The notes under the pieces: model-generated
Told to the model about the DNA's origin: nothing
Databases searched by the model: none
What the model saw: only the letters and a program-made list of their open reading frames with translations
Position numbers and translations under genes: made by a program
Assembly: GCF_000739085.1 (NCBI RefSeq)
Contig: NZ_CP009110.1
Location: forward strand, 6,324,001 to 6,388,000
From: Amycolatopsis methanolica 239
GTDB taxonomy: Bacteria; Actinomycetota; Actinomycetes; Mycobacteriales; Pseudonocardiaceae
Length of the DNA: 64,000 nucleotides
Reading direction: 5' to 3'
Part shown: one piece after another, positions 1 through 64,000 of the stretch
How the letters are laid out: the number at the start of each line of letters is the position of its first letter
Position numbering within the stretch: position 1 is the first letter of the stretch

Positions 1-785
1 GGTTCGTCGCCGCCGATGTGCACCAGCCGCGCGGTCGGGTGGGCCGCGAGCACCTCCGCCAGCTGCGCTTCGACCAGCTTCAGCGAACCGGGACGCGACG
101 GGCAGAGCTGCTGGTGTCGCTCGTCCTCGGCGAGATCCCAGTAGCGCGGCCGTTGCAGGGCGTACTCTTTGTGGCCAAGGCACTGCACCAGCGGGATCAC
201 CTCGATGCCGTTACGCTGCGCTGCCGCCAGCAGGTCCCGCAGCTGGTCGGGATCCAGCGCGTCCTTGCCAGCCAGGTCGAGCCGTTCGGAGTAGGGGAAC
301 TTGTCCTCGTACTCGACCAGCACGGTGTTCAGCCGCCACCGGCCGAGCCGGTCCATCAGGCCGGCCAGGTAGCCGGGCGCCGGCATCGGCCCCTTCAGAT
401 CCAGGTGCGCCCCGCGCAGCTCAAGGTCGGCGAAATCCACCACGCGACCGCAGTCCAGCCCACGGTCGGCCAGGGTGGCCGCCGCATACCCCAGCGCGCG
501 GTCCCCGTTCGCGGCCAGCTCGATGCGGTCGGCCGTGACCGCGATCGCATGCCCCTCCGGCCGGTCGGGCACGACCAGCCCGCCCGGTCCCGGATCGGCG
601 CCGACGACGATCCGGCCAGGAGAAGCCGTCGTTCTCAACGGAAGTCCGGTGAGCTCGGCGATCCGCCGACCGGCTGGCAGCGCCGTGGCCGCGCAGTACA
701 CCGCCGAACCAGGTGGCGCATGGAACCGGCCGGGCTCCGGGAAGACCGCGCGAGGCGGCGGGGCGGGAAAATCGCCTCTGGTCAA
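1..785 (-). CDS. Family 20 glycoside hydrolase (beta-N-acetylhexosaminidase-like), 3' end outside window
   Basis: Only the first 261 codons are in the window. The frame opens with TTG, overlapping the stop of the preceding gene as TTGA, which fits translational coupling and explains why no ATG start is found. Residues 1-120 resemble the small alpha/beta domain that precedes GH20 barrels; the barrel starts near residue 121 (LELRGAHLDLKG). The sequence ends at HIGGDE (256-261), the GH20 signature whose Asp-Glu pair supports substrate-assisted catalysis by the N-acetyl group. No signal peptide is visible, so it probably acts in the cytoplasm on imported oligosaccharides. It is the last visible gene of the leftward transport operon. 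Substrate specificity cannot be read. GH20 membership is fairly secure from the motif and its spacing. Confidence 0.85.
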   Translation of the reverse strand, partial: MTRGDFPAPPPRAVFPEPGRFHAPPGSAVYCAATALPAGRRIAELTGLPLRTTASPGRIVVGADPGPGGLVVPDRPEGHAIAVTADRIELAANGDRALGYAAATLADRGLDCGRVVDFADLELRGAHLDLKGPMPAPGYLAGLMDRLGRWRLNTVLVEYEDKFPYSERLDLAGKDALDPDQLRDLLAAAQRNGIEVIPLVQCLGHKEYALQRPRYWDLAEDERHQQLCPSRPGSLKLVEAQLAEVLAAHPTARLVHIGGDE

Positions 786-2077
786 CGGATTCCCTCTCGT
801 GACAACGCGGCCAGGTCCAACTCCCCGTGCCGTACCACCAGCTCACCGGCCGCGCCGGTGTTCCCGGCTGGTGCATACTGCCGGCTGTTGCACTCGAAAG
901 CCGTTGTGTCGCAACGTAACCAGGACGCCATCGCGGCGGAGTGCGTCAGCGCGTCACCGACGTTGGTGAGATCGGCGACCGCAACGAACCGGCCGTGGTG
1001 GCGAGCCCAGCAGTACCCCAGCAACGACTGGGTGTGCCCGCGCCCGGTCTTCACCGTCACCCCGGACCACCCGGCGGCGGCCAGCCGGTCGAGCGCCGCC
1101 ACGTCGATGAAGGCCTCGTCGAGCAGGACCGGCAGCTGCGCGGTCAGCTCCGCCATGGCGGCCGGGTCCTGCGCGCCGTCGCGGGGAAAGGGTTGTTCCG
1201 CGTACCGCACCGCGTCGCGGGCCGCCGGGGCCAGTCGCCCGAGCGCCCGCAGCACCGCGGCCAGCTGCCCTGGCTCGCGGTAGGCCTCGTTCGGGTCGAG
1301 CGAGATCCGCACCGGTGCCGGTGCGACGGCACTGGTGGCCAGGTACACGTCGCTGATCCGCGCGGCATCGGCGGCGGGGTCACGCCCGGCCAGCTTGACC
1401 TTGAAGCAATGCACGCCGTCACCGGCCACCCACTCGGTCAGCGGCATGGTGGTGCCGTCGGCCTCGTCCCGGCTCAGCGGGTCGGCCACCCCCACCACGT
1501 GCTGCACCGGCAGGCGCTCCAGTGGCGTGGCACGCAGGTAGTCCCCGGGGAAGCGAGTGCGGAAATCCGGGCCGAGGTAGTCGGCGAGGTCCGCGCCGAG
1601 GTGCTCCCCGGTGTAGCACCGATACGCCGGCGCGCCAAGGGCTTTCGCCCACCCGTCGTGCAATGCCGCGTCAACCGGAGCGGCGCAGACGAGCCCGGCG
1701 AGTTCCGGAATTCCTTGCCGCACAACAATTTCCCGGGACGCTGCGGCCAGAAGAGAGCCCAGCCGCAGCGGATCCGCTTGGTCACCGAGGCCGGGCAGCC
1801 CGGCGGTGAGCTGCTCCACCACCCCGCGGAACACGACGTCGCGGTCCTCACCCCGGGGCGGCTGCCCGCCGTAGGCCCACGGGTGGGACAGCAGCACGGA
1901 GCCCCTGCCGCGCGCGGTGCGCCCGGCGCGGTTGCGCACCACGACCTCGACCACCGCCTCGGTGAGCCCGGTGATCGGCCCGGAGCTGAGTACCAGCGGC
2001 GACGCGAAGGGCACTTCGCGGAAGGAGACTTCCGCGCCGAGCACCCGGATATCGGCGGTCCTCTCGCGCACGGTCAC
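782..2077 (-). CDS. Enolase-superfamily enzyme (mandelate racemase/muconate lactonizing type), probable sugar-acid dehydratase
   Basis: A 431-residue protein, normal length for the superfamily. The GTG start at 2077 overlaps the upstream stop as GTGA. The expected catalytic set is visible: a KxK pair on the second barrel strand (FKVK, K226 and K228), metal ligands D261 (SLDPNE), E294 (YAEQP) and D320/E321 (LLDEAF), and a lysine on the sixth strand (VTVKTGR, K343). The two opposing lysines fit abstraction of a proton alpha to a carboxylate, as in dehydratases and epimerases of acid sugars. Its position between oxidoreductase and hydrolase genes suggests dehydration of an aldonate or uronate to a 2-keto-3-deoxy acid (inference). 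A racemase or cycloisomerase role cannot be excluded. Confidence 0.87.
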   Translation of the reverse strand: MTVRERTADIRVLGAEVSFREVPFASPLVLSSGPITGLTEAVVEVVVRNRAGRTARGRGSVLLSHPWAYGGQPPRGEDRDVVFRGVVEQLTAGLPGLGDQADPLRLGSLLAAASREIVVRQGIPELAGLVCAAPVDAALHDGWAKALGAPAYRCYTGEHLGADLADYLGPDFRTRFPGDYLRATPLERLPVQHVVGVADPLSRDEADGTTMPLTEWVAGDGVHCFKVKLAGRDPAADAARISDVYLATSAVAPAPVRISLDPNEAYREPGQLAAVLRALGRLAPAARDAVRYAEQPFPRDGAQDPAAMAELTAQLPVLLDEAFIDVAALDRLAAAGWSGVTVKTGRGHTQSLLGYCWARHHGRFVAVADLTNVGDALTHSAAMASWLRCDTTAFECNSRQYAPAGNTGAAGELVVRHGELDLAALSREGIR

Positions 2078-2994
2078 CCGCCTCGTTTCGCGGCCCGGTA
2101 GCGGGCACCGAACGCGGCCCCGTCGAAGGACACGGCGTCGAGCGCGGGATCGCGCAGCTCCACCCACCGCCCGCCGTCGCGTCGCGACACCAGCCCGGCC
2201 AACGCGGCCAGCTCCGGCTCGACCAGCTGCCGCAGCGGCAGCGGCGCCGGCGCCTCGCCGGCAAGATAGGGCAGGGTGGCGTTCAGGAACTCCTCGTAGA
2301 GCCCGTCCGGGTCGGCGATGAGGTTCCGCACCGACCGTCCGGAAAGGACGGTCGCGTGGAACGGGTGCCGTGCCTGGGTGGGGCCGACACTCACCATCGC
2401 GGTGCGGCCGTCCTCCCATCGCAGCTCTACTCGCTGCTGACCGTGCCCACCGAGATGCCTTGCCTCGACCACACCGGGACCGAACAGCCCGTGCAGCATC
2501 GAGTAGGCGTGGATCCCGTAGTCGAACTCCTCACCCGAGCAGCCGACCAGGGCGAACTCGGCCGGATCGCCGGCATGCTCCGCCCGCCACCGGCGCACCT
2601 CGGTGCACCAGCGCAGGGCCGAGCCGCCGGTGATCCGCAGCCCGGTCTCGGCGTAGGAGACCAGCGAGTGGATCGCGGAACCGGTGCCGCCGAAGGGTTT
2701 GTCCACCAGCAGGCCGACACCGGCTTCGGCGAACGGACGGGCCCGCTCGATCCGCAGGTCCCAGTCGCAGCCGTGCAGGAACGCCACGTCGACCCGCGCG
2801 GCCATCTCGTCGAGCGACCGGCACACCGTGGCGATGCCGTGCTGCGCGGCGAAGCGCTCGGCATAACCGGGGTCCCACACCGTGCCACCGTCGTACACGG
2901 CGACGACCTCGTGGCCGTGCGCGCGCACGAACGGCAGGAAGCACTCGGGGTGCGAGGTGTCCAGATCGACCAAACCGATGCGGAGGGCGGTCAC
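2074..2994 (-). CDS. Gfo/Idh/MocA-like oxidoreductase
   Basis: A 306-residue protein starting at GTG, which shares one base with the preceding TAG stop. The N-terminal part looks like a Rossmann fold (RIGLVDLDTSH), although the usual GxGxxG loop is altered. DKPF (98-101) matches the E/DKP motif whose lysine contacts cofactor and substrate in this family. The C-terminal half has the mixed sheet expected of the substrate domain, with EFDYGIHAYSM where the family has its catalytic histidine helix. The likely role is NAD(P)-dependent oxidation or reduction of a sugar or cyclitol in the pathway of this island. The altered dinucleotide loop means cofactor preference is uncertain. It is coupled to the permease gene before it and the enolase-type gene after it. 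Confidence 0.8.
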   Translation of the reverse strand: MTALRIGLVDLDTSHPECFLPFVRAHGHEVVAVYDGGTVWDPGYAERFAAQHGIATVCRSLDEMAARVDVAFLHGCDWDLRIERARPFAEAGVGLLVDKPFGGTGSAIHSLVSYAETGLRITGGSALRWCTEVRRWRAEHAGDPAEFALVGCSGEEFDYGIHAYSMLHGLFGPGVVEARHLGGHGQQRVELRWEDGRTAMVSVGPTQARHPFHATVLSGRSVRNLIADPDGLYEEFLNATLPYLAGEAPAPLPLRQLVEPELAALAGLVSRRDGGRWVELRDPALDAVSFDGAAFGARYRAAKRGG

Positions 2995-3812
2995 TAGCCC
3001 TTCACCGATCCTTTCATTCCTTCGATGAAGTGGCGCTGCATCGCGATGAAGAACACGAGCACCGGGGCAAGCGCCATGACGGTGCCGGCCGCCAGGCTCC
3101 GCTGATCGTCACCGAAGATGCCGGCCAGGTAGGCGAGGCCGAGCGCCAGCGGGTAGTTGGAGTCGGTTTTGAGCACCACGAGCGGCCAGATGAAGTTGTT
3201 CCACACGTTGATGAACGCGAAGATCGCCAGGGTGGCCATGGTCGGCGCGACCTGGGGAAGCGCCACCCGCCAGAACGTCTGCCACTGGTTGCATCCGTCC
3301 ACCCTGGCCGCTTCGAACAGCTCACGGGGAAGCTGCTCGAACGCTTGGCGCAGCAGGAAGACACCGAACGCGGACATCAGTCCGGGCAGCACCACCCCGG
3401 CGAAGGTGTCCACCATGCCGAGCTGCGAGACGATCAGGAACCGCGGCACGAGCATGACCTCGCCGGGCAGGAACATGGTGGACACGATCAGCCCGAACAC
3501 CACCTGCCGGCCCCGGAAACGCATGCGCGCCAGCGGGTAGGCGGCCAGCGCGGAGATCACCAGGTAGGCCGGCACGGTGAGCAGCTCCAGCAGCACCGAG
3601 TTCCACAGGTAGCGGGGAAAGGAGATCTGGGTCCACGCCTCGATGAACCAGTCGAGCACCGGTGGCAGTGGGACCAGTTGCGGCGGGAACGAGAAGATCG
3701 GCTGACTGATCGGCTTGACCGCGGTGGAGAGCAGGATCAGGAAGGGACCGACGAACACCACCGAGATCGCCGACATCAGCAGGTAGAACAGGATCTTCGT
3801 GTTGCGGCTCAT
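2994..3812 (-). CDS. ABC sugar transporter permease, MalG type (CUT1)
   Basis: A 272-residue integral membrane protein with about six hydrophobic spans. The cytoplasmic EAA loop, which docks on the ATPase, is clear (EAARVDGCNQWQTFWR, near residue 175). The C-terminus ends in the short basic tail typical of MalG-type permeases. The ATG start overlaps the stop of the first permease gene as ATGA. Together with that permease and the binding lipoprotein encoded divergently it forms an importer for an oligosaccharide or modified sugar. No ATPase gene is present in the operon; actinobacterial CUT1 systems often share one ATPase of the MsiK type encoded elsewhere. Confidence 0.93.
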   Translation of the reverse strand: MSRNTKILFYLLMSAISVVFVGPFLILLSTAVKPISQPIFSFPPQLVPLPPVLDWFIEAWTQISFPRYLWNSVLLELLTVPAYLVISALAAYPLARMRFRGRQVVFGLIVSTMFLPGEVMLVPRFLIVSQLGMVDTFAGVVLPGLMSAFGVFLLRQAFEQLPRELFEAARVDGCNQWQTFWRVALPQVAPTMATLAIFAFINVWNNFIWPLVVLKTDSNYPLALGLAYLAGIFGDDQRSLAAGTVMALAPVLVFFIAMQRHFIEGMKGSVKG

Positions 3813-4756
3813 GGCACCGTCACCTTGCCCCGGGTGATCCGGTAGCTGACCAGCGAGAAGACGATCAGGATGGCCCACAGCACCAGGCCGATGGCGTTGG
3901 CGTAGCCGACGTCGAACTCGCGGAACGCCTTGTCGTAGATGTAGTAGCCCAGCGTCATGGTGTGGTCCTGCGGCCCGCCCTGGGTCATCACGAACACCGA
4001 GGTGAACACCTGGACCGAATCCATGGTGGCGAGCACCACCACCACGGCGAGGTAGGGCCGCAGCAGCGGGATGGTGATGTGGGACAGCCGCTGCCATGAG
4101 CTGGCGCCGTCGACCCTGGCGGCCTCGTACAACGAGGTCGGAATGGACTGCAGCCCCGCCAGGTAGATCATCATGTAGTAGCCGGCGGATTTCCAGACCT
4201 CGACCAGAACCAGGGCTGGCAGGGCCCACCCGGTGTCCAGCAGGAACTGCACCGGCTTGTCGAACAGCCCCACCGAGGTGAGCGCCCAGTTCAGCACCCC
4301 GCGCTGGTGGAACACGTAGTTCCAGGCGATGGCGACCACCACCATCGAGGTGACCACCGGCAGGTAGTACAGCAGCCGGAACACCTTGATCGCCCGCAGC
4401 GGCAGGTTCACCAGCAGCGCGAGCAACAGCGGCAGCCCCACCAGCAGCGGCACCATGCCGACCATGAACAGCCCGGAGTTCTTCAGCGCGGTGAAGAACC
4501 TCGGATCGCCGAGCAGCCGCTTGAAGTTGTCGAGGCCGACCCAGGTCGGCGGGCTGACCACGTGGTAGTCGAAGAACGCCAGCTGTACCGCGGTGACCGC
4601 CGGCCAGATGAAGAACACCGCCAGCAGCACCAGCGCGGGCAGGAGGAAGACGTACGGCGTATGCCACCGCCCATGCAGGCGTGCCTTGCGGCGGGGGCCG
4701 GCGGTCTGGATCCGGCCGGCGGTGGCGTGGTTCGTGGTCGTGGCACTTGTGGCCAT
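3809..4756 (-). CDS. ABC sugar transporter permease, MalF type (CUT1)
   Basis: A 315-residue membrane protein. The ATG at 4756 is preferred over an in-frame ATG 87 bases upstream because a GAAGGGAAG ribosome site sits just before it and the hydrophilic N-terminus MATSATTTNH is usual for the family. A basic segment (residues 15-25) precedes the first span, and about six spans follow. The EAA loop is visible (EAARVDGASSWQRLSHITIP). It is the first gene of the leftward operon and forms the membrane channel with the adjacent MalG-type permease. A TTGACA/TAGTTT promoter lies about 140 bases upstream. Confidence 0.92.
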   Translation of the reverse strand: MATSATTTNHATAGRIQTAGPRRKARLHGRWHTPYVFLLPALVLLAVFFIWPAVTAVQLAFFDYHVVSPPTWVGLDNFKRLLGDPRFFTALKNSGLFMVGMVPLLVGLPLLLALLVNLPLRAIKVFRLLYYLPVVTSMVVVAIAWNYVFHQRGVLNWALTSVGLFDKPVQFLLDTGWALPALVLVEVWKSAGYYMMIYLAGLQSIPTSLYEAARVDGASSWQRLSHITIPLLRPYLAVVVVLATMDSVQVFTSVFVMTQGGPQDHTMTLGYYIYDKAFREFDVGYANAIGLVLWAILIVFSLVSYRITRGKVTVP

Positions 4757-4825
4757 GCACCACTTCCCTTCGTCAGGCGGGCGGCACCCGGTCGACTCGG
4801 GGGCCTGCTCGCTGGGGTTTGCCCC

Positions 4826-4853
4826 TTGACAGCGGAGCGCCAAGCAATAGATT
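4826..4853 (+). promoter_or_regulatory. Rightward sigma-A-type promoter for the binding-protein operon
   Basis: TTGACA at 4826-4831 and TAGATT at 4848-4853 are separated by 16 bp. The -35 matches the vegetative consensus exactly and the -10 fits TAnnnT. Transcription would start near 4860, giving a leader of about 120 nt before the GTG at 4981. It points toward the leftward promoter on the other strand. Confidence 0.6.
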
Positions 4854-4897
4854 GTGTCCGGAACATCAATTACGGTCCGCCGAAAAGTGATACCGGG

Positions 4898-4926
4898 AAA
4901 CTAGCCCCAGCTCCACGGGGTGTCAA
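4898..4926 (-). promoter_or_regulatory. Leftward sigma-A-type promoter for the permease operon
   Basis: Read on the minus strand, TTGACA (4926-4921) is followed after exactly 17 bp by TAGTTT (4903-4898). The predicted start is near 4891, so the transcript runs through the rightward promoter before reaching the permease gene at 4756. The 44 bp between the two -10 boxes (4854-4897) is the most likely operator location, but no clear palindrome is visible there. Confidence 0.6.
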
Positions 4927-4980
4927 GAAAACGGCCACTCCCTCGATCCCCTACCCCGTCAAGCCGACAGGAGGTTCGTT

Positions 4981-6294
4981 GTGAAACTCCGCTTTCCCCT
5001 GTCCCACGCCAAGGTTGCCGCCCGCGCGGTCGCCGTCGCCGCCGTTCTCGGCCTGGCAAGCGCCTGCGTCGCCGGCACCGCCGGCCCGACGCAGACCGCC
5101 GAAGACGACAGCGGTCCGGTCAAGCTCGAATTCTGGACAATCAACCTGAAAAAGGGCTACAACGACTACATCCAGAGCCTGATCGACGCGTACCAGAAGA
5201 GCCACTCCAATGTGACGGTGACCTGGGTCGACGTCCCCGGCAACGACGTTGGCACCAAGTTACTGTCCGCGGTGGCCAGCCAGAACACCCCGGACGTGGT
5301 CAACCTGGCCAGCACCGACCTCGATCAGTTCGTCCCGTCGCTGACCGACCTCGGCCAGTACGTCCCCGCCGACGTCCAGCAGAAGTACCTGCCGAGCCTG
5401 CTCGAACCGCTCCGGCGGGACGGCAAGCTCATCGCGATCCCCTGGTACAACAGCGGGGCACCGATCTCCCTGATCAACACCGACCTGGTGCGCCAGGCCG
5501 GCCTCGACCCGGCCAACCCGCCGAAGACCTTCGACGCGGCGCTCGATTGGGGTGCCAGGCTCCACGCCGCGGTGCCGAGCACCTACGGGATGAACGGCAT
5601 TCCCGACGAGAATCTGGTCCGGCTGGAAGGCATCCAGATCCTCACCCCCGACCGCAAGCACGCCGCGTTCAACACCCCGGAAGCGGTGGCGCTGCTCGAA
5701 CGGTGGCGGCACGGGGTGGAGACCGGGGCAATCTCGCCGGGCTCCACGGTCAAGGACGACCGGCAGTACCCGCAGACGCTGGCCAACCAGCAGGTGGCCT
5801 TCGGCGTCAACAGCATCCCCGGCAGCCTGACCAGCCTGCAGAAGAACGCACCGGACGTGTACGCGAAGATCGACGTCGCACAGGGCGCCACCGGGAAGAC
5901 CGGCAAGTACCTGCTGCCGGACCAGCAGACCTTCGTGACCCCGAAGGCGTCCAAGCATCCCAAGGCCGCGGCGGACTTCATCGCGTTCGTCACCGACGCG
6001 GCGAACCAGACGGCGTTCTGCAAGCTCACCCCGATCTACCCGTCCAACGCCGACTCGCTGAAGGACCCCTTCTTCACCCAGCCCGGTGCCGGCACGCCGA
6101 TCGAGAAGGCGCGCTCCGCGATCGCCGCGGAACTGCCCAAGCTGGAGCTGGGCACCATGGGCACCGGGAAGGACCGGCAGCTCTCCGACCGGTTCCGTGA
6201 ACACATCCGCGCCTTCATGACCGGCGACAAGAGCGCGCAGCAGGCGCTGGCCGACGCCGAGAAGGAATGGAACGAACTGCTCGCCCAGAAGTAA
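4981..6294 (+). CDS. Sugar-binding lipoprotein of ABC transporter (family 1 solute-binding protein)
   Basis: A 437-residue extracellular solute-binding protein. The GTG start is set by the GGAGG nine bases upstream. Residues 1-28 form a secretion signal with the LASAC lipobox, so Cys29 would be lipid-anchored outside the membrane; Ala at -3 is less common than Leu but tolerated. The mature part has the family 1 pattern, with LEFWTINL at the start and FVTPKASKHPKAAADFIAFV before the C-terminal helices. It delivers substrate to the two permeases encoded divergently. A strong hairpin follows the gene, consistent with higher abundance of this subunit than of the downstream enzymes. Confidence 0.93.
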   Translation: MKLRFPLSHAKVAARAVAVAAVLGLASACVAGTAGPTQTAEDDSGPVKLEFWTINLKKGYNDYIQSLIDAYQKSHSNVTVTWVDVPGNDVGTKLLSAVASQNTPDVVNLASTDLDQFVPSLTDLGQYVPADVQQKYLPSLLEPLRRDGKLIAIPWYNSGAPISLINTDLVRQAGLDPANPPKTFDAALDWGARLHAAVPSTYGMNGIPDENLVRLEGIQILTPDRKHAAFNTPEAVALLERWRHGVETGAISPGSTVKDDRQYPQTLANQQVAFGVNSIPGSLTSLQKNAPDVYAKIDVAQGATGKTGKYLLPDQQTFVTPKASKHPKAAADFIAFVTDAANQTAFCKLTPIYPSNADSLKDPFFTQPGAGTPIEKARSAIAAELPKLELGTMGTGKDRQLSDRFREHIRAFMTGDKSAQQALADAEKEWNELLAQK

Positions 6295-6320
6295 CCGAAG
6301 CGGTACCCAACCCGCCATCC

Positions 6321-6350
6321 GGCCGGGGGACCCCGCACGGTCCCCCGGCC
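6321..6350 (+). terminator. Intercistronic hairpin after the binding-protein gene
   Basis: A perfect 12-bp stem (GGCCGGGGGACC) with a six-base loop lies between the binding-protein gene and the next gene of the operon. There is no T-run. Such hairpins in transport operons commonly act as partial terminators or 3' stabilisers that keep the binding protein in excess; here this is inference. Confidence 0.6.
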
Positions 6351-6385
6351 TCCCCACCGCCATCGACCGCGGGAGCACTCACCTC

Positions 6386-7420
6386 ATGCACGAAGTCCGG
6401 GTAGGCATCGTCGGCGCCGGCATCATGGGCCGCGCTCATGCGGCCGCGCTCAGCGACCACCCCGCCGCCGTTGTCACCGCGATATCCAGCCGTACCAAGG
6501 AAAGCGCGCAGGCGCTTGCCAAGACCTACCACGCGCGGTCGCACCCCGACCACGAATCACTCGTCGCCGACCCCGAGGTGGACCTCGTCGTCGTGGCCAC
6601 TCCGGACCACCTGCACGCCGACGTCGTGGTCGCCGCGGCCGAAGCCGGGAAGCACGTGCTCGTGGAGAAGCCGTTCACCACGTCCACTGTGGACGCCGAC
6701 AGGGCACTGGCCGCGGTGCGCCGCGCCGGGGTGCTCGGCATGACCCTGTTCAACCACCGGTGGGTGCCGGCCTACGCGCAGGCACAGCAACGGATCGCGG
6801 CCGGCGACCTCGGGAAGCCGGTACTGGCCTACGCCCGCAAGAACGACACGATCCACGTGCCGACCAAGATGATCCCGTGGGCCGCGGAAACCACTCCGGC
6901 GTGGTTCCTGTCCAGCCATGACATCGACCTGGTGAGCTGGCTCTTCGACGACGTCGCGGTGGAGGTCTACGCCAACGCGGTGCACGGCAAGCTGCGCGAA
7001 CTCGGCGTGGACACCCCCGACGCCGTGCAGGCACAGGTCCGCTACCGCGGCGGCGCGGTGGCCACCTTCGAGGCGTGCTGGATCTACCCGGACACCTTCC
7101 CCACCATGACGGACTCCTTCGTGGAGGTCATCGGCGAGCAGGCGGTGGTGCACCTCGACCGCAAGTGCGAGCAGATCGAGATCGCCACCGAGCGCGCATT
7201 CGAGTACCCGCGCAACCTGTTGCTGCGTACCGTGCACGGCCGCCCGGCCGGCGCCGTGCGCGATGCGTTGTGGCACATGGTCGACTGCGTCCGCGCCGGC
7301 ACCGCGCCGCTGGTCACCATGGAGAGCTCGCGGCACGTCAGCGCGGTGCTGGAAGCGGCGCACGCCTCGATCGCCTCCGGGCAGCCGGAACGCGTGCCGG
7401 CCCCGGTGGAGGCGAGCTGA
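6386..7420 (+). CDS. Gfo/Idh/MocA family oxidoreductase
   Basis: A 344-residue NAD(P)-dependent dehydrogenase with a complete family signature: dinucleotide loop GIVGAGIMG (7-15), EKPF motif (94-97, Lys95 conserved) and the substrate-domain helix SSHDIDLV with His178 as the likely catalytic base. Length and order match sugar and inositol dehydrogenases. The stop codon directly abuts the ATG of the lyase gene. Unlike the paralogue in the leftward operon it keeps the classical cofactor loop, so the two probably act on different intermediates. The substrate is likely an oxidisable hydroxyl on an imported sugar or on a lyase product (inference). Confidence 0.9.
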   Translation: MHEVRVGIVGAGIMGRAHAAALSDHPAAVVTAISSRTKESAQALAKTYHARSHPDHESLVADPEVDLVVVATPDHLHADVVVAAAEAGKHVLVEKPFTTSTVDADRALAAVRRAGVLGMTLFNHRWVPAYAQAQQRIAAGDLGKPVLAYARKNDTIHVPTKMIPWAAETTPAWFLSSHDIDLVSWLFDDVAVEVYANAVHGKLRELGVDTPDAVQAQVRYRGGAVATFEACWIYPDTFPTMTDSFVEVIGEQAVVHLDRKCEQIEIATERAFEYPRNLLLRTVHGRPAGAVRDALWHMVDCVRAGTAPLVTMESSRHVSAVLEAAHASIASGQPERVPAPVEAS

Positions 7421-9634
7421 ATGACCGCGGTCGAGAAGCCACCGCATGTCGCCCCGGTGCGGATGCTGCACATCCCCGATGCCGACCTGCTGGCGGAGTT
7501 CGACGCGCCGGACCTGCGCACACTGCGGGCCCGCCTGGCCGCCAGGAACGTCTCGCCGGCGGCGGACACGCTGCGCTGGGCGGGCTGGGCCGCCGGCCGC
7601 CCCGCCGGGGACAAGGTGATCGCCGAGGCGCGGCGGTTGCTGAACGCCCCGGTTGACTTCCTCGACCCGGCGCACGGCCGCTCCGGGCTGTACGGCTTCC
7701 ACTACCTGCACTGGGCCCAACCGCTGACCAGGGCCGCCGCGCTGACCGGGGACGACCGGTACCCGGTCAGGTTCGCCGAAATCACGCTGGACTGGTACGC
7801 CAGCCGGGAGAAGGTGCGCGGTGAGTGGCCTGGCCTGGACGTGGTCTGGTACACCCTCGGCGTCGCCGGCCGCTGCCAGGTCTTCATCGAGGCGCTGCAC
7901 GTGCTCGGCGGGAACCCGGCGCTGCCGGACGAGGCGGTGGCGGCCATGGCGCGCACGCTGCTCGGTGGCGCGCGCTGGCTGGCCGAGGAACACGACGCCT
8001 TCCGCCACGGCAACTGGCAGCTCGCCGGCTGCTCGGTGCTCGCCCAGATCGCCGCGTTCCTGCCGGAGCTGCCGGAAAGTCCACTGTGGAGCGAGATCGC
8101 CATCGCCCGGCTACGTGAGCACCTGGAGCTGGACGTGTACGCCGACGGCGGGCACTACGAGCGGGCTCCCTCCTACCACACGATGTGCCTCGGCGCGCTG
8201 CAGCTGGCCGCGGTGGCCGGCGAGTGCGCGCTGGGCTGGGACCTCGCCGACCATCCCCGCCTGGCGGCCATGCACGACTGGCTGCTGGCGATGACCGCAC
8301 CACCCGGCTGGGTGCCGCCGTTCAATGACTCGCACCTGGTCGCCAGCGGGGAACACCTGCTGCGCGGGCACCATCTGCTCGGCCGGCCGGAGTACAAGGC
8401 GGCGGCGCTGCGCTGGGTGGCCCCGGAGCGGATCGCCGAGGTGCTGTCCTGGCTACCGCCGCGGCCCGGCCGCGGCGACCCGCTCGCCGAGTTCGAAGCC
8501 GCGCCAAGCATGCCGCCGAACGCCGAACCGGCGGCGCACCGCGGGCTGCTGCCGCACAGCAAGTTCGTGGTGCAGCGCAGCGGTTCCAGCGAGGACGCGG
8601 CCTACGCGGCGGTCAACTGCGGGCCGCTGATCGAGCACGAGCTGGAGAGCCACAGTCACCGCACGGTGCTGGACCTGGTGCTCGCCGCGAACGGCGAACC
8701 GCTGCTGTGGGAGGCGGGCGGCCCGGACAGCTACGACGACCCCGGCTACTACGACTGGTATCGCGCCCCGCTGGCACACAGCGGGGTACTGCTGCCCGGC
8801 CACGAACTTGCCGACGAGCACGACGCGGACGTGCTGGTGGCCGCCGCCTTGCCCACCGCCGACATCCTGGTTGCCGAGCACCACGGCTACCCGGCCGGGC
8901 ACCGGCGCACCCTGGTGCTCGTTCGTGGCGAGCGGCCGTACTGGGTGCTCACCGATGCGGTCACCGAGCCGTTCCGGGTGCTGCTACACGGAATCCGCCC
9001 GTGGGTCCCGGTCCCCGGCGGGCACCGCAGCGACGGCGGGCCCGGCCTGCTCGTGCTGCCCGGTCAGCCGGAACGAGCCCGCGCGGTCGACCTCGGCACC
9101 GGCCGGACCACCACGCCGGGACCGGGCGGGGCACGCACCGGCCAGCTGTACGGGCTCGGACTCGACTGCCCGGCCGGGGCGGCCAGCACGGTGCTGGTGC
9201 CGTTGCGGACGCCGACCGAGCCACTGCCCGACGTGTCCGAAGTGGACGGACCGGGCGGGGCGGTGCTGGTGCGCCGTGGACGCTTCGCCGACCTGGTCGG
9301 TCCCAACCATCTCGTCCGCACCACCGACGGCAACCCGGTGGCCGCGGTGTCCTGGGGAGCCCGCGACATCCAGCACGCCGGGCGTGCGCTGCTCGGCGCG
9401 GGCCGGGGGCTGCGGACCGCCGACATCCGCTGGAGCGCGGACGGCGCGGACGCGGAAGTGGAGTGCACCGCGCGCACCGCGCTGCGGCTGGCGGTCGCGC
9501 CGCAGGGAAACCGGCGGGCCGCCGCCGTGCTGGTCAACGACGTCCGGCTGGAGCCTCGGTGCGCCGACGGCGTGGTCAGCCTGGTGCTGCCGGCGGCCGG
9601 CCGGTGGCGAGTTCGGATCGAAAGGAGCGTCTGA
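7421..9634 (+). CDS. Heparinase II/III family polysaccharide lyase-like protein
   Basis: A 737-residue protein with the two-part family architecture: an alpha-toroid with the characteristic start GFHYLHWAQPL (92-102), then a beta-sandwich domain beginning near residue 372. Candidate catalytic residues match the family: Asn198 (GNWQ), Tyr246 and Tyr252 (GHYERAPSYH), and the His pair in ESHSHRTVLDL (His411, His413). These enzymes cleave uronic acid-containing chains by beta-elimination, leaving a 4,5-unsaturated end. No signal peptide is seen, so it probably acts in the cytoplasm on imported oligosaccharides, in line with the adjacent importer. Assignment to a specific polysaccharide lyase family is not possible by eye. 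Confidence 0.85.
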   Translation: MTAVEKPPHVAPVRMLHIPDADLLAEFDAPDLRTLRARLAARNVSPAADTLRWAGWAAGRPAGDKVIAEARRLLNAPVDFLDPAHGRSGLYGFHYLHWAQPLTRAAALTGDDRYPVRFAEITLDWYASREKVRGEWPGLDVVWYTLGVAGRCQVFIEALHVLGGNPALPDEAVAAMARTLLGGARWLAEEHDAFRHGNWQLAGCSVLAQIAAFLPELPESPLWSEIAIARLREHLELDVYADGGHYERAPSYHTMCLGALQLAAVAGECALGWDLADHPRLAAMHDWLLAMTAPPGWVPPFNDSHLVASGEHLLRGHHLLGRPEYKAAALRWVAPERIAEVLSWLPPRPGRGDPLAEFEAAPSMPPNAEPAAHRGLLPHSKFVVQRSGSSEDAAYAAVNCGPLIEHELESHSHRTVLDLVLAANGEPLLWEAGGPDSYDDPGYYDWYRAPLAHSGVLLPGHELADEHDADVLVAAALPTADILVAEHHGYPAGHRRTLVLVRGERPYWVLTDAVTEPFRVLLHGIRPWVPVPGGHRSDGGPGLLVLPGQPERARAVDLGTGRTTTPGPGGARTGQLYGLGLDCPAGAASTVLVPLRTPTEPLPDVSEVDGPGGAVLVRRGRFADLVGPNHLVRTTDGNPVAAVSWGARDIQHAGRALLGAGRGLRTADIRWSADGADAEVECTARTALRLAVAPQGNRRAAAVLVNDVRLEPRCADGVVSLVLPAAGRWRVRIERSV

Positions 9635-9637
9635 CGC

Positions 9638-10858
9638 ATGTCCACCCCGGAAACCACGGCCGCGCCCGTGCGCGTGGCGCCATGGCCGCGCTGGCCGGAG
9701 CACGGCGAGCCGGAACGCCGCCGACTTGCCGAAGTGCTCGACGGCGGGATGTGGAACGGCATCGACGCCCCCGCGGTGACCGCGTTCGAGCGCGAGTTCG
9801 CCGAACGGCTGGCAACCAGGCACGTGATCACCTGCGCCAACGGCACGGTCAGCCTGGAGATCGCGCTGGCGGCGCTGGGCATCGGCGCCGGAGACGAGGT
9901 GATCGTGCCGCCGTACACCTTCCTGGCCACGGCGTCGGCGGTGCTCGGGCTGAACGCGCTGCCGGTGTTCGCCGACATCACCCCGGACACCTACTGCATC
10001 GACCCGGCCGCGGTGGAGGCGGCGATCGGCCCGCGCACCCGCGCGGTGATCGCCGTGCACCTGGCCGGCCACCCCGCGGACCTCGACGCGCTCGGCGAGA
10101 TCTGCACCCGGCACGGCATCGCGCTCATCGAGGACGCCGCGCACGCGCACGGCAGTAGCTGGCGTGACCGGCCGGTCGGCGGGTTCGGCGCGTTCGGCTC
10201 GTGGTCGTTCCAGGGTTCGAAGAACCTCACCAGCGGCGAGGGTGGCGCGCTGTCGGCGAACGACGACGAGCTCGCCGGCATCGCCCGCGAGCTGCGCAAC
10301 TGCGGTCGCGTCGAGGGCGGCGCGTGGTACGACCACCAGCGGTTCGGCGGGAACTGGCGGATCACCGCGTTCCAGGCCGCGCTGCTGTCCGCCGGTCTCG
10401 AACGGCTCCCGGCGCAGTTCGCCCGCCGGGAGGCCTGCGCCGCAAGACTGGACGCCGAACTGTCCGACGTGGACGGAATCAGGCCGCTCGCCCGTGATCC
10501 CCGTGCCACCGGGCACGCCCATCACCTCTACCTGTTCCGGTACTCGCCGTCGGCCTTCGGCGGCCGGTCCGTCGAGGAGTTCTGCGCCGCGCTGCGCCGG
10601 CACGGAATCCCGGCGAGCCGGGGCTACCCGCTGCCGCTCTACCGGCAGCCGGTGTTCGCGCGGCAACGGTTCGACCTGCTGGCCACCGGATGGGACCCCG
10701 GCCACCCACCGACCCGCTACGACCGGATCGACCTGCCGGTGTGCGAGCGGGCCTGCGCGGAGTCGGTCTGGTTGCCGCATCACGTGTTGCTGGCCGAGCC
10801 GGACGAGATGGCCGACGTGGCCACCGCGATACGAACGGTGGCGACCACGTCATCGTGA
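9638..10858 (+). CDS. DegT/DnrJ/EryC1/StrS family PLP-dependent aminotransferase
   Basis: A 406-residue aminotransferase with the fold and motifs of sugar and cyclitol aminotransferases: Asp166 (IEDAAHAHG) for the pyridine nitrogen and Lys195 in SWSFQGSKNLTSGEGG for the internal aldimine. Usual partners are keto-sugars or scyllo-inosose-type cyclitols with glutamine or glutamate as donor. The ATG follows the lyase stop by three bases, and the next gene overlaps its stop as GTGA. In an otherwise catabolic operon it might run toward deamination of an amino sugar, or build an inducer or intermediate; the sequence does not decide. Confidence 0.9.
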   Translation: MSTPETTAAPVRVAPWPRWPEHGEPERRRLAEVLDGGMWNGIDAPAVTAFEREFAERLATRHVITCANGTVSLEIALAALGIGAGDEVIVPPYTFLATASAVLGLNALPVFADITPDTYCIDPAAVEAAIGPRTRAVIAVHLAGHPADLDALGEICTRHGIALIEDAAHAHGSSWRDRPVGGFGAFGSWSFQGSKNLTSGEGGALSANDDELAGIARELRNCGRVEGGAWYDHQRFGGNWRITAFQAALLSAGLERLPAQFARREACAARLDAELSDVDGIRPLARDPRATGHAHHLYLFRYSPSAFGGRSVEEFCAALRRHGIPASRGYPLPLYRQPVFARQRFDLLATGWDPGHPPTRYDRIDLPVCERACAESVWLPHHVLLAEPDEMADVATAIRTVATTSS

Positions 10859-11625
10859 CCGAGTTCGATTCGTCGTTCGATCCCTCCTGCCTTGTCGACG
10901 CCAACGCGATGCTCGGCCCGCTGCCCACCGAGGACGTCGGGCAGGGCACCGCGGCCGAGACGGTCAAGGACATGGACCGGGTGGGCATCGGCTCCGCCGT
11001 GGTCTGCCACTCACACGCCTGGCGGCACGACCCACCCAGCGGAAACCGGCTGCTGGTGCGCGAGATCGCCGACGAGCCACGCCTGCTGCCGTGCTGGGTC
11101 GTGCTCCCGGACACCTGCGGCGAGCTCGGCGGGATCGACCGGTTCCTCGCCGACGCCGAGCGCGCCGGGGTGGCCGCCTTCCGCGCCTATCCCCACGACC
11201 ACGGGTATGCGCTGGCCGGGCCGGATGTCGCGCCGCTGATGGCCGCCATGGCCGAGCGGCGCCGCCCGCTGCTGGTGAACGCCGACCAGGTGCCGCTCGA
11301 CGAGGTCGAGGCGCTGGCCGGAACCCACCCCGAGCTGCCCATCGTGCTGTGCGCCACCGGTTACCGGCTGCTGCGCCGGCTGGCCGGGGTGCTGGCCCGC
11401 ACCGGCAACGTGCACGTCGACCTTTCCTACCTCGGCAGCCATCTCGGGTTGGAGTGGCTGGTCGAGCGGTTCGGCCCGAGCCGCCTGCTCTTCGGCACCG
11501 GCGCCCCGGCGAGGGACCGGGCCGACGCGATCACCCGGCTGCTGTGGTCGGAGCTCGACGACACCGCGACCCGCCGGATCGGCGGCACCAACCTGCTCAC
11601 GCTGCTCGGGAAGGAGCCGGCATGA
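10855..11625 (+). CDS. Amidohydrolase-like TIM-barrel protein with degenerate metal site
   Basis: A 256-residue protein; the GTG start overlaps the aminotransferase stop as GTGA, which shortens a longer open frame. The layout follows the amidohydrolase-2 family, but the strand-1 HxH metal motif reads DANAM (Asn17 and Met19 replace both histidines) and the strand-8 Asp region reads GTGAPARD instead of GSDxP. A metal-dependent hydrolase reaction is therefore doubtful. It is coupled by a 4-bp overlap to a second amidohydrolase that keeps the ligands, so it may be a non-catalytic partner or have a changed mechanism (inference). Confidence 0.75.
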   Translation: MTEFDSSFDPSCLVDANAMLGPLPTEDVGQGTAAETVKDMDRVGIGSAVVCHSHAWRHDPPSGNRLLVREIADEPRLLPCWVVLPDTCGELGGIDRFLADAERAGVAAFRAYPHDHGYALAGPDVAPLMAAMAERRRPLLVNADQVPLDEVEALAGTHPELPIVLCATGYRLLRRLAGVLARTGNVHVDLSYLGSHLGLEWLVERFGPSRLLFGTGAPARDRADAITRLLWSELDDTATRRIGGTNLLTLLGKEPA

Positions 11626-12425
11626 CCACCGACCCGCTGGTCTCGGCAGTGCACGCCAGGACCCCGCTGTCCGGAGTGGACGTGATCGACGCGCACGCCC
11701 ACCTCGGCCCGTACAGCCTCTTCTTCACCCCGGACCCGAGCGCCGACGCGATGGTGCGGGTGATGGACCGCTGCGGCGTTCGCCGCACGATCCTGTCCGC
11801 CACCATGGCCATCGAGCTGGACGCCAGGCGGGGCAACGAGCAAACCGCCGAGGCGACCGAACGCCACCCGGGCCGGCTCTGCGGCTACGTGGTGGTCAAC
11901 CCGCACCAGGACCCGGCGGCCGAGTTGTCGCGCTGGGCCACGCATCCGGGCATGGTCGGGCTCAAGCTGCACCCGAGCCTGCACCACTACCCGGTGACCG
12001 GCCCCCGCTACGCCGACGCCTGGGCCTACGCCGAGGAAACCGGGCGCCCGGTGCTCGTGCACACCTGGACGGGGTCCGATGTGGACGATCCGGAGCAGGT
12101 GGCCGAGGTGGCGCGGCGATACCCGAAGGCCAAGGTGCTGCTGGGACACAGCGGTGCCCGCCCGGACGGCTTCGCGCGCGCGATCGAGCTCGCCGCCACG
12201 CACCCGAACCTCTACCTGGAGATCTGCGGCTCGCATTTCACCGGGCGGTGGCTGACCAGGATGGTCGCCGCGCTCGGCGCGCACCGCGTGATCTATGGAT
12301 CCGACTTCCCGTTCATCGACCTGCGTTACTCGATCGGTCGGGTGGTGTTCGCCGAACTGGACCTGGCCGACCGGGCCACCGTGCTCGGTGGCGCCATTCG
12401 CACGCTGTTGGAGGAGAAATCATGA
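11622..12425 (+). CDS. Amidohydrolase-2 family metal-dependent hydrolase
   Basis: A 267-residue TIM-barrel hydrolase starting at an ATG that overlaps the previous stop as ATGA. Metal and catalytic residues are intact: IDAHAHLG (His25, His27), LVHTWTG (His147), LLGHSG (His176) and IYGSDFP (Asp228). The family includes sugar lactonases such as fuconolactonase, and decarboxylases such as 2-amino-3-carboxymuconate-6-semialdehyde decarboxylase. Beside two sugar dehydrogenases and an FAH-family hydrolase, opening of an aldonolactone is the most economical role (inference). It pairs with the degenerate paralogue just upstream. Confidence 0.86.
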   Translation: MTTDPLVSAVHARTPLSGVDVIDAHAHLGPYSLFFTPDPSADAMVRVMDRCGVRRTILSATMAIELDARRGNEQTAEATERHPGRLCGYVVVNPHQDPAAELSRWATHPGMVGLKLHPSLHHYPVTGPRYADAWAYAEETGRPVLVHTWTGSDVDDPEQVAEVARRYPKAKVLLGHSGARPDGFARAIELAATHPNLYLEICGSHFTGRWLTRMVAALGAHRVIYGSDFPFIDLRYSIGRVVFAELDLADRATVLGGAIRTLLEEKS

Positions 12426-13315
12426 GACTGGCCAGTATCCGTACCGAGGCGGGGCCGGCGCTCGGCGTCGGCTCCCGTGCCGGCGACACGGTCGTGCGGG
12501 TGGACGTCATCGACCCGGACGCGCCGACGGACATCCTCGAACTGCTCGCGCTACCGCCGGACCGGCTGCGCCGGCTCAGCGATCGGGCGGACGAGCTCGC
12601 CGGGCGCGGCGGGCCAGGGGTGCTCTCGGTGGACGAGGCCCCGCTCAGCCCGCCGGTGCCACGACCGTCCAAAGTGGTCTGCCTTGCGCTGAACTACCGT
12701 GCGCACGCCGAGGAGGGCGGCTTCACCCCGCCGGAACGTCCGGTGCTGTTCCTCAAGGGCCCCCACACGCTGACCGGGCACGGCGCGGACATCGTGGTGC
12801 CCCCGCTCAGCCGCAGGATCGACCACGAGGGCGAGCTGGCCGTGGTGATCGGCCGCCGCTGCAAAGACTTCGACGGCGAGGACTGGCAGGGTGCCGTCGC
12901 CGGCTACACGATGATGAACGACCTGACCGCGCGCGACCTTCAGCTGGCCGACATCGCCGCACAGCACCCGTGGGACCTCAGCAAGAACTTCGACGGGTTC
13001 GGCCCGGTCGGCCCGTGGCTGGTCACCCCGGACGAGGTGCCCGATCCGCAGGCGCTGGACCTGGAAGTGCGGGTGGACGGCCTGCTCCGGCAGCGCGGCA
13101 GCACCGCGCAGATGATCTTCGGCGTGCGCGAGCTGCTGGTCAGGCTGTCCGCGGTGATGACCCTGGAAGCGGGCGACCTGATCGCCACCGGCACCCCGGA
13201 CGGCATCGGCGAGGTACCGGACGGCTCGGTGGTCGAAGTCCGCATCGGTGATCTCGGCGTGCTGCGCAACCGCGTGACGCACACCCCCATCCTGGAAAGG
13301 AAGCAGAACCAGTGA
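12422..13315 (+). CDS. Fumarylacetoacetate hydrolase (FAH) family protein
   Basis: A 297-residue protein; the ATG at 12422 overlaps the previous stop. The N-terminal 75 residues form the small FAH-associated domain, followed by the FAH core: LNYRAHAEEGG (90-100), metal ligands in DHEGELAVVIG (Glu136, Glu138) and MMNDLTARD (Asp167), then KNFDGFGPVGPWL and the TGTPDGIG loop near the end. Family members cleave C-C bonds of acylpyruvates or hydrate 2-keto-4-enoates; one known role is hydrolysis of 2,4-diketo-3-deoxy sugar acids in L-fucose and L-rhamnose breakdown. That role suits this operon but is inferred. Confidence 0.9.
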   Translation: MRLASIRTEAGPALGVGSRAGDTVVRVDVIDPDAPTDILELLALPPDRLRRLSDRADELAGRGGPGVLSVDEAPLSPPVPRPSKVVCLALNYRAHAEEGGFTPPERPVLFLKGPHTLTGHGADIVVPPLSRRIDHEGELAVVIGRRCKDFDGEDWQGAVAGYTMMNDLTARDLQLADIAAQHPWDLSKNFDGFGPVGPWLVTPDEVPDPQALDLEVRVDGLLRQRGSTAQMIFGVRELLVRLSAVMTLEAGDLIATGTPDGIGEVPDGSVVEVRIGDLGVLRNRVTHTPILERKQNQ

Positions 13316-14580
13316 ACCAGCTCGCGATGCACGGCGGCACTCCCGTGCGCAGCACCCCGTTCCTCTCCGCCATGGACCCGGCGGGCCGCACCCTCGGCGA
13401 GGCAGAGGCGGCCGCGCTCGCGGAGGTGATCGCCTCCGGGCGGCTCGGCGCGACCGGCGGCACCCAGGTGCCCGCGTTCGAGCGGGAGTTCGCCGACTAC
13501 TACGCGGTGCCGCACGCGGTGGCCTGCACCTCCGGCACCGCCGCACTGCACCTGGCGGTCGGCGCGCTCGACCCGGCGCCGGGCGACGAGATCATCACCA
13601 CCCCGATCACCGACTTCGGCACGGTGATCCCGATCCTGGCGCACAACGCCGTCCCGGTCTTCGCCGACGTCGACCCGCGCACCGGCCTGCTCGACCCGGC
13701 CGCGGTGGCGGCGCTGGTGACCGAGCGCACCAAGGCGATCATCGCGGTGCACCTCGCCGGTGCGCCGGCGCCGATCGCGGAGCTGGCCGAGATCGCGCGC
13801 AAGCACGACCTGATGCTCATCGAGGACTGCGCGCAGGCCTACCTCACCGAGTTGCCGGACGGGCGGCTCGCCGGAACCGCCGGCCACGTCGGCTGCTTCA
13901 GCCTCCAGCAGTACAAGCACATCACCTGCGGGGACGGCGGCATGGCGATCACCTCCGACCAGGAACTGGCGACCAGGATGCGGCTGTTCGCGGACAAGGG
14001 CTGGCCACGGCACACCGGCGAGCGCACCCACCTCTCGCTCGGCATGAACTACCGGATGACCGAGCTGCAGGCGGCGGTCGCCAGGGTGCAGCTCGGCAAG
14101 CTCGCCGGCGTGGTGGCCAGCAGGCGGGAGAACGCGAGGCGGCTCGCGGACGCGCTGACCGGGCTGCCCGGCGTGCACCCGCCGACCGGGATCGACCGGC
14201 ACGCGGTGTGGCTGTTCCCGGTGGTGCTCGACCCGGCCATCGCCGGCGGTACGAACGCGGAATGGGCGGGCGCGCTGGAAGCGGAAGGGATCCCGGTCTC
14301 GGCCGGGTACCTGAGCCGGCCGGTGTACGGCTACCCGGTGCTGGCCGAGCGGAACCTCTACGGCGGCTCGGGTTTCCCGCTCACCAGCCCGCCGGCGAGC
14401 CGCGACCGGCACTACCCCGATGGCCTGTGCCCGAACGCCGAGGAGCTGATCCGGCGCACCCTGCTGGTGGTGCACTGGAACGAGGCGTACACCGAATCGG
14501 ACGTGGACGACATCGCAGCGGCCTTCCGCAAGGTGCATGCGGCGCTCACGGCGACCGTGGGGACACCGTCTGGTGTGTAA
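13312..14580 (+). CDS. DegT/DnrJ/EryC1/StrS family PLP-dependent aminotransferase (second copy)
   Basis: A 422-residue sugar aminotransferase; the GTG start overlaps the FAH-gene stop as GTGA. PLP residues are Asp172 (IEDCAQAY) and Lys202 in FSLQQYKHITCGDGG. It is clearly diverged from the other aminotransferase in this operon: the N-terminus (LAMHGGTPVRS) and the QQYKH lysine context are typical of the AHBA-synthase/inosose-aminotransferase branch. It is the last gene of the coupled series, followed by a 102-bp gap. Two different DegT enzymes in one catabolic-looking operon suggest that nitrogen is moved between two sugar or cyclitol intermediates (inference). Confidence 0.9.
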   Translation: MNQLAMHGGTPVRSTPFLSAMDPAGRTLGEAEAAALAEVIASGRLGATGGTQVPAFEREFADYYAVPHAVACTSGTAALHLAVGALDPAPGDEIITTPITDFGTVIPILAHNAVPVFADVDPRTGLLDPAAVAALVTERTKAIIAVHLAGAPAPIAELAEIARKHDLMLIEDCAQAYLTELPDGRLAGTAGHVGCFSLQQYKHITCGDGGMAITSDQELATRMRLFADKGWPRHTGERTHLSLGMNYRMTELQAAVARVQLGKLAGVVASRRENARRLADALTGLPGVHPPTGIDRHAVWLFPVVLDPAIAGGTNAEWAGALEAEGIPVSAGYLSRPVYGYPVLAERNLYGGSGFPLTSPPASRDRHYPDGLCPNAEELIRRTLLVVHWNEAYTESDVDDIAAAFRKVHAALTATVGTPSGV

Positions 14581-14682
14581 GATCGCGTGCCGGGGCACGC
14601 GCAGGCCAGGCCGGGCGGATCGCGCACGTCCCGCCCGTAAGCCGGCGATGCCCGGACGGCCAGCCGAGTCGGGGAGTGCAGG

Positions 14683-16008
14683 GTGACACAGTCACGCGAG
14701 GCACCGATCCCGCACCAACCGGTGATCGGGGTCGCCGGGCCGTCCGATCTGGTGGCACAGATCATCGAGCTCGGCGCCGGCCTGGCCGGCGATCAGGCCG
14801 ACTGGCGGCTGGTCGGCATCGCCTACCACGACGAGGGCGAGGTGGCCAAGGAGCTGGCCAGGGTGCAGTCCGGCCTGGACGCCTGCCTGTTCGCCGGCCC
14901 GCTCCCGTACGACCTGGCGCATGCGGCCGGCGGGCTCGCGGTGCCGGCCACCTATATCCCGCTGTCCGGCTCGGCACTGTACGGCGCGCTGCTGCGGGCG
15001 GTACTCGAGCAACACGCCGACATCCGGCGGGTGAGCATCGACTCGGTGCCCCGTAACGAGATCCACGAGGCCTACGCGGACCTGCACATCCCGGTTACCG
15101 ACGTGCGCGTGGTGGAGTACCGCGACCCGGAGTCGCCGGCCGAGTTCTTCGAGTTCCACCGTGACGCCTACCGGCGTGGAGCCACCGAGCTCGCGCTGAC
15201 CAGCGTGCGCTCGGTGGCCCAGCGGCTGGCCGATGCGGAGGTGCCGGTGTTGCTGATGCGGCCGACCACGGCGACCATCCGTTCCGCGCTGCGCACGACC
15301 GCGTTGCTGGGCATCGGCAGCAGGCTGGAGGACTCGCAGATCGCGATCGGCATCGTCGAACTGCCGTCCGGGCCGACCGGGGAGTACGGCCGCGACCAGC
15401 TTCGCCTTGCGGTGCACCACATCCTGCTCGATGAGGCGCGGCGGATGGACGCCACCGTGCTGTCCCGCGACGAACGCAGCTACTACATCGTGGCCACCTT
15501 CGGCTCGCTGACCGCGGCCACCGACGACCTGAGCGCGCCACCGTTCGTGGAACGGATCCGCCAGGAGGTCGGCCTGGACGTCGAGCTCGGTATCGGCCTC
15601 GGCCTGACCGCGAGGGCCGCCGAGGCCAACGCCAGAACCGCGCTGGCAAGGGCGAGCACCGCGGCCGGGGAAAGCAGTTATGTGGTCGGCGCGGACGGCA
15701 CGGTGCTGACCGCGCCCATACGGCAGAGCGCCCGCCAGCTCAGCCACGACGACGCGCACAGCAAGGCACGCACCACGCTGGACCGGCTCGCCAGGGCCTT
15801 GGGCTCCGGCGCCGAAGTGCCGACCGATCGCCTTGTCGTCGACGCCAGCGCGGTCGCCGAGCTGCTGGACATCACCCCGCGTGCGGCCCGCCGGGTACTG
15901 CACACCCTGACCGAGACGGGGCTCGCCTGGCAGATGCCCCCGCTGCGGTCGGCCGGCCCCGGCAGGCCGAGGCAGCTCTACCGGCTGCTGCCGGAGAAGC
16001 TTTCCTGA
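14683..16008 (+). CDS. Probable transcriptional regulator: sensor region, GGDEF-like domain, C-terminal winged helix
   Basis: A 441-residue protein starting at GTG 14683 after GGGGAGTGCAGG. Residues 15-190 look like a periplasmic-binding or PrpR-type sensor fold (VIGVAGPSDLVAQIIELG, DIRRVSIDSVPRNEIHEAY). Residues 210-345 resemble a GGDEF/GTP cyclohydrolase III-like palm domain (ELGIGLGLTARAAEANARTAL) without the GGDEF catalytic loop. The C-terminal 70 residues form a helix-turn-helix (VAELLDITPRAARRVLHTL). It lies next to the sugar island on the same strand but in its own unit, so it is the best candidate for its regulator. The family name is uncertain; the architecture is read from motifs. 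Confidence 0.7.
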   Translation: MTQSREAPIPHQPVIGVAGPSDLVAQIIELGAGLAGDQADWRLVGIAYHDEGEVAKELARVQSGLDACLFAGPLPYDLAHAAGGLAVPATYIPLSGSALYGALLRAVLEQHADIRRVSIDSVPRNEIHEAYADLHIPVTDVRVVEYRDPESPAEFFEFHRDAYRRGATELALTSVRSVAQRLADAEVPVLLMRPTTATIRSALRTTALLGIGSRLEDSQIAIGIVELPSGPTGEYGRDQLRLAVHHILLDEARRMDATVLSRDERSYYIVATFGSLTAATDDLSAPPFVERIRQEVGLDVELGIGLGLTARAAEANARTALARASTAAGESSYVVGADGTVLTAPIRQSARQLSHDDAHSKARTTLDRLARALGSGAEVPTDRLVVDASAVAELLDITPRAARRVLHTLTETGLAWQMPPLRSAGPGRPRQLYRLLPEKLS

Positions 16009-16210
16009 CCGGAGCCGTGGCGGCGGTGCCGCGCTGACCGGAGCCATGGTCAGCCGTACACGGTCTCCGGCGCGGCGGTCCGCCGCGCCCCGCGCTGGCC
16101 GCACCGACCCGCGCCACCGCACGTCCGCCCCCGGCGGTCCGGGGCCCACGGTCTCGGCGAAACCCGGGGTCGTGCTGCGGTGCGCCGGCGGGTACCCCAG
16201 GATCTCGGTA

Positions 16211-16262
16211 TGACCGGGCAGCCATCCGCGCGGCACGCCTCCGTCGGATGGCTGCCCGGTCA
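16211..16262. terminator. Perfect 18-bp inverted repeat, probable bidirectional terminator
   Basis: The arms 16211-16228 and 16245-16262 are perfectly complementary (TGACCGGGCAGCCATCCG) around a 16-base loop. It lies 200 bp after the regulator gene and before the crtU remnant. No T-run follows, as is common in actinomycetes. It may instead mark the end of a mobile segment. The 200 bp before it (16009-16210) shows no gene or motif. Confidence 0.55.
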
Positions 16263-16287
16263 CCTCGGGCGCCACCGGGACGCGGAG

Positions 16288-17087
16288 ATGAGCGGGTTCA
16301 TCGGTACCGACCGCAAACTGGTCTGCTACCCGGCCCCTCCTGGCCGCTCCGCTGCCTCGGCGCTGGCACCCAGGCCACGCGCCGTCGTCGTCGGCGGCGG
16401 CATCGCCGGGCTCACCGCGGTGACCATGAGCCGCGGCTTCCACGCCTTCTTCCGCCAGTACTACAACCTGCGTCAGCTCCTGCGCCGCACCGACCCCCAC
16501 CTCGATCGGCTGACCGCGCTCACCGACTACCCGCTGCTGGATGCCGCCGGGCGCATCGACAGCTTCCGCGGGCTGCCGAGGACGCCACCGTTGAACGCGC
16601 TGGTTTTCGCCCTGCGCAGCCCCACCTTTCGCTGGCACGACCTGCTGCGGCTGAAACCGCGGCCGGCGCTGCCCCTGATCACCGTCGGCGTGCCAGGGAT
16701 CTACGAACAGCTCGACGACGTCGACGCCGCGTCGTTCCTGGAGCGGATCACTTCCCGCCCTCCGCACGGCATCTCGCGTTCGAGGTGTTCTCCCGCAGCT
16801 TCTTCGCCCCGCCAGCGGAGATGTCCGCCGCGGAGCTGGCCACGATGTTCCATCTGTACTTCCTCGGCTCGTCCGAGGGGCTCGTCTTCGACGTCCCGTC
16901 CGACACCTATCCCGCCGCGCTCTGGACGCCACTCGGGCACTACCTGGCCGGGCTCGGGGTCCGGCCGCACACCGGCCGCGGCGTCGACCCCGTCGGCCCG
17001 CGCCGGTTCCGGGTGCGCACCGCCGCCGGGGCGGAATCCGAGGTGCACGGCGTGGTACTGGCCGCGGACGTCCCCGTGCCGTGGTGA
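16288..17087 (+). pseudogene. crtU: Decayed isorenieratene synthase (crtU) remnant
   Basis: The translation follows carotenoid phi-ring synthase CrtU: an FAD-binding start (RAVVVGGGIAGLTA), MSRGFHAFFRQYYNLRQLL, then in another frame ARHLAFEVFSRSFFAPP and FHLYFLGSSEGLVFDVPSD. Three lesions are visible. About 50 residues that should follow the FAD loop are missing, so GLTA runs straight into TMSRGF. A one-base loss near 16750 shifts the frame; adding one base restores the expected I-N-F-P. The reading frame stops at 17087, and the C-terminal part is absent. CrtU makes aromatic carotenoid end groups. No other crt gene is in the window. It cannot encode a working enzyme. Confidence 0.8.
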
Positions 17088-17382
17088 CCGGCGCGGTCGC
17101 TCGCTGGCGGACGACCGCGGGACGGGTGGACGAGGACCTGCTGGCCGACTTCTGCCACCACATCGGCACGACGCCGGACGAGCTGCTGGCGTTCTGTTTC
17201 CTGCGCAGGCAGGACACGGGCGAGCGGTTCCTGAACGTGCGGCGGCGGGCGGTGGTCAACTCGTGGCTCGACGAGTTGGTCGCGGCGCGCGGCTGGACCG
17301 GGAAGGAGGCCGTGGTGCGGGCCAACGTGGTGCGCGGGTTCCTGATCCACAACGGCGTCCCCATCCAGGGCGCGGTTGTGGT
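17088..17382 (+). pseudogene. Unassigned gene fragment abutting the antiporter gene
   Basis: An open frame from about 17081 has natural-looking protein composition (RVDEDLLADFCHHIGTTPDE, then NVVRGFLIHNGVPIQG) but no start signal. It runs into the antisense of the next gene, so it looks like an internal piece of a larger coding sequence. I do not recognise the family; a piece of a recombinase-like or plasmid-type gene is possible but unproven. With the crtU remnant it marks a rearranged junction between the sugar island and the genes to the right. Confidence 0.4.
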
Positions 17383-18468
17383 TCAGGGGTTGACGGCCAG
17401 GAAGATGAAGCTCGCGAACAGGGCGAGGTGGACGCCGCCCTGCAGGGGTGTGGCGCGGCCGGGCACGACGGTCAGCACACCGGTCACCACGGTGAGCGCG
17501 AGCAGCACCAGGTGGGTGCTGCCGAGGCCGAGCACCAGCGTGCCGGGCAGCCAGATCGAGGCGAGCGCGATCGCCGGGATGGTGAGGCCGATGCTCGCCA
17601 TCGCCGAGCCGAGCGCCAGGTTGAGGCTGGTCTGGATGCGGTCGCGCAGGGCGGCCCGCACCGCGGCGAGGGTCTCGGGGAGCAGGACCAGCAGGGCGAT
17701 CACCACGCCGACCACCGCGTGCGGGAGGCCGGCGTGGTCCACGCCGGCCTCGATCGCCGGGGACACCACCTTCGCGTCGCCGACCACGGCGACCAGCGCG
17801 ACCAGCAGGAAGGCCAGGCTGAACCAGGCGGCGCCGGAGCTGGGCGGCTCGGCGTGTTCGTCGGCGCCCTGTTTGACGGGCAGGAAGTAGTCGCGGTGCC
17901 GGTAGGTCTGCATCGCGACGAACAGGCCGTACAGCACGAGGGACGCCACGCCCGCGAACGCGAGCTGGGCCGGGGAGAACTCCGGGCCGGGGCGGCTGGT
18001 GGTGAAGGTGGGCAGGACCAGGCTCAGCGTGGCCAGCGTCGCGACGGTCGCGAGCGCCGCGCCGGCGCCCTCCGCGTTGAACACGGCGACCCGGTGCCGC
18101 AGCGCGCCGACCAACAGGGACACGCCGAGGATGCCGTTGCAGGTGATCATCACGGCGGCGAACACGGTGTCGCGTGCCAGGGTGGCGCTCTTCGCCCCAC
18201 CGTCAGCCATCAGAGTGACAATCAGGGCGACTTCGATCACCGTGACGGCGACGGCCAGCACGAGCGACCCGAACGGTTCCCCGATCCGGTGAGCCACCAC
18301 CTCCGCGTGGTGGACCGCGGCGAGCACGGCCGCCGCCAGGCACAGCGCGACCACGATGACGAGCGGCAACGGGAGTTTGCGGCCCCAGCTCAGCACCAGC
18401 GCGACGATGGCGACCAGTGGGGCAATGACGGTCCAGTCGGTCAGCCGGGATCGGATGCGCGCGCCCAC
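17383..18468 (-). CDS. chaA: Calcium/cation:proton antiporter, ChaA type
   Basis: A 361-residue membrane protein with about eleven hydrophobic spans arranged as two related halves, as in CaCA-family exchangers. The acidic helices expected at the ion site are visible: VTVIEVALIVTLM in the first half and LLPETLAAVRAALRD in the second. It would export calcium, sodium or potassium in exchange for protons across the cytoplasmic membrane. The start is GTG (MGARIRSRLTDW). Its stop abuts the gene-fragment junction, so the 3' flank has been rearranged while the coding part looks intact. It is transcribed alone. Confidence 0.88.
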   Translation of the reverse strand: MGARIRSRLTDWTVIAPLVAIVALVLSWGRKLPLPLVIVVALCLAAAVLAAVHHAEVVAHRIGEPFGSLVLAVAVTVIEVALIVTLMADGGAKSATLARDTVFAAVMITCNGILGVSLLVGALRHRVAVFNAEGAGAALATVATLATLSLVLPTFTTSRPGPEFSPAQLAFAGVASLVLYGLFVAMQTYRHRDYFLPVKQGADEHAEPPSSGAAWFSLAFLLVALVAVVGDAKVVSPAIEAGVDHAGLPHAVVGVVIALLVLLPETLAAVRAALRDRIQTSLNLALGSAMASIGLTIPAIALASIWLPGTLVLGLGSTHLVLLALTVVTGVLTVVPGRATPLQGGVHLALFASFIFLAVNP

Positions 18469-18673
18469 GCGCCCACCCTGCCACAGCGATCGTCAAGCGG
18501 CCGGGCTTGCGCGCGCCGCCGGTGTGTGATGCCCTTTCACCCCTGGGTGGGTTGTTCTCGCACACTGAAGCGATCTATGTCACACCAGGGTACCGATCTT
18601 GACCCCCGGCCGATAGAAAGCGCGACGGCTCGACGCGGAACGACCTGGACGAGTGACGAGAAAGGTACGCCCT

Positions 18674-19678
18674 GTGACGACAGGTGCCCACAGCCTGGGA
18701 ACCGGAAGCGGGGCGACGACGGTCGCCGAACTGCTCGCGCGCAGTGATCGCCCGGTTCGCCGGCGTCACAGCCGCGTCCCCGCGCCCTCTCCCGCCGAGA
18801 TGACGATGCCGACCATGGTCGCCGCCATTTCCGTGCTCGACTCGAAGTCCCCGCGCCGCCTGGAGCGGCCGCCGGTGGCGAGCACCGCCGGGATGCGGGT
18901 GTTCGGGACCGGCTCGTTCGGTTCGGCCGGCACGGTCGGCGCCACCCTGCGCGGCTCCGACGAAGGCGGCGCAGGCCGGACGACGGCGCCCGGCTCGATG
19001 ACCGGTGAACAGACGCCCGCGGCGCTCGCGACCACGCCCCTCGCCCCGGCCCCGCCTGCCGCCCCGCTCCCGCCTGCCGCCGAGGACGTCGCGGAGGTCA
19101 AGGCGGCACAGACGATCGTCTTCGAGGCCTGCGTCGGCGACCCGGAGCCGGGACCGGCCGAGCCGTTGATCGTGCCGGTCGACGAGGACGCCGACGCGCA
19201 GCCCGCCAAGGAGCGGCGCAACCGGCCGCTGATCCTGGCCACCGCGAGCGCGGGGCTGACGCTGGCCGGCGCGATGCTGGTCGGCGGGTGGATCGCCGGG
19301 CCGGGTGGGACGGCCGAGCCGGTCAGCCTGGCCGGCGGGCACGCAGCGCCGCAGGAGCCGACCGTGGCCGGGCAGGACGAGACCGACGACGCGGTGCCGC
19401 CGACGGGCCAGTTCACCGGCATCCTGCCGATCGCCGCGACGAAGCAGGCCGCGCCGCAGACGACGACGCCGAAGGCCACCGCGCCGGCCACGAAGAAGAC
19501 GACGCAGCAGGCGGTTCCGAAGCAGACCCGGCAGCAGGCGCCGCAACCGCGGTACTCGGTGCCCCAGTACTCCGTGCCGCGCTACGAAATCCCGGACTGG
19601 CGCGACTACGAGCGTCACTACGACTACGGGCACGGGCGCGACCGCGACTACGACCGGGACGGCCGCCGCCACCGCTGA
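18674..19678 (+). CDS. Single-pass membrane protein with long Pro/Thr-rich outer tail, function unknown
   Basis: A 334-residue protein. GTG at 18674 is chosen over a GTG seven codons earlier because AGAAAGG lies eight bases upstream. The N-terminal half is Pro/Ala-rich and probably disordered in the cytoplasm, beginning with a VAELLARSDRP motif that recurs (VAELLEREGW) in the one-span protein at 45627-46169. One transmembrane segment follows near 200-223 (LILATASAGLTLAGAMLV), then a Thr/Gln/Pro-rich outer region ending in a Tyr/Asp/Arg-rich tail (YDYGHGRDRDYDRDGRRHR). No catalytic domain is seen. The pattern is common among unassigned actinomycete envelope proteins. Confidence 0.7.
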   Translation: MTTGAHSLGTGSGATTVAELLARSDRPVRRRHSRVPAPSPAEMTMPTMVAAISVLDSKSPRRLERPPVASTAGMRVFGTGSFGSAGTVGATLRGSDEGGAGRTTAPGSMTGEQTPAALATTPLAPAPPAAPLPPAAEDVAEVKAAQTIVFEACVGDPEPGPAEPLIVPVDEDADAQPAKERRNRPLILATASAGLTLAGAMLVGGWIAGPGGTAEPVSLAGGHAAPQEPTVAGQDETDDAVPPTGQFTGILPIAATKQAAPQTTTPKATAPATKKTTQQAVPKQTRQQAPQPRYSVPQYSVPRYEIPDWRDYERHYDYGHGRDRDYDRDGRRHR

Positions 19679-19720
19679 CCTGTTGACGCCCGCACCGGCC
19701 GCGGCGGATCATCGCCGGTG

Positions 19721-21352
19721 ATGAGCGTCTACGACGACAGGCCGTGGCTGGCGCGGTACGCGCCGGGGCAACCGGCGGGGATCACCGTCGAGCACGAGAG
19801 CGCGCTGGCGATGTTCCGGGCGTCCGTGGCGCGTGATCCGGACGGGGACATCCTGCGGTACTTCGGTGGTCGCATCACGCTGCGCGAGCTGGACGAGCTG
19901 ACCGACGCGTTCGCCGCGGGCATCACCGACGCCGGGTTCCGTCCCGGCGAGCGCGTCGCGATCTACGCGCAGAACGTGCCGCAGTTCGTGATCGCGCAGG
20001 TCGGCACGTGGAAGGCGGGCGGGATCGCGGTGTCGGTCAACCCGATGAACCGCGGACGCGAACTGGGGCAGCTGCTGGCCGATTCGGGCGCGACGGTGCT
20101 GGTGACGTTGCAGTCGCTGTGGCACGAGGTGGCGGCGGAGGTGGTGCCGGGGACGGCGGTGCGGACGGTGCTGACGACGTCCGAACTGGAGTACCGCGCG
20201 GAGCCCGGTTCGCCGGTGGAGTGCCCGGGAACCGTTGACCTGGCGGGGATGCTGGCGCGGTTCCGGGGCGTGGCGCCACCGTCGGTGACGCTCGGACCGG
20301 ACGACATCGCCTTTCTGACCTACACCTCGGGCACGACGGGCCCGCCGAAGGGCGCCATGACGACGCACCGCAACGTCGTCTTCAACGCCCAGACTTACCG
20401 GGACTGGGTGGGGCTGAGCGAGGACGACGTGATCCTCGGGGTGGCGCCGCTGTTCCACATCACCGGGCTGATCGGGCACATCGCGGTGGCCCTGCTGGTC
20501 GGCGCGCCGCTCGTGTTGATGCACCGCTTCGACGCGGCGCGCACCGTGGAGACGGTGCGCGCGGAGCGGGCGACGTTCACCGTCGGGTCGATCACGGTGT
20601 TCATCGCGTTGATGAACGTGCCCGACGTGGACCGGGATGCGCTGGCTTCGCTGCGGAAGATCTACTCGGGCGGGGCGCCGATCCCGCCGAGCACGGTGAA
20701 GGCCTTCCAGGCGATGTTCGGCACGTACATCCACAACTGCTACGGCCTCACGGAGACGACATCACCGTCACACGCGGTGCCGTTCGGCGTGGAAGCGCCG
20801 GTGGACCCCGCTTCCGGCGCGTTGTCAGTCGGGGTGCCGGTGTACGACACGGTGGTGCGGGTCGTCGACGAGGACGGCCGGGAGCTGCCTGCCGGCGAGG
20901 TGGGCGAGCTGGTGACGTCCGGACCGCAGGTGGTGGCCGGATACTGGGAAAAGCCGGCGGAGGCGGAGAAGGCGCTTCCCGGGGGACGCCTGTACACGGG
21001 CGACGTCGGGTACATGGACGCCGAGGGCTGGTTCTACGTGGTGGACCGGAAGAAGGACCAGATCAACGCGGGCGGGTACAAGGTGTGGCCGCGCGAGGTC
21101 GAAGACGTCCTGTACGAACACGAAGCCGTGCGGGAAGCCGCGGTGGTCGGCGTCCCGGACGAGTACCGGGGCGAGACGGTGAAGGCGTTCGTCAGCCTGC
21201 GCCCCGGGTTTTCGGTCACGGCGGAGGAACTGATTTCGTTCTGCCGCCAACGCATGGCGGCTTACAAGTATCCGCGCCAGGTGGAATTCCTGGAGGAACT
21301 GCCGAAGACCGTGTCAGGCAAACTACTGCGCCGCGCGCTGCGCGGCGGTTGA
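19721..21352 (+). CDS. Long-chain acyl-CoA synthetase (class I adenylate-forming)
   Basis: A 543-residue ligase that activates a carboxylic acid as acyl-AMP and transfers it to CoA. The P-loop YTSGTTGPPKG is at 201-211, the nucleotide motif YGLTET near 345, GDVGYMD near 428, and the C-terminal lysine motif at the end (PKTVSGKLLRRAL). Length and motifs fit FadD-type enzymes; chain length of the substrate is not readable. The ATG at 19721 directly follows a GTG, and a 7-bp hairpin (19693-19720) ends at the start codon, which could lower translation. Transcription ends at the hairpins after 21360. Confidence 0.9.
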   Translation: MSVYDDRPWLARYAPGQPAGITVEHESALAMFRASVARDPDGDILRYFGGRITLRELDELTDAFAAGITDAGFRPGERVAIYAQNVPQFVIAQVGTWKAGGIAVSVNPMNRGRELGQLLADSGATVLVTLQSLWHEVAAEVVPGTAVRTVLTTSELEYRAEPGSPVECPGTVDLAGMLARFRGVAPPSVTLGPDDIAFLTYTSGTTGPPKGAMTTHRNVVFNAQTYRDWVGLSEDDVILGVAPLFHITGLIGHIAVALLVGAPLVLMHRFDAARTVETVRAERATFTVGSITVFIALMNVPDVDRDALASLRKIYSGGAPIPPSTVKAFQAMFGTYIHNCYGLTETTSPSHAVPFGVEAPVDPASGALSVGVPVYDTVVRVVDEDGRELPAGEVGELVTSGPQVVAGYWEKPAEAEKALPGGRLYTGDVGYMDAEGWFYVVDRKKDQINAGGYKVWPREVEDVLYEHEAVREAAVVGVPDEYRGETVKAFVSLRPGFSVTAEELISFCRQRMAAYKYPRQVEFLEELPKTVSGKLLRRALRGG

Positions 21353-21360
21353 TCTTTGAA

Positions 21361-21378
21361 CCCGCGCCTTCGCGCGGG
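21361..21378 (+). terminator. Terminator hairpin after the acyl-CoA ligase gene
   Basis: CCCGCGC and GCGCGGG pair around CTTC, forming a perfect 7-bp stem eight bases after the stop, followed by AAAAG. A compact GC-rich terminator is likely. Confidence 0.6.
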
Positions 21379-21446
21379 AAAAGCGCCTCACGGCGCCGGA
21401 AGGTCACGTTACGACCACCCCTTCCCCCGATGCCTGATTCTGTTTC

Positions 21447-21506
21447 AGTCGCCGAACAGGCGTGTCAAGGCGGGAAAGAGTACCTTGACACGCCTGGTCG
21501 GCGACT
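21447..21506. repeat. 24-bp inverted repeat between convergent genes (REP-like hairpin or terminator)
   Basis: Arms 21447-21470 and 21483-21506 pair over 24 bp with one mismatch around a 12-base loop (CGGGAAAGAGTA). The inner arm reads GGCGTGTCAAGG. It sits between the rightward ligase gene and the leftward small gene, so it can end transcription from both sides, but its length exceeds a normal terminator and suggests a dispersed repeat element. Confidence 0.65.
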
Positions 21507-21605
21507 AAAGATCGGCTGTGGATCGGGGGCGAGGGAGGTCTGGTTGGGTCAGTCGCTTGCTTTGCGTTGCCGGGTGCCGGTTTGTTGTTGCCCCGAGAAT
21601 CCCTG

Positions 21606-21800
21606 TTATTCGTGGTCGTCGGCGTTTGCGCGCCTCGCTGCTTCCCGCATCTCGAAGAGGTCCGTCAGCCAGTCGCCGGTCTCCCGGGCGATGTCCCGCA
21701 CCGCGCCGGTGATGATCGTCGCGATGTTGCCGATGTGGGTGGCTGCCGACTCGGTGAGCACCTGGACCGTGTCCTTGCCGCTTTCGATCGGATCGACCAT
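21606..21800 (-). CDS. Small conserved-looking helical protein downstream of desaturase
   Basis: A 64-residue protein. ATG at 21800 has AGGA six bases upstream; a GTG one codon earlier is possible. It starts nine bases after the desaturase stop, so the two are cotranscribed. The sequence is predicted to be largely helical (TVQVLTESAATHIGNIATI, then WLTDLFEMREAARR), acidic overall, with no cysteine and no clear membrane span. I do not recognise a family. Its position suggests a helper of the membrane desaturase system, but nothing in the sequence proves this. Confidence 0.65.
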   Translation of the reverse strand: MVDPIESGKDTVQVLTESAATHIGNIATIITGAVRDIARETGDWLTDLFEMREAARRANADDHE

Positions 21801-21809
21801 CACACGTCC

Positions 21810-22937
21810 TTACGCCGCCGCGGAAACCCTGTCGGATGCCAGCGTATCGGGCTTCCCGTCCGTCTGCCGAGGCCGCGGCGGCAGCGCGAACTTCACGATC
21901 TTCTTCGCGACCGACCACAGCTGCTTGTGCAGCGGCCCGGTGTTGTAGGGCAGTCCGTACTTCTCGCACACCGCGCGCACCTCCGCGGCGATCTGCGGGT
22001 ACCGCCGCGCCGGGATGTCCGGGAACAGGTGGTGCTCGATCTGATGTGAAAGGTTGCCGCTGAGGATGTGGAACAGCGGGCCGCCCGTGATGTTCGCCGA
22101 GCCGAGGATCTGGCGCAGGTACCACTGGCCCCGCGTCTCGTTCTCGGTCTCCTCCTCGGTGAAGCTCTCCACGTCGGACGGGAAGTGGCCGCAGAAGATG
22201 ATCGCGAACGCCCACAGGTTGCGGGTCAGGTTCGCCGACGCGTTGCCCAGGAACGTCAGCGGCGCGAGCGGGCCGGTGAGCAGCGGGAACAACACGTAGT
22301 CCTTGCCGACCTGCTTCACCGCTTTGCGTGCCATCCGCTCGCGCATCTGCTTCAGCTCGGGGTCCGACCACTTCCGCTCACCACGCACCACCCGGTCGAA
22401 CTCCAGGTCGTGCAACATCACGCCCCACTGGAAGATGAAGGCCAGCACCGTCGCGTACACCGGGTTGCCCAGGTAGTACGGGTGCCACTTCTGCGCCGGG
22501 TCGATGCGCAGGATGCCGTACCCGATGTCGCGGTCCTTGTCGAGCACGTTGGTGAACGTGTGGTGGATGTAGTTGTGCGAGTGCCGCCAGTTCTCCGCGG
22601 GCGCCATCGTGTCCCACTCGAACTTCTGCGAGCTCAGCTCGGGGATGCGCGTCCAGTCGTACTGGCCGTGCATCACGTTGTGGCCGATCTCCATGTTGTC
22701 CAGGATCTTCGCCAGCGACAGCGCGCCGACCCCGGCGAGCCAGGCGGGCGGGACGAACCCGGCGAACATCAGCGCCCGCCCGGCGACCTCCAGCCCGCGC
22801 TGGGTCTTGATCACGTTCCTGATGTAGTCGACGTCATCCTGGCCCAGGTCGGCCACGATCCGCTGCCGGATCGCGTCCATCTCACGGCCGAACTCCTCGA
22901 TCTGCTCCGGCGTCAGCCGGTCCTGCAAGCCGGTCAT
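21810..22937 (-). CDS. Membrane fatty acid (acyl-CoA) desaturase, DesA3-like
   Basis: A 375-residue integral membrane desaturase with the three histidine boxes of the di-iron site: GHNVMH (85-90), HNYIHH (121-126) and HQIEHH (298-303). Two hydrophobic segment pairs separate them. The protein introduces a double bond into saturated acyl chains using electrons from the flavin/2Fe-2S reductase encoded 12 bases upstream. The pair and gene order match the mycobacterial DesA3/Rv3230c stearoyl-CoA delta-9 desaturase system. GAGGAGC lies six bases before the ATG. A small 64-codon gene follows in the same transcript. Confidence 0.93.
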   Translation of the reverse strand: MTGLQDRLTPEQIEEFGREMDAIRQRIVADLGQDDVDYIRNVIKTQRGLEVAGRALMFAGFVPPAWLAGVGALSLAKILDNMEIGHNVMHGQYDWTRIPELSSQKFEWDTMAPAENWRHSHNYIHHTFTNVLDKDRDIGYGILRIDPAQKWHPYYLGNPVYATVLAFIFQWGVMLHDLEFDRVVRGERKWSDPELKQMRERMARKAVKQVGKDYVLFPLLTGPLAPLTFLGNASANLTRNLWAFAIIFCGHFPSDVESFTEEETENETRGQWYLRQILGSANITGGPLFHILSGNLSHQIEHHLFPDIPARRYPQIAAEVRAVCEKYGLPYNTGPLHKQLWSVAKKIVKFALPPRPRQTDGKPDTLASDRVSAAA

Positions 22938-22949
22938 GGGAAAGCTCCT

Positions 22950-23996
22950 CTACGCGTCGATCTCCACGTCCCCGGCGGGGACGGAGATGCAGAGCTGGAT
23001 CTCTTCGTTCTCCTCGCCGGACACCTCGCCCGACTTCGTGTTCCGCACCCGGCCGCGGGCCTTGACTTTCGTGCAGGAGAAGCAGATGCCCATCCGGCAC
23101 CCGTGCTCCGGGCGGAGCCCGGCCTCCTCGGCCTGTTCCAGCAGCGGGCGGCCCGAGTTGGGGAACTCGACACCGCTGTGCGCGAACCGCACGGTCCCTT
23201 CGGCCGCCGACTCGTCGATCACCAGCTCCGACGACGCGAACTCTTCGGTGATCAGCTGTTCACTCAATTGTTCGCTGTCGTACCCGGCCCGCACGGAGTC
23301 CATCAGCTGCGCGGGCCCGCACAGGTAGGTCAGCGCGCCGGCGTACCAGGGCGCGGCTTCGGCCAGGTGTTCCCGCGAGAAGAACCCGCTCAGCTCGCCA
23401 CCCGCCGCGTGCGTGCACGCGAGCACGACCCGCACGTTCGGGGCCTGCCGCGCCAGCTCGTGGGCGTAGAGCACGTCGTCCGGGGTGTTCGCGTAGTGCA
23501 GGAACACCACCTCGCCGCGGTGCCCCTCGTCGGCGAGGGTGCGCAGCATCGACATCAGCGGGGTGATTCCGCTGCCGCCGCTGATCAGCAGCAGCTTCTC
23601 CGGTCGCGGTTCGGGCAGGGTGAACGCGCCGTCCGCCTGCGACAGGCCGAGCACCCAACCCGGCCGGGCGCGGTTGAGGTGCTGCGACACCAGCCCCTGC
23701 GCCTTGATCGTCAGCTCCAGCCGCCCGTCCCGGTGCTGCGAACCGGCCGGCGAGTAGCACCGGGTGCGGCGCACGCCGTCGATGTCCACCGAGACCCGCA
23801 CGTACTGGCCCGCCCGGAAGCCGCGCCACGCCGAGCTGGGCTTGAGCGTCAGGGTGACCGTGCCGGGGGTCTGATGCTCGACCGCGGTGACCTCGCCGCG
23901 GATCTCGCGACGGACCAGCATCGGGTCGACGAGCTCCAGGTAGCGGTCGATGCCGTGCGGGGTGAGCAGCGCCTCGGCGATCGCGGCGAGCCGCAT
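22950..23996 (-). CDS. Flavin/2Fe-2S oxidoreductase, electron donor to the desaturase
   Basis: A 348-residue three-domain reductase. The FAD motif RCYS is at 79-82, the NAD(P) loop GGSGITPL at 140-147, and a C-terminal plant-type ferredoxin domain has Cys300, Cys305, Cys308 and Cys336. This passes electrons from NAD(P)H through FAD to the 2Fe-2S centre and on to the di-iron desaturase. The ATG has GGGGAGGA five bases upstream. It is the first gene of the leftward desaturase operon and diverges from a TetR gene 91 bp away. It is close in layout to mycobacterial Rv3230c. Confidence 0.92.
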   Translation of the reverse strand: MRLAAIAEALLTPHGIDRYLELVDPMLVRREIRGEVTAVEHQTPGTVTLTLKPSSAWRGFRAGQYVRVSVDIDGVRRTRCYSPAGSQHRDGRLELTIKAQGLVSQHLNRARPGWVLGLSQADGAFTLPEPRPEKLLLISGGSGITPLMSMLRTLADEGHRGEVVFLHYANTPDDVLYAHELARQAPNVRVVLACTHAAGGELSGFFSREHLAEAAPWYAGALTYLCGPAQLMDSVRAGYDSEQLSEQLITEEFASSELVIDESAAEGTVRFAHSGVEFPNSGRPLLEQAEEAGLRPEHGCRMGICFSCTKVKARGRVRNTKSGEVSGEENEEIQLCISVPAGDVEIDA

Positions 23997-24087
23997 GATT
24001 CCTCCCCGGGTTCATTTTCGGAGAACACTTGTACACTCAATGGTGGCGCATCCGGCGGGGGCGCTGTCAACCGAAGGAGGTGCGGGC

Positions 24088-24762
24088 GTGACGCAGGTCG
24101 CACCCGGAAGCGGACGTAAGATCGACGACGTGTCGGCCGAGTCCATGAAGCCCGTGAGCCGGCAGGAACGCAAACAGCGCACCCGCCAGGCGCTGCTGGA
24201 CGCCGCGCTCGCCCAGCTCGCCGACCGCCCGTTCGCGGTGCTCAGCCTGCGCGAGGTGACCAAGCAGGCGGACATCGTGCCCACCGCCTTCTACCGGCAC
24301 TTCACGTCCATGGACGAGCTCGGCCTGGTGCTGCTCGGCGAATCGATGGCGGTCCTGCGCCGCATGCTCGACGCCGCGCGGGACACCGGCACCGACTTCG
24401 ACCAGGTCGCCCGCACCGTCGTGCGGACCCTGCACGAGTACACCCGCGCACACGAGGCCCACTTCCGCTTCCTCGCCAGGGAACGGCACGGCGGATCCGG
24501 AGCGGTGCCGCAGGCCGCGCGCACGGAACTGCGCATGTTCGCCGGCGACCTGGCCGTCGACCTCGCCCGGTTCGACTGCCTGCGCCGCTGGCGCACCGAC
24601 GACCTGCGAATGCTCGCCGACATGATCGTCACCATGCTGCTGTCCACCGCGGTGGAACTCATCGAAACCGTGCCGCACAGCGCGGAATCCGACGAACGCA
24701 TTCTCGCCACCGCGGAGAACCGGCTGAAGCTGATCGCCCGCGGCGCCGAGCACTGGCAGTGA
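24088..24762 (+). CDS. TetR-family repressor, divergent from desaturase operon
   Basis: A 224-residue regulator. GTG at 24088 is chosen because GAAGGAGG lies seven bases before it. The helix-turn-helix is at about 25-70 (LREVTKQADIVPTAFYRHF), and the rest is the all-helical ligand and dimer domain. Divergence from the reductase/desaturase genes points to control of membrane lipid unsaturation, probably sensing an acyl-CoA (inference; FadR-like and mycobacterial desaturase repressors offer precedent). The 91-bp intergenic region contains an AT-richer segment with TTGTACA near 24030, a candidate operator, though its symmetry is poor. Confidence 0.88.
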   Translation: MTQVAPGSGRKIDDVSAESMKPVSRQERKQRTRQALLDAALAQLADRPFAVLSLREVTKQADIVPTAFYRHFTSMDELGLVLLGESMAVLRRMLDAARDTGTDFDQVARTVVRTLHEYTRAHEAHFRFLARERHGGSGAVPQAARTELRMFAGDLAVDLARFDCLRRWRTDDLRMLADMIVTMLLSTAVELIETVPHSAESDERILATAENRLKLIARGAEHWQ

Positions 24763-24823
24763 CCCTCATTCGAGGGACACCGGCGGTTTGCACGCGCCGA
24801 CCGGGCTTGTCACCGTCGGATTC

Positions 24824-25255
24824 ATGCGAAAGATCGCCGTACTGACCGCCGCCGCGTTCCTGCTGCCCACGGCGCCCGCCGCCGCCGAGCCGGCATTTCT
24901 CACGTCGTACTACGGAAACGGCTGGGGCCTGCAGATCGACGGCGCCGTGACCAAGGACGGCGACCAGGCCTATTCGATCGAGCTGAGCGTTTCCGGCACC
25001 TGCCCGGCAGCGCAGATGCTGAGCACGCCGAAAATGGGCGTGCGGTACCGGTCGCCGCGCGAGGACTGGCACACGGTGATGTTCCCGTGCGGCACGAATC
25101 CCGAGCCGGTCAAGGGATCCGGCTATCTCTTCCCCGGCGACAGCGTGTCGATCCAGGCGATCGGCGAGGCCGGTTTCCCGCCGTCTCCCGGCTACGGCTT
25201 CGAGGTCCAGGTGCAGCCGGCCGAACCTGAGACGGCTCCCACCCCGAGCTTGTGA
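24824..25255 (+). CDS. Small secreted protein, function unknown
   Basis: A 143-residue protein. The ATG at 24824 gives a textbook signal peptide (MRKIAVLTAAAFLLPTAPAAA) with cleavage after AAA near residue 22. The mature part has two cysteines (GTCPAA and MFPCGT) that could form one disulfide, and is otherwise beta-rich. No strong ribosome site precedes the ATG. I do not recognise a family. It follows the TetR gene by 61 bp and is not obviously linked to the desaturase system. Confidence 0.7.
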   Translation: MRKIAVLTAAAFLLPTAPAAAEPAFLTSYYGNGWGLQIDGAVTKDGDQAYSIELSVSGTCPAAQMLSTPKMGVRYRSPREDWHTVMFPCGTNPEPVKGSGYLFPGDSVSIQAIGEAGFPPSPGYGFEVQVQPAEPETAPTPSL

Positions 25256-25258
25256 TCA

Positions 25259-25274
25259 TCGAACACCTGTTCTA
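25259..25274. promoter_or_regulatory. LexA-type SOS box
   Basis: TCGAACACCTGTTCTA matches the actinobacterial/mycobacterial SOS box TCGAAC-N4-GTTCGA in 11 of 12 fixed positions. It lies 30 bp before the ATG of the 117-residue protein gene, the normal spacing for LexA control. Confidence 0.6.
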
Positions 25275-25304
25275 GCGTCGTGCACGGAGGGTAGGGAGTG
25301 CACG

Positions 25305-25658
25305 ATGAACCGGCAGGACGAGGAAGACCGCCTGGAGCGGAAACGGATCGCCGAGCTGGCGGACCAGTGGCGCTCGCTCGCGGGCGCGCTGCCGTTCTGG
25401 ACTCAGGAGCGCGACGGCGACGAAATCGTGCTGCGCAACCAGTTCGGCGACGAGCTGCTGGTGACCCTGCACGGGCGGTGGGCCCAGCACTTCGCCCAGT
25501 ACCTCGGCGCGCTGCAGAAGACGGCCGGCTGCGCACTGGCCGAGCTGCTCTGGACCATCGGCGGCCACGGCGACTCGGTGCAGATCCGCCGTCAGGCACG
25601 AGAACTCCTGCGCGCGATGCTGCTCGAAGAACCCCGGCCGCCCGGCCGGCAGCGGTGA
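25305..25658 (+). CDS. Small hypothetical protein behind a LexA-type box
   Basis: A 117-residue soluble protein with a strong ribosome site (GGAGGGTAGGGAG) before the ATG. The N-terminus is charged and helical (RQDEEDRLERKRIAELADQW), the centre is beta-like (RDGDEIVLRNQFGDELLVTL), and the C-terminus is helical and basic. I do not recognise a domain. The upstream SOS-type box suggests induction by DNA damage, so a DNA-repair or division-control role should be considered, but nothing in the protein itself shows it. Confidence 0.72.
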   Translation: MNRQDEEDRLERKRIAELADQWRSLAGALPFWTQERDGDEIVLRNQFGDELLVTLHGRWAQHFAQYLGALQKTAGCALAELLWTIGGHGDSVQIRRQARELLRAMLLEEPRPPGRQR

Positions 25659-25686
25659 CGGTGTGTGACCGTCCACTCGCGACAGA

Positions 25687-26535
25687 TCAGCTCGCGGGCA
25701 GGAAGCGCAACGTCCGCTCGGCGACCTCCTCGACCGGCGCCGCGTCCGGCCACAGTTCCACCTCACCGCGGTGGAGCAGGGCGCGGGCCCGGGCGTACGC
25801 CCGTCGCGGGTCGTGCACCACGCTGCGGTCGGCGATGATCGCCAGAACCGGCATCGCGAGAGCACGCAACTGCTCGTCGGTGAACGGGACCGGCCGGGGC
25901 AGCGCGGTCCGGAAGTGCTGGAACCCGGCACTGAGCAGCCGTCCTTCGACGGTGTCCGCCGGGTCCGCGCCGGTGGCCCAGCGGAGGAACCGCGGACGGG
26001 CCCAGCTCGAGACGTAACGCAGGCGGACCGGGAGGGCCCGCACCACCAGCCCGGGCGGCACCGGCGCGAACGTGGCGACCGAGTCGGCCAGCGTCAGCGA
26101 AGCGACCCGCTCCGGCCGCCGGACCGCCAGGTTCGCGGCCAGCCAGCCGCCGGACGAGACGCCGAGCAGGTGCGCCCGTCCGAGGCCGAGCCGCGCCAGG
26201 GTTTCGTCGAGCCAGCGCGCCTGGTCCGCACCGTCGCGGATGGGTGCGGTCTGTTCGCTGCGGCCCGGTTCGCCGAGCGGGTCGACGGTGTGGACGCGGT
26301 AGCGCCGGGCCAGCGCCGGGATGCCCGACCGGAGCGCGACGCTGGTGCCGCAGCGACCGGGCAGCAGGACGAGCGGCTCGCCGCCGGCGCCGAAGCAGTA
26401 GACGCGGACGGCGCCGAAGGCCGTCGGCGGGTCACGCACCGCGGCCGGCTCGGGCATCGCGCGCAGCGCTTCGTCGTAAACGGCGTCGTAGCGTGCCCGC
26501 TTACCCGCCGACCGAAACCCGCCGAGCCCGCTCAT
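25687..26535 (-). CDS. Alpha/beta-hydrolase fold protein
   Basis: A 282-residue protein; the ATG at 26535 follows GGCGAGG, and longer in-frame starts look non-coding. The nucleophile elbow is GVSSG (Ser127), preceded by the PGRCG oxyanion-type loop near 59-63 and followed by a candidate acid in IIADRSVV. The C-terminal segment where the catalytic histidine normally sits reads LWPDAAPVEEV, with no histidine, so the triad may be incomplete or a different His may serve. Function as an esterase or lipase-like enzyme is therefore only likely. It is transcribed alone, convergent with the SOS-box gene. Confidence 0.78.
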   Translation of the reverse strand: MSGLGGFRSAGKRARYDAVYDEALRAMPEPAAVRDPPTAFGAVRVYCFGAGGEPLVLLPGRCGTSVALRSGIPALARRYRVHTVDPLGEPGRSEQTAPIRDGADQARWLDETLARLGLGRAHLLGVSSGGWLAANLAVRRPERVASLTLADSVATFAPVPPGLVVRALPVRLRYVSSWARPRFLRWATGADPADTVEGRLLSAGFQHFRTALPRPVPFTDEQLRALAMPVLAIIADRSVVHDPRRAYARARALLHRGEVELWPDAAPVEEVAERTLRFLPAS

Positions 26536-26684
26536 TCGCACCTCGCCATCGTGAAATTCGGCACCGTCGCGGCAGCCGTTGGTGATCCCGCGCTGACACC
26601 CCGTTGCCACTCCGAGGAAAACGGTCATGTCGATCGTCGCCTCCCCCGGCCATGACGTCGAATCCGGGAGTTACCGTGGAAGGC

Positions 26685-27077
26685 ATGTTCGGTATGGCCG
26701 CGGTCTGGGCGGAACGCACGTCCCGTCGGACGCTGAATCATCTGCACAGCCAGCTGGGCGCCGCGGGGCTCGTCGCCGCCGTGGCCACCGCGCCCGGCCT
26801 GGCCGCGGTGGTCGACCAGCACGCGGCCGCGGTGCGCGACATCCTCGCCGCTGGCGTGGAGGGTTCGGCCGCCGTCGCGGGGGTCGTGCTGCTCGCCGGC
26901 TACGCGCGCGGCCTGCTCGACCACGCCCGGGAGGCCGGCTGGCGGCTGACCGTGCCGCAGGGCCCGGAATCGGGGCCGATGGACTGGCTCACCGTCCGCC
27001 TGCTCGCGGTGTGCACGCTGGCGAATTCGATGGACGATCCTCAGTACCGCCAGGGCTTCGAACTCGAACTGCGCTAG
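26685..27077 (+). CDS. Hypothetical Ala/Val-rich protein
   Basis: About 130 residues. The start is uncertain: GTG 26676 has GGGAG five bases upstream, while ATG 26685 and ATG 26694 are also in frame. The sequence is Ala/Val/Leu-rich with two possible hydrophobic helices (AAGLVAAVATAPGLAAVV and SAAVAGVVLLAGYA), too weak to be sure of membrane insertion. A C-terminal RLLAVCTLANSMDDPQYRQ segment is distinctive. It may be one of the small proteins often found near secondary-metabolite genes in this family of organisms, but I cannot assign it. A strong terminator follows. Confidence 0.6.
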   Translation: MFGMAAVWAERTSRRTLNHLHSQLGAAGLVAAVATAPGLAAVVDQHAAAVRDILAAGVEGSAAVAGVVLLAGYARGLLDHAREAGWRLTVPQGPESGPMDWLTVRLLAVCTLANSMDDPQYRQGFELELR

Positions 27078-27088
27078 ACGCAAGAGAA

Positions 27089-27114
27089 CGGCCGGTCCGT
27101 CGCCGGACCGGCCG
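27089..27114. terminator. Bidirectional terminator between convergent genes
   Basis: CGGCCGGTCCG and its exact complement pair over 11 bp around TCGC. It lies between the hypothetical gene ending at 27077 and the leftward membrane-protein gene ending at 27155. Confidence 0.75.
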
Positions 27115-27154
27115 CCTCCCCCTGTGCTCCCCGTTTCGAGGGTGTCCTCCGTCT

Positions 27155-27994
27155 TTACCGGAAGCTCTCCGGCTGCCGCATGGTCGCGCCGCGGTCCAAC
27201 CCCCTGGAACCGGTCGGCTGGCGCATCTCCCGCGTGGCCTCCTCCGCGCTCGGCGTGGTGGCGCGGGACACGTCCTCACGGCCCCGCTGGTAGGCCTCGG
27301 CGTGAGCCTTGGCCGCCGGGATCTGCTCCTCGGCGCGCCCCAGCCAGCGCTCCCAGCGCTGCTGCATCGGCTTCACCAGGCCACCGCCCATGCCGACGAT
27401 GACGACACCGCCGATCGTCGCGAGCACGGTGACCAGCACCGGCGTGGTGACGGTGGTGGCGACGCCGATCTGGTTCAGGGCCGCGATGATGCCCAGCGCC
27501 CAGATGAACACCGCCGCGATCGTGCCCAGCGTCTTGCCGTAGGACAGGCCGCTGAGGGCACCGCCGACCAGGTCCTTCACCGCGCGGGCGATCGCGCCTG
27601 CGACGACCACGATGATGATCGCGACCGCGGCCTTCGGCAGCCACGCGACGATCCCCGCGAGCAGCCCGCTCACCGGGTTCGGCCCCCACACGCCGAAGGC
27701 GAACTGCAGGGCGATCAGCAGTACCGCGTAATACACCAACTTGGCGATGATGTCCGAAGCGTCGTACTTGCTCTTGGCGAGCATCTGTTTGATCCCGCCG
27801 CGCTCGACCACCCGGTCGAACCCGACCTTCTCGAGCACCTTGTCGACGATCTTGCTCAGTGCCTTGGCGATGAACCAGCCAATCGCGAGGATCACCAGGA
27901 ACGCGACGAACTTCGGCACGAAAGTCGCCACCGCGCTCCAGGCGTTGGACACACCCTGGCCGAAGTCGACGGCCGCCAGGTTGGACGTTGCCAC
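27155..27994 (-). CDS. Mechanosensitive-channel-related membrane protein (conserved TM-helix type)
   Basis: A 279-residue protein. GTG at 27994 is preferred because GGGAGAGAGG lies just upstream. It carries about four to five membrane spans, and the repeated segment with the FVAFLVILAIGWFIAKALSK-type helix is characteristic of the conserved TM helix of MscS-related CmpX-type proteins. Each repeat is followed by a soluble helix that may contact the membrane surface. The C-terminal 60 residues are charged and disordered (EEQIPAAKAHAEAYQRGRED). It probably senses membrane tension or stress; true channel activity is unproven. An operator-like palindrome lies 46 bp upstream. Confidence 0.8.
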   Translation of the reverse strand: MATSNLAAVDFGQGVSNAWSAVATFVPKFVAFLVILAIGWFIAKALSKIVDKVLEKVGFDRVVERGGIKQMLAKSKYDASDIIAKLVYYAVLLIALQFAFGVWGPNPVSGLLAGIVAWLPKAAVAIIIVVVAGAIARAVKDLVGGALSGLSYGKTLGTIAAVFIWALGIIAALNQIGVATTVTTPVLVTVLATIGGVVIVGMGGGLVKPMQQRWERWLGRAEEQIPAAKAHAEAYQRGREDVSRATTPSAEEATREMRQPTGSRGLDRGATMRQPESFR

Positions 27995-28039
27995 TGGCCT
28001 CTCTCCCTTCCGTTGCAGGAGCAACCTGCGCCCCGTTTC

Positions 28040-28052
28040 TGAAGCGCTTTCA
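28040..28052. promoter_or_regulatory. LacI-type operator-like palindrome
   Basis: TGAAGCGCTTTCA resembles the LacI/cre-type palindrome (TGAAAGCGCTTTCA) but lacks one A in the left arm. It is 46 bp before the GTG of the MscS-related gene. The rest of the 185-bp gap up to the ribonuclease Z gene shows no other motif I can support. Confidence 0.3.
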
Positions 28053-28209
28053 CTGAAGAGGCTACCCAGCCCTGGGGGGGCTACACTTCAATGACCTGCG
28101 ATTATCCCCCACGCGTGTGACGCGGGCCCCATCGCGGCAGGGGTACTGTAACGGCTCCCATCGGTGGTTTCGCGGCGATATCGCGGCCGCGCCGACCGGC
28201 GGAAAATGG

Positions 28210-29145
28210 TCAGCCTGCCGCCGCTCGGTAGGGACGCCGCGACGGCACCGCGATCCGGCTGATGTCGGAGGCCACCACGATCTCCCCGCCGAACGACCCG
28301 GCCGCCTCGGCGCGGAACGCCTCCGGGGCCGGGTACCGCTGCGAGAAGTGCGACAGCACCAGCTTCCGCACCCCGCACTCCGCCGCCACCCGTCCGGCCT
28401 GCGCGGCCGTCAGGTGCCCGTACTCGGTGGCCAGCGCGGCGTCCGCGGACAGGAACGTGGACTCGATCACCAGCAGGTCCGCGTGCTCGGCCAGCTCGAA
28501 GACGCCGTCGCAGAGCCGGGTGTCCATCACGAACGCGAACCGCTGGCCCCGGCGCGGCTCGCTCGCCGCCGACAGCTCGACCCGCCGCCCGCCGACCTCG
28601 ACGAACCCGTCCCGCTGCAGCTGCCCGACCGCCTGGCCGCGCACGCCGAGCGCCGCCAGCTGGTCCGGCAGCATCCGCCGGGTGTCCGGCTCGACGAGCT
28701 GGTACCCGAACGACTCGACGGGGTGGGACAGCCGCCGCGCGACCAGACGGCCGAACGCGCCGCGCGCGATCTCACCCGGCTCGGTCACCGGCGACTCCAC
28801 CAGTTCCGCCGTCTCGTGGAAGACGCTCGCGTGCCGCAGCCGCGCGAAGTACTCCGCGCCGGAGGCCGGGTAGTGCGCGACCACCGGGTGCCGCACCCCG
28901 TCCAGCGACAACCGCTGCACCACGCCCGGCACGCCGAGGCAGTGGTCGCCGTGGAAGTGGCTCAGGCAGATCCGCGTGATCGAACTGGCCGCCACCCCGG
29001 CGAACAGCATCTGCCGCTGCGTGCCCTCGCCCGGGTCGAACAACAGTCCCTCGCCGTCCCAGCGCAGCAGGTAGCCGTTGTGGTTGCGGGTGCGTGTCGG
29101 CACCTGGCTCCCGGTCCCCAGCACCACCAGTTCACGCACGGACAC
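28210..29145 (-). CDS. rnz: Ribonuclease Z
   Basis: A 311-residue metallo-beta-lactamase-fold endonuclease that trims the 3' end of tRNA precursors. The metal motif HFHGDH (63-68) is intact, the N-terminal [13 protein letters not shown] loop and GEGTQRQML are typical, and the C-terminal half has LVIESTF and [11 protein letters not shown] with the remaining ligands. Length matches bacterial RNase Z. The start is GTG, and the first 14 bases overlap the 3' end of the upstream pucR-type regulator gene, so the two are probably cotranscribed. Confidence 0.93.
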
Positions 29146-30535
29146 CCCCCGACCCTAGGCCGCGCAGCCGCAACGCCGTCCACAGCTCCGCCCGCACGTC
29201 TGGGTCGTCGAGATCGCGCCCGGTCAGCTCGGCGACCTTGGCGATGCGGTTGCGCAGGGTGTGCCGGTGGACGCCGAGCCGCGCCGCCGCCGGGTCCCAC
29301 TGCCCGTGCCGCCGCAGCCACTCCGCGAGCGACGCCACCAGATCGCCGCGCCCGGTCTCGTCGTGGCGCAGCAACGGTTCCAGCACCGCGGCGGCAAACG
29401 CTTGCGCCTCCTCCGCGGGCAGCAGCGAGACCAGGTCACCGCGGAACCGCACCAGCTCGGTCTTCGAGGCGACCCACATCGCCCGTCGGTGCGCCTGCGC
29501 CAGCTCGGCGTAGCCGGCCGCCGGCGCCACCCCGCCGGCCAGTTCCGGGGACCAGCCGGACGGCCCGATCGCCACGACGAGCCCGTCCAGTTCGGCGGCA
29601 AACGCCGGGCTACCGTCGAGGGCGTCGAGCACCCGGTCGGGCCGGCCGGTCAGCGCGAACACCTCGACCGGCTCCGGCGGCAGGCCGGCGATCCCGGCGA
29701 CCAGCTCGTGCTGCCCGGCCAGCAACAAACGCATACATGCGGTATGAACCTTGCGGCGCTCCGACTCCAGCCCGTGCGCCCGCGTCACCGTGAGGGTGAG
29801 CAGTGACGCGGCGGCGCTCAGCACGTGCCCGCTGGTCCGGTCGAACGGCTCCGGCCGCCCGGCGACGAGGAACCCCTGGTCGCGCAGCACCTGGACGACC
29901 ACGTGCTGCCCGTCCACCTCGAAACTGGCACTCGCCGGCCCGCCGCGCAGCCGCGCCAGCTCACCCGCCACGGACGGCAGCCGTTCCGCGGCCGCGGCCG
30001 GAGCGGCCCGCACCAGCTCGCCACCGCGACCGACCAGCAGCACGAACCCGTCGAGCAGCCGCGCCAGCCGTCGCACCGCGGCGTCCGGCCCCCGCAACGC
30101 GGCCCGCGTCAGCTCCTGCTGCGCCGCGTTGGTTGCGGTGACCTCGGCGTACGAGTCGGCCGCGAGCGCCGCCGACACTGCTTTGCTGATCGCGATGAAG
30201 GGCGTCCGCCGCGGCACTTCGAGCAGTGGCAGCCCGGCGTCGGCGGCGGCGCGCACCAGCGCGGTGGGCGCCTCGGCGTGGCTGAGCCCGATGCCGAACC
30301 CGAGTCCGGCCAGCCCGCGCGCCGTCAGCCTGGTCACGTACCCGGGTTCGCCGGACAGCCGCAGTCCCGTGGTGAGCAGCAGCTCGCCGCCTTCGAGGAA
30401 CGGCGTCGGATCGTCCAGCTCGCTGACGTGCACCCACCCCACCGGGCGGTCCAAACCGGACTCCCCGGCCAGCACGCGCAGACCGAGCGTCGGGTCGGCG
30501 AGCAGTCGCCGCAGAGTCACCGGCACGAGCACCAC
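29132..30535 (-). CDS. PucR-family transcriptional regulator
   Basis: A 467-residue regulator with the N-terminal PucR domain (residues 5-125, [20 protein letters not shown] and the [20 protein letters not shown] motif) and a C-terminal PucR/CdaR helix-turn-helix (about 415-460, [20 protein letters not shown]). Such proteins control purine, amino acid or GABA-type catabolic genes. It diverges from an aldehyde dehydrogenase gene 83 bp away, which is the probable target. The start at GTG 30535 is not certain because several GTG codons lie close together. Its end overlaps ribonuclease Z by 14 bp. Confidence 0.9.
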
Positions 30536-30565
30536 TCTGCCACTTCGTCCAGTTCTCGGACCAGC

Positions 30566-30577
30566 GACTGGCCAGTC
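30566..30577. promoter_or_regulatory. 12-bp palindrome between pucR-type and aldehyde dehydrogenase genes
   Basis: GACTGGCCAGTC is a perfect palindrome placed centrally in the 83-bp divergent intergenic region. A PucR-family operator is the most likely reading. Confidence 0.4.
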
Positions 30578-30618
30578 CGGCCATTTCCGTCCGCGCCGGG
30601 CGGGCCGATGCTGGACCG

Positions 30619-32025
30619 ATGACCTTCCCCTACTGGGTCGCCGGGCGCCCGGCGACGAGCGACGATCTCGTCGAAGTCCGCAATCCCCGCGACGGCGCGC
30701 TCGCCGGAACCACCAGCAACGCGACCGCTGCGGACGTCGAAGCCGCCGTCGCGGCCACGCACGACGTCCGGCACGAGGTCGCGCAGCTGCCCGCGTACGT
30801 GCGCGCGGACGCCCTGGACCACGTCTCCCGGCGCCTGTCCGAGCGCGCCGACGACATCGCGGACCTGATCCACGCCGAGTCGGGCAAGCCGCTGAAGTGG
30901 GCGCGGGCCGAGGTCGGGCGCGGGGTGTCGACCTTCCGCTGGGCCGCCGAGGAGGCCCGCCGGTTCTCCGGCGAGCTGCAGCGGCTCGACACCGACGCCG
31001 CCTCCGCCGGGCGGCTGGCGCTGGTCCGGCGCGCGCCGCGCGGGCCGGTCCTGGGGATCACGCCGTTCAACTTCCCGCTCAACCTCGTCGCCCACAAGGT
31101 GGCCCCGGCGATCGCCGCGGGCTGCCCGATCGTGCTCAAGCCCGCGCCCGCGACCCCGCTGACCGCGCTGGTGCTCGGCGAACTGCTCGCCGAGACCGGC
31201 CTGCCCGCCGGCTCGTGGTCGGTCCTGCCGATGCCGAACGAGGCGGCGAGCGAACTGGTCGCGGATCCTCGCCTGCCGGTCGTGTCGTTCACCGGGTCCG
31301 GGCCGGTCGGCTGGGCCATCCAGGACCGGGTGCCGCGCAAGCACGTGACCCTGGAGCTGGGCGGCAACGCGGCGGCGATCGTCTGCCCGGACTGGACGGA
31401 CCTGGAGTTCGCGGCGCAGCGCATCGCGACCTTCGGCACCTACCAGGGCGGCCAGTCGTGCATCTCGGTGCAGCGGGTCTACGCGCACCGGGACGTGTAC
31501 GCCGAGCTGGCCGACCGGGTCGTCGCCCACGTGCGCAAGCTGGACGTGGACGGCGAGGTGGGCCCGCTGATCAACGAGGCGGCCGCGGCTCGGGTGCAGT
31601 CATGGGTCGACGACGCGGTCGCGGCGGGCGCCGAACTGCTCGCCGGCGGGACGCGGCAGGGCGCGACCGTCGCGCCGACCGTGCTCGCCGGTGCACCGGA
31701 GGACTGCGCGGTCAACGCCGAGGAGATCTTCGGCCCGGTGCTGTCGCTCGCCCCGGTCGACTCGGTCGAGGAGGCCTTCGAGCGCGTCAACGCGTCGCGG
31801 TTCGGTCTGCAGGCCGGGGTCTTCACGCACGACCTGCGGGTCGCGTTCGAGGCGTCGGCGCGGCTGGAGGTCGGCGGCGTGGTGGTCGGCGACGTGCCGA
31901 GCTACCGGGCCGACCAGATGCCCTACGGCGGGGTCAAGGAGTCCGGCACCGGCCGGGAGGGGGTCCGCGCGACGATGGAAGACCTCACCGAGCAGCGGGT
32001 TCTCGTGCTGACCGGGGTGCGCTGA
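30619..32025 (+). CDS. NAD(P)-dependent aldehyde dehydrogenase
   Basis: A 468-residue enzyme of the ALDH superfamily that oxidises an aldehyde to a carboxylic acid. Catalytic residues are in place: Asn151 (FNFPLNL), Lys174 (VLKPAP), general base Glu246 (LELGGN) and nucleophile Cys281 (GGQSCISVQR). The cysteine context GGQSCISVQ is typical of lactaldehyde and glyceraldehyde-3-phosphate-type dehydrogenases rather than classical betaine aldehyde enzymes. The substrate is not readable. Control by the divergent PucR protein suggests a role in nitrogen-compound or amine catabolism, for example succinate semialdehyde-type steps (inference). Confidence 0.92.
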   Translation: MTFPYWVAGRPATSDDLVEVRNPRDGALAGTTSNATAADVEAAVAATHDVRHEVAQLPAYVRADALDHVSRRLSERADDIADLIHAESGKPLKWARAEVGRGVSTFRWAAEEARRFSGELQRLDTDAASAGRLALVRRAPRGPVLGITPFNFPLNLVAHKVAPAIAAGCPIVLKPAPATPLTALVLGELLAETGLPAGSWSVLPMPNEAASELVADPRLPVVSFTGSGPVGWAIQDRVPRKHVTLELGGNAAAIVCPDWTDLEFAAQRIATFGTYQGGQSCISVQRVYAHRDVYAELADRVVAHVRKLDVDGEVGPLINEAAAARVQSWVDDAVAAGAELLAGGTRQGATVAPTVLAGAPEDCAVNAEEIFGPVLSLAPVDSVEEAFERVNASRFGLQAGVFTHDLRVAFEASARLEVGGVVVGDVPSYRADQMPYGGVKESGTGREGVRATMEDLTEQRVLVLTGVR

Positions 32026-32053
32026 AGATTCCCGAAAGAAAATTGTCCGCCGT

Positions 32054-32083
32054 TGTCGATCCGCCCGGGGCTCGATCGATGTC
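32054..32083 (+). promoter_or_regulatory. ECF42-type promoter for the YciI/sigma operon
   Basis: TGTCGA (32054-32059) and CGATGTC (32077-32083) are separated by 17 bp. As I recall, TGTCGA with a CGA/TGTC-like -10 is the reported ECF42 target pattern. It lies 48 bp before the YciI gene, so the encoded sigma factor may activate its own operon. Confidence 0.6.
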
Positions 32084-32130
32084 ATCGTGACGGTCCCATT
32101 GGGGACCACCTCGACAGCAGGGAGACGACG

Positions 32131-32553
32131 ATGAAGTTCATGGTCCTGGTGAAGGGCGACGAGAACACCGAGGCCGGCGCCATGCCCACCGAGCAGGAGC
32201 TGGCCGAGATGGGCAAGTTCAACGAGGAGCTGGTCAAGGCCGGTGTGATGCTCGCCGGCGAGGGCCTGCACCCCACCTCGAAGGGTGCGCGCGTGCGGTA
32301 CTCCAACGAGGGCACGGCCGTGATCGACGGCCCGTTCGCCGAGTCGAAGGAGCTGATCGCGGGCTTCTGGATCCTCGACGTGAAGTCGAAGGAGGAGGCC
32401 GTCGAGTGGCTGAAGCGGGCGCCGTTCCGGGACACCGAGATCGAGATCCGGCAGGTGTTCGAGGCCGAGGACTTCGGTGACGCGCTCACGCCGGAGCTGC
32501 GCGAGGCCGAGGAGCGGATGCGCAAGCAGGTGGCCGAGCAGCACGGTCAGTAA
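32131..32553 (+). CDS. YciI/DGPF-domain protein partnered with ECF sigma factor
   Basis: A 140-residue protein; the ATG has GGGAG six bases upstream. The DGPF motif (VIDGPFAESKELIAGFWIL) is complete, and the ferredoxin-like alpha/beta fold is expected. These proteins are the conserved genomic partners of ECF42 sigma factors. Their own function is unknown; a substrate-binding or redox-sensing role is proposed in the literature only in general terms. The sigma gene starts 23 bases later on the same transcript. Confidence 0.9.
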   Translation: MKFMVLVKGDENTEAGAMPTEQELAEMGKFNEELVKAGVMLAGEGLHPTSKGARVRYSNEGTAVIDGPFAESKELIAGFWILDVKSKEEAVEWLKRAPFRDTEIEIRQVFEAEDFGDALTPELREAEERMRKQVAEQHGQ

Positions 32554-32576
32554 GACCTTGCCCTCGCCGCGGTGAG

Positions 32577-33845
32577 GTGGTGTGCTCGGTGACCGTGACG
32601 GTCACCGAGGCACACCGCACCGTCGATGCCGTGTGGCGCATCGAGTCCGCGAAGCTGATCGCCGCGCTGACGCGCATGGTGCGCGACGTCGGGCTGGCCG
32701 AGGAGCTGGCGCAGGACGCGCTGGTGGCGGCGCTGGAGCAGTGGCCGTCCTCGGGTGTGCCGCCGAACCCGGGCGCGTGGTTGATGACGATCGCCAAGCG
32801 CCGCGCGATCGACCACTTCCGGCACCTGAAGATGGCGGAGCGCAAGCACGAGGAGATCGGGCTCGACCTGGAGACGACGCAGCAGGCGATCGAGGTCGAG
32901 CCGGACGAGGTGCCGGACGACCTGCTGCGGTTGATCTTCACGGCGTGCCACCCGGTGCTGAAGACGGAGGCGCGGGTGGCGCTGACGTTGCGTTTGCTGG
33001 GCGGGCTGACGACAGACGAGATCGCGCGTGCGTTCCTGGTGCCGGAGTCGACGGTGGCGCAGCGGATCGTGCGGGCGAAGCGGACGCTGGCGCAGAAGAA
33101 GGTGCCGTTCGAGGTGCCTGCCGGGCCGGAGCTGGCGGAGCGGCTGGGGTCCGTGCTGGAGGTCGTGTACCTGATCTTCAACGAGGGCTACTCCGCCACG
33201 GCCGGCGACGACTGGATGCGCCCCCAGTTGTGCGCCGACGCGATGCGGCTGGGGCGGATCCTGGCCGGGCTGGCGCCGCGGGAGCCCGAGGTGTTCGGGC
33301 TGGTGGCGTTGATGGAGTTGCAGGCGTCGCGGGCCAGGGCGCGGGTGACGCCGGACGGTGAGCCGATCCTGTTGCTGGACCAGAACCGGGCGAAGTGGGA
33401 CCGGTTGCTGATCGGGCACGGTCTGGCGGCGCTGGAGCGGGCGGAGAGCCTGTCGCCGGTGCGCGGACCGTACGTGCTGCAGGCGGCGATCGCGGCGTGC
33501 CACGCGCGGGCGGGTGCGCCGGAGGATACCGACTGGGAGCGGATCGCCGCGCTGTACGGGAAGCTGGCGGAGGTGGCGCCGTCGCCGGTGGTGGAGCTGA
33601 ACCGCGCGGTGGCGGTGTCGATGGCTTCGGGTCCCGAGGCGGCGCTGCCGTTGGTGGACGAGCTGACGGCCTCGCCGGTGCTCGCGAGGTACCACCTGCT
33701 GCCCACGGTGCGGGGCGACCTGCTCGCGAAGGTGGGGCGCCTGGCGGAGGCACGGGCGGAATTCGAGCGGGCGGCTTCGCTGACGCGGAACGCCCGGGAG
33801 CGGGATGTGCTGCTGGCACGGGCGAAAGCGACTGCTGGGGAGTGA
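32577..33845 (+). CDS. ECF-family RNA polymerase sigma factor with C-terminal extension (ECF42 type)
   Basis: A 422-residue sigma factor, much longer than a minimal ECF protein. The sigma-2 region is at about 20-90 (LAEELAQDALVAALEQWP, PGAWLMTIAKRRAIDHF), sigma-4 at about 130-185 (LTTDEIARAFLVPESTVAQR), and residues 190-422 form a TPR-like extension containing FNEGYSATAGDDW and LNRAVAVSMASGPEAAL. The extension is diagnostic of ECF42 and controls activity without a conventional anti-sigma factor. The start is uncertain (GTG 32577, 32580 or 32589). No anti-sigma gene is nearby, and the DGPF-domain gene precedes it. Confidence 0.92.
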   Translation: MVCSVTVTVTEAHRTVDAVWRIESAKLIAALTRMVRDVGLAEELAQDALVAALEQWPSSGVPPNPGAWLMTIAKRRAIDHFRHLKMAERKHEEIGLDLETTQQAIEVEPDEVPDDLLRLIFTACHPVLKTEARVALTLRLLGGLTTDEIARAFLVPESTVAQRIVRAKRTLAQKKVPFEVPAGPELAERLGSVLEVVYLIFNEGYSATAGDDWMRPQLCADAMRLGRILAGLAPREPEVFGLVALMELQASRARARVTPDGEPILLLDQNRAKWDRLLIGHGLAALERAESLSPVRGPYVLQAAIAACHARAGAPEDTDWERIAALYGKLAEVAPSPVVELNRAVAVSMASGPEAALPLVDELTASPVLARYHLLPTVRGDLLAKVGRLAEARAEFERAASLTRNARERDVLLARAKATAGE

Positions 33846-33937
33846 GTGGGGCTTTCGCGCTTTGCGGCTTCGGGGGTCGGTGGTTCGTCCGGAGTGGACC
33901 GTTTCGTCGCGACGCGACTGGCCCCCTCACGCGGCGA

Positions 33938-34299
33938 TGAATGGGCCGTTCATCGACCGCCGCTGCTGGCCTTCCGCGTGTGCGTGATTGAACGGACCAT
34001 TCATCGCTTCGCCGCTGGTCCAATGGTGCTTCGGTGAAGCGACGGGGCCGTTCATCGAGGAACCACCGGCGCGCCCGAGCGCGAAGGCATGAACGGACCG
34101 TTCATCAAGCCACGACATGCCCACCCACTCGCGAAGGCACGAACGGACCATTCATCAAGCCACCAGAAACCCCATCACCGATGCGTGAACGGTCCATTCA
34201 TCGAGGCTCCATCGGCCCACCCGAGCGCGAAGGCATGAACGGACCGTTCATCAAGCCACCAGAAACCCCATCACCGCCGCACCGAACGGGCCGTTCATC
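33938..34299. repeat. Array of eight palindromic repeats with about 50-bp period
   Basis: Eight copies of a near-palindrome, consensus TGAACGGACCGTTCATC, begin at about 33938, 33989, 34040, 34090, 34140, 34186, 34236 and 34283. Spacing is 51, 51, 50, 50, 46, 50 and 47 bp. The third copy has a degenerate left half, and a still weaker copy may lie near 33893. Copies 4-5 and 7-8 share long flanks (AGCGCGAAGGCA before, CCACCAGAAACCCCATCACC after), so part of the array arose by duplication of a unit of about 146 bp. No gene is supportable between 33846 and 34357. Function is unknown: operator array, repeat element or structured DNA are all possible. Confidence 0.85.
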
Positions 34300-34357
34300 A
34301 AAATCCGCTCCACCCGCTCCACCGCGAAAGCCAGCACAGCCGAACCGGACCGCGAAG

Positions 34358-34948
34358 CTAGAGCGAGCCCAGCCCGGCCTCCAGCAGATCGAACATCCGC
34401 GCCCCTGCCCGCCCCACCGCCTCCGCGACCACCGCCGCCGGCTCGCTGGCCGCCGTGCGCCGCAGCACCTCGTCGAACAGCAGGCGGTACACGCCGGCGA
34501 TCTGGGCCGCCGCGGCGCGCGCGGTGTCGGGGTCGAACTCCGCCAGCAGCGCCGTGGCCAGCGCCGTCTCCCGCTCCTCGTGCAACTCACGCAACCGGGC
34601 GAGCAGCGTCGGGCTCTCGACGACCATCCGGGCGAACTCCGGCCCCGAGAAACCGAGCAGCGCATCCCGGCGTTCGAGCCCCCCGAACCACGCCTCCCGG
34701 AAGACCGGCACCAACGGCCGGTCCCGCACCGCCGCCAGGCTCGCCACGAACGACTCGTGCACGTCGAAGACTAGGTCCTCCTTCCGCGGGAAGTGGTTGG
34801 TGACCGTCATCTTCGCCACCTGCGCCGCCTCCGCGACCTGCGCGATCGTCACCTCCTCGAAGCCCCGCGAGATGAACAACCGCGTCGCCGCGTCGGAGAT
34901 CGCCTGCCGTGTCCGCTGCTTCCTCAACCCGCGCTCCACGGAACCCAC
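34358..34948 (-). CDS. TetR-family regulator, divergent from mycothiol conjugate amidase
   Basis: A 196-residue regulator starting at GTG. The helix-turn-helix is at about 15-60 (FEEVTIAQVAEAAQVAKMTV, then TNHFPRKEDLV). The C-terminal part is a tetracyclin-repressor-like dimer and ligand domain. A 32-bp palindrome immediately upstream (34955-34986) is the likely operator, covering both its own promoter and that of the mca gene 56 bp away. It probably responds to an electrophile, antibiotic or mycothiol conjugate (inference). The gene ends beside the repeat array. Confidence 0.9.
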   Translation of the reverse strand: MGSVERGLRKQRTRQAISDAATRLFISRGFEEVTIAQVAEAAQVAKMTVTNHFPRKEDLVFDVHESFVASLAAVRDRPLVPVFREAWFGGLERRDALLGFSGPEFARMVVESPTLLARLRELHEERETALATALLAEFDPDTARAAAAQIAGVYRLLFDEVLRRTAASEPAAVVAEAVGRAGARMFDLLEAGLGSL

Positions 34949-34954
34949 CCTACG

Positions 34955-34986
34955 CTAGGCTTGACCTAACATTAGGTCGAACCTAG
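34955..34986. promoter_or_regulatory. TetR operator palindrome between tetR and mca
   Basis: Arms CTAGGCTTGACCTAA (34955-34969) and TTAGGTCGAACCTAG (34972-34986) match at 13 of 15 positions around a CA centre. It lies seven bases from the TetR start and 17 from the mca start, an arrangement that would let the repressor block both genes. Confidence 0.75.
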
Positions 34987-35003
34987 AGACCTGGAGACCC
35001 GAG

Positions 35004-35828
35004 ATGCGGCTCATGACCGTCCACGCCCACCCCGACGACGAATCCAGCAAGGGCGCCGCCACGATGGCGCGCTACGCCGCGGCGGGCGCGGACGTCCTGG
35101 TCGTCACCTGCACGGGCGGCGAGCGCGGCGACGTCCTCAACCCGCGCCTCGACACCCCGGAGGTCCGCGCGAACCTGCCCGAGATCCGCCGCCGGGAGAT
35201 GGCCCGCGCCAGCGAGATCCTCGGTGTGCGGCAACGGTTCCTCGGCTTCCGCGACTCCGGCCTCACCGACGACCCGCCCGCCGACAGCTTCGCCCGGCAG
35301 CCCCTCGGCGCCGCGGTGGACAGGCTCGTCGAGGTCATCCGCGAGTTCCGCCCGGACGTGCTCGTGACCTACGACGAGACCGGCGGCTACCCGCACCCCG
35401 ACCACATCCGCACCCACCAGGTCGCGGTCGCCGCGTTCGACGCCGTCGCCGGCACGCCGTGGCAGATCGCCAAGCTCTACTACCTCGCCACCCTCACCAA
35501 GGAGTGGTTCCAGGCCATGCACGACGCGCTCACCGCACGCGGCCTCGACTCCGGCATGGCCGAGGTCCTCGCCGAACTGCCGGACACCCGAACCCCGGTC
35601 ACCACGCGGATCCACTGCGCCGACCACTTCGACGTCCGCGACCGCGCCCTGCTCGCCCACGAAACCCAGGTCGACCCCGACCACCCGTTCCTGCGCCACC
35701 CGCGCGACGTCGAACGCGAGGTGTGGCCGACCGAGGACTACGTCCTGGCCCGCTCGCTGGTCCCGGCCGACCTGCCGGAGGACGACCTGTTCGCCGTGAT
35801 CACGGCTGCTGCGGCGGATCCAGCATGA
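35004..35828 (+). CDS. mca: Mycothiol S-conjugate amidase
   Basis: A 274-residue zinc amidase that cleaves mycothiol-electrophile conjugates to a mercapturic acid and GlcN-inositol, completing detoxification. The zinc motif AHPDDE (8-13) and the following SSKGAATMARY are typical of Mca rather than of the related deacetylase MshB, as are FRDSGL and the second metal motif YPHPDHIRTH. Its presence shows that the host makes mycothiol. Control by the divergent TetR gene is likely from the shared operator. The 3' end overlaps the convergent rhomboid gene by 29 bp. Confidence 0.93.
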   Translation: MRLMTVHAHPDDESSKGAATMARYAAAGADVLVVTCTGGERGDVLNPRLDTPEVRANLPEIRRREMARASEILGVRQRFLGFRDSGLTDDPPADSFARQPLGAAVDRLVEVIREFRPDVLVTYDETGGYPHPDHIRTHQVAVAAFDAVAGTPWQIAKLYYLATLTKEWFQAMHDALTARGLDSGMAEVLAELPDTRTPVTTRIHCADHFDVRDRALLAHETQVDPDHPFLRHPRDVEREVWPTEDYVLARSLVPADLPEDDLFAVITAAAADPA

Positions 35829-36459
35829 CCGTCGGATCCGCCGGCGCCGGCTCGACCTGCTTGCGCCGCCGCTCCCGGAACACCCAGCCGCCGACCACAC
35901 CCGACCCGAACCCGAACAGGTGCCCCTGCCAGCTGATGCCCTCCTCGGCCGGCAGCAGCGCGGTGAACTGGTAGGCGAAGCACAGCGCCATCACGAGCCC
36001 GATCACGATGTCGATCGGGCGCCGGTCGAACAAGCCGCGCACGATGATGTAGCCGAAGTAGCCCAGCACCACGCCGCTCGCGCCGGCGGTCACACCGTTC
36101 GGCGGCGACACCAGCCACACGCCGAGCCCGCTGCCGACCACGATCAGCGCCGTCACGCCGAGGAACTTCCGCACCCCGCGGTAGGCGGCGAGGAACCCGA
36201 AGATGAACAGCGGCCCGGAATTGCTTTCGATGTGCGCCCAGCTGAAGTGCAGGAACGGCGCGGTCAGCGCTTCGGGCAGCGAACTCAGCTCGCGAGCGCG
36301 GATACCGAAGTCGAAGCTCAGCGCGTAGCCGGTGGCCCAGTTGACGATCTGCACGATCCAGATGACGACGAGGAAGCCGACCATCACCCACAGCGCCTTG
36401 CGCGCCTCGGCGATCATGGCCTGGGCTTCGGCGCCACTGGGCAACGCGCGTTCCTTCAT
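35800..36459 (-). CDS. Rhomboid-family intramembrane serine protease
   Basis: A 219-residue membrane protein with six predicted spans. The catalytic pair is visible: Ser128 in GASGVV and His180 in WQGHLFGFGSG. HFSWAHIESN near 71-80 corresponds to the HxxxN segment of the family. Rhomboids cut transmembrane segments of other proteins inside the membrane. The hydrophilic N-terminus (MKERALPSGAEAQ) is cytoplasmic. It is translated two to five bases after the next upstream gene on the same strand, so the two membrane proteins are probably one unit. Natural substrate unknown. Confidence 0.88.
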   Translation of the reverse strand: MKERALPSGAEAQAMIAEARKALWVMVGFLVVIWIVQIVNWATGYALSFDFGIRARELSSLPEALTAPFLHFSWAHIESNSGPLFIFGFLAAYRGVRKFLGVTALIVVGSGLGVWLVSPPNGVTAGASGVVLGYFGYIIVRGLFDRRPIDIVIGLVMALCFAYQFTALLPAEEGISWQGHLFGFGSGVVGGWVFRERRRKQVEPAPADPTVMLDPPQQP

Positions 36460-36463
36460 CCGG

Positions 36464-37477
36464 TCAGGGTAATGGACTTGTCGGCGTTTCCCGGCGAATC
36501 CGGAGCGCGGACGCGAGCAGGGTGACCACGAGCCCGGCGGCGCCCCACACCACCAGCACGGTGATCGGACCGCCGGTCGCGTTCCCGGCGAAGCAGACCT
36601 TGTCGCGGATCGCCTTCGTGCCTGCGCCGTTGGGCAGCCAGTCGCCGATCGCGCGCCAGAACCGCGGCAGCAGTTCGGTCTGGTAGGCGCCGCCCGCGCT
36701 CGGGTTGCCGAGCACCACGAAGATCAGCACGGTGATGCCGACGCCGATCACGCCGAACAGCACCTGAAAGGCCATGGTGACGGTCGCCGCCGCGAAGGTG
36801 AGGGCCGCGCCGATCCACCACAGGGCCAGGAAGTGCCCGGTCAGCGCGCCGAGGACCTGGTCGACGACCAGCGCGCCGCCGAGCCCGGACACGATCGCGT
36901 AGGGCACCATCGCGGCGAGCCGGATCACCGTCCGGCGCAGCGTCGCGGGACGGGCGCCCTTAGCGATGCCGAGCGCGGCTGCGGCGAGATAGCCGCCGAC
37001 GAGCCAGCCGACGACCGCGTAGAAGGCGGTCAGCCCGCGGGCGTCACCGGCCTGCGGCGGGACGAGGTCCTGGACGACCGGGGCGCGGTTCTGGGCGGCG
37101 CCGAGTTCGGTGAAGACCTGCTCGACGGCAGTGGCGAGGGCCGGGCCCGCGGCGGTCGCGACCAGGAGGGTGCCCCTGTCGGCGAGGTAGGCCGCCGCCA
37201 CGTCGCGGTGGAGGACCCGCCGGCGCGGGTCGTCCGCGTCCGGGCTCGGTGACGCCTCGATGGGTGTGCCGTCGAGGGCCTTGATGCGGTCGACCGTCGG
37301 TTGTGGACCGACGACGGCGACGGCGACCCGGTGCGGCGACGGGCTGTGGAAGGCGCCGACGTAGGACAGGATGAAGCCGAGCTGCAGGAGCAGCACCCCG
37401 AGCACCAGCAGGACGGGCCGCGGGGCGATCACGTCCCGCAGATCGTGCGCAAAGCTCCGCGGTTCTTCGCTGGTCAT
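36464..37477 (-). CDS. Integral membrane protein, YhgE/Pip- or ABC-2-like
   Basis: A 337-residue protein; ATG 37477 gives the natural N-terminus MTSEEPRSFAHDLRDVIAPR. One span near 25-45 is followed by an extracytoplasmic domain of about 130 residues (VAVAVVGPQPTVDRIKALDG and so on), then five or six spans at the C-terminus. This layout resembles the YhgE/Pip and ABC-2 permease family used in export or phage-receptor-like functions, but no ATPase is encoded nearby. It shares a transcript with the rhomboid gene. The function is not assigned. Confidence 0.75.
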   Translation of the reverse strand: MTSEEPRSFAHDLRDVIAPRPVLLVLGVLLLQLGFILSYVGAFHSPSPHRVAVAVVGPQPTVDRIKALDGTPIEASPSPDADDPRRRVLHRDVAAAYLADRGTLLVATAAGPALATAVEQVFTELGAAQNRAPVVQDLVPPQAGDARGLTAFYAVVGWLVGGYLAAAALGIAKGARPATLRRTVIRLAAMVPYAIVSGLGGALVVDQVLGALTGHFLALWWIGAALTFAAATVTMAFQVLFGVIGVGITVLIFVVLGNPSAGGAYQTELLPRFWRAIGDWLPNGAGTKAIRDKVCFAGNATGGPITVLVVWGAAGLVVTLLASALRIRRETPTSPLP

Positions 37478-37609
37478 GGCCCGAACCTCGGCGCGGCAGG
37501 GCCCAGCCGCGCGGCGAGGATTCACTCGATCCCGCTGCCATGCACGACACGACCCCAGCCGGCGGCGAAAGCTCCGGCCAGCGCCACACGGCGGCACCGC
37601 CGCGGTGAA

Positions 37610-38923
37610 TCACTCGATTCCGGCGTCGTCAGGGCTCGAACGGGCCAGCGCGGCCAGCGTGTCCAATGCCCCGGCCAGTACGTCGATCCGCGGGGAGGCC
37701 AGTGCGAGCCGCACGGCGGTGGGGGCTCTGCCGGGGCTCACGGCGAACGCCACGGCCGGGGTGACGGCTATCCCGCGCCGCGCGGCGGCCGCCACGAAAG
37801 TCTCCGCCCGCCACGGCTCGGGCAGCTGCCACCAGCAGTGGTAGGCCCGCGGGTCCGACCGCACCTCGAAACCCGCCAGGCGCTCGGCAACCAGCTCCTG
37901 CCGCGCCACCGCGTCGGCGCGTTTGGCGGCCTCGATCTTCGCCAGCGTGCCGTCCGCCATCAGGCGCGTCGCAGCCGCCGTCGGGAACCGCGCCGCCGCC
38001 CAGCCACCCGAACGCACCGCCGCGGCCACCCGGTCGCGCAGGGCCGGCGGCGCCACCACGAACCCCAGCGTCAGCCCGGGCGCGAGCCGCTTCGAGAGGC
38101 TGTCCAGCACGACCGTCCGCTCCGGCGCGATCTCCGCCAACGGCGCCAGGTCCGGCCGCAGGAAACCGTTGATGCCGTCGTCGATCACCGGCAGGTCTCG
38201 CTCCCGCAACGCCTCGGCCAGCTCCGCCCGCCGCGCCGCCGGCATGGCCACGCCCAGCGGGTTGTGCAGCGCCGGCTGCAGGTAGACCGCGCGCAACCGC
38301 GGCGGCAGGTCCGGCACCACACCGTGCTCGTCCAGCTCCAACGGCACCAGCGTGACCCCGAGCCGCGCCGCGATACCCTTCACCACCGGGTACGTCAGCG
38401 CCTCGACGCCCAGCCGCTCCCCGGCCGGGACCAGCGCGGCCACCGCCGCGGCGATCGCCTGGCGGCCGTTGCCGGTGAACACCACGTCCGGCGCGGACGG
38501 CGCCCACCCACCCCGCGCCAGCACACGCGCGGCCGCCGCCCTGGCTTCCGCCGTGCCCGCCACCACGGACGGCCCCAGCCCCTGCTCCAGCAGGTCCGGC
38601 CGCAGCAACGGCCCGAGGCTCGCGGCGACCCACTCGGCTTGCTCCGGCAGGACCGGGAAGTTCAGCTCCAGGTCGACCGTCGCGGCCGCCGGTTCGGCCA
38701 GCGCCGACACCGGCTCCGGCGCCGCCCGGATGAACGTGCCCCGCCCGGTCTCGCCGACCGCGATGCCACGCCGGACCAGCTCGCCGTACACCCTGGCCGC
38801 GGTGGAGACCGCGATGCCGCGCTGCTGCGCGAACCGGCGCTGCGGGGGCAACCGGTCGCCCGGCCGGAGCCGTCCGGCGACGACATCTGCGGCGACGTCG
38901 TCCGCGATCGTCCGGTAGTCCAC
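37610..38923 (-). CDS. MocR-type regulator (GntR helix-turn-helix fused to aminotransferase domain)
   Basis: A 437-residue protein. GTG 38923 is chosen because GGAGG lies five bases upstream; a GTG two codons earlier would have almost no spacing. Residues 1-65 form a GntR winged helix (RLPPQRRFAQQRGIAVSTAA), and the rest is a fold-type-I aminotransferase with Lys278 in SLSKRLAPG for PLP. Such proteins sense PLP or amino compounds and usually control a divergent gene. Direct repeats in the adjacent intergenic space are the likely binding sites. The divergent alpha/beta-hydrolase gene starts 74 bp away. Confidence 0.92.
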   Translation of the reverse strand: MDYRTIADDVAADVVAGRLRPGDRLPPQRRFAQQRGIAVSTAARVYGELVRRGIAVGETGRGTFIRAAPEPVSALAEPAAATVDLELNFPVLPEQAEWVAASLGPLLRPDLLEQGLGPSVVAGTAEARAAAARVLARGGWAPSAPDVVFTGNGRQAIAAAVAALVPAGERLGVEALTYPVVKGIAARLGVTLVPLELDEHGVVPDLPPRLRAVYLQPALHNPLGVAMPAARRAELAEALRERDLPVIDDGINGFLRPDLAPLAEIAPERTVVLDSLSKRLAPGLTLGFVVAPPALRDRVAAAVRSGGWAAARFPTAAATRLMADGTLAKIEAAKRADAVARQELVAERLAGFEVRSDPRAYHCWWQLPEPWRAETFVAAAARRGIAVTPAVAFAVSPGRAPTAVRLALASPRIDVLAGALDTLAALARSSPDDAGIE

Positions 38924-38936
38924 CCACACCTCCAGA

Positions 38937-38970
38937 ATTGCACCGAGAGCAATATTTGTATTGCACCGAG
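38937..38970. promoter_or_regulatory. MocR operator candidates: two direct repeats
   Basis: ATTGCACCGAG occurs at 38937-38947 and again at 38960-38970, 23 bp apart, in the 73-bp space between the MocR and hydrolase genes. Direct repeats of this kind are typical MocR targets. The first copy also forms ATTGC-N7-GCAAT. Confidence 0.6.
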
Positions 38971-38996
38971 CATATCACCGGATCTACCGTCGGAGC

Positions 38997-39776
38997 ATGA
39001 CGATCGAGATCGGCTACGACGACAAGGGCTCCGGCCCGGCCCTCGTCCTGGCCCACGGCCATCCGTTCGACCGCTCGATGTGGCGGCCCCAGCTGGACCA
39101 CTTCAGCGCGCACGGCTGGCGAGTCATCGCGCCCGACCTGCGGGGTTACGGCGAGACCACCGTGGTGCCAGGCAAAACGCCGCTGGAGACCTTCGCCCGC
39201 GACCTGGCCGGCCTGCTCCACCGGCTCGACGTCGGCGAGTTCGTCCTGGGCGGGCTGTCCATGGGCGGGCAGATCGTCATGGAGTGCCACCGGCTCTTCC
39301 CGGAGCGGATCCGCGCGCTGGTCCTCGCTGACACCTCACCGCGCGCGGAGACCGCGGAAGGCAAGCGGAATCGCACCGATATGGCCGAACGATTGCTCCG
39401 AGAAGGGCTCCGGCCGTACGCCGACGAGGTGCTCACGAAGATGGTCGCGCCCGCCAACGTCGCCGCGATGCCGGACGTCGCGGAGCACGTCCACCGCATG
39501 ATGCGCTCGACCGCGCCGGAGGGCGCCGCGGCGGCCTTGCGGGGCCGGGCCGAACGCCCGGACTACGTGCCGACGCTGACCGCGGTGCGCGTGCCGGCGC
39601 TGGTGGTCGTCGGCGACCAGGACGAGTACACCCCGGTCGCCGAGGCGGAGTTCCTGCGTTCCCTCATCCCCGGCGCGGAGCTGGCGGTCATCGAAGGCGC
39701 CGCGCACATGCCGAACCTGGAACGGCCAGCGGAGTTCAATTCGGCACTGGCGAACTTCCTCGCGAAACTGGCCTAA
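38997..39776 (+). CDS. Alpha/beta-hydrolase fold enzyme
   Basis: A 259-residue hydrolase with a complete triad: Ser88 in GLSMGG, Asp near 209 in VGDQDEYTP and His near 237 in GAAHMPNLE. The HGHPFDRSMW oxyanion loop and the DLRGYG segment are typical of 3-oxoadipate enol-lactonase-like and haloperoxidase-like members. The ATG at 38997 has GGAG only two bases upstream; the frame has no better start. It is divergent from the MocR regulator, which probably controls it, and its stop overlaps the convergent MarR gene by four bases. Confidence 0.88.
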   Translation: MTIEIGYDDKGSGPALVLAHGHPFDRSMWRPQLDHFSAHGWRVIAPDLRGYGETTVVPGKTPLETFARDLAGLLHRLDVGEFVLGGLSMGGQIVMECHRLFPERIRALVLADTSPRAETAEGKRNRTDMAERLLREGLRPYADEVLTKMVAPANVAAMPDVAEHVHRMMRSTAPEGAAAALRGRAERPDYVPTLTAVRVPALVVVGDQDEYTPVAEAEFLRSLIPGAELAVIEGAAHMPNLERPAEFNSALANFLAKLA

Positions 39777-40237
39777 TCACCGCGACCGAGGTGGTGCTGG
39801 AACAGTTTCCGGCTGATCCGGCCGAGTTCGGCGAATTCGTCGTCAGTCAGCGGAGCCACCACGGATTCGTGCACGGCCCTACGGTATCCGGGCGCGAGGC
39901 GGTGGAGGAATTCGGCGCCTTCCGCGGTCAGCACCGCGTACAGGCCGCGGCGGTCGGTCGGGTGTTGTTCGCGCCGGACCCAGCCAAGCCCGGCCAGCCG
40001 CGTGATCCGGTAGTTCAGCCTGCTGCCCGGCGAGAACAGCACCGCCGCCAGCTCGCCCATCCGCATCCGGCGGTCCGGCGCGGCGTCCAGCCTGGTGAGG
40101 ATCTCGTATTCCGCATGGGAAATCCCGGCGTTTTCGTGCAGGTGGCGCTCGAGCGCGCGTTGCACGAGGGTCTGCGCGCCGAGGTAGCGCACCCAGGCCC
40201 GGAGCTGGTCATCGGACAGCCACCGGCTCTCCTGCAT
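39773..40237 (-). CDS. MarR-family regulator
   Basis: A 154-residue winged-helix regulator; ATG 40237 has GGGAGGG four bases upstream, and the much longer open frame before it is not coding. The winged helix spans about 45-105 (SHAEYEILTRLDAAPDRRMR, then VRREQHPTDRRGLYAVLT), with dimer helices at both ends. It may respond to phenolic or stress compounds. The gene lies convergent to the hydrolase gene and in line with the LysR/MFS unit, 59 bp downstream of it. Confidence 0.88.
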   Translation of the reverse strand: MQESRWLSDDQLRAWVRYLGAQTLVQRALERHLHENAGISHAEYEILTRLDAAPDRRMRMGELAAVLFSPGSRLNYRITRLAGLGWVRREQHPTDRRGLYAVLTAEGAEFLHRLAPGYRRAVHESVVAPLTDDEFAELGRISRKLFQHHLGRGD

Positions 40238-40296
40238 GGACCCTCCCAGTTGATCGGCAGGGCTGGAATATAACCGATGCCGCGCCGGGAAACGGG

Positions 40297-41196
40297 TCAA
40301 TTCAAGCAGCGCCGCACGTGACCCGGCACCAGAATCGCCTTGCGGCGGAGGATTTCGATGAACGCCGACACGACGGGATCGCCTCCCGGGCGCGTGTAAG
40401 CCGCCAATCGGCGTCGCACCGGCGGGTCCGGCCGCAGCAGGTGCGCGGCGAACCGCGGCGGCAGCACGTTCGCAGGCACCAGCGCCGGGCCGAGACCAGC
40501 GGCGGCCAGAGACGGCGCGGCGGCCGTCTGCTCGGTCCGCACGGCGGCGCGGGGCTGGAACCCGGCCGCCCCGCACACCTGGTCCAGCAGGTCGGCGAGA
40601 CCGTTGCCGGGCGCGTAGTGGACCCACTCCCGCTCGGCGAGGTCGGCGAGCCGGACCGTGGTCGCCGGGGCCACCGGATCGTCCGGGGGCACCACCACGA
40701 CGAACTCCTCCTCGCCGAGCGGATGCACCGGACCGTCCCAATCGGACGGTGCCGCCCCGACAGCGAGATCGGCCTGTCCCTGGGCCATCGCGGCGGCCAG
40801 CTCGTCGGCGTGCCGGTGCTCGAACAGCCGCACGTGCACGTCCGGATGGGCGCGCCGCCAGGCCTTGAGCACCGGCGGCAGCACACCGAGGCCCACCGAG
40901 TACAGGGTCGCCACCATGATCTCGCCGCACTGCAGCCCAGCCGCCTGCCGCGCGGCGGACACCGCCTTCTGCGCGGCCGCCAGCGTCGCCCGCGCGTGCG
41001 GCAGCATGGCCCGGCCCATCGGCGTCAGCCGCACCGACCGCGGCAGCCGCTCCAGCAGCGGCCCGCCGGTCGTCCGCTCCAGCGCCCGCACCTGGTGCGA
41101 CAGCGCGGGTTGCGTCACGTGCAGCAGCTCGGCCGCGCGCATGAATGAGCCCGCGTCGACGATGGTCACCAGGTACTCCAGCTGCCGCAGCGTCAT
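40297..41196 (-). CDS. LysR-family regulator cotranscribed with MFS exporter
   Basis: A 299-residue regulator; ATG 41196 gives MTLRQLEYLVTIVDAGSF. The helix-turn-helix covers residues 1-62 (FMRAAELLHVTQPALSHQVR), followed by the two-lobed effector domain. The gene starts nine bases after the stop of the MFS gene on the same strand, so it is probably expressed from the MFS promoter instead of diverging from its target, which is unusual for LysR genes. Effector not readable. Confidence 0.9.
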   Translation of the reverse strand: MTLRQLEYLVTIVDAGSFMRAAELLHVTQPALSHQVRALERTTGGPLLERLPRSVRLTPMGRAMLPHARATLAAAQKAVSAARQAAGLQCGEIMVATLYSVGLGVLPPVLKAWRRAHPDVHVRLFEHRHADELAAAMAQGQADLAVGAAPSDWDGPVHPLGEEEFVVVVPPDDPVAPATTVRLADLAEREWVHYAPGNGLADLLDQVCGAAGFQPRAAVRTEQTAAAPSLAAAGLGPALVPANVLPPRFAAHLLRPDPPVRRRLAAYTRPGGDPVVSAFIEILRRKAILVPGHVRRCLN

Positions 41197-41205
41197 GAGC
41201 ACAGT

Positions 41206-42600
41206 TTATGCGGGAACCGGAACCGCTCGTGTCCGCTCATGCCGTTGCACCAGCCACAGCCACCAGGCGACGGCCGCCGCGACCGCCGAAGCACCGGTCA
41301 GCCACCAGAACGCGACCTGGAAGGCGTGCTCGGCGCCGGTGGGCAGTAGCCGGGACAACACGATCGCGCACATCGCGCCGCCGACCGCGCCGCCCACCCG
41401 CATCAGGATGTTCAGCACCGTGGTCGCGTCCGGCAGCTGCTCGCGCCGCACCGACGCGAACGCCGCCGTCCCGGCCGGGGTCGCCGACAACGCCAGCGCC
41501 ATCCCGCGCAGGAACAGCAACGCCTGCAGCAGCACCGGGTCCGCGTCCGCGCCGAGGAACGCGAACGGCACGGTGGTGAGCACGGTGCACACGCTGCCGG
41601 CGAGCGAGACGATCCCGCCGCCGTGCCGGTCGGTCAGCCACCCGGCCAGCGGCAGCACCACCATCGTGCCGAGACCGAGCGACAGCAGGGACAGCCCGGT
41701 GGTCACCACGTCCGCGCCACGCAGAATCTGGAAGTACAGCGGGAACAACAGCATCGCGCCGAACATCGCGGCGCCGATGAACAGGCTCGACACCGTGCCC
41801 GCCGCGAACACCCGGTTGCCGAACAGCCGCAGGTCCAGTAACGGCCGCTCCCGCCGCCACGACCGCAGCGCGAACACCACCAGCCCGGCCGCGCCGAGCG
41901 CCAGCGGCACCAGCACCGACGGGCCGATCCCGCCGCCACCCTCGCCGACCGAGGTGAGCGCGTACACGAACAGCGGCAACCCGAGCCCCACCAGCGCGAA
42001 CCCGGTCCAGTCCAGCCGACCGGCGCCACCCGGCTCACCGCGCGGCACGTACTTCCACCCGAGCGCGATCCCGATCGCGCCGATCGGCAGGTTGATCAGG
42101 AACAGCCACTCCCAGGACAGCGAGTCCAGCAGGACCCCACCGACGGTCGGGCCGATCGCGGGCGCGCTGCTCACCGCGATGCCGAGGATGCTCATCACCC
42201 GCCCCAGCCGCTCCGGGCCGACCGCCTGGCCGAGGATCGTCTGCCCGGCCGGGGTCAGCAGCCCGGCGGCCAGCCCCTGGACGACGCGCAGCACGACCAG
42301 CCACCCGATGTCGCCGGCCAGCGCGCACAGCGCGGACGCGACGGTGAACGCGGCGAAGGCGCCCAGCCACAGCCGCCCGACGCCGATCCGGCGGCCGAGC
42401 CACCCGCACAGCGGCAGCGACACCGCGAGGGCGATCAAGTAGGCGGTCGACACCCACTGCACCTCGTCGAGCGAGGCGCCCAGGTCCGTGCCGATCCGGT
42501 CAAGTCCGACGTTGACCAGTGACGAGTCCAGCATGCCGACGAAGGCGCCGAACACGATCACCAGCGAGACCCGCCACACGGGCCAGGGAATCCGTTGCAT
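41206..42600 (-). CDS. MFS multidrug exporter, DHA2/EmrB-QacA type
   Basis: A 464-residue transporter with about 14 spans. Family signatures include the motif-A loop GWLGRRIGVGRLW and motif C PAIGPTVGGVL (around 150). It would export hydrophobic or cationic compounds with proton exchange. The ATG at 42600 is only seven bases from a -10 box, so the mRNA would be leaderless or nearly so. The promoter has a 19-bp spacer with a SoxR-like palindrome, implying activation by a MerR-family protein not present in this window. LysR gene follows. Confidence 0.9.
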   Translation of the reverse strand: MQRIPWPVWRVSLVIVFGAFVGMLDSSLVNVGLDRIGTDLGASLDEVQWVSTAYLIALAVSLPLCGWLGRRIGVGRLWLGAFAAFTVASALCALAGDIGWLVVLRVVQGLAAGLLTPAGQTILGQAVGPERLGRVMSILGIAVSSAPAIGPTVGGVLLDSLSWEWLFLINLPIGAIGIALGWKYVPRGEPGGAGRLDWTGFALVGLGLPLFVYALTSVGEGGGGIGPSVLVPLALGAAGLVVFALRSWRRERPLLDLRLFGNRVFAAGTVSSLFIGAAMFGAMLLFPLYFQILRGADVVTTGLSLLSLGLGTMVVLPLAGWLTDRHGGGIVSLAGSVCTVLTTVPFAFLGADADPVLLQALLFLRGMALALSATPAGTAAFASVRREQLPDATTVLNILMRVGGAVGGAMCAIVLSRLLPTGAEHAFQVAFWWLTGASAVAAAVAWWLWLVQRHERTRAVPVPA

Positions 42601-42607
42601 GATCCCG

Positions 42608-42638
42608 AAGCTAGAACCTCAAGTAATGTCGAGGTCAA
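42608..42638 (-). promoter_or_regulatory. MerR/SoxR-type promoter for the MFS exporter
   Basis: On the minus strand TTGACC (42638-42633) and TAGCTT (42613-42608) are 19 bp apart, the overlong spacing used by MerR-family activators. The spacer contains ACCTCAAGTAATGTCGAGGT (plus strand 42616-42635), close to the SoxR operator CCTCAAGTTAACTTGAGG. Seven bases separate the -10 from the ATG, predicting a leaderless mRNA. Confidence 0.65.
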
Positions 42639-42698
42639 TGCCCGCTGAGCAGCACCGTAGGATGGGCGTGGCTAAATACGGCGACACGGGACGGGACG

Positions 42699-43526
42699 AT
42701 GAAGCACATCTATGCGGGCAAGGTCCGGGAGCTTTACCAGGACGGGGACGACATCCTGCTCGTCGCCTCCGACCGGATCTCGCTCTACGACGTGGTGATG
42801 CCCACCCCGATCCCGGACAAGGGCAAGCTGCTCACCCAGCTGTCGTTGTGGTGGTTCGAGCACCTGGCGGAGATCGTGCCGAACCACGTCGTGTCCACCG
42901 ACGTGCCCGACGAGTTCGCCGGCCGCGCGATCCGCGTCAAGCCGCTGAAGATGGTGCAGGTCGAGTGCATCGCGCGCGGCTACCTCACCGGGCTGGGCCT
43001 GAAGGAGTACCAGAAGCAGGGCACGGTCTCCGGCGTCGCGCTGCCGCCGGGCCTGGTCGAGGGCAGCAAGTTGCCGGAGCCGATCTTCACGCCGACCACC
43101 AAGGCCACCGAGGGCCACGACGAGTTCATCACGTTCGACGACGTGGTCGCCCAGGAAGGCCGCGAGACGGCGGAGCGCCTGCGTGAGCTGACGCTGGCGA
43201 TCTACCGCGCGGGCGCCGAGCGGGCCGCGGAGAACGGGATCATCGTCGCGGACACCAAGGTCGAGTTCGGCTGGGACGCCGACGGCGTGCTGACCCTCGG
43301 CGACGAGGTCCTGACCTCCGACTCGTCGCGGTTCTGGCCGGCCGACCGCTGGCAGCCGGGGCGCCCGCAGTTCTCGTTCGACAAGCAGTACGTGCGTGAC
43401 TGGGTCAGCGGCACCGGCTGGGACAAGACCCCGCCCGCGCCGGAGATCCCGGCCGACGTCGTGGCCACCACCCGCGCCCGCTACATCGAGGTCTACGAGC
43501 GGATCACCGGCAGCACCTGGGCATAA
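42699..43526 (+). CDS. purC: SAICAR synthetase (phosphoribosylaminoimidazole-succinocarboxamide synthase)
   Basis: A 275-residue purine synthesis enzyme that joins CAIR with aspartate using ATP. Typical motifs: the N-terminal GKVRELY (8-14), LLVASDRISLYD (20-31), the central VECIARGYLTG (near 88-98) and the substrate loop KATEGHDEFI. Length is normal for the single-domain bacterial form. The ATG at 42699 follows GGGACGGGACG. It stands alone between the MFS gene and a reductase gene, not in a pur cluster, as is common in actinomycetes. Confidence 0.95.
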   Translation: MKHIYAGKVRELYQDGDDILLVASDRISLYDVVMPTPIPDKGKLLTQLSLWWFEHLAEIVPNHVVSTDVPDEFAGRAIRVKPLKMVQVECIARGYLTGLGLKEYQKQGTVSGVALPPGLVEGSKLPEPIFTPTTKATEGHDEFITFDDVVAQEGRETAERLRELTLAIYRAGAERAAENGIIVADTKVEFGWDADGVLTLGDEVLTSDSSRFWPADRWQPGRPQFSFDKQYVRDWVSGTGWDKTPPAPEIPADVVATTRARYIEVYERITGSTWA

Positions 43527-43538
43527 ACAACGCTGATG

Positions 43539-43550
43539 GGTACCGGTACC
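43539..43550. promoter_or_regulatory. 12-bp palindrome upstream of PRISE-like reductase gene
   Basis: GGTACCGGTACC is a perfect palindrome 45 bp before the ATG of the next gene and just after purC. An operator for that gene or its TetR neighbour is possible. Confidence 0.35.
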
Positions 43551-43594
43551 AACGGGACTTGGACTTATCGCTCCCGGCGGCCGAATCTGGGTGC

Positions 43595-44650
43595 ATGAGC
43601 ACGGAACGCAAAGTCGCCCTGGTCGCCGGGGCGAACGGGGTCATCGGCCGCAACCTCGTCGACCACCTGGTCTCGCTCGGGGACTGGGACGTGATCGGGC
43701 TGTCCCGGCGCGGCGGTCCGTCGAGCGGGCCCGTCCGCCACATCGCGGTCGACCTGCTGGACCCCGCAGACGCGCGGGACAAGCTGGGCGGGCGGACCGA
43801 TGTCACACACGTCTTCTACGCGGCCTACCAGGACAAGCCGACCTGGGCCGAACTGGTCGCGCCGAACGTCGGGATGCTGGTCAACCTCGTCGACGCGGTG
43901 GAGCCTGCCGCACGCGGTCTGCGTCACATCAGCCTGATGCAGGGCTACAAGGTCTACGGCGCGCACCTGGGCCCGTTCAAGACGCCGGCCCGCGAGGACG
44001 ACCCGGCGCACCTGCCGCCCGAGTTCAACGTGGACCAGCAGAACTTCCTGGAGCAGCGGCAACTCGGCAAGGCGTGGACGTGGTCGGCGCTGCGGCCGTC
44101 GGTGGTGTGCGGGTTCGCGCTGGGCAACCCGATGAACCTGGCCACCGTGATCGCGGTCTACGCGTCGATCTCGAAGGAACTCGGGGTGCCGCTGCGCTTC
44201 CCCGGCAAGCCGGGCGCGTACACGTCGCTGCTGGAGATGACCGACGCCGGACTGCTGGCGAAGGCGACAGTGTGGGCGGCGACGGACGAGCGCTGCGGCA
44301 ACCAGGCGTTCAACATCAACAACGGCGACCTGTTCCGGTGGAGCGAGCTGTGGCCGGAGCTGGCGCGCTGGTTCGACCTGGAGGTCGCGCCGCCGTTGCC
44401 GATGTCGCTGGAGACCGCGATGGCGGACAAGGAGCCGCTGTGGGAGTCGATGCGCGAGCGGTACGGGCTGGAGCCGTCGTTCGCCGAGGTGTCGTCGTGG
44501 CGCTTCGGCGACTTCGTCTTCGGCTGGGACTACGACGTGATCGCGGACGGCTCGAAGGCCCGCCGGTTCGGTTTCCACGAGTTCGTGAACACCAGGGAGA
44601 TGTTCCGGTCGATCTTCGACGAGTTGCGCAAGCATCAAGTGATCCCTTGA
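43595..44650 (+). CDS. SDR-type NAD-dependent reductase, PRISE (progesterone 5-beta-reductase) like
   Basis: A 351-residue atypical short-chain dehydrogenase; ATG 43595 gives MSTERKVALVAGANGVIGRN with the Rossmann loop GANGVIG. The segment SLMQGYKVYGAHLGPFKTP matches the active-site region of progesterone 5-beta-reductase/iridoid synthase-like enzymes, which reduce activated C=C bonds. Conserved NINNGDLFRWSELWP lies near 235. The substrate in actinomycetes is not established. It is followed by a mycoredoxin-like gene 16 bp away, so a shared transcript with redox-related genes is likely. Confidence 0.88.
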   Translation: MSTERKVALVAGANGVIGRNLVDHLVSLGDWDVIGLSRRGGPSSGPVRHIAVDLLDPADARDKLGGRTDVTHVFYAAYQDKPTWAELVAPNVGMLVNLVDAVEPAARGLRHISLMQGYKVYGAHLGPFKTPAREDDPAHLPPEFNVDQQNFLEQRQLGKAWTWSALRPSVVCGFALGNPMNLATVIAVYASISKELGVPLRFPGKPGAYTSLLEMTDAGLLAKATVWAATDERCGNQAFNINNGDLFRWSELWPELARWFDLEVAPPLPMSLETAMADKEPLWESMRERYGLEPSFAEVSSWRFGDFVFGWDYDVIADGSKARRFGFHEFVNTREMFRSIFDELRKHQVIP

Positions 44651-44666
44651 TGGTTAACCTGAAAGC

Positions 44667-44924
44667 ATGAGCACTCCCGTCGAGTTCTACTGGCGCCCCG
44701 GCTGCGGCTTCTGCATGGCGCTGCGGGCCGGCCTGGAGCGGGCCGGCCTGCCGTTCACCGAGGTGAACATCTGGGAGGAGCCGGGTGCGGCGGAACGGGT
44801 GCGCGAGGTCGCGAACGGCAACGAGACGGTGCCGACGGTCTTCGTCGGCCCGGCGGCCATGGTCAACCCGAGCGTGGACGAGGTGCTGACCGCCGTGCGC
44901 GAGCACGCTCCCGAGCTGCTCTGA
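44667..44924 (+). CDS. Mycoredoxin-like glutaredoxin-fold protein
   Basis: An 85-residue thioredoxin-fold protein. The active site is Cys13-Gly-Phe-Cys16 (WRPGCGFCMALR), with the cis-proline TVP near residue 56, both usual for actinobacterial mycoredoxins that reduce mycothiol-mixed disulfides. The presence of mca in the window supports a mycothiol context. The GFC dipeptide differs from the CGYC of the best-known mycoredoxin Mrx1, so specificity is not assured. It ends 28 bases before a TetR gene on the same strand. Confidence 0.85.
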   Translation: MSTPVEFYWRPGCGFCMALRAGLERAGLPFTEVNIWEEPGAAERVREVANGNETVPTVFVGPAAMVNPSVDEVLTAVREHAPELL

Positions 44925-44930
44925 CGTACA

Positions 44931-44942
44931 TACCGATAGGTA
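44931..44942. promoter_or_regulatory. TetR operator candidate upstream of tetR
   Basis: TACCGATAGGTA is an imperfect palindrome (TACC-N4-GGTA) 10 bp before the GTG of the TetR gene, so autoregulation is likely. Confidence 0.5.
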
Positions 44943-44952
44943 CAGTGGCGGG

Positions 44953-45525
44953 GTGGACACCTCAGAGCGGCTGATCCGCAGCACGCAGGAATTGCTGCGG
45001 GACCGCGGTTACGTCGGCACCAGCCCGAAGGCCATCCTGCAGCACGCGCAGGCCGGCCAGGGCAGCATGTACCACCACTTCAGCGGGAAGCCGGACCTCG
45101 CGCTGGCCGCGATCCGCCGCAACGCGGAGGAGATGCGCGCCGAGGCCGAGGCCGCGCTCGCCCACGGCGGCACCGCGCTCGAGCGCATCGACGCGTACCT
45201 CCTGCGCGAACGGGAGGTCCTCCGCGGCTGCCCGATCGGGCGGCTCGCGCAGGACCCGGAAGTCGTGGCCAGCGAGGACCTCCGGCAGCCGGTGCAGGAG
45301 ACCCTCGGCTGGCTGCAGGAACGGATCGCCGGGGTCCTCGCCGACGGTGTGGCACGTGGGGAACTGCCCGCGGACCTGGGAACCGGCGCCACCGCGGCGA
45401 CCATCGCCGCGGTGGTGCAGGGCGGGTACGTGCTCGCCCGCGCGGCGGACTCCGTGGATCACTTCGATCGTGCAATTGAGGGCGTGCGCACGTTGCTTGG
45501 AGCGATTTCCCAACACCGTCAGTGA
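44953..45525 (+). CDS. TetR-family regulator
   Basis: A 190-residue regulator starting at GTG. The helix-turn-helix is at about 5-50 (ERLIRSTQELLRDRGYVGTS, then GSMYHHFSGKPDLALAAI). The C-terminal domain belongs to the branch with CPIGRLAQD, often found in regulators of oxidoreductase or efflux genes. The TACC-N4-GGTA palindrome just upstream is the likely operator. The regulated partner may be the preceding PRISE-like reductase and mycoredoxin genes. Confidence 0.88.
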   Translation: MDTSERLIRSTQELLRDRGYVGTSPKAILQHAQAGQGSMYHHFSGKPDLALAAIRRNAEEMRAEAEAALAHGGTALERIDAYLLREREVLRGCPIGRLAQDPEVVASEDLRQPVQETLGWLQERIAGVLADGVARGELPADLGTGATAATIAAVVQGGYVLARAADSVDHFDRAIEGVRTLLGAISQHRQ

Positions 45526-45626
45526 TTTGGACGTTGTTTCACAGCCCCGGATGAGTCAGCCTCACCCGGTTGCGGTACAAATGCGCGCAACTGTCGGTAT
45601 GCCTTCGCGTCCGAAAGGTGGGTCCG

Positions 45627-46169
45627 GTGAACGACGAAGTGTCGGTGGCCGAACTGCTTGAACGCGAGGGCTGGACGGAACAGCCCCGCACCCCGAGATC
45701 CCGGTTCCAGGTGATGGCGGTCATGCTCGCCGTCGTGCTGGGCTGCGGACTCGCCGCGATCCTGGTCAAGGTCGGCGCGGACACCTCGCCCAACGACGAC
45801 GCCGCGTTGTTCAGCCTCCCGGCCGGGCCGACCGGCGGCCTCGCCGGCGGCGGCGTCCCCGGGAACCAGAACACCACCGAGCGCACCAACAGCTCGTCCC
45901 GCATCACGGTCACCAACGCCTCCCCCGGCGCCGGGAACGGCGGCGACGTCGTCCCGTGGGCCACGAAGTCGCACGCCAGGACGTCCACCGAGACGGTCAC
46001 CGTCACCGACTCCAACCTGCCGCCGACGTCGAGCACCGACCCCGGCGCACCGGCCGATCCGACCGGCCCCGGCCAGACGAGCACCCCGACCGGCGGCACC
46101 AGCACCGGCGCGACCACGACCACCCGGACGGCCCCGAGCTGCGTCCTGCTCATCTTCTGCCGCCCGTAA
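45627..46169 (+). CDS. Single-pass membrane protein with Thr/Ser-rich outer domain
   Basis: A 180-residue protein; GTG 45627 follows AAAGGTGGG. A short cytoplasmic part contains VSVAELLEREGW, a motif shared with the one-span protein at 18674-19678. One span follows (about 30-50, FQVMAVMLAVVLGCGLAAIL), then a low-complexity Thr/Ser/Pro/Gly-rich extracellular domain and a short hydrophobic end with two cysteines (SCVLLIFC). No enzymatic domain is visible. It probably belongs to the cell-envelope proteins of this lineage. The next gene starts 10 bp later. Confidence 0.72.
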   Translation: MNDEVSVAELLEREGWTEQPRTPRSRFQVMAVMLAVVLGCGLAAILVKVGADTSPNDDAALFSLPAGPTGGLAGGGVPGNQNTTERTNSSSRITVTNASPGAGNGGDVVPWATKSHARTSTETVTVTDSNLPPTSSTDPGAPADPTGPGQTSTPTGGTSTGATTTTRTAPSCVLLIFCRP

Positions 46170-46179
46170 GCTCGGCCGG

Positions 46180-47085
46180 GTGGAGATCTTTCACCTGCGC
46201 TACTTCGTCGTGGTGGCCGAGGAGCTGAACTTCTCCCGGGCCGCGCGCAAACTCCACATGGCCGCGTCCCCGCTCAGCCAGCGCATCAAGGACCTCGAAC
46301 GCGAGCTCGGGCACCGGTTGTTCCGGCGCAGCACGCACAGGGTCGAGCTGACCGACGCCGGCGCCGCGCTCCTCCCCCTCGCCCGCGAAGCCCTCGAACA
46401 CTTCAACGCCATCCCCTGGCGGCTGCGCGAGGCCCTCGGCCCGCGGCACCGCATGGCGCTCATCGGGGTGCCGGCCGGACTGCACCCGGACCTGCGGGCC
46501 CGCGTGCAGGAACTGGAGGAACGCTGCCGCGACCGGTTCGACCTCAAGCGCTGGCCGGGTCGTACCAGCGACCTGATCGAGGCGGTGCACGACGGGCGGC
46601 TGAGCCTCGCGCTGGTCCGGCTGCCGGTGAGCGATCCCGCGCTGGAGGTCGTGCGCGTGCTGTCCGAACCGCTGGGCGCGGTCGTGCCCGCGGACCGGTT
46701 CGACGGCCGCGACGCGCTGAGCCTCACCGACCTCGTGGACCTGCCCTACGTCCCGGTGCCGCCGGAAGCGCAGCCGGTGTATTTCGAACAACTGGACCAG
46801 GAACTGCGCGCGGCAGGTGTCAAGAAACGCCTCAAGCCACCGCAGACAGACTATTCCGGGGTCGCTGAAATCGTCGCGAGCAGCCTCGGGTTCACCGTCT
46901 CGATGCTGGACCCGCGCAGTCCCATGCGCAACTACAGCGTGGAGAACGTGGCCGTGCTCCCGATCGCCGATTTCCGCCCCGAGCTGCAGACCGGCCTCAT
47001 CTGGCGACGCGATCGCGCCTGTCCGGGGGCGGAGCTCGCCGGACTGGTCGCGGACGCCAGAGAGGTTTTCCGGCAAATGGTATGA
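46180..47085 (+). CDS. LysR-family regulator upstream of CoA-dependent catabolic operon
   Basis: A 301-residue regulator starting at GTG. The helix-turn-helix covers residues 1-60 (NFSRAARKLHMAASPLSQRI), followed by the effector-binding domain. It lies on the same strand as, and 100 bp before, the four-gene CoA-transferase operon, and a perfect 12-bp inverted repeat overlaps its stop. It is the best candidate for the activator of that operon. The effector would be a pathway acid or CoA ester (inference). Confidence 0.88.
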   Translation: MEIFHLRYFVVVAEELNFSRAARKLHMAASPLSQRIKDLERELGHRLFRRSTHRVELTDAGAALLPLAREALEHFNAIPWRLREALGPRHRMALIGVPAGLHPDLRARVQELEERCRDRFDLKRWPGRTSDLIEAVHDGRLSLALVRLPVSDPALEVVRVLSEPLGAVVPADRFDGRDALSLTDLVDLPYVPVPPEAQPVYFEQLDQELRAAGVKKRLKPPQTDYSGVAEIVASSLGFTVSMLDPRSPMRNYSVENVAVLPIADFRPELQTGLIWRRDRACPGAELAGLVADAREVFRQMV

Positions 47086-47104
47086 CCACCGCGGTCATAC
47101 CATT
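47076..47104. promoter_or_regulatory. Perfect 12-bp inverted repeat between lysR gene and catabolic operon
   Basis: AATGGTATGACC and GGTCATACCATT pair perfectly around ACCGC. The site overlaps the last codons of the LysR gene and lies 82 bp before the CoA-transferase gene. Its AT-rich arms and position fit a LysR operator better than a terminator; either is possible. Confidence 0.55.
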
Positions 47105-47185
47105 GTTCGCTCATTGATCATTCCCTGTCCCCGTTTTCGGACCTACCGTCGAATTGTTAGGTGAGGACGAGAACGAGGAGCAGTG

Positions 47186-48328
47186 ATGAGTGGTCCACTC
47201 GACGGGATCCGGGTCATCGACCTCTCCACGGTGGTGATGGGCCCGTACGCCGCGCAGATCCTCGGCGACCTGGGCGCGGACGTGATCCGGATCGAGGCGC
47301 CGGGCGACTCGGCCCGCAACGGGCACTACCGCAACACGCCGGGCATGACCGCGCTGGCGATGGCGGTGAACCGCAACAAGCGCAGCGTGGCCCTGAACCT
47401 CAAGGACGACGAGCAGCGCGCGCGGGCGCTCGAACTGATCGACACCGCCGACGCGCTGATCACCAACATGCGCCCGGGCGCGCTCGGCAGGCTCGGCCTG
47501 ACCTACGACGAGCTGTCCCGACGCAACCCGAAACTGGTCTACGCGCACGCGCAGGGTTTCCGCGGCGACTCCGACCGCGCCGGCCACGCCGCCTACGACG
47601 AGACCGTGCAGGCCGCGTCCGGGCTGGTCGACATCGCGAACCGCGCGCTGGGCAAGCCGGTGTACCTGCCGACGATCCTCGGCGACAAGGTCTCCGCGCT
47701 GACCATCGCCTACTCGGTGCTCGCCGCGCTGCTGCACCAGCGGAAGACCGGGCGGGGCCAGCACGTCGAGGTCCCGATGACGGACACGCTGATCGCGTTC
47801 AACCTGGTCGAGCACCTCGCCGGGCACACCTTCGAGCCGCCGTCGGCGCCCACCGGCTTCCCGCTGTCGATGGGGCAGGGCCACCGCGCGGTGCGCACGA
47901 AGGACGGACTGGCCTGCGTGATCCCGTACAACCCGCAGAACTTCCGGGACTTCTTCGCCGCGGCGGGCCGGCCGGAGCTGGCCGAGGACCCGCGCGTGAA
48001 CGGCGACTACGTGGACTCGGCGGACAAGGACGCGCTGGCCGACCTGATCGAGGAGTGCGCCCCGGCGCTGACGACCGCGGAGTGGGCCGAGGTGTGCGCG
48101 AAGCACAGCATCCCGATGGCGCCGGTGCTGGAACTCGACCGCGCCGACGAGGATCCCTATGTCCGCGACGGCGGCCTGATCCGGCTGGTCGAGCACCCGA
48201 CCGAAGGCCCGGTGCGCACGGCGGGCATCCCGGTCCGGTTCTCGGCGACCCCGGCCGAAATACGCCGCCTGCCCTCGGTGCCCGGCGCCGACACCGAAGA
48301 GGTGCTGCGCGAGGTGAGCGGACGATGA
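47186..48328 (+). CDS. Class III CoA-transferase (CaiB/BaiF family)
   Basis: A 380-residue CoA-transferase; ATG 47186 is set by GAGGAG six bases upstream (a GTG one codon earlier also exists). The N-terminal motif GIRVIDLSTVVMGPYAAQIL and LGADVIRIEAPG are typical. Asp138 (AYDETVQAASG) is the nucleophile that forms the acyl anhydride and aspartyl-CoA intermediates. It would move CoA from a donor thioester to the pathway acid, the first step for the following enzymes. Its stop overlaps the next start as ATGA. Confidence 0.92.
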   Translation: MSGPLDGIRVIDLSTVVMGPYAAQILGDLGADVIRIEAPGDSARNGHYRNTPGMTALAMAVNRNKRSVALNLKDDEQRARALELIDTADALITNMRPGALGRLGLTYDELSRRNPKLVYAHAQGFRGDSDRAGHAAYDETVQAASGLVDIANRALGKPVYLPTILGDKVSALTIAYSVLAALLHQRKTGRGQHVEVPMTDTLIAFNLVEHLAGHTFEPPSAPTGFPLSMGQGHRAVRTKDGLACVIPYNPQNFRDFFAAAGRPELAEDPRVNGDYVDSADKDALADLIEECAPALTTAEWAEVCAKHSIPMAPVLELDRADEDPYVRDGGLIRLVEHPTEGPVRTAGIPVRFSATPAEIRRLPSVPGADTEEVLREVSGR

Positions 48329-49065
48329 AGGCGACCGACGCCGCGCGGCGTCACACGACCCCGCTGACCAACCCGGCCTACGCGCCGGTCGTGCCGCGGT
48401 TCACCGACCGCGAGTACCTCAACATCGTCTACCGCACCGATGTCGACGCGCTGCGGGCCGTCGTCCCGGAGCCGCTGGAGATCGACGAGCCGCTGGTGCG
48501 CTTCGAGGTCATGCGCATGGGCGACGTGAGCGGCTACGGCCCCTACACCGAGGCCGGGCAGGCGATCCCGGTGCGGCTCGGCGACGAGCGCGGCGAGTAC
48601 CTGCACGCGATGCACCTGGACAACTTCCCGGCCACCGCGTCCGGCCGCGAAGTCAGCGCCTACCCGAAAACCGTTGGCGCGCCGCGGTTGTACGTCGACC
48701 ACGGCGCCCTCGTCGGGACGCTCGACTACGGCACGCTCCGGGTCGTCACGGCGACCATGGGCTACAAGCACCACCCGCTCGACCTCGCCGAAGCACGCGA
48801 GCAGATCGCGGTCCCGACGTTCATGCTCAAGATCGTCCCCGGATGCGACGGCCGTCCGCGCGTCGCGGAACTGGTCCGGACCCGGATCACCGATGTCACG
48901 GTCAAGCAGGCCTGGACCGGTCCCGCGCGGCTGCAGCTGTTCGAGCACGTCCTCGCCCCGCTGGCCGATCTGCCCGTGCGGGAGGTCGTTTCGGCGAGCC
49001 ACGTGCTCACCGATCTCACCCTGGCGCCGGTCACCCCGGTGCACGACTACCTGGAGGCGTCATGA
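48325..49065 (+). CDS. Acetoacetate decarboxylase-like protein
   Basis: A 246-residue protein of the ADC superfamily; ATG 48325 overlaps the upstream stop. The Schiff-base lysine is in SAYPKTVGAP at residue 115, the same number as in the Clostridium enzyme, with Glu residues nearby (EYLHAMHLDN). Members decarboxylate beta-keto acids or act as aldolase/dehydratases on related acids. In this operon it may decarboxylate a beta-keto acid produced by the dehydrogenase step, or act on a related keto acid. It is translationally coupled to both neighbours. Confidence 0.88.
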   Translation: MKATDAARRHTTPLTNPAYAPVVPRFTDREYLNIVYRTDVDALRAVVPEPLEIDEPLVRFEVMRMGDVSGYGPYTEAGQAIPVRLGDERGEYLHAMHLDNFPATASGREVSAYPKTVGAPRLYVDHGALVGTLDYGTLRVVTATMGYKHHPLDLAEAREQIAVPTFMLKIVPGCDGRPRVAELVRTRITDVTVKQAWTGPARLQLFEHVLAPLADLPVREVVSASHVLTDLTLAPVTPVHDYLEAS

Positions 49066-49910
49066 AGATCGCGGTGATCGGCGCAGGCACGATTGGACTG
49101 TCCTGGGCCACCCTGTTCGCCGCGCACGGCCACGAGGTGCGGGTCAGCGATCCGCGGCCGGACCTGGCGGAAGCGTTGGGCGACCTGGACGTTCACATCG
49201 CCGGCTCGGTCGGCGAGGCCGTGCGCGACGTGGACGTGGTGCAGGAGAACGGACCCGAGCGGCTGGACTTCAAACGGGAGCTGTTCGCCCGGCTGGTCGC
49301 CGAGGCGCCCGCGCACGCGCTGCTGCTCAGCTCGTCCTCGGCGATCCCGTCCAGCGAGTTCACCGCGGGCATCGACGGCTCACGTGTCCTCATCGGACAC
49401 CCGTTCAACCCGCCGCACATCATGCCGCTGGTCGAGGTCGTTCCCAACCCGCGCACCAGGGAAGAAGCCGTGCGAGACGCCGTCGGGTTCTACCGCTCGC
49501 TCGGCCGCGTGCCGGTCGTGGAACGCAAGGAGGTGCCCGGTTTCGTGGGCAACCGGCTGCAGAACGCCCTGCAGCGCGAGGCGATCCACCTGGTGCAGGC
49601 GGGTGTCGTCGATCCGGCCGGGCTGGACGAGGTCGTGGTCAACTCGCTAGGCCTGCGCTGGGCGGCAGTCGGCCCGTTCCTCGGCGCGCACCTCGGCGGC
49701 GGTCCCGGCGGGTACCGGCACCTCGCGACGCATATCGGCGCGTCGATGCAGCGGATCACACCCGGGCGGCCGGACCCGGCAGCCACCGAGCGCGTCATCG
49801 CAGCCGTGGAAAAGGCCTACGGCGACAAGGCATACAAAGATCTCGCGGCGGAGCGCGACCGCAAGCAGCTCGCGATCCTCACCGCCCGAGAGCAAGGAGA
49901 CACCGAATGA
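49062..49910 (+). CDS. 3-hydroxyacyl-CoA dehydrogenase family protein
   Basis: A 282-residue NAD-dependent dehydrogenase; the ATG overlaps the previous stop as ATGA. The Rossmann loop is GAGTIG (7-12) and the catalytic His113 lies in GHPFNPPHIMPLVEVV. The short form without a fused hydratase is close to 3-hydroxybutyryl-CoA dehydrogenases, but also to L-carnitine dehydrogenase and L-gulonate/lambda-crystallin-type enzymes, which act on free hydroxy acids. Together with the ADC-like gene, oxidation to a beta-keto acid and decarboxylation is a reasonable reading. Confidence 0.9.
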   Translation: MKIAVIGAGTIGLSWATLFAAHGHEVRVSDPRPDLAEALGDLDVHIAGSVGEAVRDVDVVQENGPERLDFKRELFARLVAEAPAHALLLSSSSAIPSSEFTAGIDGSRVLIGHPFNPPHIMPLVEVVPNPRTREEAVRDAVGFYRSLGRVPVVERKEVPGFVGNRLQNALQREAIHLVQAGVVDPAGLDEVVVNSLGLRWAAVGPFLGAHLGGGPGGYRHLATHIGASMQRITPGRPDPAATERVIAAVEKAYGDKAYKDLAAERDRKQLAILTAREQGDTE

Positions 49911-51076
49911 GCGCCGACTTCTACGGCTACGAGGACCTGCTGTCCGAAGAGGAGCGCAAGACGCTGCTCAGGGCCCGCGACTTCATGCGGACCGAGGTCA
50001 AGCCGATCGTCAACGAGTACTGGGCGCGCGGCGAGTTCCCGCGCGAGCTGATCGGCAAGTTCCGCGAGTTGGGCCTGGCCGGCATGGCCTACGAGGGCTA
50101 CGGCTCCCCGCTACCGCGCGGCAGCCACCTGCTGACCGGGATGCTCGCCGCGGAGTACTCGCGCGTCGACCCGTCCGTGGCGACCTTCTTCGGCGTCCAC
50201 AACGGACTGGCGATGTACAGCGTGTACGCGGGCGGGGACCAGGAGCAGCGCGACCGCTGGCTGCCGGCCATGGCCGCGATGGACAAGATCGGCGCGTTCG
50301 CGATGACCGAACCGCTCGGCGGGTCCGACGTGGCGGGCGGCATGCGCACCACGGCGAAGCGCGAGGGCGACACCTGGGTGCTCAACGGCGCCAAGCGGTG
50401 GATCGGCAACGCCACCTTCGCCGACCTGGTCGTCGTGTGGGCGCGGGACGTCGACGACAACCGCGTCAAGGGGTTCGTCGTGGAGACCCCGGCGGCGGGC
50501 TTCGTCCCGGTCAAGATCGAGAACAAGGTGGCGTTCCGGATCGTCGAGAACGCCGAGATCACCCTGAGCGACGTGCGGGTGCCGGAGGCGAACCGGCTGC
50601 AGAACATCCGCTCGTTCCGGGACGTCGCCGAGATCCTGCGCGCCACTCGTGGCGGCGTCGCCTGGCAGGCGCTGGGCGCCATGATCGGCGCCTACGAGGC
50701 GGCGCTCGCCTACGCCAAGGAGCGCAAGCAGTTCGGCAAGCCGATCGCCGGCTTCCAACTCGTCCAGGACCTGCTGGTCAAGAGCCTGGGCAACATCACC
50801 GCGTCGTGGGGCATGCTGGTCCAGCTGGCCCGCCTGCAGGACGCGGGGATCTTCCGCGACGAGCAGTCCTCGCTGGCGAAGGCGTTCGTCACCTCGCGCA
50901 TGCGCGAGGTGGTGGCCTGGTGCCGTGAACTGCTCGGCGGCAACGGGATCGTCCTGGACTACGACGTGGCACGGTTCTTCGCCGACGCGGAGGCCATCTA
51001 CTCCTTCGAGGGCACCCGCGAGATGAACACCCTGATCGTCGGCAAGGCCGTGACTGGCGAGAGCGCGTTCGTGTAA
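49907..51076 (+). CDS. Acyl-CoA dehydrogenase (glutaryl-CoA dehydrogenase-like)
   Basis: A 389-residue FAD enzyme; ATG 49907 overlaps the previous stop. FAD/substrate motifs AMTEPLGGSDVAGG (near 129-142) and WIGNATFADL are present. The catalytic base is Glu368 in YSFEGTREMN, as in the glutaryl-CoA and isovaleryl-CoA branch. It would introduce a 2,3 double bond into a CoA ester. It ends the operon; a hairpin that also carries the next gene's ribosome site follows. Confidence 0.92.
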   Translation: MSADFYGYEDLLSEEERKTLLRARDFMRTEVKPIVNEYWARGEFPRELIGKFRELGLAGMAYEGYGSPLPRGSHLLTGMLAAEYSRVDPSVATFFGVHNGLAMYSVYAGGDQEQRDRWLPAMAAMDKIGAFAMTEPLGGSDVAGGMRTTAKREGDTWVLNGAKRWIGNATFADLVVVWARDVDDNRVKGFVVETPAAGFVPVKIENKVAFRIVENAEITLSDVRVPEANRLQNIRSFRDVAEILRATRGGVAWQALGAMIGAYEAALAYAKERKQFGKPIAGFQLVQDLLVKSLGNITASWGMLVQLARLQDAGIFRDEQSSLAKAFVTSRMREVVAWCRELLGGNGIVLDYDVARFFADAEAIYSFEGTREMNTLIVGKAVTGESAFV

Positions 51077-51115
51077 CCGATCTTGCATCACAGATCAATA
51101 ACTCTCAGCAACGAA

Positions 51116-51160
51116 ATCCCCCTTTCAGGCGAAGAGAAGTCGTACGCCTGGAAGGGGGAT
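51116..51160 (+). promoter_or_regulatory. RBS-sequestering 16-bp hairpin before the LGFP protein gene
   Basis: ATCCCCCTTTCAGGCG (51116-51131) pairs with 51145-51160 over 16 positions with one G-U-type mismatch and a 13-base loop. The right arm contains GGAAGGGGGAT, the ribosome-binding site of the ATG at 51163. The upstream operon transcript would therefore fold so as to hide the site, or be terminated here; a transcript starting inside the loop would leave it free. Confidence 0.65.
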
Positions 51161-51162
51161 AC

Positions 51163-53976
51163 ATGCACTCTCGGTGGTTAGCCAGACGCTTACTCGCGTT
51201 CATCGGGACTGGACTGATCACGTTGGGCCTGGTCACAGCGATCTCGGCCCCGCAGGCCGCCGCCGCGCCACCGCCCGGTTTCGTGCTGCTCGACCAGCCG
51301 ACCGGTCAAAACGCCTACGACCTCACCGACTTCGCGTACCTGCCCGACGGCAGCTACCTGAGCACCGGCAAGAGCGGCAAGCTCAACTGGACCTCCGCCG
51401 ACGGCGCGACCACGCGGACGCTGCGCAGCCTGAGCGTGCGCAACCAGGGTGACCTGGGTCTCGTCAGTGTGGCCGTGGCGCCCGACTACGCCACCTCGAA
51501 AGCGATCTACCTGATCCGCTCGGTGCCCGGCAGCACGTCGTTCACGCTGCGGCTGGCGAAGTGGACGGTCACCGGCTCGCCCGACCCGACCGGCATCACC
51601 GGCGAGCAGACGCTGATCGACATGCCCGGCGGCTCCGATGTGCACGGTATGACCGGTCTAATCGCGGCCGACGACGGCACGCTGTGGGTCTCCATCGGCG
51701 ACAACTCCGACTACACGCGCGTCGACGAGAACGCGCTGAAGACCCTGGACGTCAACGCCCTCAACGGCAAGGTCCTGCACATCAACGCCAACGGCAGCGG
51801 TGTGCCGACCAACCCGTACTACGACGCGGCCAACCCCACGGCGACCCACAGCAAGGTGTTCGCGAGCGGCTTCCGCAGCCCCTTCCGGTTCACGCTCGAC
51901 CCCAGCAGCGGCCAGCCCGTCGTCGGTGACGTCGGCTGGAACGAGTGGGAGGAGCTCGACCTGGTGCAGCCGGGCCGTAACTACGCCTGGCCGTGCTGGG
52001 AGGGCAACCACCGCACCCCCGGCTACGCCGACCTGCCCGGCTGCGCGTCGGTGACCAACAGCGCGCCGCTGTGGGAGTACCACCACGGCGACGCCTCCAA
52101 CCAGGGCAACAGCATCACCGCCGGCCTCGTCTACACCGGATCCAGCTACCCGGCCGAGTACCAGGGCGCGTTCTTCTTCGGCGACTACGTCGGCAAGAAG
52201 CTGTGGACCGCGCGCTGGAACACCGCGGGCACCCTCACCCAGGCGCCGCAGGACCCGCCGCTGGCCACCGACATCGGCGGTCCGGTGAAGTTCGCCGCGG
52301 CCCCCAACGGCGACGTCGTCTACGCCGACATCTACACGGGCAAGCTGCGCCGCCTGAGCTACGTCACCGGCAACACGACCCCGGTGGCGAAGGCGACCAC
52401 CACCAGCGACCCGGCGACCCGCACCGTCACGTTCGACGCGTCCGAGTCGACCGACTACGACGGTGACACGCTCACCTACACGTGGGACTTCGGCGACGGC
52501 ACCACCGGCACCGGCGTGACCACCACGCACGCCTACAGCTCCGACGGCCCGTTCACCGCGACGCTGACCGTGCGCGACCCGCTCAACAAGGCCGGGACCA
52601 CGTCCTTCACCGTCGCGCCCGCCAACCACACGCCGGTGATCACGCTGACCGAGCCGTCCGCGCAGGACTTCGCGATAGGCGAGCCGGTTTCGCTGGCCGC
52701 GACCGCGACCGACACCGAGGACGGCGACCTGCAGGTCAACTGGACCTCCATCGTGCTGCACTGCCCGGAGGAGGAGACCTGCCACTCGCACCCCGGCGTG
52801 GGCGCCAGCGGCTCGACCTTCAGCGTCCCGTTCACCGACCACCCGGACTCCCGGATGGTCCTGACGGCGACGACCACCGACAGCGCGGGCGTGTCCACCA
52901 GCACCAGCTACACGGCCTGGCCGCGCCAGCACCGGCTGACGCTGAAGTCGAACGTGCCCGCGTCGCTGCAGATCCCGTCCGAAGGCAACGTGAACACCGC
53001 GCTGGTGACCGAGGGCGTCACGCTCGACGTGGTGGCCGCGGAAACCGCCTCCGACGGCGCGTCCAAGTTCGCCGCGTGGGAGGACGGGTCGACCAGCCGG
53101 ACGCGGACGCTGACGGTCACCTCGGACCTGACGCTGACCGCGACCTACGCGACGGCGATCGACCAGCGCTACAACAGCGACGCCGCCGTGCGCACACTGC
53201 TCGGCGCCCCGACCGCGCCTGAGGTTCAGGACGGCAACGTCAACTACCGGGCGTACCAGAACGGCCGGATGTACTGGTCGGCGCAGACCGGCGTGCACGA
53301 GGTGCACGGCGCGATCCTCGGCAAGTACCTGGAGCTGGGTGGCCACACCCGCTTCGGCGCGCCGACGACCGATGAGCTGACCACGCCGGACGGGGTGGGC
53401 AGGTACAACCACTACATCGGCACGCCCGGCTCGCTGACGGCGTCGATCTACTTCTCGCCGAACACCGGCACGCACGCCATCTGGGGTGTGATCCGGGAGA
53501 AGTGGGCGGAGAAGGGCTGGGAGGCCGGCCCGCTCGGCTACCCGACGACCGACGAGCTGGTGACGCCGGACGGCATCGGCCGGTACAACCACTTCAGCAA
53601 GGACGGCTCGATCTACTGGACGCCTGCCAACGGCGCCCACTCGATCTGGGGCCTGATCCGGCAGGTGTGGCAGCAGACCGGCTGGGAAGCGGGCCCGATG
53701 GGCTACCCGGCCACGGACGAGCTGATCACGCCGGACGGCATCGGCCGGTACAACCACTTCGACAAGGGGGCGTCGATCTACTTTTCGCCGTCGACGGGCG
53801 CGCACGAGATCTACGGCGCGATCCGGGCGCGGTGGTCGGCGCTGGGCTGGGAGACGTCGTACCTCGGCTACCCGACCACGGGTGAGTTCGCCGCGGACGG
53901 CGGCAGGCGGAACAACTTCCAGCGTGGTTACATCCAGTGGTACCCGAACGGGACCGTGATCGACCGCCAATACTGA
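51163..53976 (+). CDS. Secreted PQQ-type sugar dehydrogenase-like beta-propeller with PKD and LGFP repeats
   Basis: A 937-residue exported protein. The signal peptide ends near residue 36 (ISAPQAAAA). Residues 40-400 form a glucose/sorbosone dehydrogenase-like propeller (LGLVSVAVAPDY, GSDVHGMTGLIAADDGTLWV, ASGFRSPFRFTLDP), normally calcium- and PQQ-dependent. A PKD domain follows (405-475, YTWDFGDGTTG), then one or two Ig-like domains (490-660), then five LGFP-type repeats to the end (GAPTAPE, GAPTTDE, GYPTTDE, GYPATDE, GYPTTGE), which attach proteins to the actinomycete envelope. It oxidises or binds an extracellular sugar or glycan; the natural acceptor is unknown. Confidence 0.87.
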   Translation: MHSRWLARRLLAFIGTGLITLGLVTAISAPQAAAAPPPGFVLLDQPTGQNAYDLTDFAYLPDGSYLSTGKSGKLNWTSADGATTRTLRSLSVRNQGDLGLVSVAVAPDYATSKAIYLIRSVPGSTSFTLRLAKWTVTGSPDPTGITGEQTLIDMPGGSDVHGMTGLIAADDGTLWVSIGDNSDYTRVDENALKTLDVNALNGKVLHINANGSGVPTNPYYDAANPTATHSKVFASGFRSPFRFTLDPSSGQPVVGDVGWNEWEELDLVQPGRNYAWPCWEGNHRTPGYADLPGCASVTNSAPLWEYHHGDASNQGNSITAGLVYTGSSYPAEYQGAFFFGDYVGKKLWTARWNTAGTLTQAPQDPPLATDIGGPVKFAAAPNGDVVYADIYTGKLRRLSYVTGNTTPVAKATTTSDPATRTVTFDASESTDYDGDTLTYTWDFGDGTTGTGVTTTHAYSSDGPFTATLTVRDPLNKAGTTSFTVAPANHTPVITLTEPSAQDFAIGEPVSLAATATDTEDGDLQVNWTSIVLHCPEEETCHSHPGVGASGSTFSVPFTDHPDSRMVLTATTTDSAGVSTSTSYTAWPRQHRLTLKSNVPASLQIPSEGNVNTALVTEGVTLDVVAAETASDGASKFAAWEDGSTSRTRTLTVTSDLTLTATYATAIDQRYNSDAAVRTLLGAPTAPEVQDGNVNYRAYQNGRMYWSAQTGVHEVHGAILGKYLELGGHTRFGAPTTDELTTPDGVGRYNHYIGTPGSLTASIYFSPNTGTHAIWGVIREKWAEKGWEAGPLGYPTTDELVTPDGIGRYNHFSKDGSIYWTPANGAHSIWGLIRQVWQQTGWEAGPMGYPATDELITPDGIGRYNHFDKGASIYFSPSTGAHEIYGAIRARWSALGWETSYLGYPTTGEFAADGGRRNNFQRGYIQWYPNGTVIDRQY

Positions 53977-53991
53977 GTTCCGGTGCGAAGG

Positions 53992-54027
53992 CCGCCCTCC
54001 CCGCCGCGTGCGGGGAGGGCGGTTTTT
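53992..54027 (+). terminator. Rho-independent terminator after LGFP protein gene
   Basis: A perfect 12-bp stem (CCGCCCTCCCCG) with a seven-base loop followed by TTTTT, the most canonical terminator in the window, between convergent genes. Confidence 0.9.
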
Positions 54028-54033
54028 CGTTGC

Positions 54034-54873
54034 TCAGTGGTAGAAGTGCAGGGTGTCGAGCAGGCGGTGGTCCGGTTTCGGGTCGCCGAGCTCGATCGCG
54101 ACCTCGGTGACCAGCGCCTGGGTGAGCGCCGTCAGCGCGGTCAGCGAGCGGCTGTACGAGACACCGCTGGTTTCCGCGAACAACGCCACCTCCGCGGATT
54201 CCACCAAGGGCGAGGCGGCGTTGTCCGTCAACGCCACCACCGGCAGCCCGGTTTCCTTGGCGTAGCCGGCGACGCGGACCGTGTCGGCGGCGTAGCGGCG
54301 CACCGAGAACACCAGCAGGACCTCGTCCTCGCACAGTTCCCTGAGTTCGTCGGGCAGCGAGCCGGCGCCGAGCCGGTGCACGGCGGGCAGGACCTCGCCC
54401 AGCCGCTGCGCCGCCAGGTCCGCCACCGGCCGGCACTCGCGCAAACCCATCACGTGCACCCGCGGCGCCCGCGCGAGCAGTTCCACGGCCCGCCGCCACG
54501 ACGGACGCTCCAGGTGGCTGAAAGTGCGCGAGAGGTTCGTCTGTTCCTGTTCCAGCACCGCGGAGAGCAGGCCACCCGGCTCCGGCTCGGCGGCGTGCTC
54601 GGTGCGCCGCGCGACCTGGGCCTGCTCGGCCACCCAGGTGCGGCACAGCTCCATGATGTCCGGATAACCGGGCAGCCCCAGGGAGTTCGCGAACCGCGTC
54701 ACCGATGACTCCCGGACCTCCAGCAACCGCGCGGCCTCCGAAATGCCGCGGTAGGCCGTGCCCTCCGGGTCGGCGAGCAGCAGGTGGGCGATGCGCAGCT
54801 GCCCCGAGGCCAGTTTCGGCAACCGGCTCCGGAGCAGCTCCGCCAGCTCCTGGTAGCTCCCGGGGGCCTTCAC
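54034..54873 (-). CDS. RpiR-family regulator (HTH plus SIS domain)
   Basis: A 279-residue regulator starting at GTG that overlaps the alcohol dehydrogenase stop as GTGA. The N-terminal HTH_6 domain covers residues 1-77 (ISEAARLLEVRESSVTRFAN), and the SIS sugar-phosphate-binding domain covers about 125-255 (VHVMGLRECRP, LLVFSVRRYAADTVRVAGYA). RpiR proteins sense sugar phosphates or related ligands. As the last gene of the leftward three-gene unit it probably controls the alcohol dehydrogenase and LLM oxidoreductase genes. Confidence 0.92.
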   Translation of the reverse strand: MKAPGSYQELAELLRSRLPKLASGQLRIAHLLLADPEGTAYRGISEAARLLEVRESSVTRFANSLGLPGYPDIMELCRTWVAEQAQVARRTEHAAEPEPGGLLSAVLEQEQTNLSRTFSHLERPSWRRAVELLARAPRVHVMGLRECRPVADLAAQRLGEVLPAVHRLGAGSLPDELRELCEDEVLLVFSVRRYAADTVRVAGYAKETGLPVVALTDNAASPLVESAEVALFAETSGVSYSRSLTALTALTQALVTEVAIELGDPKPDHRLLDTLHFYH

Positions 54874-55910
54874 ACGCGCATCTCCACGACCGTGACGCCG
54901 GCGCCGCCGACCGGGTCGTCCATCGCCATCAACGCTGCCGGTGCTTCGTCGAGCGTGATCCGGCGGCCGACCAGCGCGTCGAGGTCCATTGTGGATCGTT
55001 CGACCATCGCCAGCATCTCCGGGTACTCGTGGGCCTGGATGCCGTGGCTACCGAGGATCTCCAGTTCGTCGGCGATCACGCGGTGCATCGGGATCGGCGG
55101 GATCCCCTGTCTCGGCGGCATCAGCCCGACCTGGACGTGCCGTCCGCGGGGCCGCAGGCTCGCCACCGACGCCGCGCAGGTCTGCGGCAGGCCGACGCAG
55201 TCCAGGGAGACGTGCGCGCCGCCGCCAGTGATGTCACGGACGGCGGTGGCGGTGTCCCGGCTGCCGTCGACAGTGGCTTCCGCGCCGAGTTTCGCCGCCA
55301 GCGCAAGGGCTTCGGGTGAGAGGTCGATGGCAACGACCCGCGCGCCCGCGGTGACGGCGAGCATGACCGCCGAGATGCCCGCGCCGCCGCAGCCGTGCAC
55401 GGCGACCCACTGACCCGCGGTCGTCCGCCCCTGCCGCAGCACGGCGCGGAAGGCGGTGCCGAAACGGCAGCCGAGCGCCGCGGCCGTGCTGGATCCGAGG
55501 TTGTCGGGCAGCCGGACGAGGTTGACGTCGGCGTGGTCGAGGGCGACCAGCTCAGCGAACGATCCCCAGTGCGTGAACCCGGGCTGGGTCTGGTTCACGC
55601 AGATCTGCTGGTTGCCGGTGACGCACTGGTCGCACGCGCCGCAGGCGCACACGAACGGGACGGTGACGCGGTCACCGGGTGACCAGTGGCGCACCCGGTC
55701 GCCGGTCGCGACGATCCGGCCGGCGAGTTCGTGGCCGGGCACGTGCGGGATGGTGATGTCGCTGTCGTGGCCGCGCCAGCCGTGCCAGTCGCTGCGGCAC
55801 ACGCCGGTCGCCTCGACCGCGACGACCACCCCGTCCGGGGCCGGTGCCGGGTCGGGCACGTCGCGGACCTGCGGTGGGGCTCCGAACTCGGTGAAGACGA
55901 CTGCGCGCAC
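54870..55910 (-). CDS. Zinc-dependent medium-chain alcohol dehydrogenase
   Basis: A 346-residue MDR-family enzyme starting at GTG. Catalytic zinc ligands are Cys38 (GVCRSDWHGW) and His60-Glu61 (PGHE); structural zinc cysteines are 90, 93, 96 and 104. The NAD loop reads VHGCGGAGISAVM instead of GxGxxG with a leading hydrophobic strand. The enzyme would oxidise a secondary alcohol or polyol. It is coupled to the RpiR regulator gene downstream, so polyol or sugar-alcohol use is a reasonable guess (inference). Confidence 0.92.
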   Translation of the reverse strand: MRAVVFTEFGAPPQVRDVPDPAPAPDGVVVAVEATGVCRSDWHGWRGHDSDITIPHVPGHELAGRIVATGDRVRHWSPGDRVTVPFVCACGACDQCVTGNQQICVNQTQPGFTHWGSFAELVALDHADVNLVRLPDNLGSSTAAALGCRFGTAFRAVLRQGRTTAGQWVAVHGCGGAGISAVMLAVTAGARVVAIDLSPEALALAAKLGAEATVDGSRDTATAVRDITGGGAHVSLDCVGLPQTCAASVASLRPRGRHVQVGLMPPRQGIPPIPMHRVIADELEILGSHGIQAHEYPEMLAMVERSTMDLDALVGRRITLDEAPAALMAMDDPVGGAGVTVVEMRV

Positions 55911-55929
55911 CCCGACACCCTACGTGGCG

Positions 55930-56742
55930 TCAGCGGCCCTTGAGCAGCTCCACGATCGGGGCGAATCGGTCGGCGTAGCCGGAGTTGATGGTGACGTAGG
56001 AGATGCCCAGCTCCTCGCGACGGCGCAGGAGCGTGTCGGCGGCCTGCTGCGTGGTGCTGGGCAGGACGCTGACGGAGTCGTGGGCAACCAGGTCGGCGAT
56101 CGTGGTGCCGATGTAGCGCTCCAGCCACGGCGCGGGTTCGTCGCCGACGGCGAGCAGGTTCATGGCGAGTTCGACGTCCCGGCCGTGCGCGGCGTCCTGG
56201 ACGACGCGGACCAGTTCCCGTGCTTCGGTTTCGGTGGTGCGGGGCTGCCAGGCCATGGTGGCGATGTCGGCTTCCCGCCCGGCGAGGGCGAGCATCTTCG
56301 GGCCGCCTGCGGCGAGGAGGAGTTTGGGCCGGACCTCCTGCTCGTTGAGGTGCCGCACGGTTTCGGCGATGTGCGCCACCCGCTCCTTCGGTGTGCCGAA
56401 CTCGCGGCCGAGCTGCCGGAGGGTGCTCTCCGCGCCAGGGCGGCCGGTGCCGAGGCCGAGTTCGAACCGGCCGCCAGTGAGCCGGTGCAGGCTCTCCGCC
56501 TGCCAGGCCAGCAGCCGCCGGTCGCGGAACCCGTCGACGGCGACGAAGGTGCCGACGTGCAGCTCCGTGGTGACGGCCGCGGCGGCGGACAGGGTGGTGA
56601 AGGGGTCCAGACCGCCGAGCGGGTCGGGCGAGAGGAGGATGTCGAAGCCCTGGACCTCGGTGCGGCGGGCGAGGGTTGTCCAGTCGGTGAGGTGGGTGAT
56701 CTGGCCGGCCACGAGGCCGAAGCGGAAGGGTTTGTCAGTCAT
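55930..56742 (-). CDS. LLM-class F420-dependent oxidoreductase-like protein
   Basis: A 270-residue TIM-barrel oxidoreductase of the luciferase-like superfamily. The F420/FMN segments RFELGLGTGRPGAEST (near 93) and RPKLLLAAGGPKML (near 138) are characteristic of actinobacterial F420-dependent members. It starts at ATG and is the first gene of the leftward unit, ending 19 bases before the alcohol dehydrogenase start. The electron donor is probably F420H2; the substrate is unknown. Confidence 0.87.
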   Translation of the reverse strand: MTDKPFRFGLVAGQITHLTDWTTLARRTEVQGFDILLSPDPLGGLDPFTTLSAAAAVTTELHVGTFVAVDGFRDRRLLAWQAESLHRLTGGRFELGLGTGRPGAESTLRQLGREFGTPKERVAHIAETVRHLNEQEVRPKLLLAAGGPKMLALAGREADIATMAWQPRTTETEARELVRVVQDAAHGRDVELAMNLLAVGDEPAPWLERYIGTTIADLVAHDSVSVLPSTTQQAADTLLRRREELGISYVTINSGYADRFAPIVELLKGR

Positions 56743-56822
56743 GCGGTCGATGGTGACCGCGTCGGGCTCGTCACCGCGTCCGCTCGTCGGCGGCTTCGCC
56801 GCCTACGTCGGGAGGCGCACCG

Positions 56823-57509
56823 TCAGAAGACGGCGACGCTCAGCGCCTGCGCGATTTCCTTGCCGAGCGCGTGGGTCGCCGCTTGGGCGCCCGATCCGAC
56901 CTTCACCACGAGCGAGCCGCCGAACGGTTGCCGCTCCACCACTTCGATCCGCTCGCCGAGGGCGATGGCGTGGTCGGCGAGGTAGCGCAGCATGTCCGGG
57001 TCGGTGTCCCACACGCGCACGATCTGCCCGACCGCGCCCGGCTCCATCTCGTCGAGCAGGCGGGTCGGCACCTCCTCGACGCTGCCGTCGGCGGCCGGGA
57101 TGGGGTCGCCGTGCGGGTCGCGGACCGGGTTGCCGAGCTTGGCCGCGATGCGTTCGATGAGCCGGTCGGAGACAGCGTGTTCGAGCGCGTCGGCCTCGCC
57201 GTGGACCTCGTCCCAGGTGTAGCCGAGTTCCTGCACCAGGTAGGTCTCGATGAGGCGGTGGCGCCGCAGGACGCCCCGCGCGAGGCGGCGGCCTTCCGGG
57301 GTCAGCTCGATGCCGCGGTAGGGGACGTGCTCGACGAGGCCCTGCTGGGCGAGTTTGGTGACCATGCCGGACGCCGACGAGGGACTCACCTCGAGGCGGC
57401 CGGCGAGGGTCGTGTTGGTGACGGCCTCACCGCGCTCGACCAGGCCGTAGATGACCCGGATGTAGTCCTCGATCGACGAGGAGGACGAGCGGTGCGGACT
57501 GTCAGGCAT
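56823..57509 (-). CDS. DtxR/IdeR-family metal-dependent repressor
   Basis: A 228-residue repressor with the winged-helix domain at 10-75 (TNTTLAGRLEVSPSSASGMV), the metal-binding and dimer domain at 75-145 (HRLIETYLVQELGYTWDEVH, DALEHAVSDRLIERI) and a C-terminal SH3/FeoA-like domain. It would bind Fe(II) or Mn(II) and repress metal-uptake genes. Iron (IdeR) versus manganese (MntR) specificity cannot be decided by eye. A DtxR-type box lies 32 bp upstream, overlapping the 3' end of the neighbouring acetyltransferase gene. Confidence 0.92.
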   Translation of the reverse strand: MPDSPHRSSSSSIEDYIRVIYGLVERGEAVTNTTLAGRLEVSPSSASGMVTKLAQQGLVEHVPYRGIELTPEGRRLARGVLRRHRLIETYLVQELGYTWDEVHGEADALEHAVSDRLIERIAAKLGNPVRDPHGDPIPAADGSVEEVPTRLLDEMEPGAVGQIVRVWDTDPDMLRYLADHAIALGERIEVVERQPFGGSLVVKVGSGAQAATHALGKEIAQALSVAVF

Positions 57510-57540
57510 GCTAATAACTCTACGTGCGGCCCCCGGCGAG

Positions 57541-57558
57541 AGTCAGCCTTGCCTAACT
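57541..57558. promoter_or_regulatory. DtxR-type box upstream of the repressor gene
   Basis: AGTTAGGCAAGGCTGACT (minus strand) matches much of the DtxR/IdeR box TTAGGTTAGCCTAACCTAA and sits 32 bp before the ATG, consistent with autoregulation. The match is incomplete. Confidence 0.4.
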
Positions 57559-58005
57559 CCCCGGGGACCAACGGTAGCGGACCCAGCCGGGCACCGGCTG
57601 CGCGCCGAGCTGGGCGTAGAAGGCCGCGGCGCGCTCGTTGCCCTCCTGCATGTCCCACTCGACGCGCCCATCGGTGCGCGACCGCAGCGCGGCGAGCAGT
57701 TCGTTGCCCAGCCCGTGGCGGCGGTATTCGGGGCGGACGTACAGGTCGTCCAGCCAGATCCCCGGGCGCCCCTCCCAGGTGGAGAAGTTCCAGGAGCAGA
57801 AGGCCATCCCCGCGACTGTGTTGGAGCCGGGCGGTTCCGCGATGAGGACCCACGCCTTGGGCTCCGGACCGAACAGGTGCTTGGTCATCTCGGCGCGGTC
57901 GAGGGTGAGCGTGTCGTTGCCCTCGTAGCGGGCGTGCTCCTCGATGAGCGCGCAGATCTCGTCGGCGTCCCTGACCTCGGCTTCTCGTACCGGCATGTGA
58001 CTCAT
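57553..58005 (-). CDS. GNAT-family N-acetyltransferase
   Basis: About 150 residues. ATG 58005 is assumed; ATG 57996 three codons later is equally possible, and neither has a strong ribosome site. The acetyl-CoA motif A is clear (YVRPEYRRHGLGNELLAAL), preceded by GRPGIWLDDL and followed by the motif B segment RAAAFYAQLGAQPVPGW. The enzyme acetylates an amine on a small molecule or protein; the substrate is unknown. Its end overlaps the DtxR-type box. Confidence 0.85.
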   Translation of the reverse strand: MSHMPVREAEVRDADEICALIEEHARYEGNDTLTLDRAEMTKHLFGPEPKAWVLIAEPPGSNTVAGMAFCSWNFSTWEGRPGIWLDDLYVRPEYRRHGLGNELLAALRSRTDGRVEWDMQEGNERAAAFYAQLGAQPVPGWVRYRWSPGS

Positions 58006-58099
58006 GCTATGCGGCGATTTCGACCAACCGGACGCCGTGGGTGACCCGGTCGCGCTAACCTCTCCTTGAACCGCGTTCCGCACAGGGGGTAGGGAACAG

Positions 58100-58558
58100 A
58101 TGACCGAGGGCAACGGGGGCAGGCAGGCCCAGGCCGAGATCCAGTCGGCGATCAGCAGCACGCGGGGGCCGGCCCAGATCGACTCCATGGTGGGCGCCGG
58201 GCTCAGCTTCGTGGGAGGGGCGGGGTACAGCTTCGACCCGGACCAGATCGCGGCGCTGATCCCCAAGTGGAAGGAACTGATCGAGGGGCTGGACGACGAC
58301 TTCCAGAAGTTGCAGCTCGCCTGGGGCGCGGTCACCGCCCCGTCGCCTGATCAACCCGCCGTCAGGAATGCCGCGATCACGCAGAGTTCGATCGAAGCAG
58401 CCATGACTCACAACCGGCAGTTGGTCTCCTACGCGGGCAAGTGGCTCGATGCACTGAAAAAGGCCAACGGCACATACGTGGAGCAAGAACAACACACCGG
58501 CGCGGGCCTGTATGTTGATGACGACCAGGACACGAGCGGTCACGGACTGTATTCCTAG
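58100..58558 (+). CDS. Type VII secretion-associated protein, first gene of module
   Basis: A 152-residue protein with GGGGGTAGGGA before the ATG. Residues 45-115 are predicted to be helical (IAALIPKWKELIEGLDDDFQ, QSSIEAAMTHNRQLVSYAGK), like a WXG100/PPE-helper fold, but with no exact WXG. The first 40 residues are Gly/Ser-rich. The last 25 are acidic with a Tyr near the end (VDDDQDTSGHGLYS), which resembles the YxxxD/E-style export ends. The context (lipoprotein, PPE-like protein, EspG) supports an ESX-related role. I do not recognise a named family. Confidence 0.72.
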   Translation: MTEGNGGRQAQAEIQSAISSTRGPAQIDSMVGAGLSFVGGAGYSFDPDQIAALIPKWKELIEGLDDDFQKLQLAWGAVTAPSPDQPAVRNAAITQSSIEAAMTHNRQLVSYAGKWLDALKKANGTYVEQEQHTGAGLYVDDDQDTSGHGLYS

Positions 58559-58567
58559 GGGTGTGAC

Positions 58568-59173
58568 TTGAACAGCGCGATGCGGTCTCTCGCCACTCTG
58601 TCGACCTTCGCCGTTGTGATCGCGGGCGCCGCAGCCTGTTCGGATGAGGGCGACGATCCCATCCTCCCGACGACCGCTCCCGCGTCGACTTCCACATCGT
58701 CCGCCGGAAGCTCGAATTCAGCGCCGGCGGTGAGCGAGCCGCTCGACGAAGGCAAGTTCCTCGGCGACCCCTGCAGCAGCTTGACCAGCTCGCAGAAGTC
58801 CGACCTGGGGGTCGAGCAGCAGGGGAGGCAAGCGGTCGAGGGTGGCTGCAGCTGGGAGTTCGGGCCGAATTCCGAGTGGATCGTGCAGGTGACCTACATC
58901 AGGGTTGCCGGCGGGCTCGCGAACGACTACGACAAGAACGCCACCGGGGCGTACAAGGACGGTTATTTCGAGCCGGCGACGGTGGCTGGTTATCCGGCGG
59001 CGTTCAGCAGCCTGGCCGACTTCCGCCCGGCAACCTGCGATCTCAACGTCGGACTTAATTCCGAGGCGATCTTCCACGTGACGGTTCGCGGTGACGCGAC
59101 GAAGGACAACTGCAAGGCGGCGACGAATGTGGCCGCCCGAGTCATCGACACCATCAAAGCCGGGCGGCAATGA
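58568..59173 (+). CDS. DUF3558-type lipoprotein
   Basis: A 201-residue exported lipoprotein. The TTG at 58568 has AGGGG six bases upstream and is preferred over the ATG four codons later; both keep the same signal. The lipobox is AGAAACS, with the lipid-bearing Cys near residue 24. The mature protein has a Ser/Thr/Pro linker, then a domain with paired cysteines (DPCSSL, GGCSWEF, ATCDLN, DNCKAA) typical of DUF3558 proteins of actinomycetes. The stop overlaps the start of the next gene as ATGA. The domain is often found beside type VII secretion genes. Confidence 0.85.
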   Translation: MNSAMRSLATLSTFAVVIAGAAACSDEGDDPILPTTAPASTSTSSAGSSNSAPAVSEPLDEGKFLGDPCSSLTSSQKSDLGVEQQGRQAVEGGCSWEFGPNSEWIVQVTYIRVAGGLANDYDKNATGAYKDGYFEPATVAGYPAAFSSLADFRPATCDLNVGLNSEAIFHVTVRGDATKDNCKAATNVAARVIDTIKAGRQ

Positions 59174-60453
59174 TGACTGGAGCGGTACTGGGCTCGACCG
59201 CTTCCCTCGAAGGGATGACGGGTCAGCAGATCTACGACAATTTCCACAAGGCCGCGGCGGGCCCTGGCGGTCTCCAGCAGGCACAGCATCACCTGCGCGC
59301 GGTGATGAAGAAGTACGAGGTCCGCTCCGAACAGGTGACCTCACTCGCCGGGGCCATGGAGGAGGGCTGGACGGGTGACGCGGCCAACGCTGCTGTCCGT
59401 AGCGTCGGCCCCCTGGCGGTCGCCCATTCGGGTGCTGCTGCCGCCATGAAGACGGCCAACGACCTTATCGAGAGCCAGTCCCAGGCCTTCTTCGACACCA
59501 AGAACAAGGTTGTCCCGGTGCCGGAGGTTCCGCAGACCCCTCCGGCGCTCAAGGAGATCATCGGCGCCGCGAACGGCGACCTCAGCCAGATGGTCAGGGT
59601 GGCGGCGGCGAACGCGGCCGCCAAGCAGAACGTCGAGGCCATGCAGTCCTGGTCGACCACCTCCGGCGACAACGGCGCGAAGATGCCGACCACCTACGGC
59701 ACCCTCGACGCCGGCGTGCTCGGGGTCACCCAGGGCGCCCAGCCGGGCGGCAGCGTCGACATCCAGAACAAGCCGACCAGTGACGGGCCGCGCTTCGGGG
59801 GCGCTGGGGGTGCCTCCCGAGGCGGCGGTGGCGTCACCGGCGGCACCTCGTCCCTGCCGGGGCCCTACCAGGCCCCGGCAGGGCAGATCCCGGCCGACGG
59901 GCGCACCGTCGCCTCCGACGCGGCCTACGTGCCGCCCGCGGCGGCGTCCTACAGCCCTCCCCAGCAGGGCGCCGGCACCCCCAGCGCGCATGGCGTCCCC
60001 GGCTACGGGAGCACCGTGGGTTATCGCGGCGCAAGCCCCGCAGGTGGGCCAGGCGCCGGAACAGGCCGGGGCGGCCTCGGCTCCGGGCGGGGCTTCGGCG
60101 CGGGTGGCGCGGGCCGTGCCGGTGGCTTCGGCGGGGGTGGCGCGGGCCGTGGTTTCGGCCCCGGCGGCGGCAACCCCCTCAGCGAGGGCAAGCGCTTCGG
60201 CGCCGGGAACCCCGCCGCGGCCGGTGAGTCGTTCGGCCGCAGCGGCGGCGCGGCCGGGCGGGGTGGCGCCGCCGGCAGTCCGGGCGCCTTGGGCGCCGGC
60301 GCGGGCAACCGCGGCAAGGGGGAGGACGACGGCGAGCACCAGCGGAAGTACATCGTGGACGAAGACGAGCACTTCCAGCTCACCGCGGAGGGCGAGAAGG
60401 CCGTCGATCCCGTCACGGGCATGACCGTCTCCCCGCCGGTGCTCGGCCAGTAA
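59170..60453 (+). CDS. PPE/WXG-like type VII secretion substrate with Gly-rich tail
   Basis: A 427-residue protein. The ATG overlaps the lipoprotein stop. Residues 15-180 are helical with a WTG turn (EEGWTGDAA, Trp67-Gly69), matching the WXG helical-hairpin pattern of ESX substrates. Residues 200-390 are low complexity, rich in Gly, Ala, Pro and Arg (GRGFGAGGAGRAGGFGGGGA). The last 40 residues are acidic and contain YIVDEDEHF, a YxxxD/E export-type signal. The EspG gene follows five bases later, so this is the likely substrate of that chaperone. Confidence 0.82.
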   Translation: MMTGAVLGSTASLEGMTGQQIYDNFHKAAAGPGGLQQAQHHLRAVMKKYEVRSEQVTSLAGAMEEGWTGDAANAAVRSVGPLAVAHSGAAAAMKTANDLIESQSQAFFDTKNKVVPVPEVPQTPPALKEIIGAANGDLSQMVRVAAANAAAKQNVEAMQSWSTTSGDNGAKMPTTYGTLDAGVLGVTQGAQPGGSVDIQNKPTSDGPRFGGAGGASRGGGGVTGGTSSLPGPYQAPAGQIPADGRTVASDAAYVPPAAASYSPPQQGAGTPSAHGVPGYGSTVGYRGASPAGGPGAGTGRGGLGSGRGFGAGGAGRAGGFGGGGAGRGFGPGGGNPLSEGKRFGAGNPAAAGESFGRSGGAAGRGGAAGSPGALGAGAGNRGKGEDDGEHQRKYIVDEDEHFQLTAEGEKAVDPVTGMTVSPPVLGQ

Positions 60454-60457
60454 CGCC

Positions 60458-61204
60458 ATGTGGTTCGCCGAACCGGAACGGTTCCAGGTCGACCTCCTCG
60501 CGGCCATGGTCGCCAAGGTCACCGGCGCCGAACTGCACCTCGCGCTCGCACCGCAGGCCGTGTGGCGCCCCGACGACGCCGACGTCGCCTTCAGGCGCGC
60601 CGCCGACGCGGCCCTCGCCCGCTTCCACGTGCCCACCCGCGACGAGCCTACGTTCGCCGACCTCGCGCACCTGCTCACGACCCCCGCCGAGGCGCGGTTC
60701 GGGTGGCTGTCGGACACCACGCGGGGCGTCAACATCTCCACCCTCGTCGCCGCCGACCAGCGGTTCGGGGTCGTCGCCGTGCGGGACGGGCAGGAGATCT
60801 CGATCCGGACCTTCCAGCGCGACCGGCTCAGCAAAGTCCTCGCCGACGTCCTCCCCCAGGACGTGCCCAAGTCCCCGGAGCCGTCGCTGACCGTGCTGCG
60901 CAGCGAGGTCCGCGGCGCACGCCAGGCCGAGCTGAACGGCACCCGGCCCAGCCGCGCGGTGATGCGCGCCGACTACCTGGCCTCGCTGGAGCCGTACTTC
61001 ATCGCCGAGCTGCACGCCGAGGTTCGCGACCACACCGGACAGCCCCGGCACCCGCGCTTCCCGCTCAGGGTCTACGACAACGCCGAAGGCCGATGGACCG
61101 TCCAGGCGAAACCGCACTACGACGACCAGCTCCTCCACTTCGCTCCCGCTACGGCCACCGACGTGGCCGACCGCCTGGACGAGCTGCGCCGCGAGCTGAA
61201 CTGA
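60458..61204 (+). CDS. EspG-family type VII secretion chaperone
   Basis: A 248-residue protein of the EspG family, which binds PE/PPE-type substrates in the cytoplasm and carries them to the ESX machine. N-terminal FQVDLLAAMVAKVTGAEL, the central LVAADQRFGVVAVRDGQEIS strand pair and the C-terminal DELRRELN helix fit the fold. It starts five bases after the PPE-like gene stop. No ESX core ATPase or membrane component is in the window, so it must serve machinery encoded elsewhere. Confidence 0.85.
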   Translation: MWFAEPERFQVDLLAAMVAKVTGAELHLALAPQAVWRPDDADVAFRRAADAALARFHVPTRDEPTFADLAHLLTTPAEARFGWLSDTTRGVNISTLVAADQRFGVVAVRDGQEISIRTFQRDRLSKVLADVLPQDVPKSPEPSLTVLRSEVRGARQAELNGTRPSRAVMRADYLASLEPYFIAELHAEVRDHTGQPRHPRFPLRVYDNAEGRWTVQAKPHYDDQLLHFAPATATDVADRLDELRRELN

Positions 61205-61210
61205 GCGGAA

Positions 61211-61238
61211 GGGCCACTCGCGACCGCGCGAGAGGCCC
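61211..61238 (+). terminator. Terminator hairpin after EspG gene
   Basis: GGGCCACTCGCG and its partner pair over 12 bp with one mismatch around ACCG, seven bases after the EspG stop. It separates the secretion module from the fatty-acid operon. Confidence 0.6.
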
Positions 61239-61361
61239 GGTCCTGCAGGAGCAGGCGGCGTGGAGGGCCCGGTCAAGGACGGCGGCCCAGGCACGGGTGC
61301 GGCTGGGCACGAGCACCCCGCACGAAAGCCCACCCGAGCCGCGCACAACCACAACTCCTAG

Positions 61362-61377
61362 CCGATCGATCGATCGG
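61362..61377. promoter_or_regulatory. TetR-type operator palindrome upstream of enoyl-CoA hydratase
   Basis: CCGATCGATCGATCGG is a perfect 16-bp palindrome 17 bp before the ATG. The TetR gene at the end of this operon is the likely binding protein. Confidence 0.55.
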
Positions 61378-61394
61378 TCGCCTAAGCTCCTCCC

Positions 61395-62102
61395 ATGACC
61401 TCGGTGGACCTCGAGATCGACGAAGGCGTCGCGCACATCTGGCTCAACCGGCCGGATCGCCTGAACGCCGTCGCGCCGGAACTTGTCGACGATCTGCTCT
61501 CCGCCCTGGACCGGACGGCCAATACCAAAGCCGTCGTGCTCGCTGGGCGGGGGCGGGCCTTCTGCGCGGGCCACGACCTGAAGCAGACCCCGCAGGGCGA
61601 CTCCCGCGCGCGCATCGAACGGCTCCAGGAAGTGACCCGCCGGCTGCGCACCATCCCGCAACCGGTCATCGCCGCCGTGCACGGGTACGCCATCGGCGCC
61701 GGGGCGGAGTTCGCGCTCGGCTGTGACCTCGTGCTCGCCGCCGAGGACGCCGTCTTCGCGTTCCCCGAGGCGAGCCTCGGCCTCAGCGTCACCGGCGCCG
61801 CGTCCCGCCTCCTCCCCCTCATCGTCGGGCCCCTCAAGGCGAAAGAACTCCTCCTCCTCGGCGAACGCGTCGACGCCCGCACCGCCCACGAACTCGGGCT
61901 CGTCAACGCCGTCGTGCCGCACCTGCACGAGACGGCACGCGACTGGGCCCGCCGCATCCCCGCCCACCCGGCCACCACCCTCGCCAAGCGCGCCCTCGAC
62001 GCGGGTATCGACAGCGCCCTCGAACAGGCCCTCGAGCTCGAGGTCAGCCACGCCCTGATCACCGAGCACCTGCCCGGCAACGCACTCGGCAGCCGCGCAT
62101 GA
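61395..62102 (+). CDS. Enoyl-CoA hydratase/isomerase family protein
   Basis: A 235-residue crotonase-fold protein, slightly shorter than the usual 255-260. Oxyanion-hole segments CAGHDLKQ (near 57) and HGYAIGAGAEFAL (near 95-107) and the FPEASLGLS glutamate segment are present; the second catalytic Glu of classical hydratases is replaced in the GAGAEF context, where Glu at that position is retained. It would hydrate or isomerise a CoA-linked double bond. It is the first gene of an operon with an acyl-CoA ligase and a TetR regulator, overlapping the ligase start by 4 bp. Confidence 0.9.
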   Translation: MTSVDLEIDEGVAHIWLNRPDRLNAVAPELVDDLLSALDRTANTKAVVLAGRGRAFCAGHDLKQTPQGDSRARIERLQEVTRRLRTIPQPVIAAVHGYAIGAGAEFALGCDLVLAAEDAVFAFPEASLGLSVTGAASRLLPLIVGPLKAKELLLLGERVDARTAHELGLVNAVVPHLHETARDWARRIPAHPATTLAKRALDAGIDSALEQALELEVSHALITEHLPGNALGSRA

Positions 62103-63586
62103 TCCCCGACGACCTGGTCGCCCTCACGAAACGCGCCGCGCGGAAGTGGCCGGACAAGACCGCGTGGCTCTTCGACGAGACGGGTGCCCGCTTCACCTTC
62201 GCCGACATCGACCGCGAAACCGACCGCCTCGCGGGCAGCCTGGCCGCGCTCGGCATCAACCCCGGCGACCGCGTCGCCGTCATGCTGCGCAACGAGCCCG
62301 CCTTCCCCCTGCTCTGGCTCGCCCTCGCCAAACGCGGCGCCGTCCTCGTCCCCGTCAACACCAACTACCGCGAACTCGACGGGGCCCACGTCATCCGCCA
62401 CTCCGGCGCCCGCCTCGCCATCGCCGCGCCGGAGTTCACCGGCCTGCTCACCCGCATCGGCATCACCACCCGCACCCCGGACGACCTGCCCGACGGCACA
62501 CCGCCCGAGCAGCACCCGGCCGCCGAGACGCCCACCAACATCCAGTACACCTCCGGCACCACCGGCGCCCCCAAGGGCTGCGTCCTGCCGCACCGCTACT
62601 GGACCACCCTCGCCCGCAGCCTCGTCGACGACTTCCCCCACCTGACCGACGAAGACACGATCCTCACCGCCCAGCCGTTCCACTACATCGATCCACAGTG
62701 GAACGTCGCGGTCGGCCTCGCCGCGGGCGCGACGCTCGTCGTGCTCGACCGCTTCCACCCCAGCACCTTCTGGGCGAAGATCCGCGAGCACGGCGTCACC
62801 TGGTTCTACTGCCTCGGCCTCATGCCGACGCTGCTGCTCCGCCAGCCCGAACACCCCGACGACAAACACCACCGCGTCCGCTCGGTCATGGCCTCGGCCA
62901 TCCCCCGCGACCGGCACACCGAACTCGAAGCCAGGTGGGGCGTGCCCTGGTACGAGGCGTTCGGCATGACCGAAACGGGCGGCGACATCCGCGACCGCCC
63001 CGAGGACCACCGGCCCGGCAGCGGCTGCATCGGCCGCCCCATCCGCGAGCGCGAGGTGGTGATCGCCGACGACGACGGCAACCCGCTGCCCCGCGGCCGG
63101 ACCGGGGAGCTGCTCATCCGCGGCGTCGGCCTCATGCACGGCTACCACGACGCCCCCGAGGCGACCGCCCGCGCCTTCCGCGGCGGCTGGTTCCACACCG
63201 GCGACCTGGCCACAATGGACGCCGAGGGCCGGGTCCACTACGTGGGCCGCACGAAGGACATGATCCGCCGCAGTGGCGAGAACATCTCGGCCGACGAGGT
63301 CGAGCGCGCCCTCCTGCTGCACCCCGCCGTCGCGCTGGCGGCCGTGATCGCGGTGCCCGACGACCTGCGCGGCGAAGAGGTCAAAGCCTTCATCGTGCCG
63401 GCGACGGACACCACCCCGGACGAGCTGGCCGAACACTGTGCGTCCCAGCTGGCCTACTTCAAGGTCCCGCGCTACTGGTCACTCACCGCGGACCTGCCGC
63501 GCACCCCGTCGGAACGCATCGCGAAGGGCAAGCTCCCCGCCCTCGACACCCCGACCTACGACCGGGTGGCGGGCACATGGCTCTGA
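62099..63586 (+). CDS. AMP-dependent acyl-CoA ligase
   Basis: A 495-residue class I adenylate-forming enzyme, ATG overlapping the hydratase stop as ATGA. The P-loop YTSGTTGAPKG is at 150-160, the FGMTET motif near 288, the GDLATMD hinge near 367 and the C-terminal lysine region at RIAKGKLP. It activates a carboxylic acid, probably the entry compound for the hydratase beside it. It differs clearly from the longer ligase at 19721-21352. The chain length of the substrate is not readable. Confidence 0.92.
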   Translation: MIPDDLVALTKRAARKWPDKTAWLFDETGARFTFADIDRETDRLAGSLAALGINPGDRVAVMLRNEPAFPLLWLALAKRGAVLVPVNTNYRELDGAHVIRHSGARLAIAAPEFTGLLTRIGITTRTPDDLPDGTPPEQHPAAETPTNIQYTSGTTGAPKGCVLPHRYWTTLARSLVDDFPHLTDEDTILTAQPFHYIDPQWNVAVGLAAGATLVVLDRFHPSTFWAKIREHGVTWFYCLGLMPTLLLRQPEHPDDKHHRVRSVMASAIPRDRHTELEARWGVPWYEAFGMTETGGDIRDRPEDHRPGSGCIGRPIREREVVIADDDGNPLPRGRTGELLIRGVGLMHGYHDAPEATARAFRGGWFHTGDLATMDAEGRVHYVGRTKDMIRRSGENISADEVERALLLHPAVALAAVIAVPDDLRGEEVKAFIVPATDTTPDELAEHCASQLAYFKVPRYWSLTADLPRTPSERIAKGKLPALDTPTYDRVAGTWL

Positions 63587-64000
63587 CCACCGAGCAACGC
63601 GTCCGCCGCGCCGCGGTCAAGCTGTTCGCCGCCAAGGGGTTCCACGGCACCGGCATCCGCGACCTGGCCCAGGCCGCCAGGATCTCCAGCGCGAGCCTCT
63701 ACCACTACATGGGCACCAAGGAGGACCTGCTCGTCGACATCATGCGGGAGTGCCTGGACCGGCTCCTGCTGGCCGCGCGCCGGGCGCTGGACACCGTCGA
63801 CGACCCGGCCGACGCGCTGTCCGCCCTGGTCACGCTGCACGTCATGGCCCACGCCGCCCAGCCCGACGAGACCCGCGTGGTGGACAACGAGGTCAGCGCC
63901 CTGTCCCGGCCCGCGCGGCGGCGGATCGTGGCGCTGCGGGATGAGTACGAAGCCATCTGGGCAGACACCATCGACAAGGGTGTCTCAGGGGGCGTGTTCG
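63577..64000 (+). CDS. TetR-family regulator, 3' end outside window
   Basis: The first 141 codons are present. ATG 63577 overlaps the ligase gene by ten bases. The helix-turn-helix is at about 10-50 (AAVKLFAAKGFHGTGIRDLA, then RISSASLYHYMGTKEDLL). The following helices begin the ligand domain (ALVTLHVMAHAAQPDETRVV). It is coupled to the acyl-CoA ligase and hydratase genes, and probably binds the palindrome before that operon. A fatty acyl-CoA-type ligand is expected from context (inference). Confidence 0.88.
   Translation, partial: MALTTEQRVRRAAVKLFAAKGFHGTGIRDLAQAARISSASLYHYMGTKEDLLVDIMRECLDRLLLAARRALDTVDDPADALSALVTLHVMAHAAQPDETRVVDNEVSALSRPARRRIVALRDEYEAIWADTIDKGVSGGVF

Follow-up and report, generated by a model that had tools for sequence, protein, structure and literature searches.

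A divergent gene island in Amycolatopsis methanolica with paired aminotransferases and amidohydrolases: a candidate system for catabolism of a glycan containing amino sugars or aminocyclitols

Introduction

What purpose is served by a compact island that couples two DegT-type aminotransferases, from a family known mostly for biosynthetic roles, to an importer and to glycan-acting, redox and amidohydrolase genes? We examined this for Amycolatopsis methanolica 239 in a 64,000-nucleotide stretch of contig NZ_CP009110.1 (the window) and its left flank. An earlier note, made from the sequence of the window, had suggested for positions 1..16008 a new non-phosphorylative sugar-acid pathway with enzyme families known from L-fucose/L-rhamnose oxidative breakdown, in principle complete from glycan to diketo-acid and perhaps acting on an amino-sugar- or cyclitol-type substrate. 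With a probability that we put at about 0.58, the island is a catabolic one for an amino-sugar (or aminocyclitol) glycan by a previously undescribed route.

Results

Extent and organisation of the island

The 16,008-bp stretch turned out not to bound the feature: the island measures ~29 kb, from about -12.7 kb to 16.0 kb in window coordinates, and the window edge cuts it so that only its right-hand part of 16 kb, a little over half, lies inside (Table 1). The minus-strand operon runs on 7.3 kb to the left, to about -7253, with the rest of the GH20 hexosaminidase gene, a ROK gene, a gene for a secreted 544-aa protein (SEC544), a second amidohydrolase tandem, an SDR gene (EPI) and DHDPS. Beyond its left end, at -11.7 to -8.1 kb, lies a SIS/ROK/PfkB/aldolase operon. 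The claim that every step was present had thus been based on a partial view, with DHDPS, the SDR and the second tandem outside the window.

Other structural claims of the earlier note held. The two operons diverge from a 224-bp region, and 4-bp overlaps link DegT1/AHdeg, AHdeg/AH, AH/FAH and FAH/DegT2; GFO2 is directly followed by HEP. The divergent region, retained in a congener, carries promoter-like motifs on the plus strand (TTGACA-16-TAGATT, 4826-4853) and, read by eye, on the minus strand (TTGACA-17-TAGTTT), with the conserved block AATTACGGTCCGCCGAAA between them. The inverted repeat downstream of SBP has 13-bp arms (scan allowing at most one mismatch).

Among the 25 island genes, the proteins of 24 (all but DeoR) were scanned against Pfam and NCBIfam, which confirmed nearly all the families proposed: GH20, enolase superfamily, two ABC permeases, solute-binding protein, canonical Gfo/Idh (GFO2), HepII/III, DegT1, the two amidohydrolase-family genes, FAH and DegT2. 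For the second Gfo/Idh, GFO1, Pfam gave nothing at 1e-3 and only E=0.014 once the threshold was relaxed. A Rossmann Gly-rich NAD loop is the hallmark of Gfo/Idh/MocA dehydrogenases, and GFO1 lacks it, with GLVDLDTSH where GFO2 has GIVGAGIMGRAH. REG had no above-cut-off Pfam match.

Table 1. Features of the island inside the window (window coordinates).
Feature	Position	Strand	Remarks
GH20 hexosaminidase, 5' part	1..785	-	gene extends left to about -1119; start codon uncertain
ENO, enolase-superfamily protein (MR_MLE_C)	782..2077	-	
GFO1, atypical Gfo/Idh-like protein	2074..2994	-	TSH motif replaces Gly-rich loop; DKP kept
ABC sugar permease B	2994..3812	-	
ABC sugar permease A	3809..4756	-	
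Divergent promoter region	4757..4980	.	
SBP, extracellular solute-binding protein	4981..6294	+	
Inverted repeat	6321..6350	.	between SBP and GFO2
GFO2, canonical Gfo/Idh/MocA dehydrogenase	6386..7420	+	
HEP, heparinase II/III-family protein	7421..9634	+	
DegT1, PLP aminotransferase	9638..10858	+	PLP lysine kept
AHdeg_B1, amidohydrolase-family partner without metal ligands	10855..11625	+	
AH_B2, intact Amidohydro_2 protein	11622..12425	+	H25, H27, K115, H147, H176, D228
FAH-family hydrolase	12422..13315	+	
DegT2, PLP aminotransferase	13312..14580	+	
REG, putative regulator	14683..16008	+	C-terminal winged-helix-like region, weak, below cut-off

Glycan-acting, lyase-type and sugar-phosphate genes

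The full-length GH20 protein carries a GGDE motif. HEP, a predicted lyase, has the heparinase II/III N- and C-terminal domains and the conserved Asn, Tyr and His residues that are the signature of such lyases, with N198/W199, Y252/H253, H411/H413 and H453 kept in four homologues. It has no obvious signal peptide by eye and, together with the importer and GH20, gives the island a catabolic look. The two enzymes could alternatively reflect glycosaminoglycan-type use, with HEP yielding unsaturated uronate, GH20 yielding HexNAc, and DegT, FAH and enolase processing the uronate unusually; a Bacillota relative has a gene of the GH20C type, and the protein next to SEC544 there matches GH88 weakly, below the cut-off. 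This is unlikely, however, given that KduI/KduD-like and GH88 families had no match among 24 of the 25 island proteins, and that the DegTs and both amidohydrolase pairs would be left unexplained.

The pathway first proposed, of the L-fucose/L-rhamnose sugar-acid type but with additional genes, would account for the joint occurrence of the FAH, enolase, amidohydrolase and Gfo/Idh families, and FAH does match L-2,4-diketo-3-deoxyrhamnonate hydrolase (E=8e-42). Yet FAH failed the family test for 2,4-didehydro-3-deoxy-L-rhamnonate hydrolase (NF053535; 171 bits, cut-off 500), its best solved match being HpaG-type. ENO represents a divergent branch with weak matches to models of several unrelated enolase subgroups (MenC, muconate cycloisomerase, DgcA); its KxK and D/E/D ligand positions align and the beta-6 lysine is not clearly placed. 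MR-type sugar-acid dehydratases have a His-Asp dyad as their hallmark, and the dehydratase role suggested for ENO is a candidate one. Moreover, sugar-kinase and ketose-bisphosphate aldolase genes adjoin the island as well as its counterparts in the congener and the Bacillota relative, so that "non-phosphorylative" is at best half right and a pathway of this type quite improbable.

In the SIS/ROK/PfkB/aldolase operon the only cut-offs passed are those of general subfamilies: 1-PFK, through its single PfkB protein, and ketose-bisphosphate aldolase. The GalNAc/tagatose equivalog tests for tagatose-6-P kinase (LacC; 158 bits, cut-off 409.55) and tagatose-bisphosphate aldolase (tag_bisphos_ald; 213, cut-off 443.55) failed, as did that of SIS for AgaS (32 bits, cut-off 529), SIS being closer to GlmS/GlmD. 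No deacetylase gene was recognised in this operon.

Two DegT aminotransferases of distinct cross-phylum clades

Both proteins match the DegT/DnrJ/EryC1/StrS family (E=4e-103 and 6e-89), with the PLP lysine aligned in DegT1 and read by eye in DegT2. Each forms a cross-phylum clade (0.993 and 0.966, respectively), and five DegTs of the same genome fall outside. The best solved relatives of DegT1 are 2-deoxy-scyllo-inosose aminotransferases (2c7t, 5w71, 5w70; residues 15-401, E=4e-72), with AHBA synthase also among them. In NCBIfam, DegT1 and DegT2 both score best against an NDP-sugar transaminase model (PseC), at about 204 and 203 bits, where the cut-off is 423.5. Such biosynthetic relatives would suit a cluster in which Gfo/Idh and DegT enzymes make an amino-sugar or aminocyclitol, as they do in the kanosamine and 2-deoxystreptamine pathways, while importer and hydrolases serve a self-produced glycan or recycling. 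We give this little credence: nucleotidyltransferase, glycosyltransferase, flippase and inosose synthase families had no match in the 24 scanned proteins, and where the set recurs it is accompanied by genes for importers, for GH20 and NagB-like proteins and for ketose-bisphosphate aldolase. For the catabolic reading, the adjoining SIS/ROK/PfkB/aldolase operon and the closeness of DegT1 to 2-deoxy-scyllo-inosose aminotransferases point to an amino-sugar or cyclitol-like substrate, which, with the importer, GH20 and HepII/III, supports the earlier suggestion.

Amidohydrolases with a conserved partner that lacks metal ligands

The island has two AHdeg/AH tandems, AHdeg_A1 + AH_A2 to the left of the window and AHdeg_B1 + AH_B2 within it. 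The Amidohydro_2 metal site comprises HxH, K, H, H and D. All six residues are kept in 20/20 intact tandem members, and the last four (K, H, H, D) are absent in 23/23 partners, with R replacing K in 22. At most the first His is kept in the 18 partners scorable at all six positions (in 3 of them); in the other five, gaps fall on the first one or two positions. The gene described earlier as degenerate does lack metal ligands, but it does not look like a decaying one and is a conserved partner in the 21 tandems tabulated, where it comes first and overlaps the next gene by 4 or 13 nt. In genome G076 the pair is fused into one ORF, and dN/dS between the window and the congener G198 (one species pair) is low for the partner, at 0.20, and 0.14 for the active subunit. 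In two genomes (G001, G018) the partner occurs although an active subunit of the AH_A type is absent; rather than a pseudoenzyme, the partner may be an enzyme whose catalytic residues have moved. Beyond the broad Amidohydro_2 family (PF04909) the amidohydrolases have no match, none in NCBIfam either, and the aldonolactonase role suggested for them is a candidate one; among solved chains, AH comes nearest to an uncharacterised amidohydrolase and to gamma-resorcylate decarboxylase. AHdeg_A1 and DHDPS occur together in 7/200 genomes (carriers 10 and 13; P=8e-8, or 0.0095 by genus).

Recurrence in other genomes

A genome-neighbourhood search, which the earlier note had advised, was positive. In an Alkalihalobacillus (Bacillota) locus (L210/L211), 14/25 island genes found matches vs 0/48 other window genes, which exceeds chance; the locus had been chosen from the DHDPS scan and by resemblance, so its DHDPS match was given in advance and the comparison was not a blind one. 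The matched genes are SIS, ROKa, PfkB, GatY, DHDPS, EPI, SEC544, ROKb, PermA, PermB, SBP, DegT1, DegT2 and REG, corresponding to 13 distinct genes since both ROKs match one; HEP, GFO2, FAH, both AH tandems and ENO had no BLAST counterpart in this locus. A verrucomicrobial (Opitutia) locus, L106, holds a HepII/III-type protein, a DegT, an active AH, a partner AH (identified by eye, Pfam giving no match), a DegT2-type protein, EPI and DHDPS, and FAH relatives (45-46%) occur with EPI-DHDPS in L053, L054 and L096.

The island of congener G198 is near-orthologous, with 12 genes sharing 74-89% identity, but next to it lies a separate SIS/PfkB/GatY operon, which is only 47-57% identical to that of the window genome (ROK 52%, DeoR 39%) and so was probably recruited separately. 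The DHDPS of G198 lies outside the island, beside a 402-aa protein that is NRAMP-like by eye; the island can therefore exist without an adjoining DHDPS. In G030 and G198:C9 the aminotransferase near FAH belongs to a different class (confirmed as class III for G030 only), and neither locus yielded a DegT.

Could the two operons be independent and adjacent by chance? G198 keeps its B-type genes (a second HEP, a second SBP/permease set, GFO2, the AH_B pair and FAH) apart from the A-type island, so that the window joins two modules. Nevertheless, chance adjacency is very improbable: the Bacillota locus has the two DegT types next to each other, together with left-arm genes, and in Actinophytocola, G066 and Virgisporangium a single locus carries the two DegT/AH units. 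Cross-phylum co-conservation and the promoter region conserved in the congener indicate that the two operons are probably one system, as the earlier note had assumed.

Discussion

For the catabolic reading we infer the substrate, the order of steps, the direction of transamination, heteromer formation and all products. SEC544 would work on a polymer outside the cell, and the SBP/permease pair would take up oligosaccharides, from which cytoplasmic GH20 would release HexNAc units to be fed to the neighbouring ROK, SIS, PfkB and ketose-bisphosphate-aldolase genes. The HepII/III enzyme might act by elimination at a uronic-acid or amino-uronic-acid residue, and the Gfo/Idh enzymes might oxidise the remaining amino sugar (or aminocyclitol), whose nitrogen DegT1 and DegT2 would take off by deaminating transamination. 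Two amidohydrolases, each a heteromer of an active metal subunit and a metal-free partner, could then open or hydrolyse ring intermediates, and FAH or DHDPS could split the carbon chain into pyruvate and a small aldehyde or acid. In this full form, namely an undescribed multi-phylum route in which two DegTs deaminate a di-amino (or two different amino) sugar or aminocyclitol of a glycan, with two active/dead amidohydrolase heteromers and pyruvate formed via FAH or DHDPS, the proposal is tentative and has the odds against it.

If right, the catabolic reading would extend to catabolism a family of aminotransferases met chiefly in biosynthesis, suggest a job for the widespread EPI + DHDPS pair, and offer a clear test case of how bacterial metabolism pairs active with inactive enzymes. 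Assays of the few enzymes that the recurring set singles out might identify the glycan consumed by the undescribed route.

Parts of the island resemble known systems. 2-Deoxy-scyllo-inosose aminotransferases belong to aminoglycoside biosynthesis; DegT1 shares their PLP lysine position, but sits in an import/catabolic locus. The island FAH is similar in its catalytic domain to L-2,4-diketo-3-deoxyrhamnonate hydrolase and HpaG-type enzymes (8gsr, 1gtt), but falls below the equivalog cut-offs. GalNAc/tagatose catabolism uses AgaS, PfkB and GatY type genes, and SIS, ROK, PfkB and class II ketose-bisphosphate aldolase genes adjoin the island in the window genome, G198 and Alkalihalobacillus; that pathway, however, has no place for the DegT/amidohydrolase part. 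In trypanosomal AdoMetDC-prozyme, as proposed for the island amidohydrolases, a dead paralogue accompanies an intact one; heterodimerisation is reported there, whereas the Amidohydro_2 complexes are proposed ones. Also related is the ong pathway of Pseudoalteromonas for catabolism of oxidised chitin (GlcNAc1A) (PMC9537276). In the part of that account used here, OngC is annotated as a D-amino-acid deaminase, unlike the island DegTs, and OngB, a D-aminoacylase-type deacetylase, is followed by a KDG kinase, neither of which had a match among 24 of the 25 island proteins; the same part makes no mention of Gfo/Idh, FAH, DHDPS, HepII/III or an amidohydrolase tandem (PMC9537276). The likeness lies in the combination of GH20, a PLP enzyme and deacylation, in an amino-sugar acid that is not phosphorylated first, and in a PLP enzyme that removes its nitrogen (PMC9537276).

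Layout and possible joint control of the island

The island lies in a genome of 7.24 Mb on a single contig, and ~16 of its ~29 kb fall inside the window. The genes listed in the earlier note are present in the window, but they make up only part of the island, which extends past the edge to the remainder of the left operon and to a SIS/ROK/PfkB/aldolase operon (Table). Gene starts are those of our own codon-usage caller or of one that takes the longest ORF. These callers overlooked some genes; two examples, AH_A2 of G140 and the L106 relative of DegT2, were recovered by tblastn. A tRNA scan revealed no tRNA as an integration site.

The divergent region between the operons is conserved in the congener G198 as three blocks, which suggests that both operons may be under joint control. 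Between SBP and GFO2 is an inverted repeat with 13-bp arms that possibly sets the level of SBP apart from that of the enzymes. Beyond the left operon, a short ORF resembles, by eye, the C-terminal end of a protein of the enolase superfamily and is possibly a remnant.

Table. Features of the island and related loci. Positions are in the window unless a locus or genome is named; negative values lie left of its edge. SBP, PermA, PermB: importer; GFO1, GFO2: Gfo/Idh; HEP: heparinase II/III (HepII/III) family; ENO: enolase superfamily; EPI: SDR; DegT1, DegT2: PLP aminotransferases; AH_A2, AH_B2: Amidohydro_2 with intact metal site; AHdeg_A1, AHdeg_B1: their partners (A-type, left operon; B-type, right operon); SEC544: secreted-looking 544-aa protein; FAH: FAH-family hydrolase; REG: putative regulator; G, compared genomes; L, fetched loci (L006, window genome; L106, Opitutia MAG).
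Feature	Position	Content or remark
Divergent region	4757-4980	224 bp; two operons start here, in opposite directions
Promoter, + strand	divergent region	TTGACA-16-TAGATT; one occurrence against an expectation of 0.1 from shuffles
Promoter, - strand	divergent region	TTGACA-17-TAGTTT; read by eye in the window-G198 alignment
Conserved block	between the + and - promoter blocks	AATTACGGTCCGCCGAAA
Right operon		SBP, GFO2, HEP, DegT1, AHdeg_B1, AH_B2, FAH, DegT2; then REG
Inverted repeat	6321-6350	
Left operon, inside window		PermA, PermB, GFO1, ENO, GH20
Left operon, past window edge	end ~ -7253	ROKb, SEC544, AHdeg_A1, AH_A2, EPI, DHDPS-family protein
EPI	L006 11805-12821 (~ -6195 to -5179)	YxxxC
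SIS/ROK/PfkB/aldolase operon	-11.7 to -8.1 kb	SIS, ROK, PfkB, class II aldolase; DeoR-like gene with them named by eye
Short ORF	L006 4203-4586 (~ -13797 to -13414)	
G198 island		AH_A2, AHdeg_A1, SEC544, GH20, ENO, GFO1, PermB, PermA, SBP, HEP, DegT2, REG
A-type partners without A-type active subunit	G001:C26 61469-62302; G018:C3 41513-42208	
Amidohydrolase trios	L194 16279-18652; L195 15712-18085	
Aminotransferase genes near FAH	G030:C5 70084-71385; G198:C9 176958-178259	class-III-type
567-574-aa protein genes	L211 3251-4957; L212 12095-13798; L213 14252-15976	

Much of the gene set recurs across genomes

In G198 the island comprises 12 genes at 74-89% identity to those of the window genome, without GFO2, DegT1, the B pair, FAH, ROKb, EPI and DHDPS; its B-type genes are at a separate locus and therefore the window joins two modules. 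A SIS/PfkB/aldolase operon adjoins the island in both congeners and, because its genes are only 47-57% identical, was probably recruited separately in each.

A 37-kb stretch of Alkalihalobacillus sp. YIM B00296 (L210/L211) has 13 distinct genes that match, at E ≤ 1e-5, 14 of the 25 genes of the island, against none of the 48 other window genes in the identical test. This is no blind test, since it was the DHDPS scan that brought up the stretch, which was then picked for likeness. The comparison disfavours the view that the island is a set of chance neighbours; the two operons probably belong to one system. For GH20 and GFO1 the likeness was weaker than the threshold, the enolase-superfamily gene present showed no BLAST link to ENO, and HEP, FAH, GFO2 and the amidohydrolases had no match in the stretch at E ≤ 1e-5. 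The Opitutia MAG locus combines EPI and DHDPS with a HepII/III-type protein, two aminotransferases (a DegT and a DegT2-type protein) and a pair of amidohydrolases, one of them active and the other a partner that was recognised by eye and has no Pfam match.

Among 200 genomes of the family, AHdeg_A1 (10 carriers, E ≤ 2e-80) and DHDPS (13 carriers) coincide in 7 (P = 8e-8, or 0.0095 by genus), both carrier counts being treated as from the identical set of genomes (handles and totals agree). The two genes share a neighbourhood in 6 of these 7, G198 being the exception.

Active amidohydrolases paired with a degenerate partner

In each operon the gene of an Amidohydro_2 enzyme follows that of a relative whose metal site is ruined. 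In our alignment H, H, K, H, H and D are present in 20/20 active tandem members, and K, H, H and D are missing in 23/23 partners, with arginine in place of the metal-site lysine in 22. The most that any partner retains is the first His (3 of the 18 scorable at all six positions; the remaining 5 are gapped at the first one or two). Nine of the 52 aligned rows were put aside before this count: the active L106 member (--KHHD, miscalled start), four intact and two HRARRD relatives in L193 (one row), L194 (three) and L195 (two), and two single amidohydrolases (YTKNHE, HREVHE; one row each from G192 and G017). The fused G076 protein (too long) and the G018 partner (not called) lay outside the alignment.

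The order partner then active enzyme holds in 21/21 tabulated tandems, with overlaps of 4 nt (19) or 13 nt (2). Tandems were entered by coordinate, counting Actinophytocola (G031 = L074) once per type, and the tabulation leaves aside G001 and G018, which have no active neighbour, the fused G076, L106, where the active gene stands first, and the L102 B-type partner (cut by the locus end). In G076, partner and active enzyme form a single reading frame that codes for 643 aa. For the window genome and G198, the one species pair compared, dN/dS came to 0.20 for the A-type partner, to 0.14 for the active enzyme next to it and to 0.23 for DegT2. The amidohydrolase described earlier as degenerate has indeed lost its metal site, but conservation, tandem order and dN/dS disfavour a decaying pseudogene, and we infer a heteromer of active enzyme and partner. 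Evidence against strict pairing comes from G001 and G018, where no A-type active enzyme was found anywhere at E ≤ 1e-10 though the A-type partner is present. Because the A-type has many invariant polar positions, the partner may instead be an enzyme with relocated catalytic residues.

L194 and L195 each have three amidohydrolase genes in a row, adjoining SEC544, enolase, Gfo/Idh, creatininase-family and DHDPS genes. In L194 two of the three are intact and the third reads HRARRD, another instance of active and degenerate amidohydrolases occurring together. Phylum-wide, the B-type partner profile matched 36/396 genomes at 1e-10, of which just two, that of the window and G324 (E = 1e-36), are below 1e-20; the weaker matches may be ordinary amidohydrolases. 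On the low-GC contigs of G324, G346 and G431 the gene caller identified no genes. The locus scan started from DHDPS, so that for relatives of the amidohydrolases or DegTs that lack a nearby DHDPS the sampling was confined to the compared genomes.

The EPI-DHDPS pair and the two aminotransferases

The DHDPS scan, covering one genome per species in 84,980 species, yielded at least 524 relatives, of which the best 80 of 524 loci were fetched. EPI was called in 69 of these 80, nearly always adjoining DHDPS, and neighbours counted by cluster in the same best 80 included REG-like (25), DegT (18), NRAMP-like (15), M20 (14) and FAH (3). Serine dehydratase, NagB-like and GH20 representatives were Pfam-confirmed, NRAMP-like by one representative; an Amidohydro_1 protein was termed NagA-like. 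DHDPS retains the invariant lysine at the expected place in the alignment. The SDR motif is YxxxK; the five EPI sequences aligned read YxxxC and so lack this lysine, and EPI may not be a classical dehydrogenase. Of the NRAMP-like loci (L055, L060, L086, L105, L124 and ten others), some also carry an M20 peptidase-like gene and some show no evident glycan genes; in these surroundings EPI-DHDPS may be used for a small acid.

When a DegT tree was rooted on five same-genome DegTs, DegT1 grouped with an Alkalihalobacillus DegT and actinomycete DegTs adjoining B-type amidohydrolases (support 0.993). The group of DegT2 (0.966) contains the other DegT of Alkalihalobacillus together with one from Opitutia and two from further Bacillota. 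The best solved relatives of DegT1 are 2-deoxy-scyllo-inosose aminotransferases, with AHBA synthase next; those of DegT2 are a DegT named by family only, then perosamine synthases. Homology favours a free-ring keto/amino substrate for DegT1 and does not prove the direction of reaction. Both score highest, though under the cut-off, with NCBIfam models of NDP-sugar transaminases. A biosynthetic island is disfavoured: the 24 proteins scanned, of the island's 25, include none that matches a nucleotidyltransferase or a glycosyltransferase. Two further loci have a class-III-type aminotransferase gene near FAH where the window has the DegTs, Pfam-confirmed for G030 only. At three Bacillota loci an unassigned 567-574-aa protein is encoded ahead of DegT2-type genes; the L211 copy has no Pfam match above cut-off.

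Likely role of the island

HEP retains its HepII/III signature residues in four divergent homologues, and ENO the KxK and D/E/D residues, the beta-6 lysine position being ambiguous in the alignment; GFO1 lacks the Gly-rich loop. FAH is nearest to HpaG and a FAH-family protein (8sky), with L-2,4-diketo-3-deoxyrhamnonate hydrolase lower down, and scores under the curated cut-offs of the specific models, so that the L-fucose/L-rhamnose-type route proposed in the earlier note is disfavoured. The importer, a glycosidase and a HepII/III enzyme, neither with a signal sequence evident by eye, and the adjoining SIS/kinase/aldolase genes point to catabolism of an amino-sugar-containing glycan, with substrate and order of steps as we infer them from the genes. 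Searches of open-licence PMC papers brought up no description of this gene set, and the DegT pair, like the tandem amidohydrolases, points to a route absent from the papers found. Among described pathways, the one closest in logic is ong, which degrades oxidised chitin (PMC9537276) and differs from the island in most enzymes.
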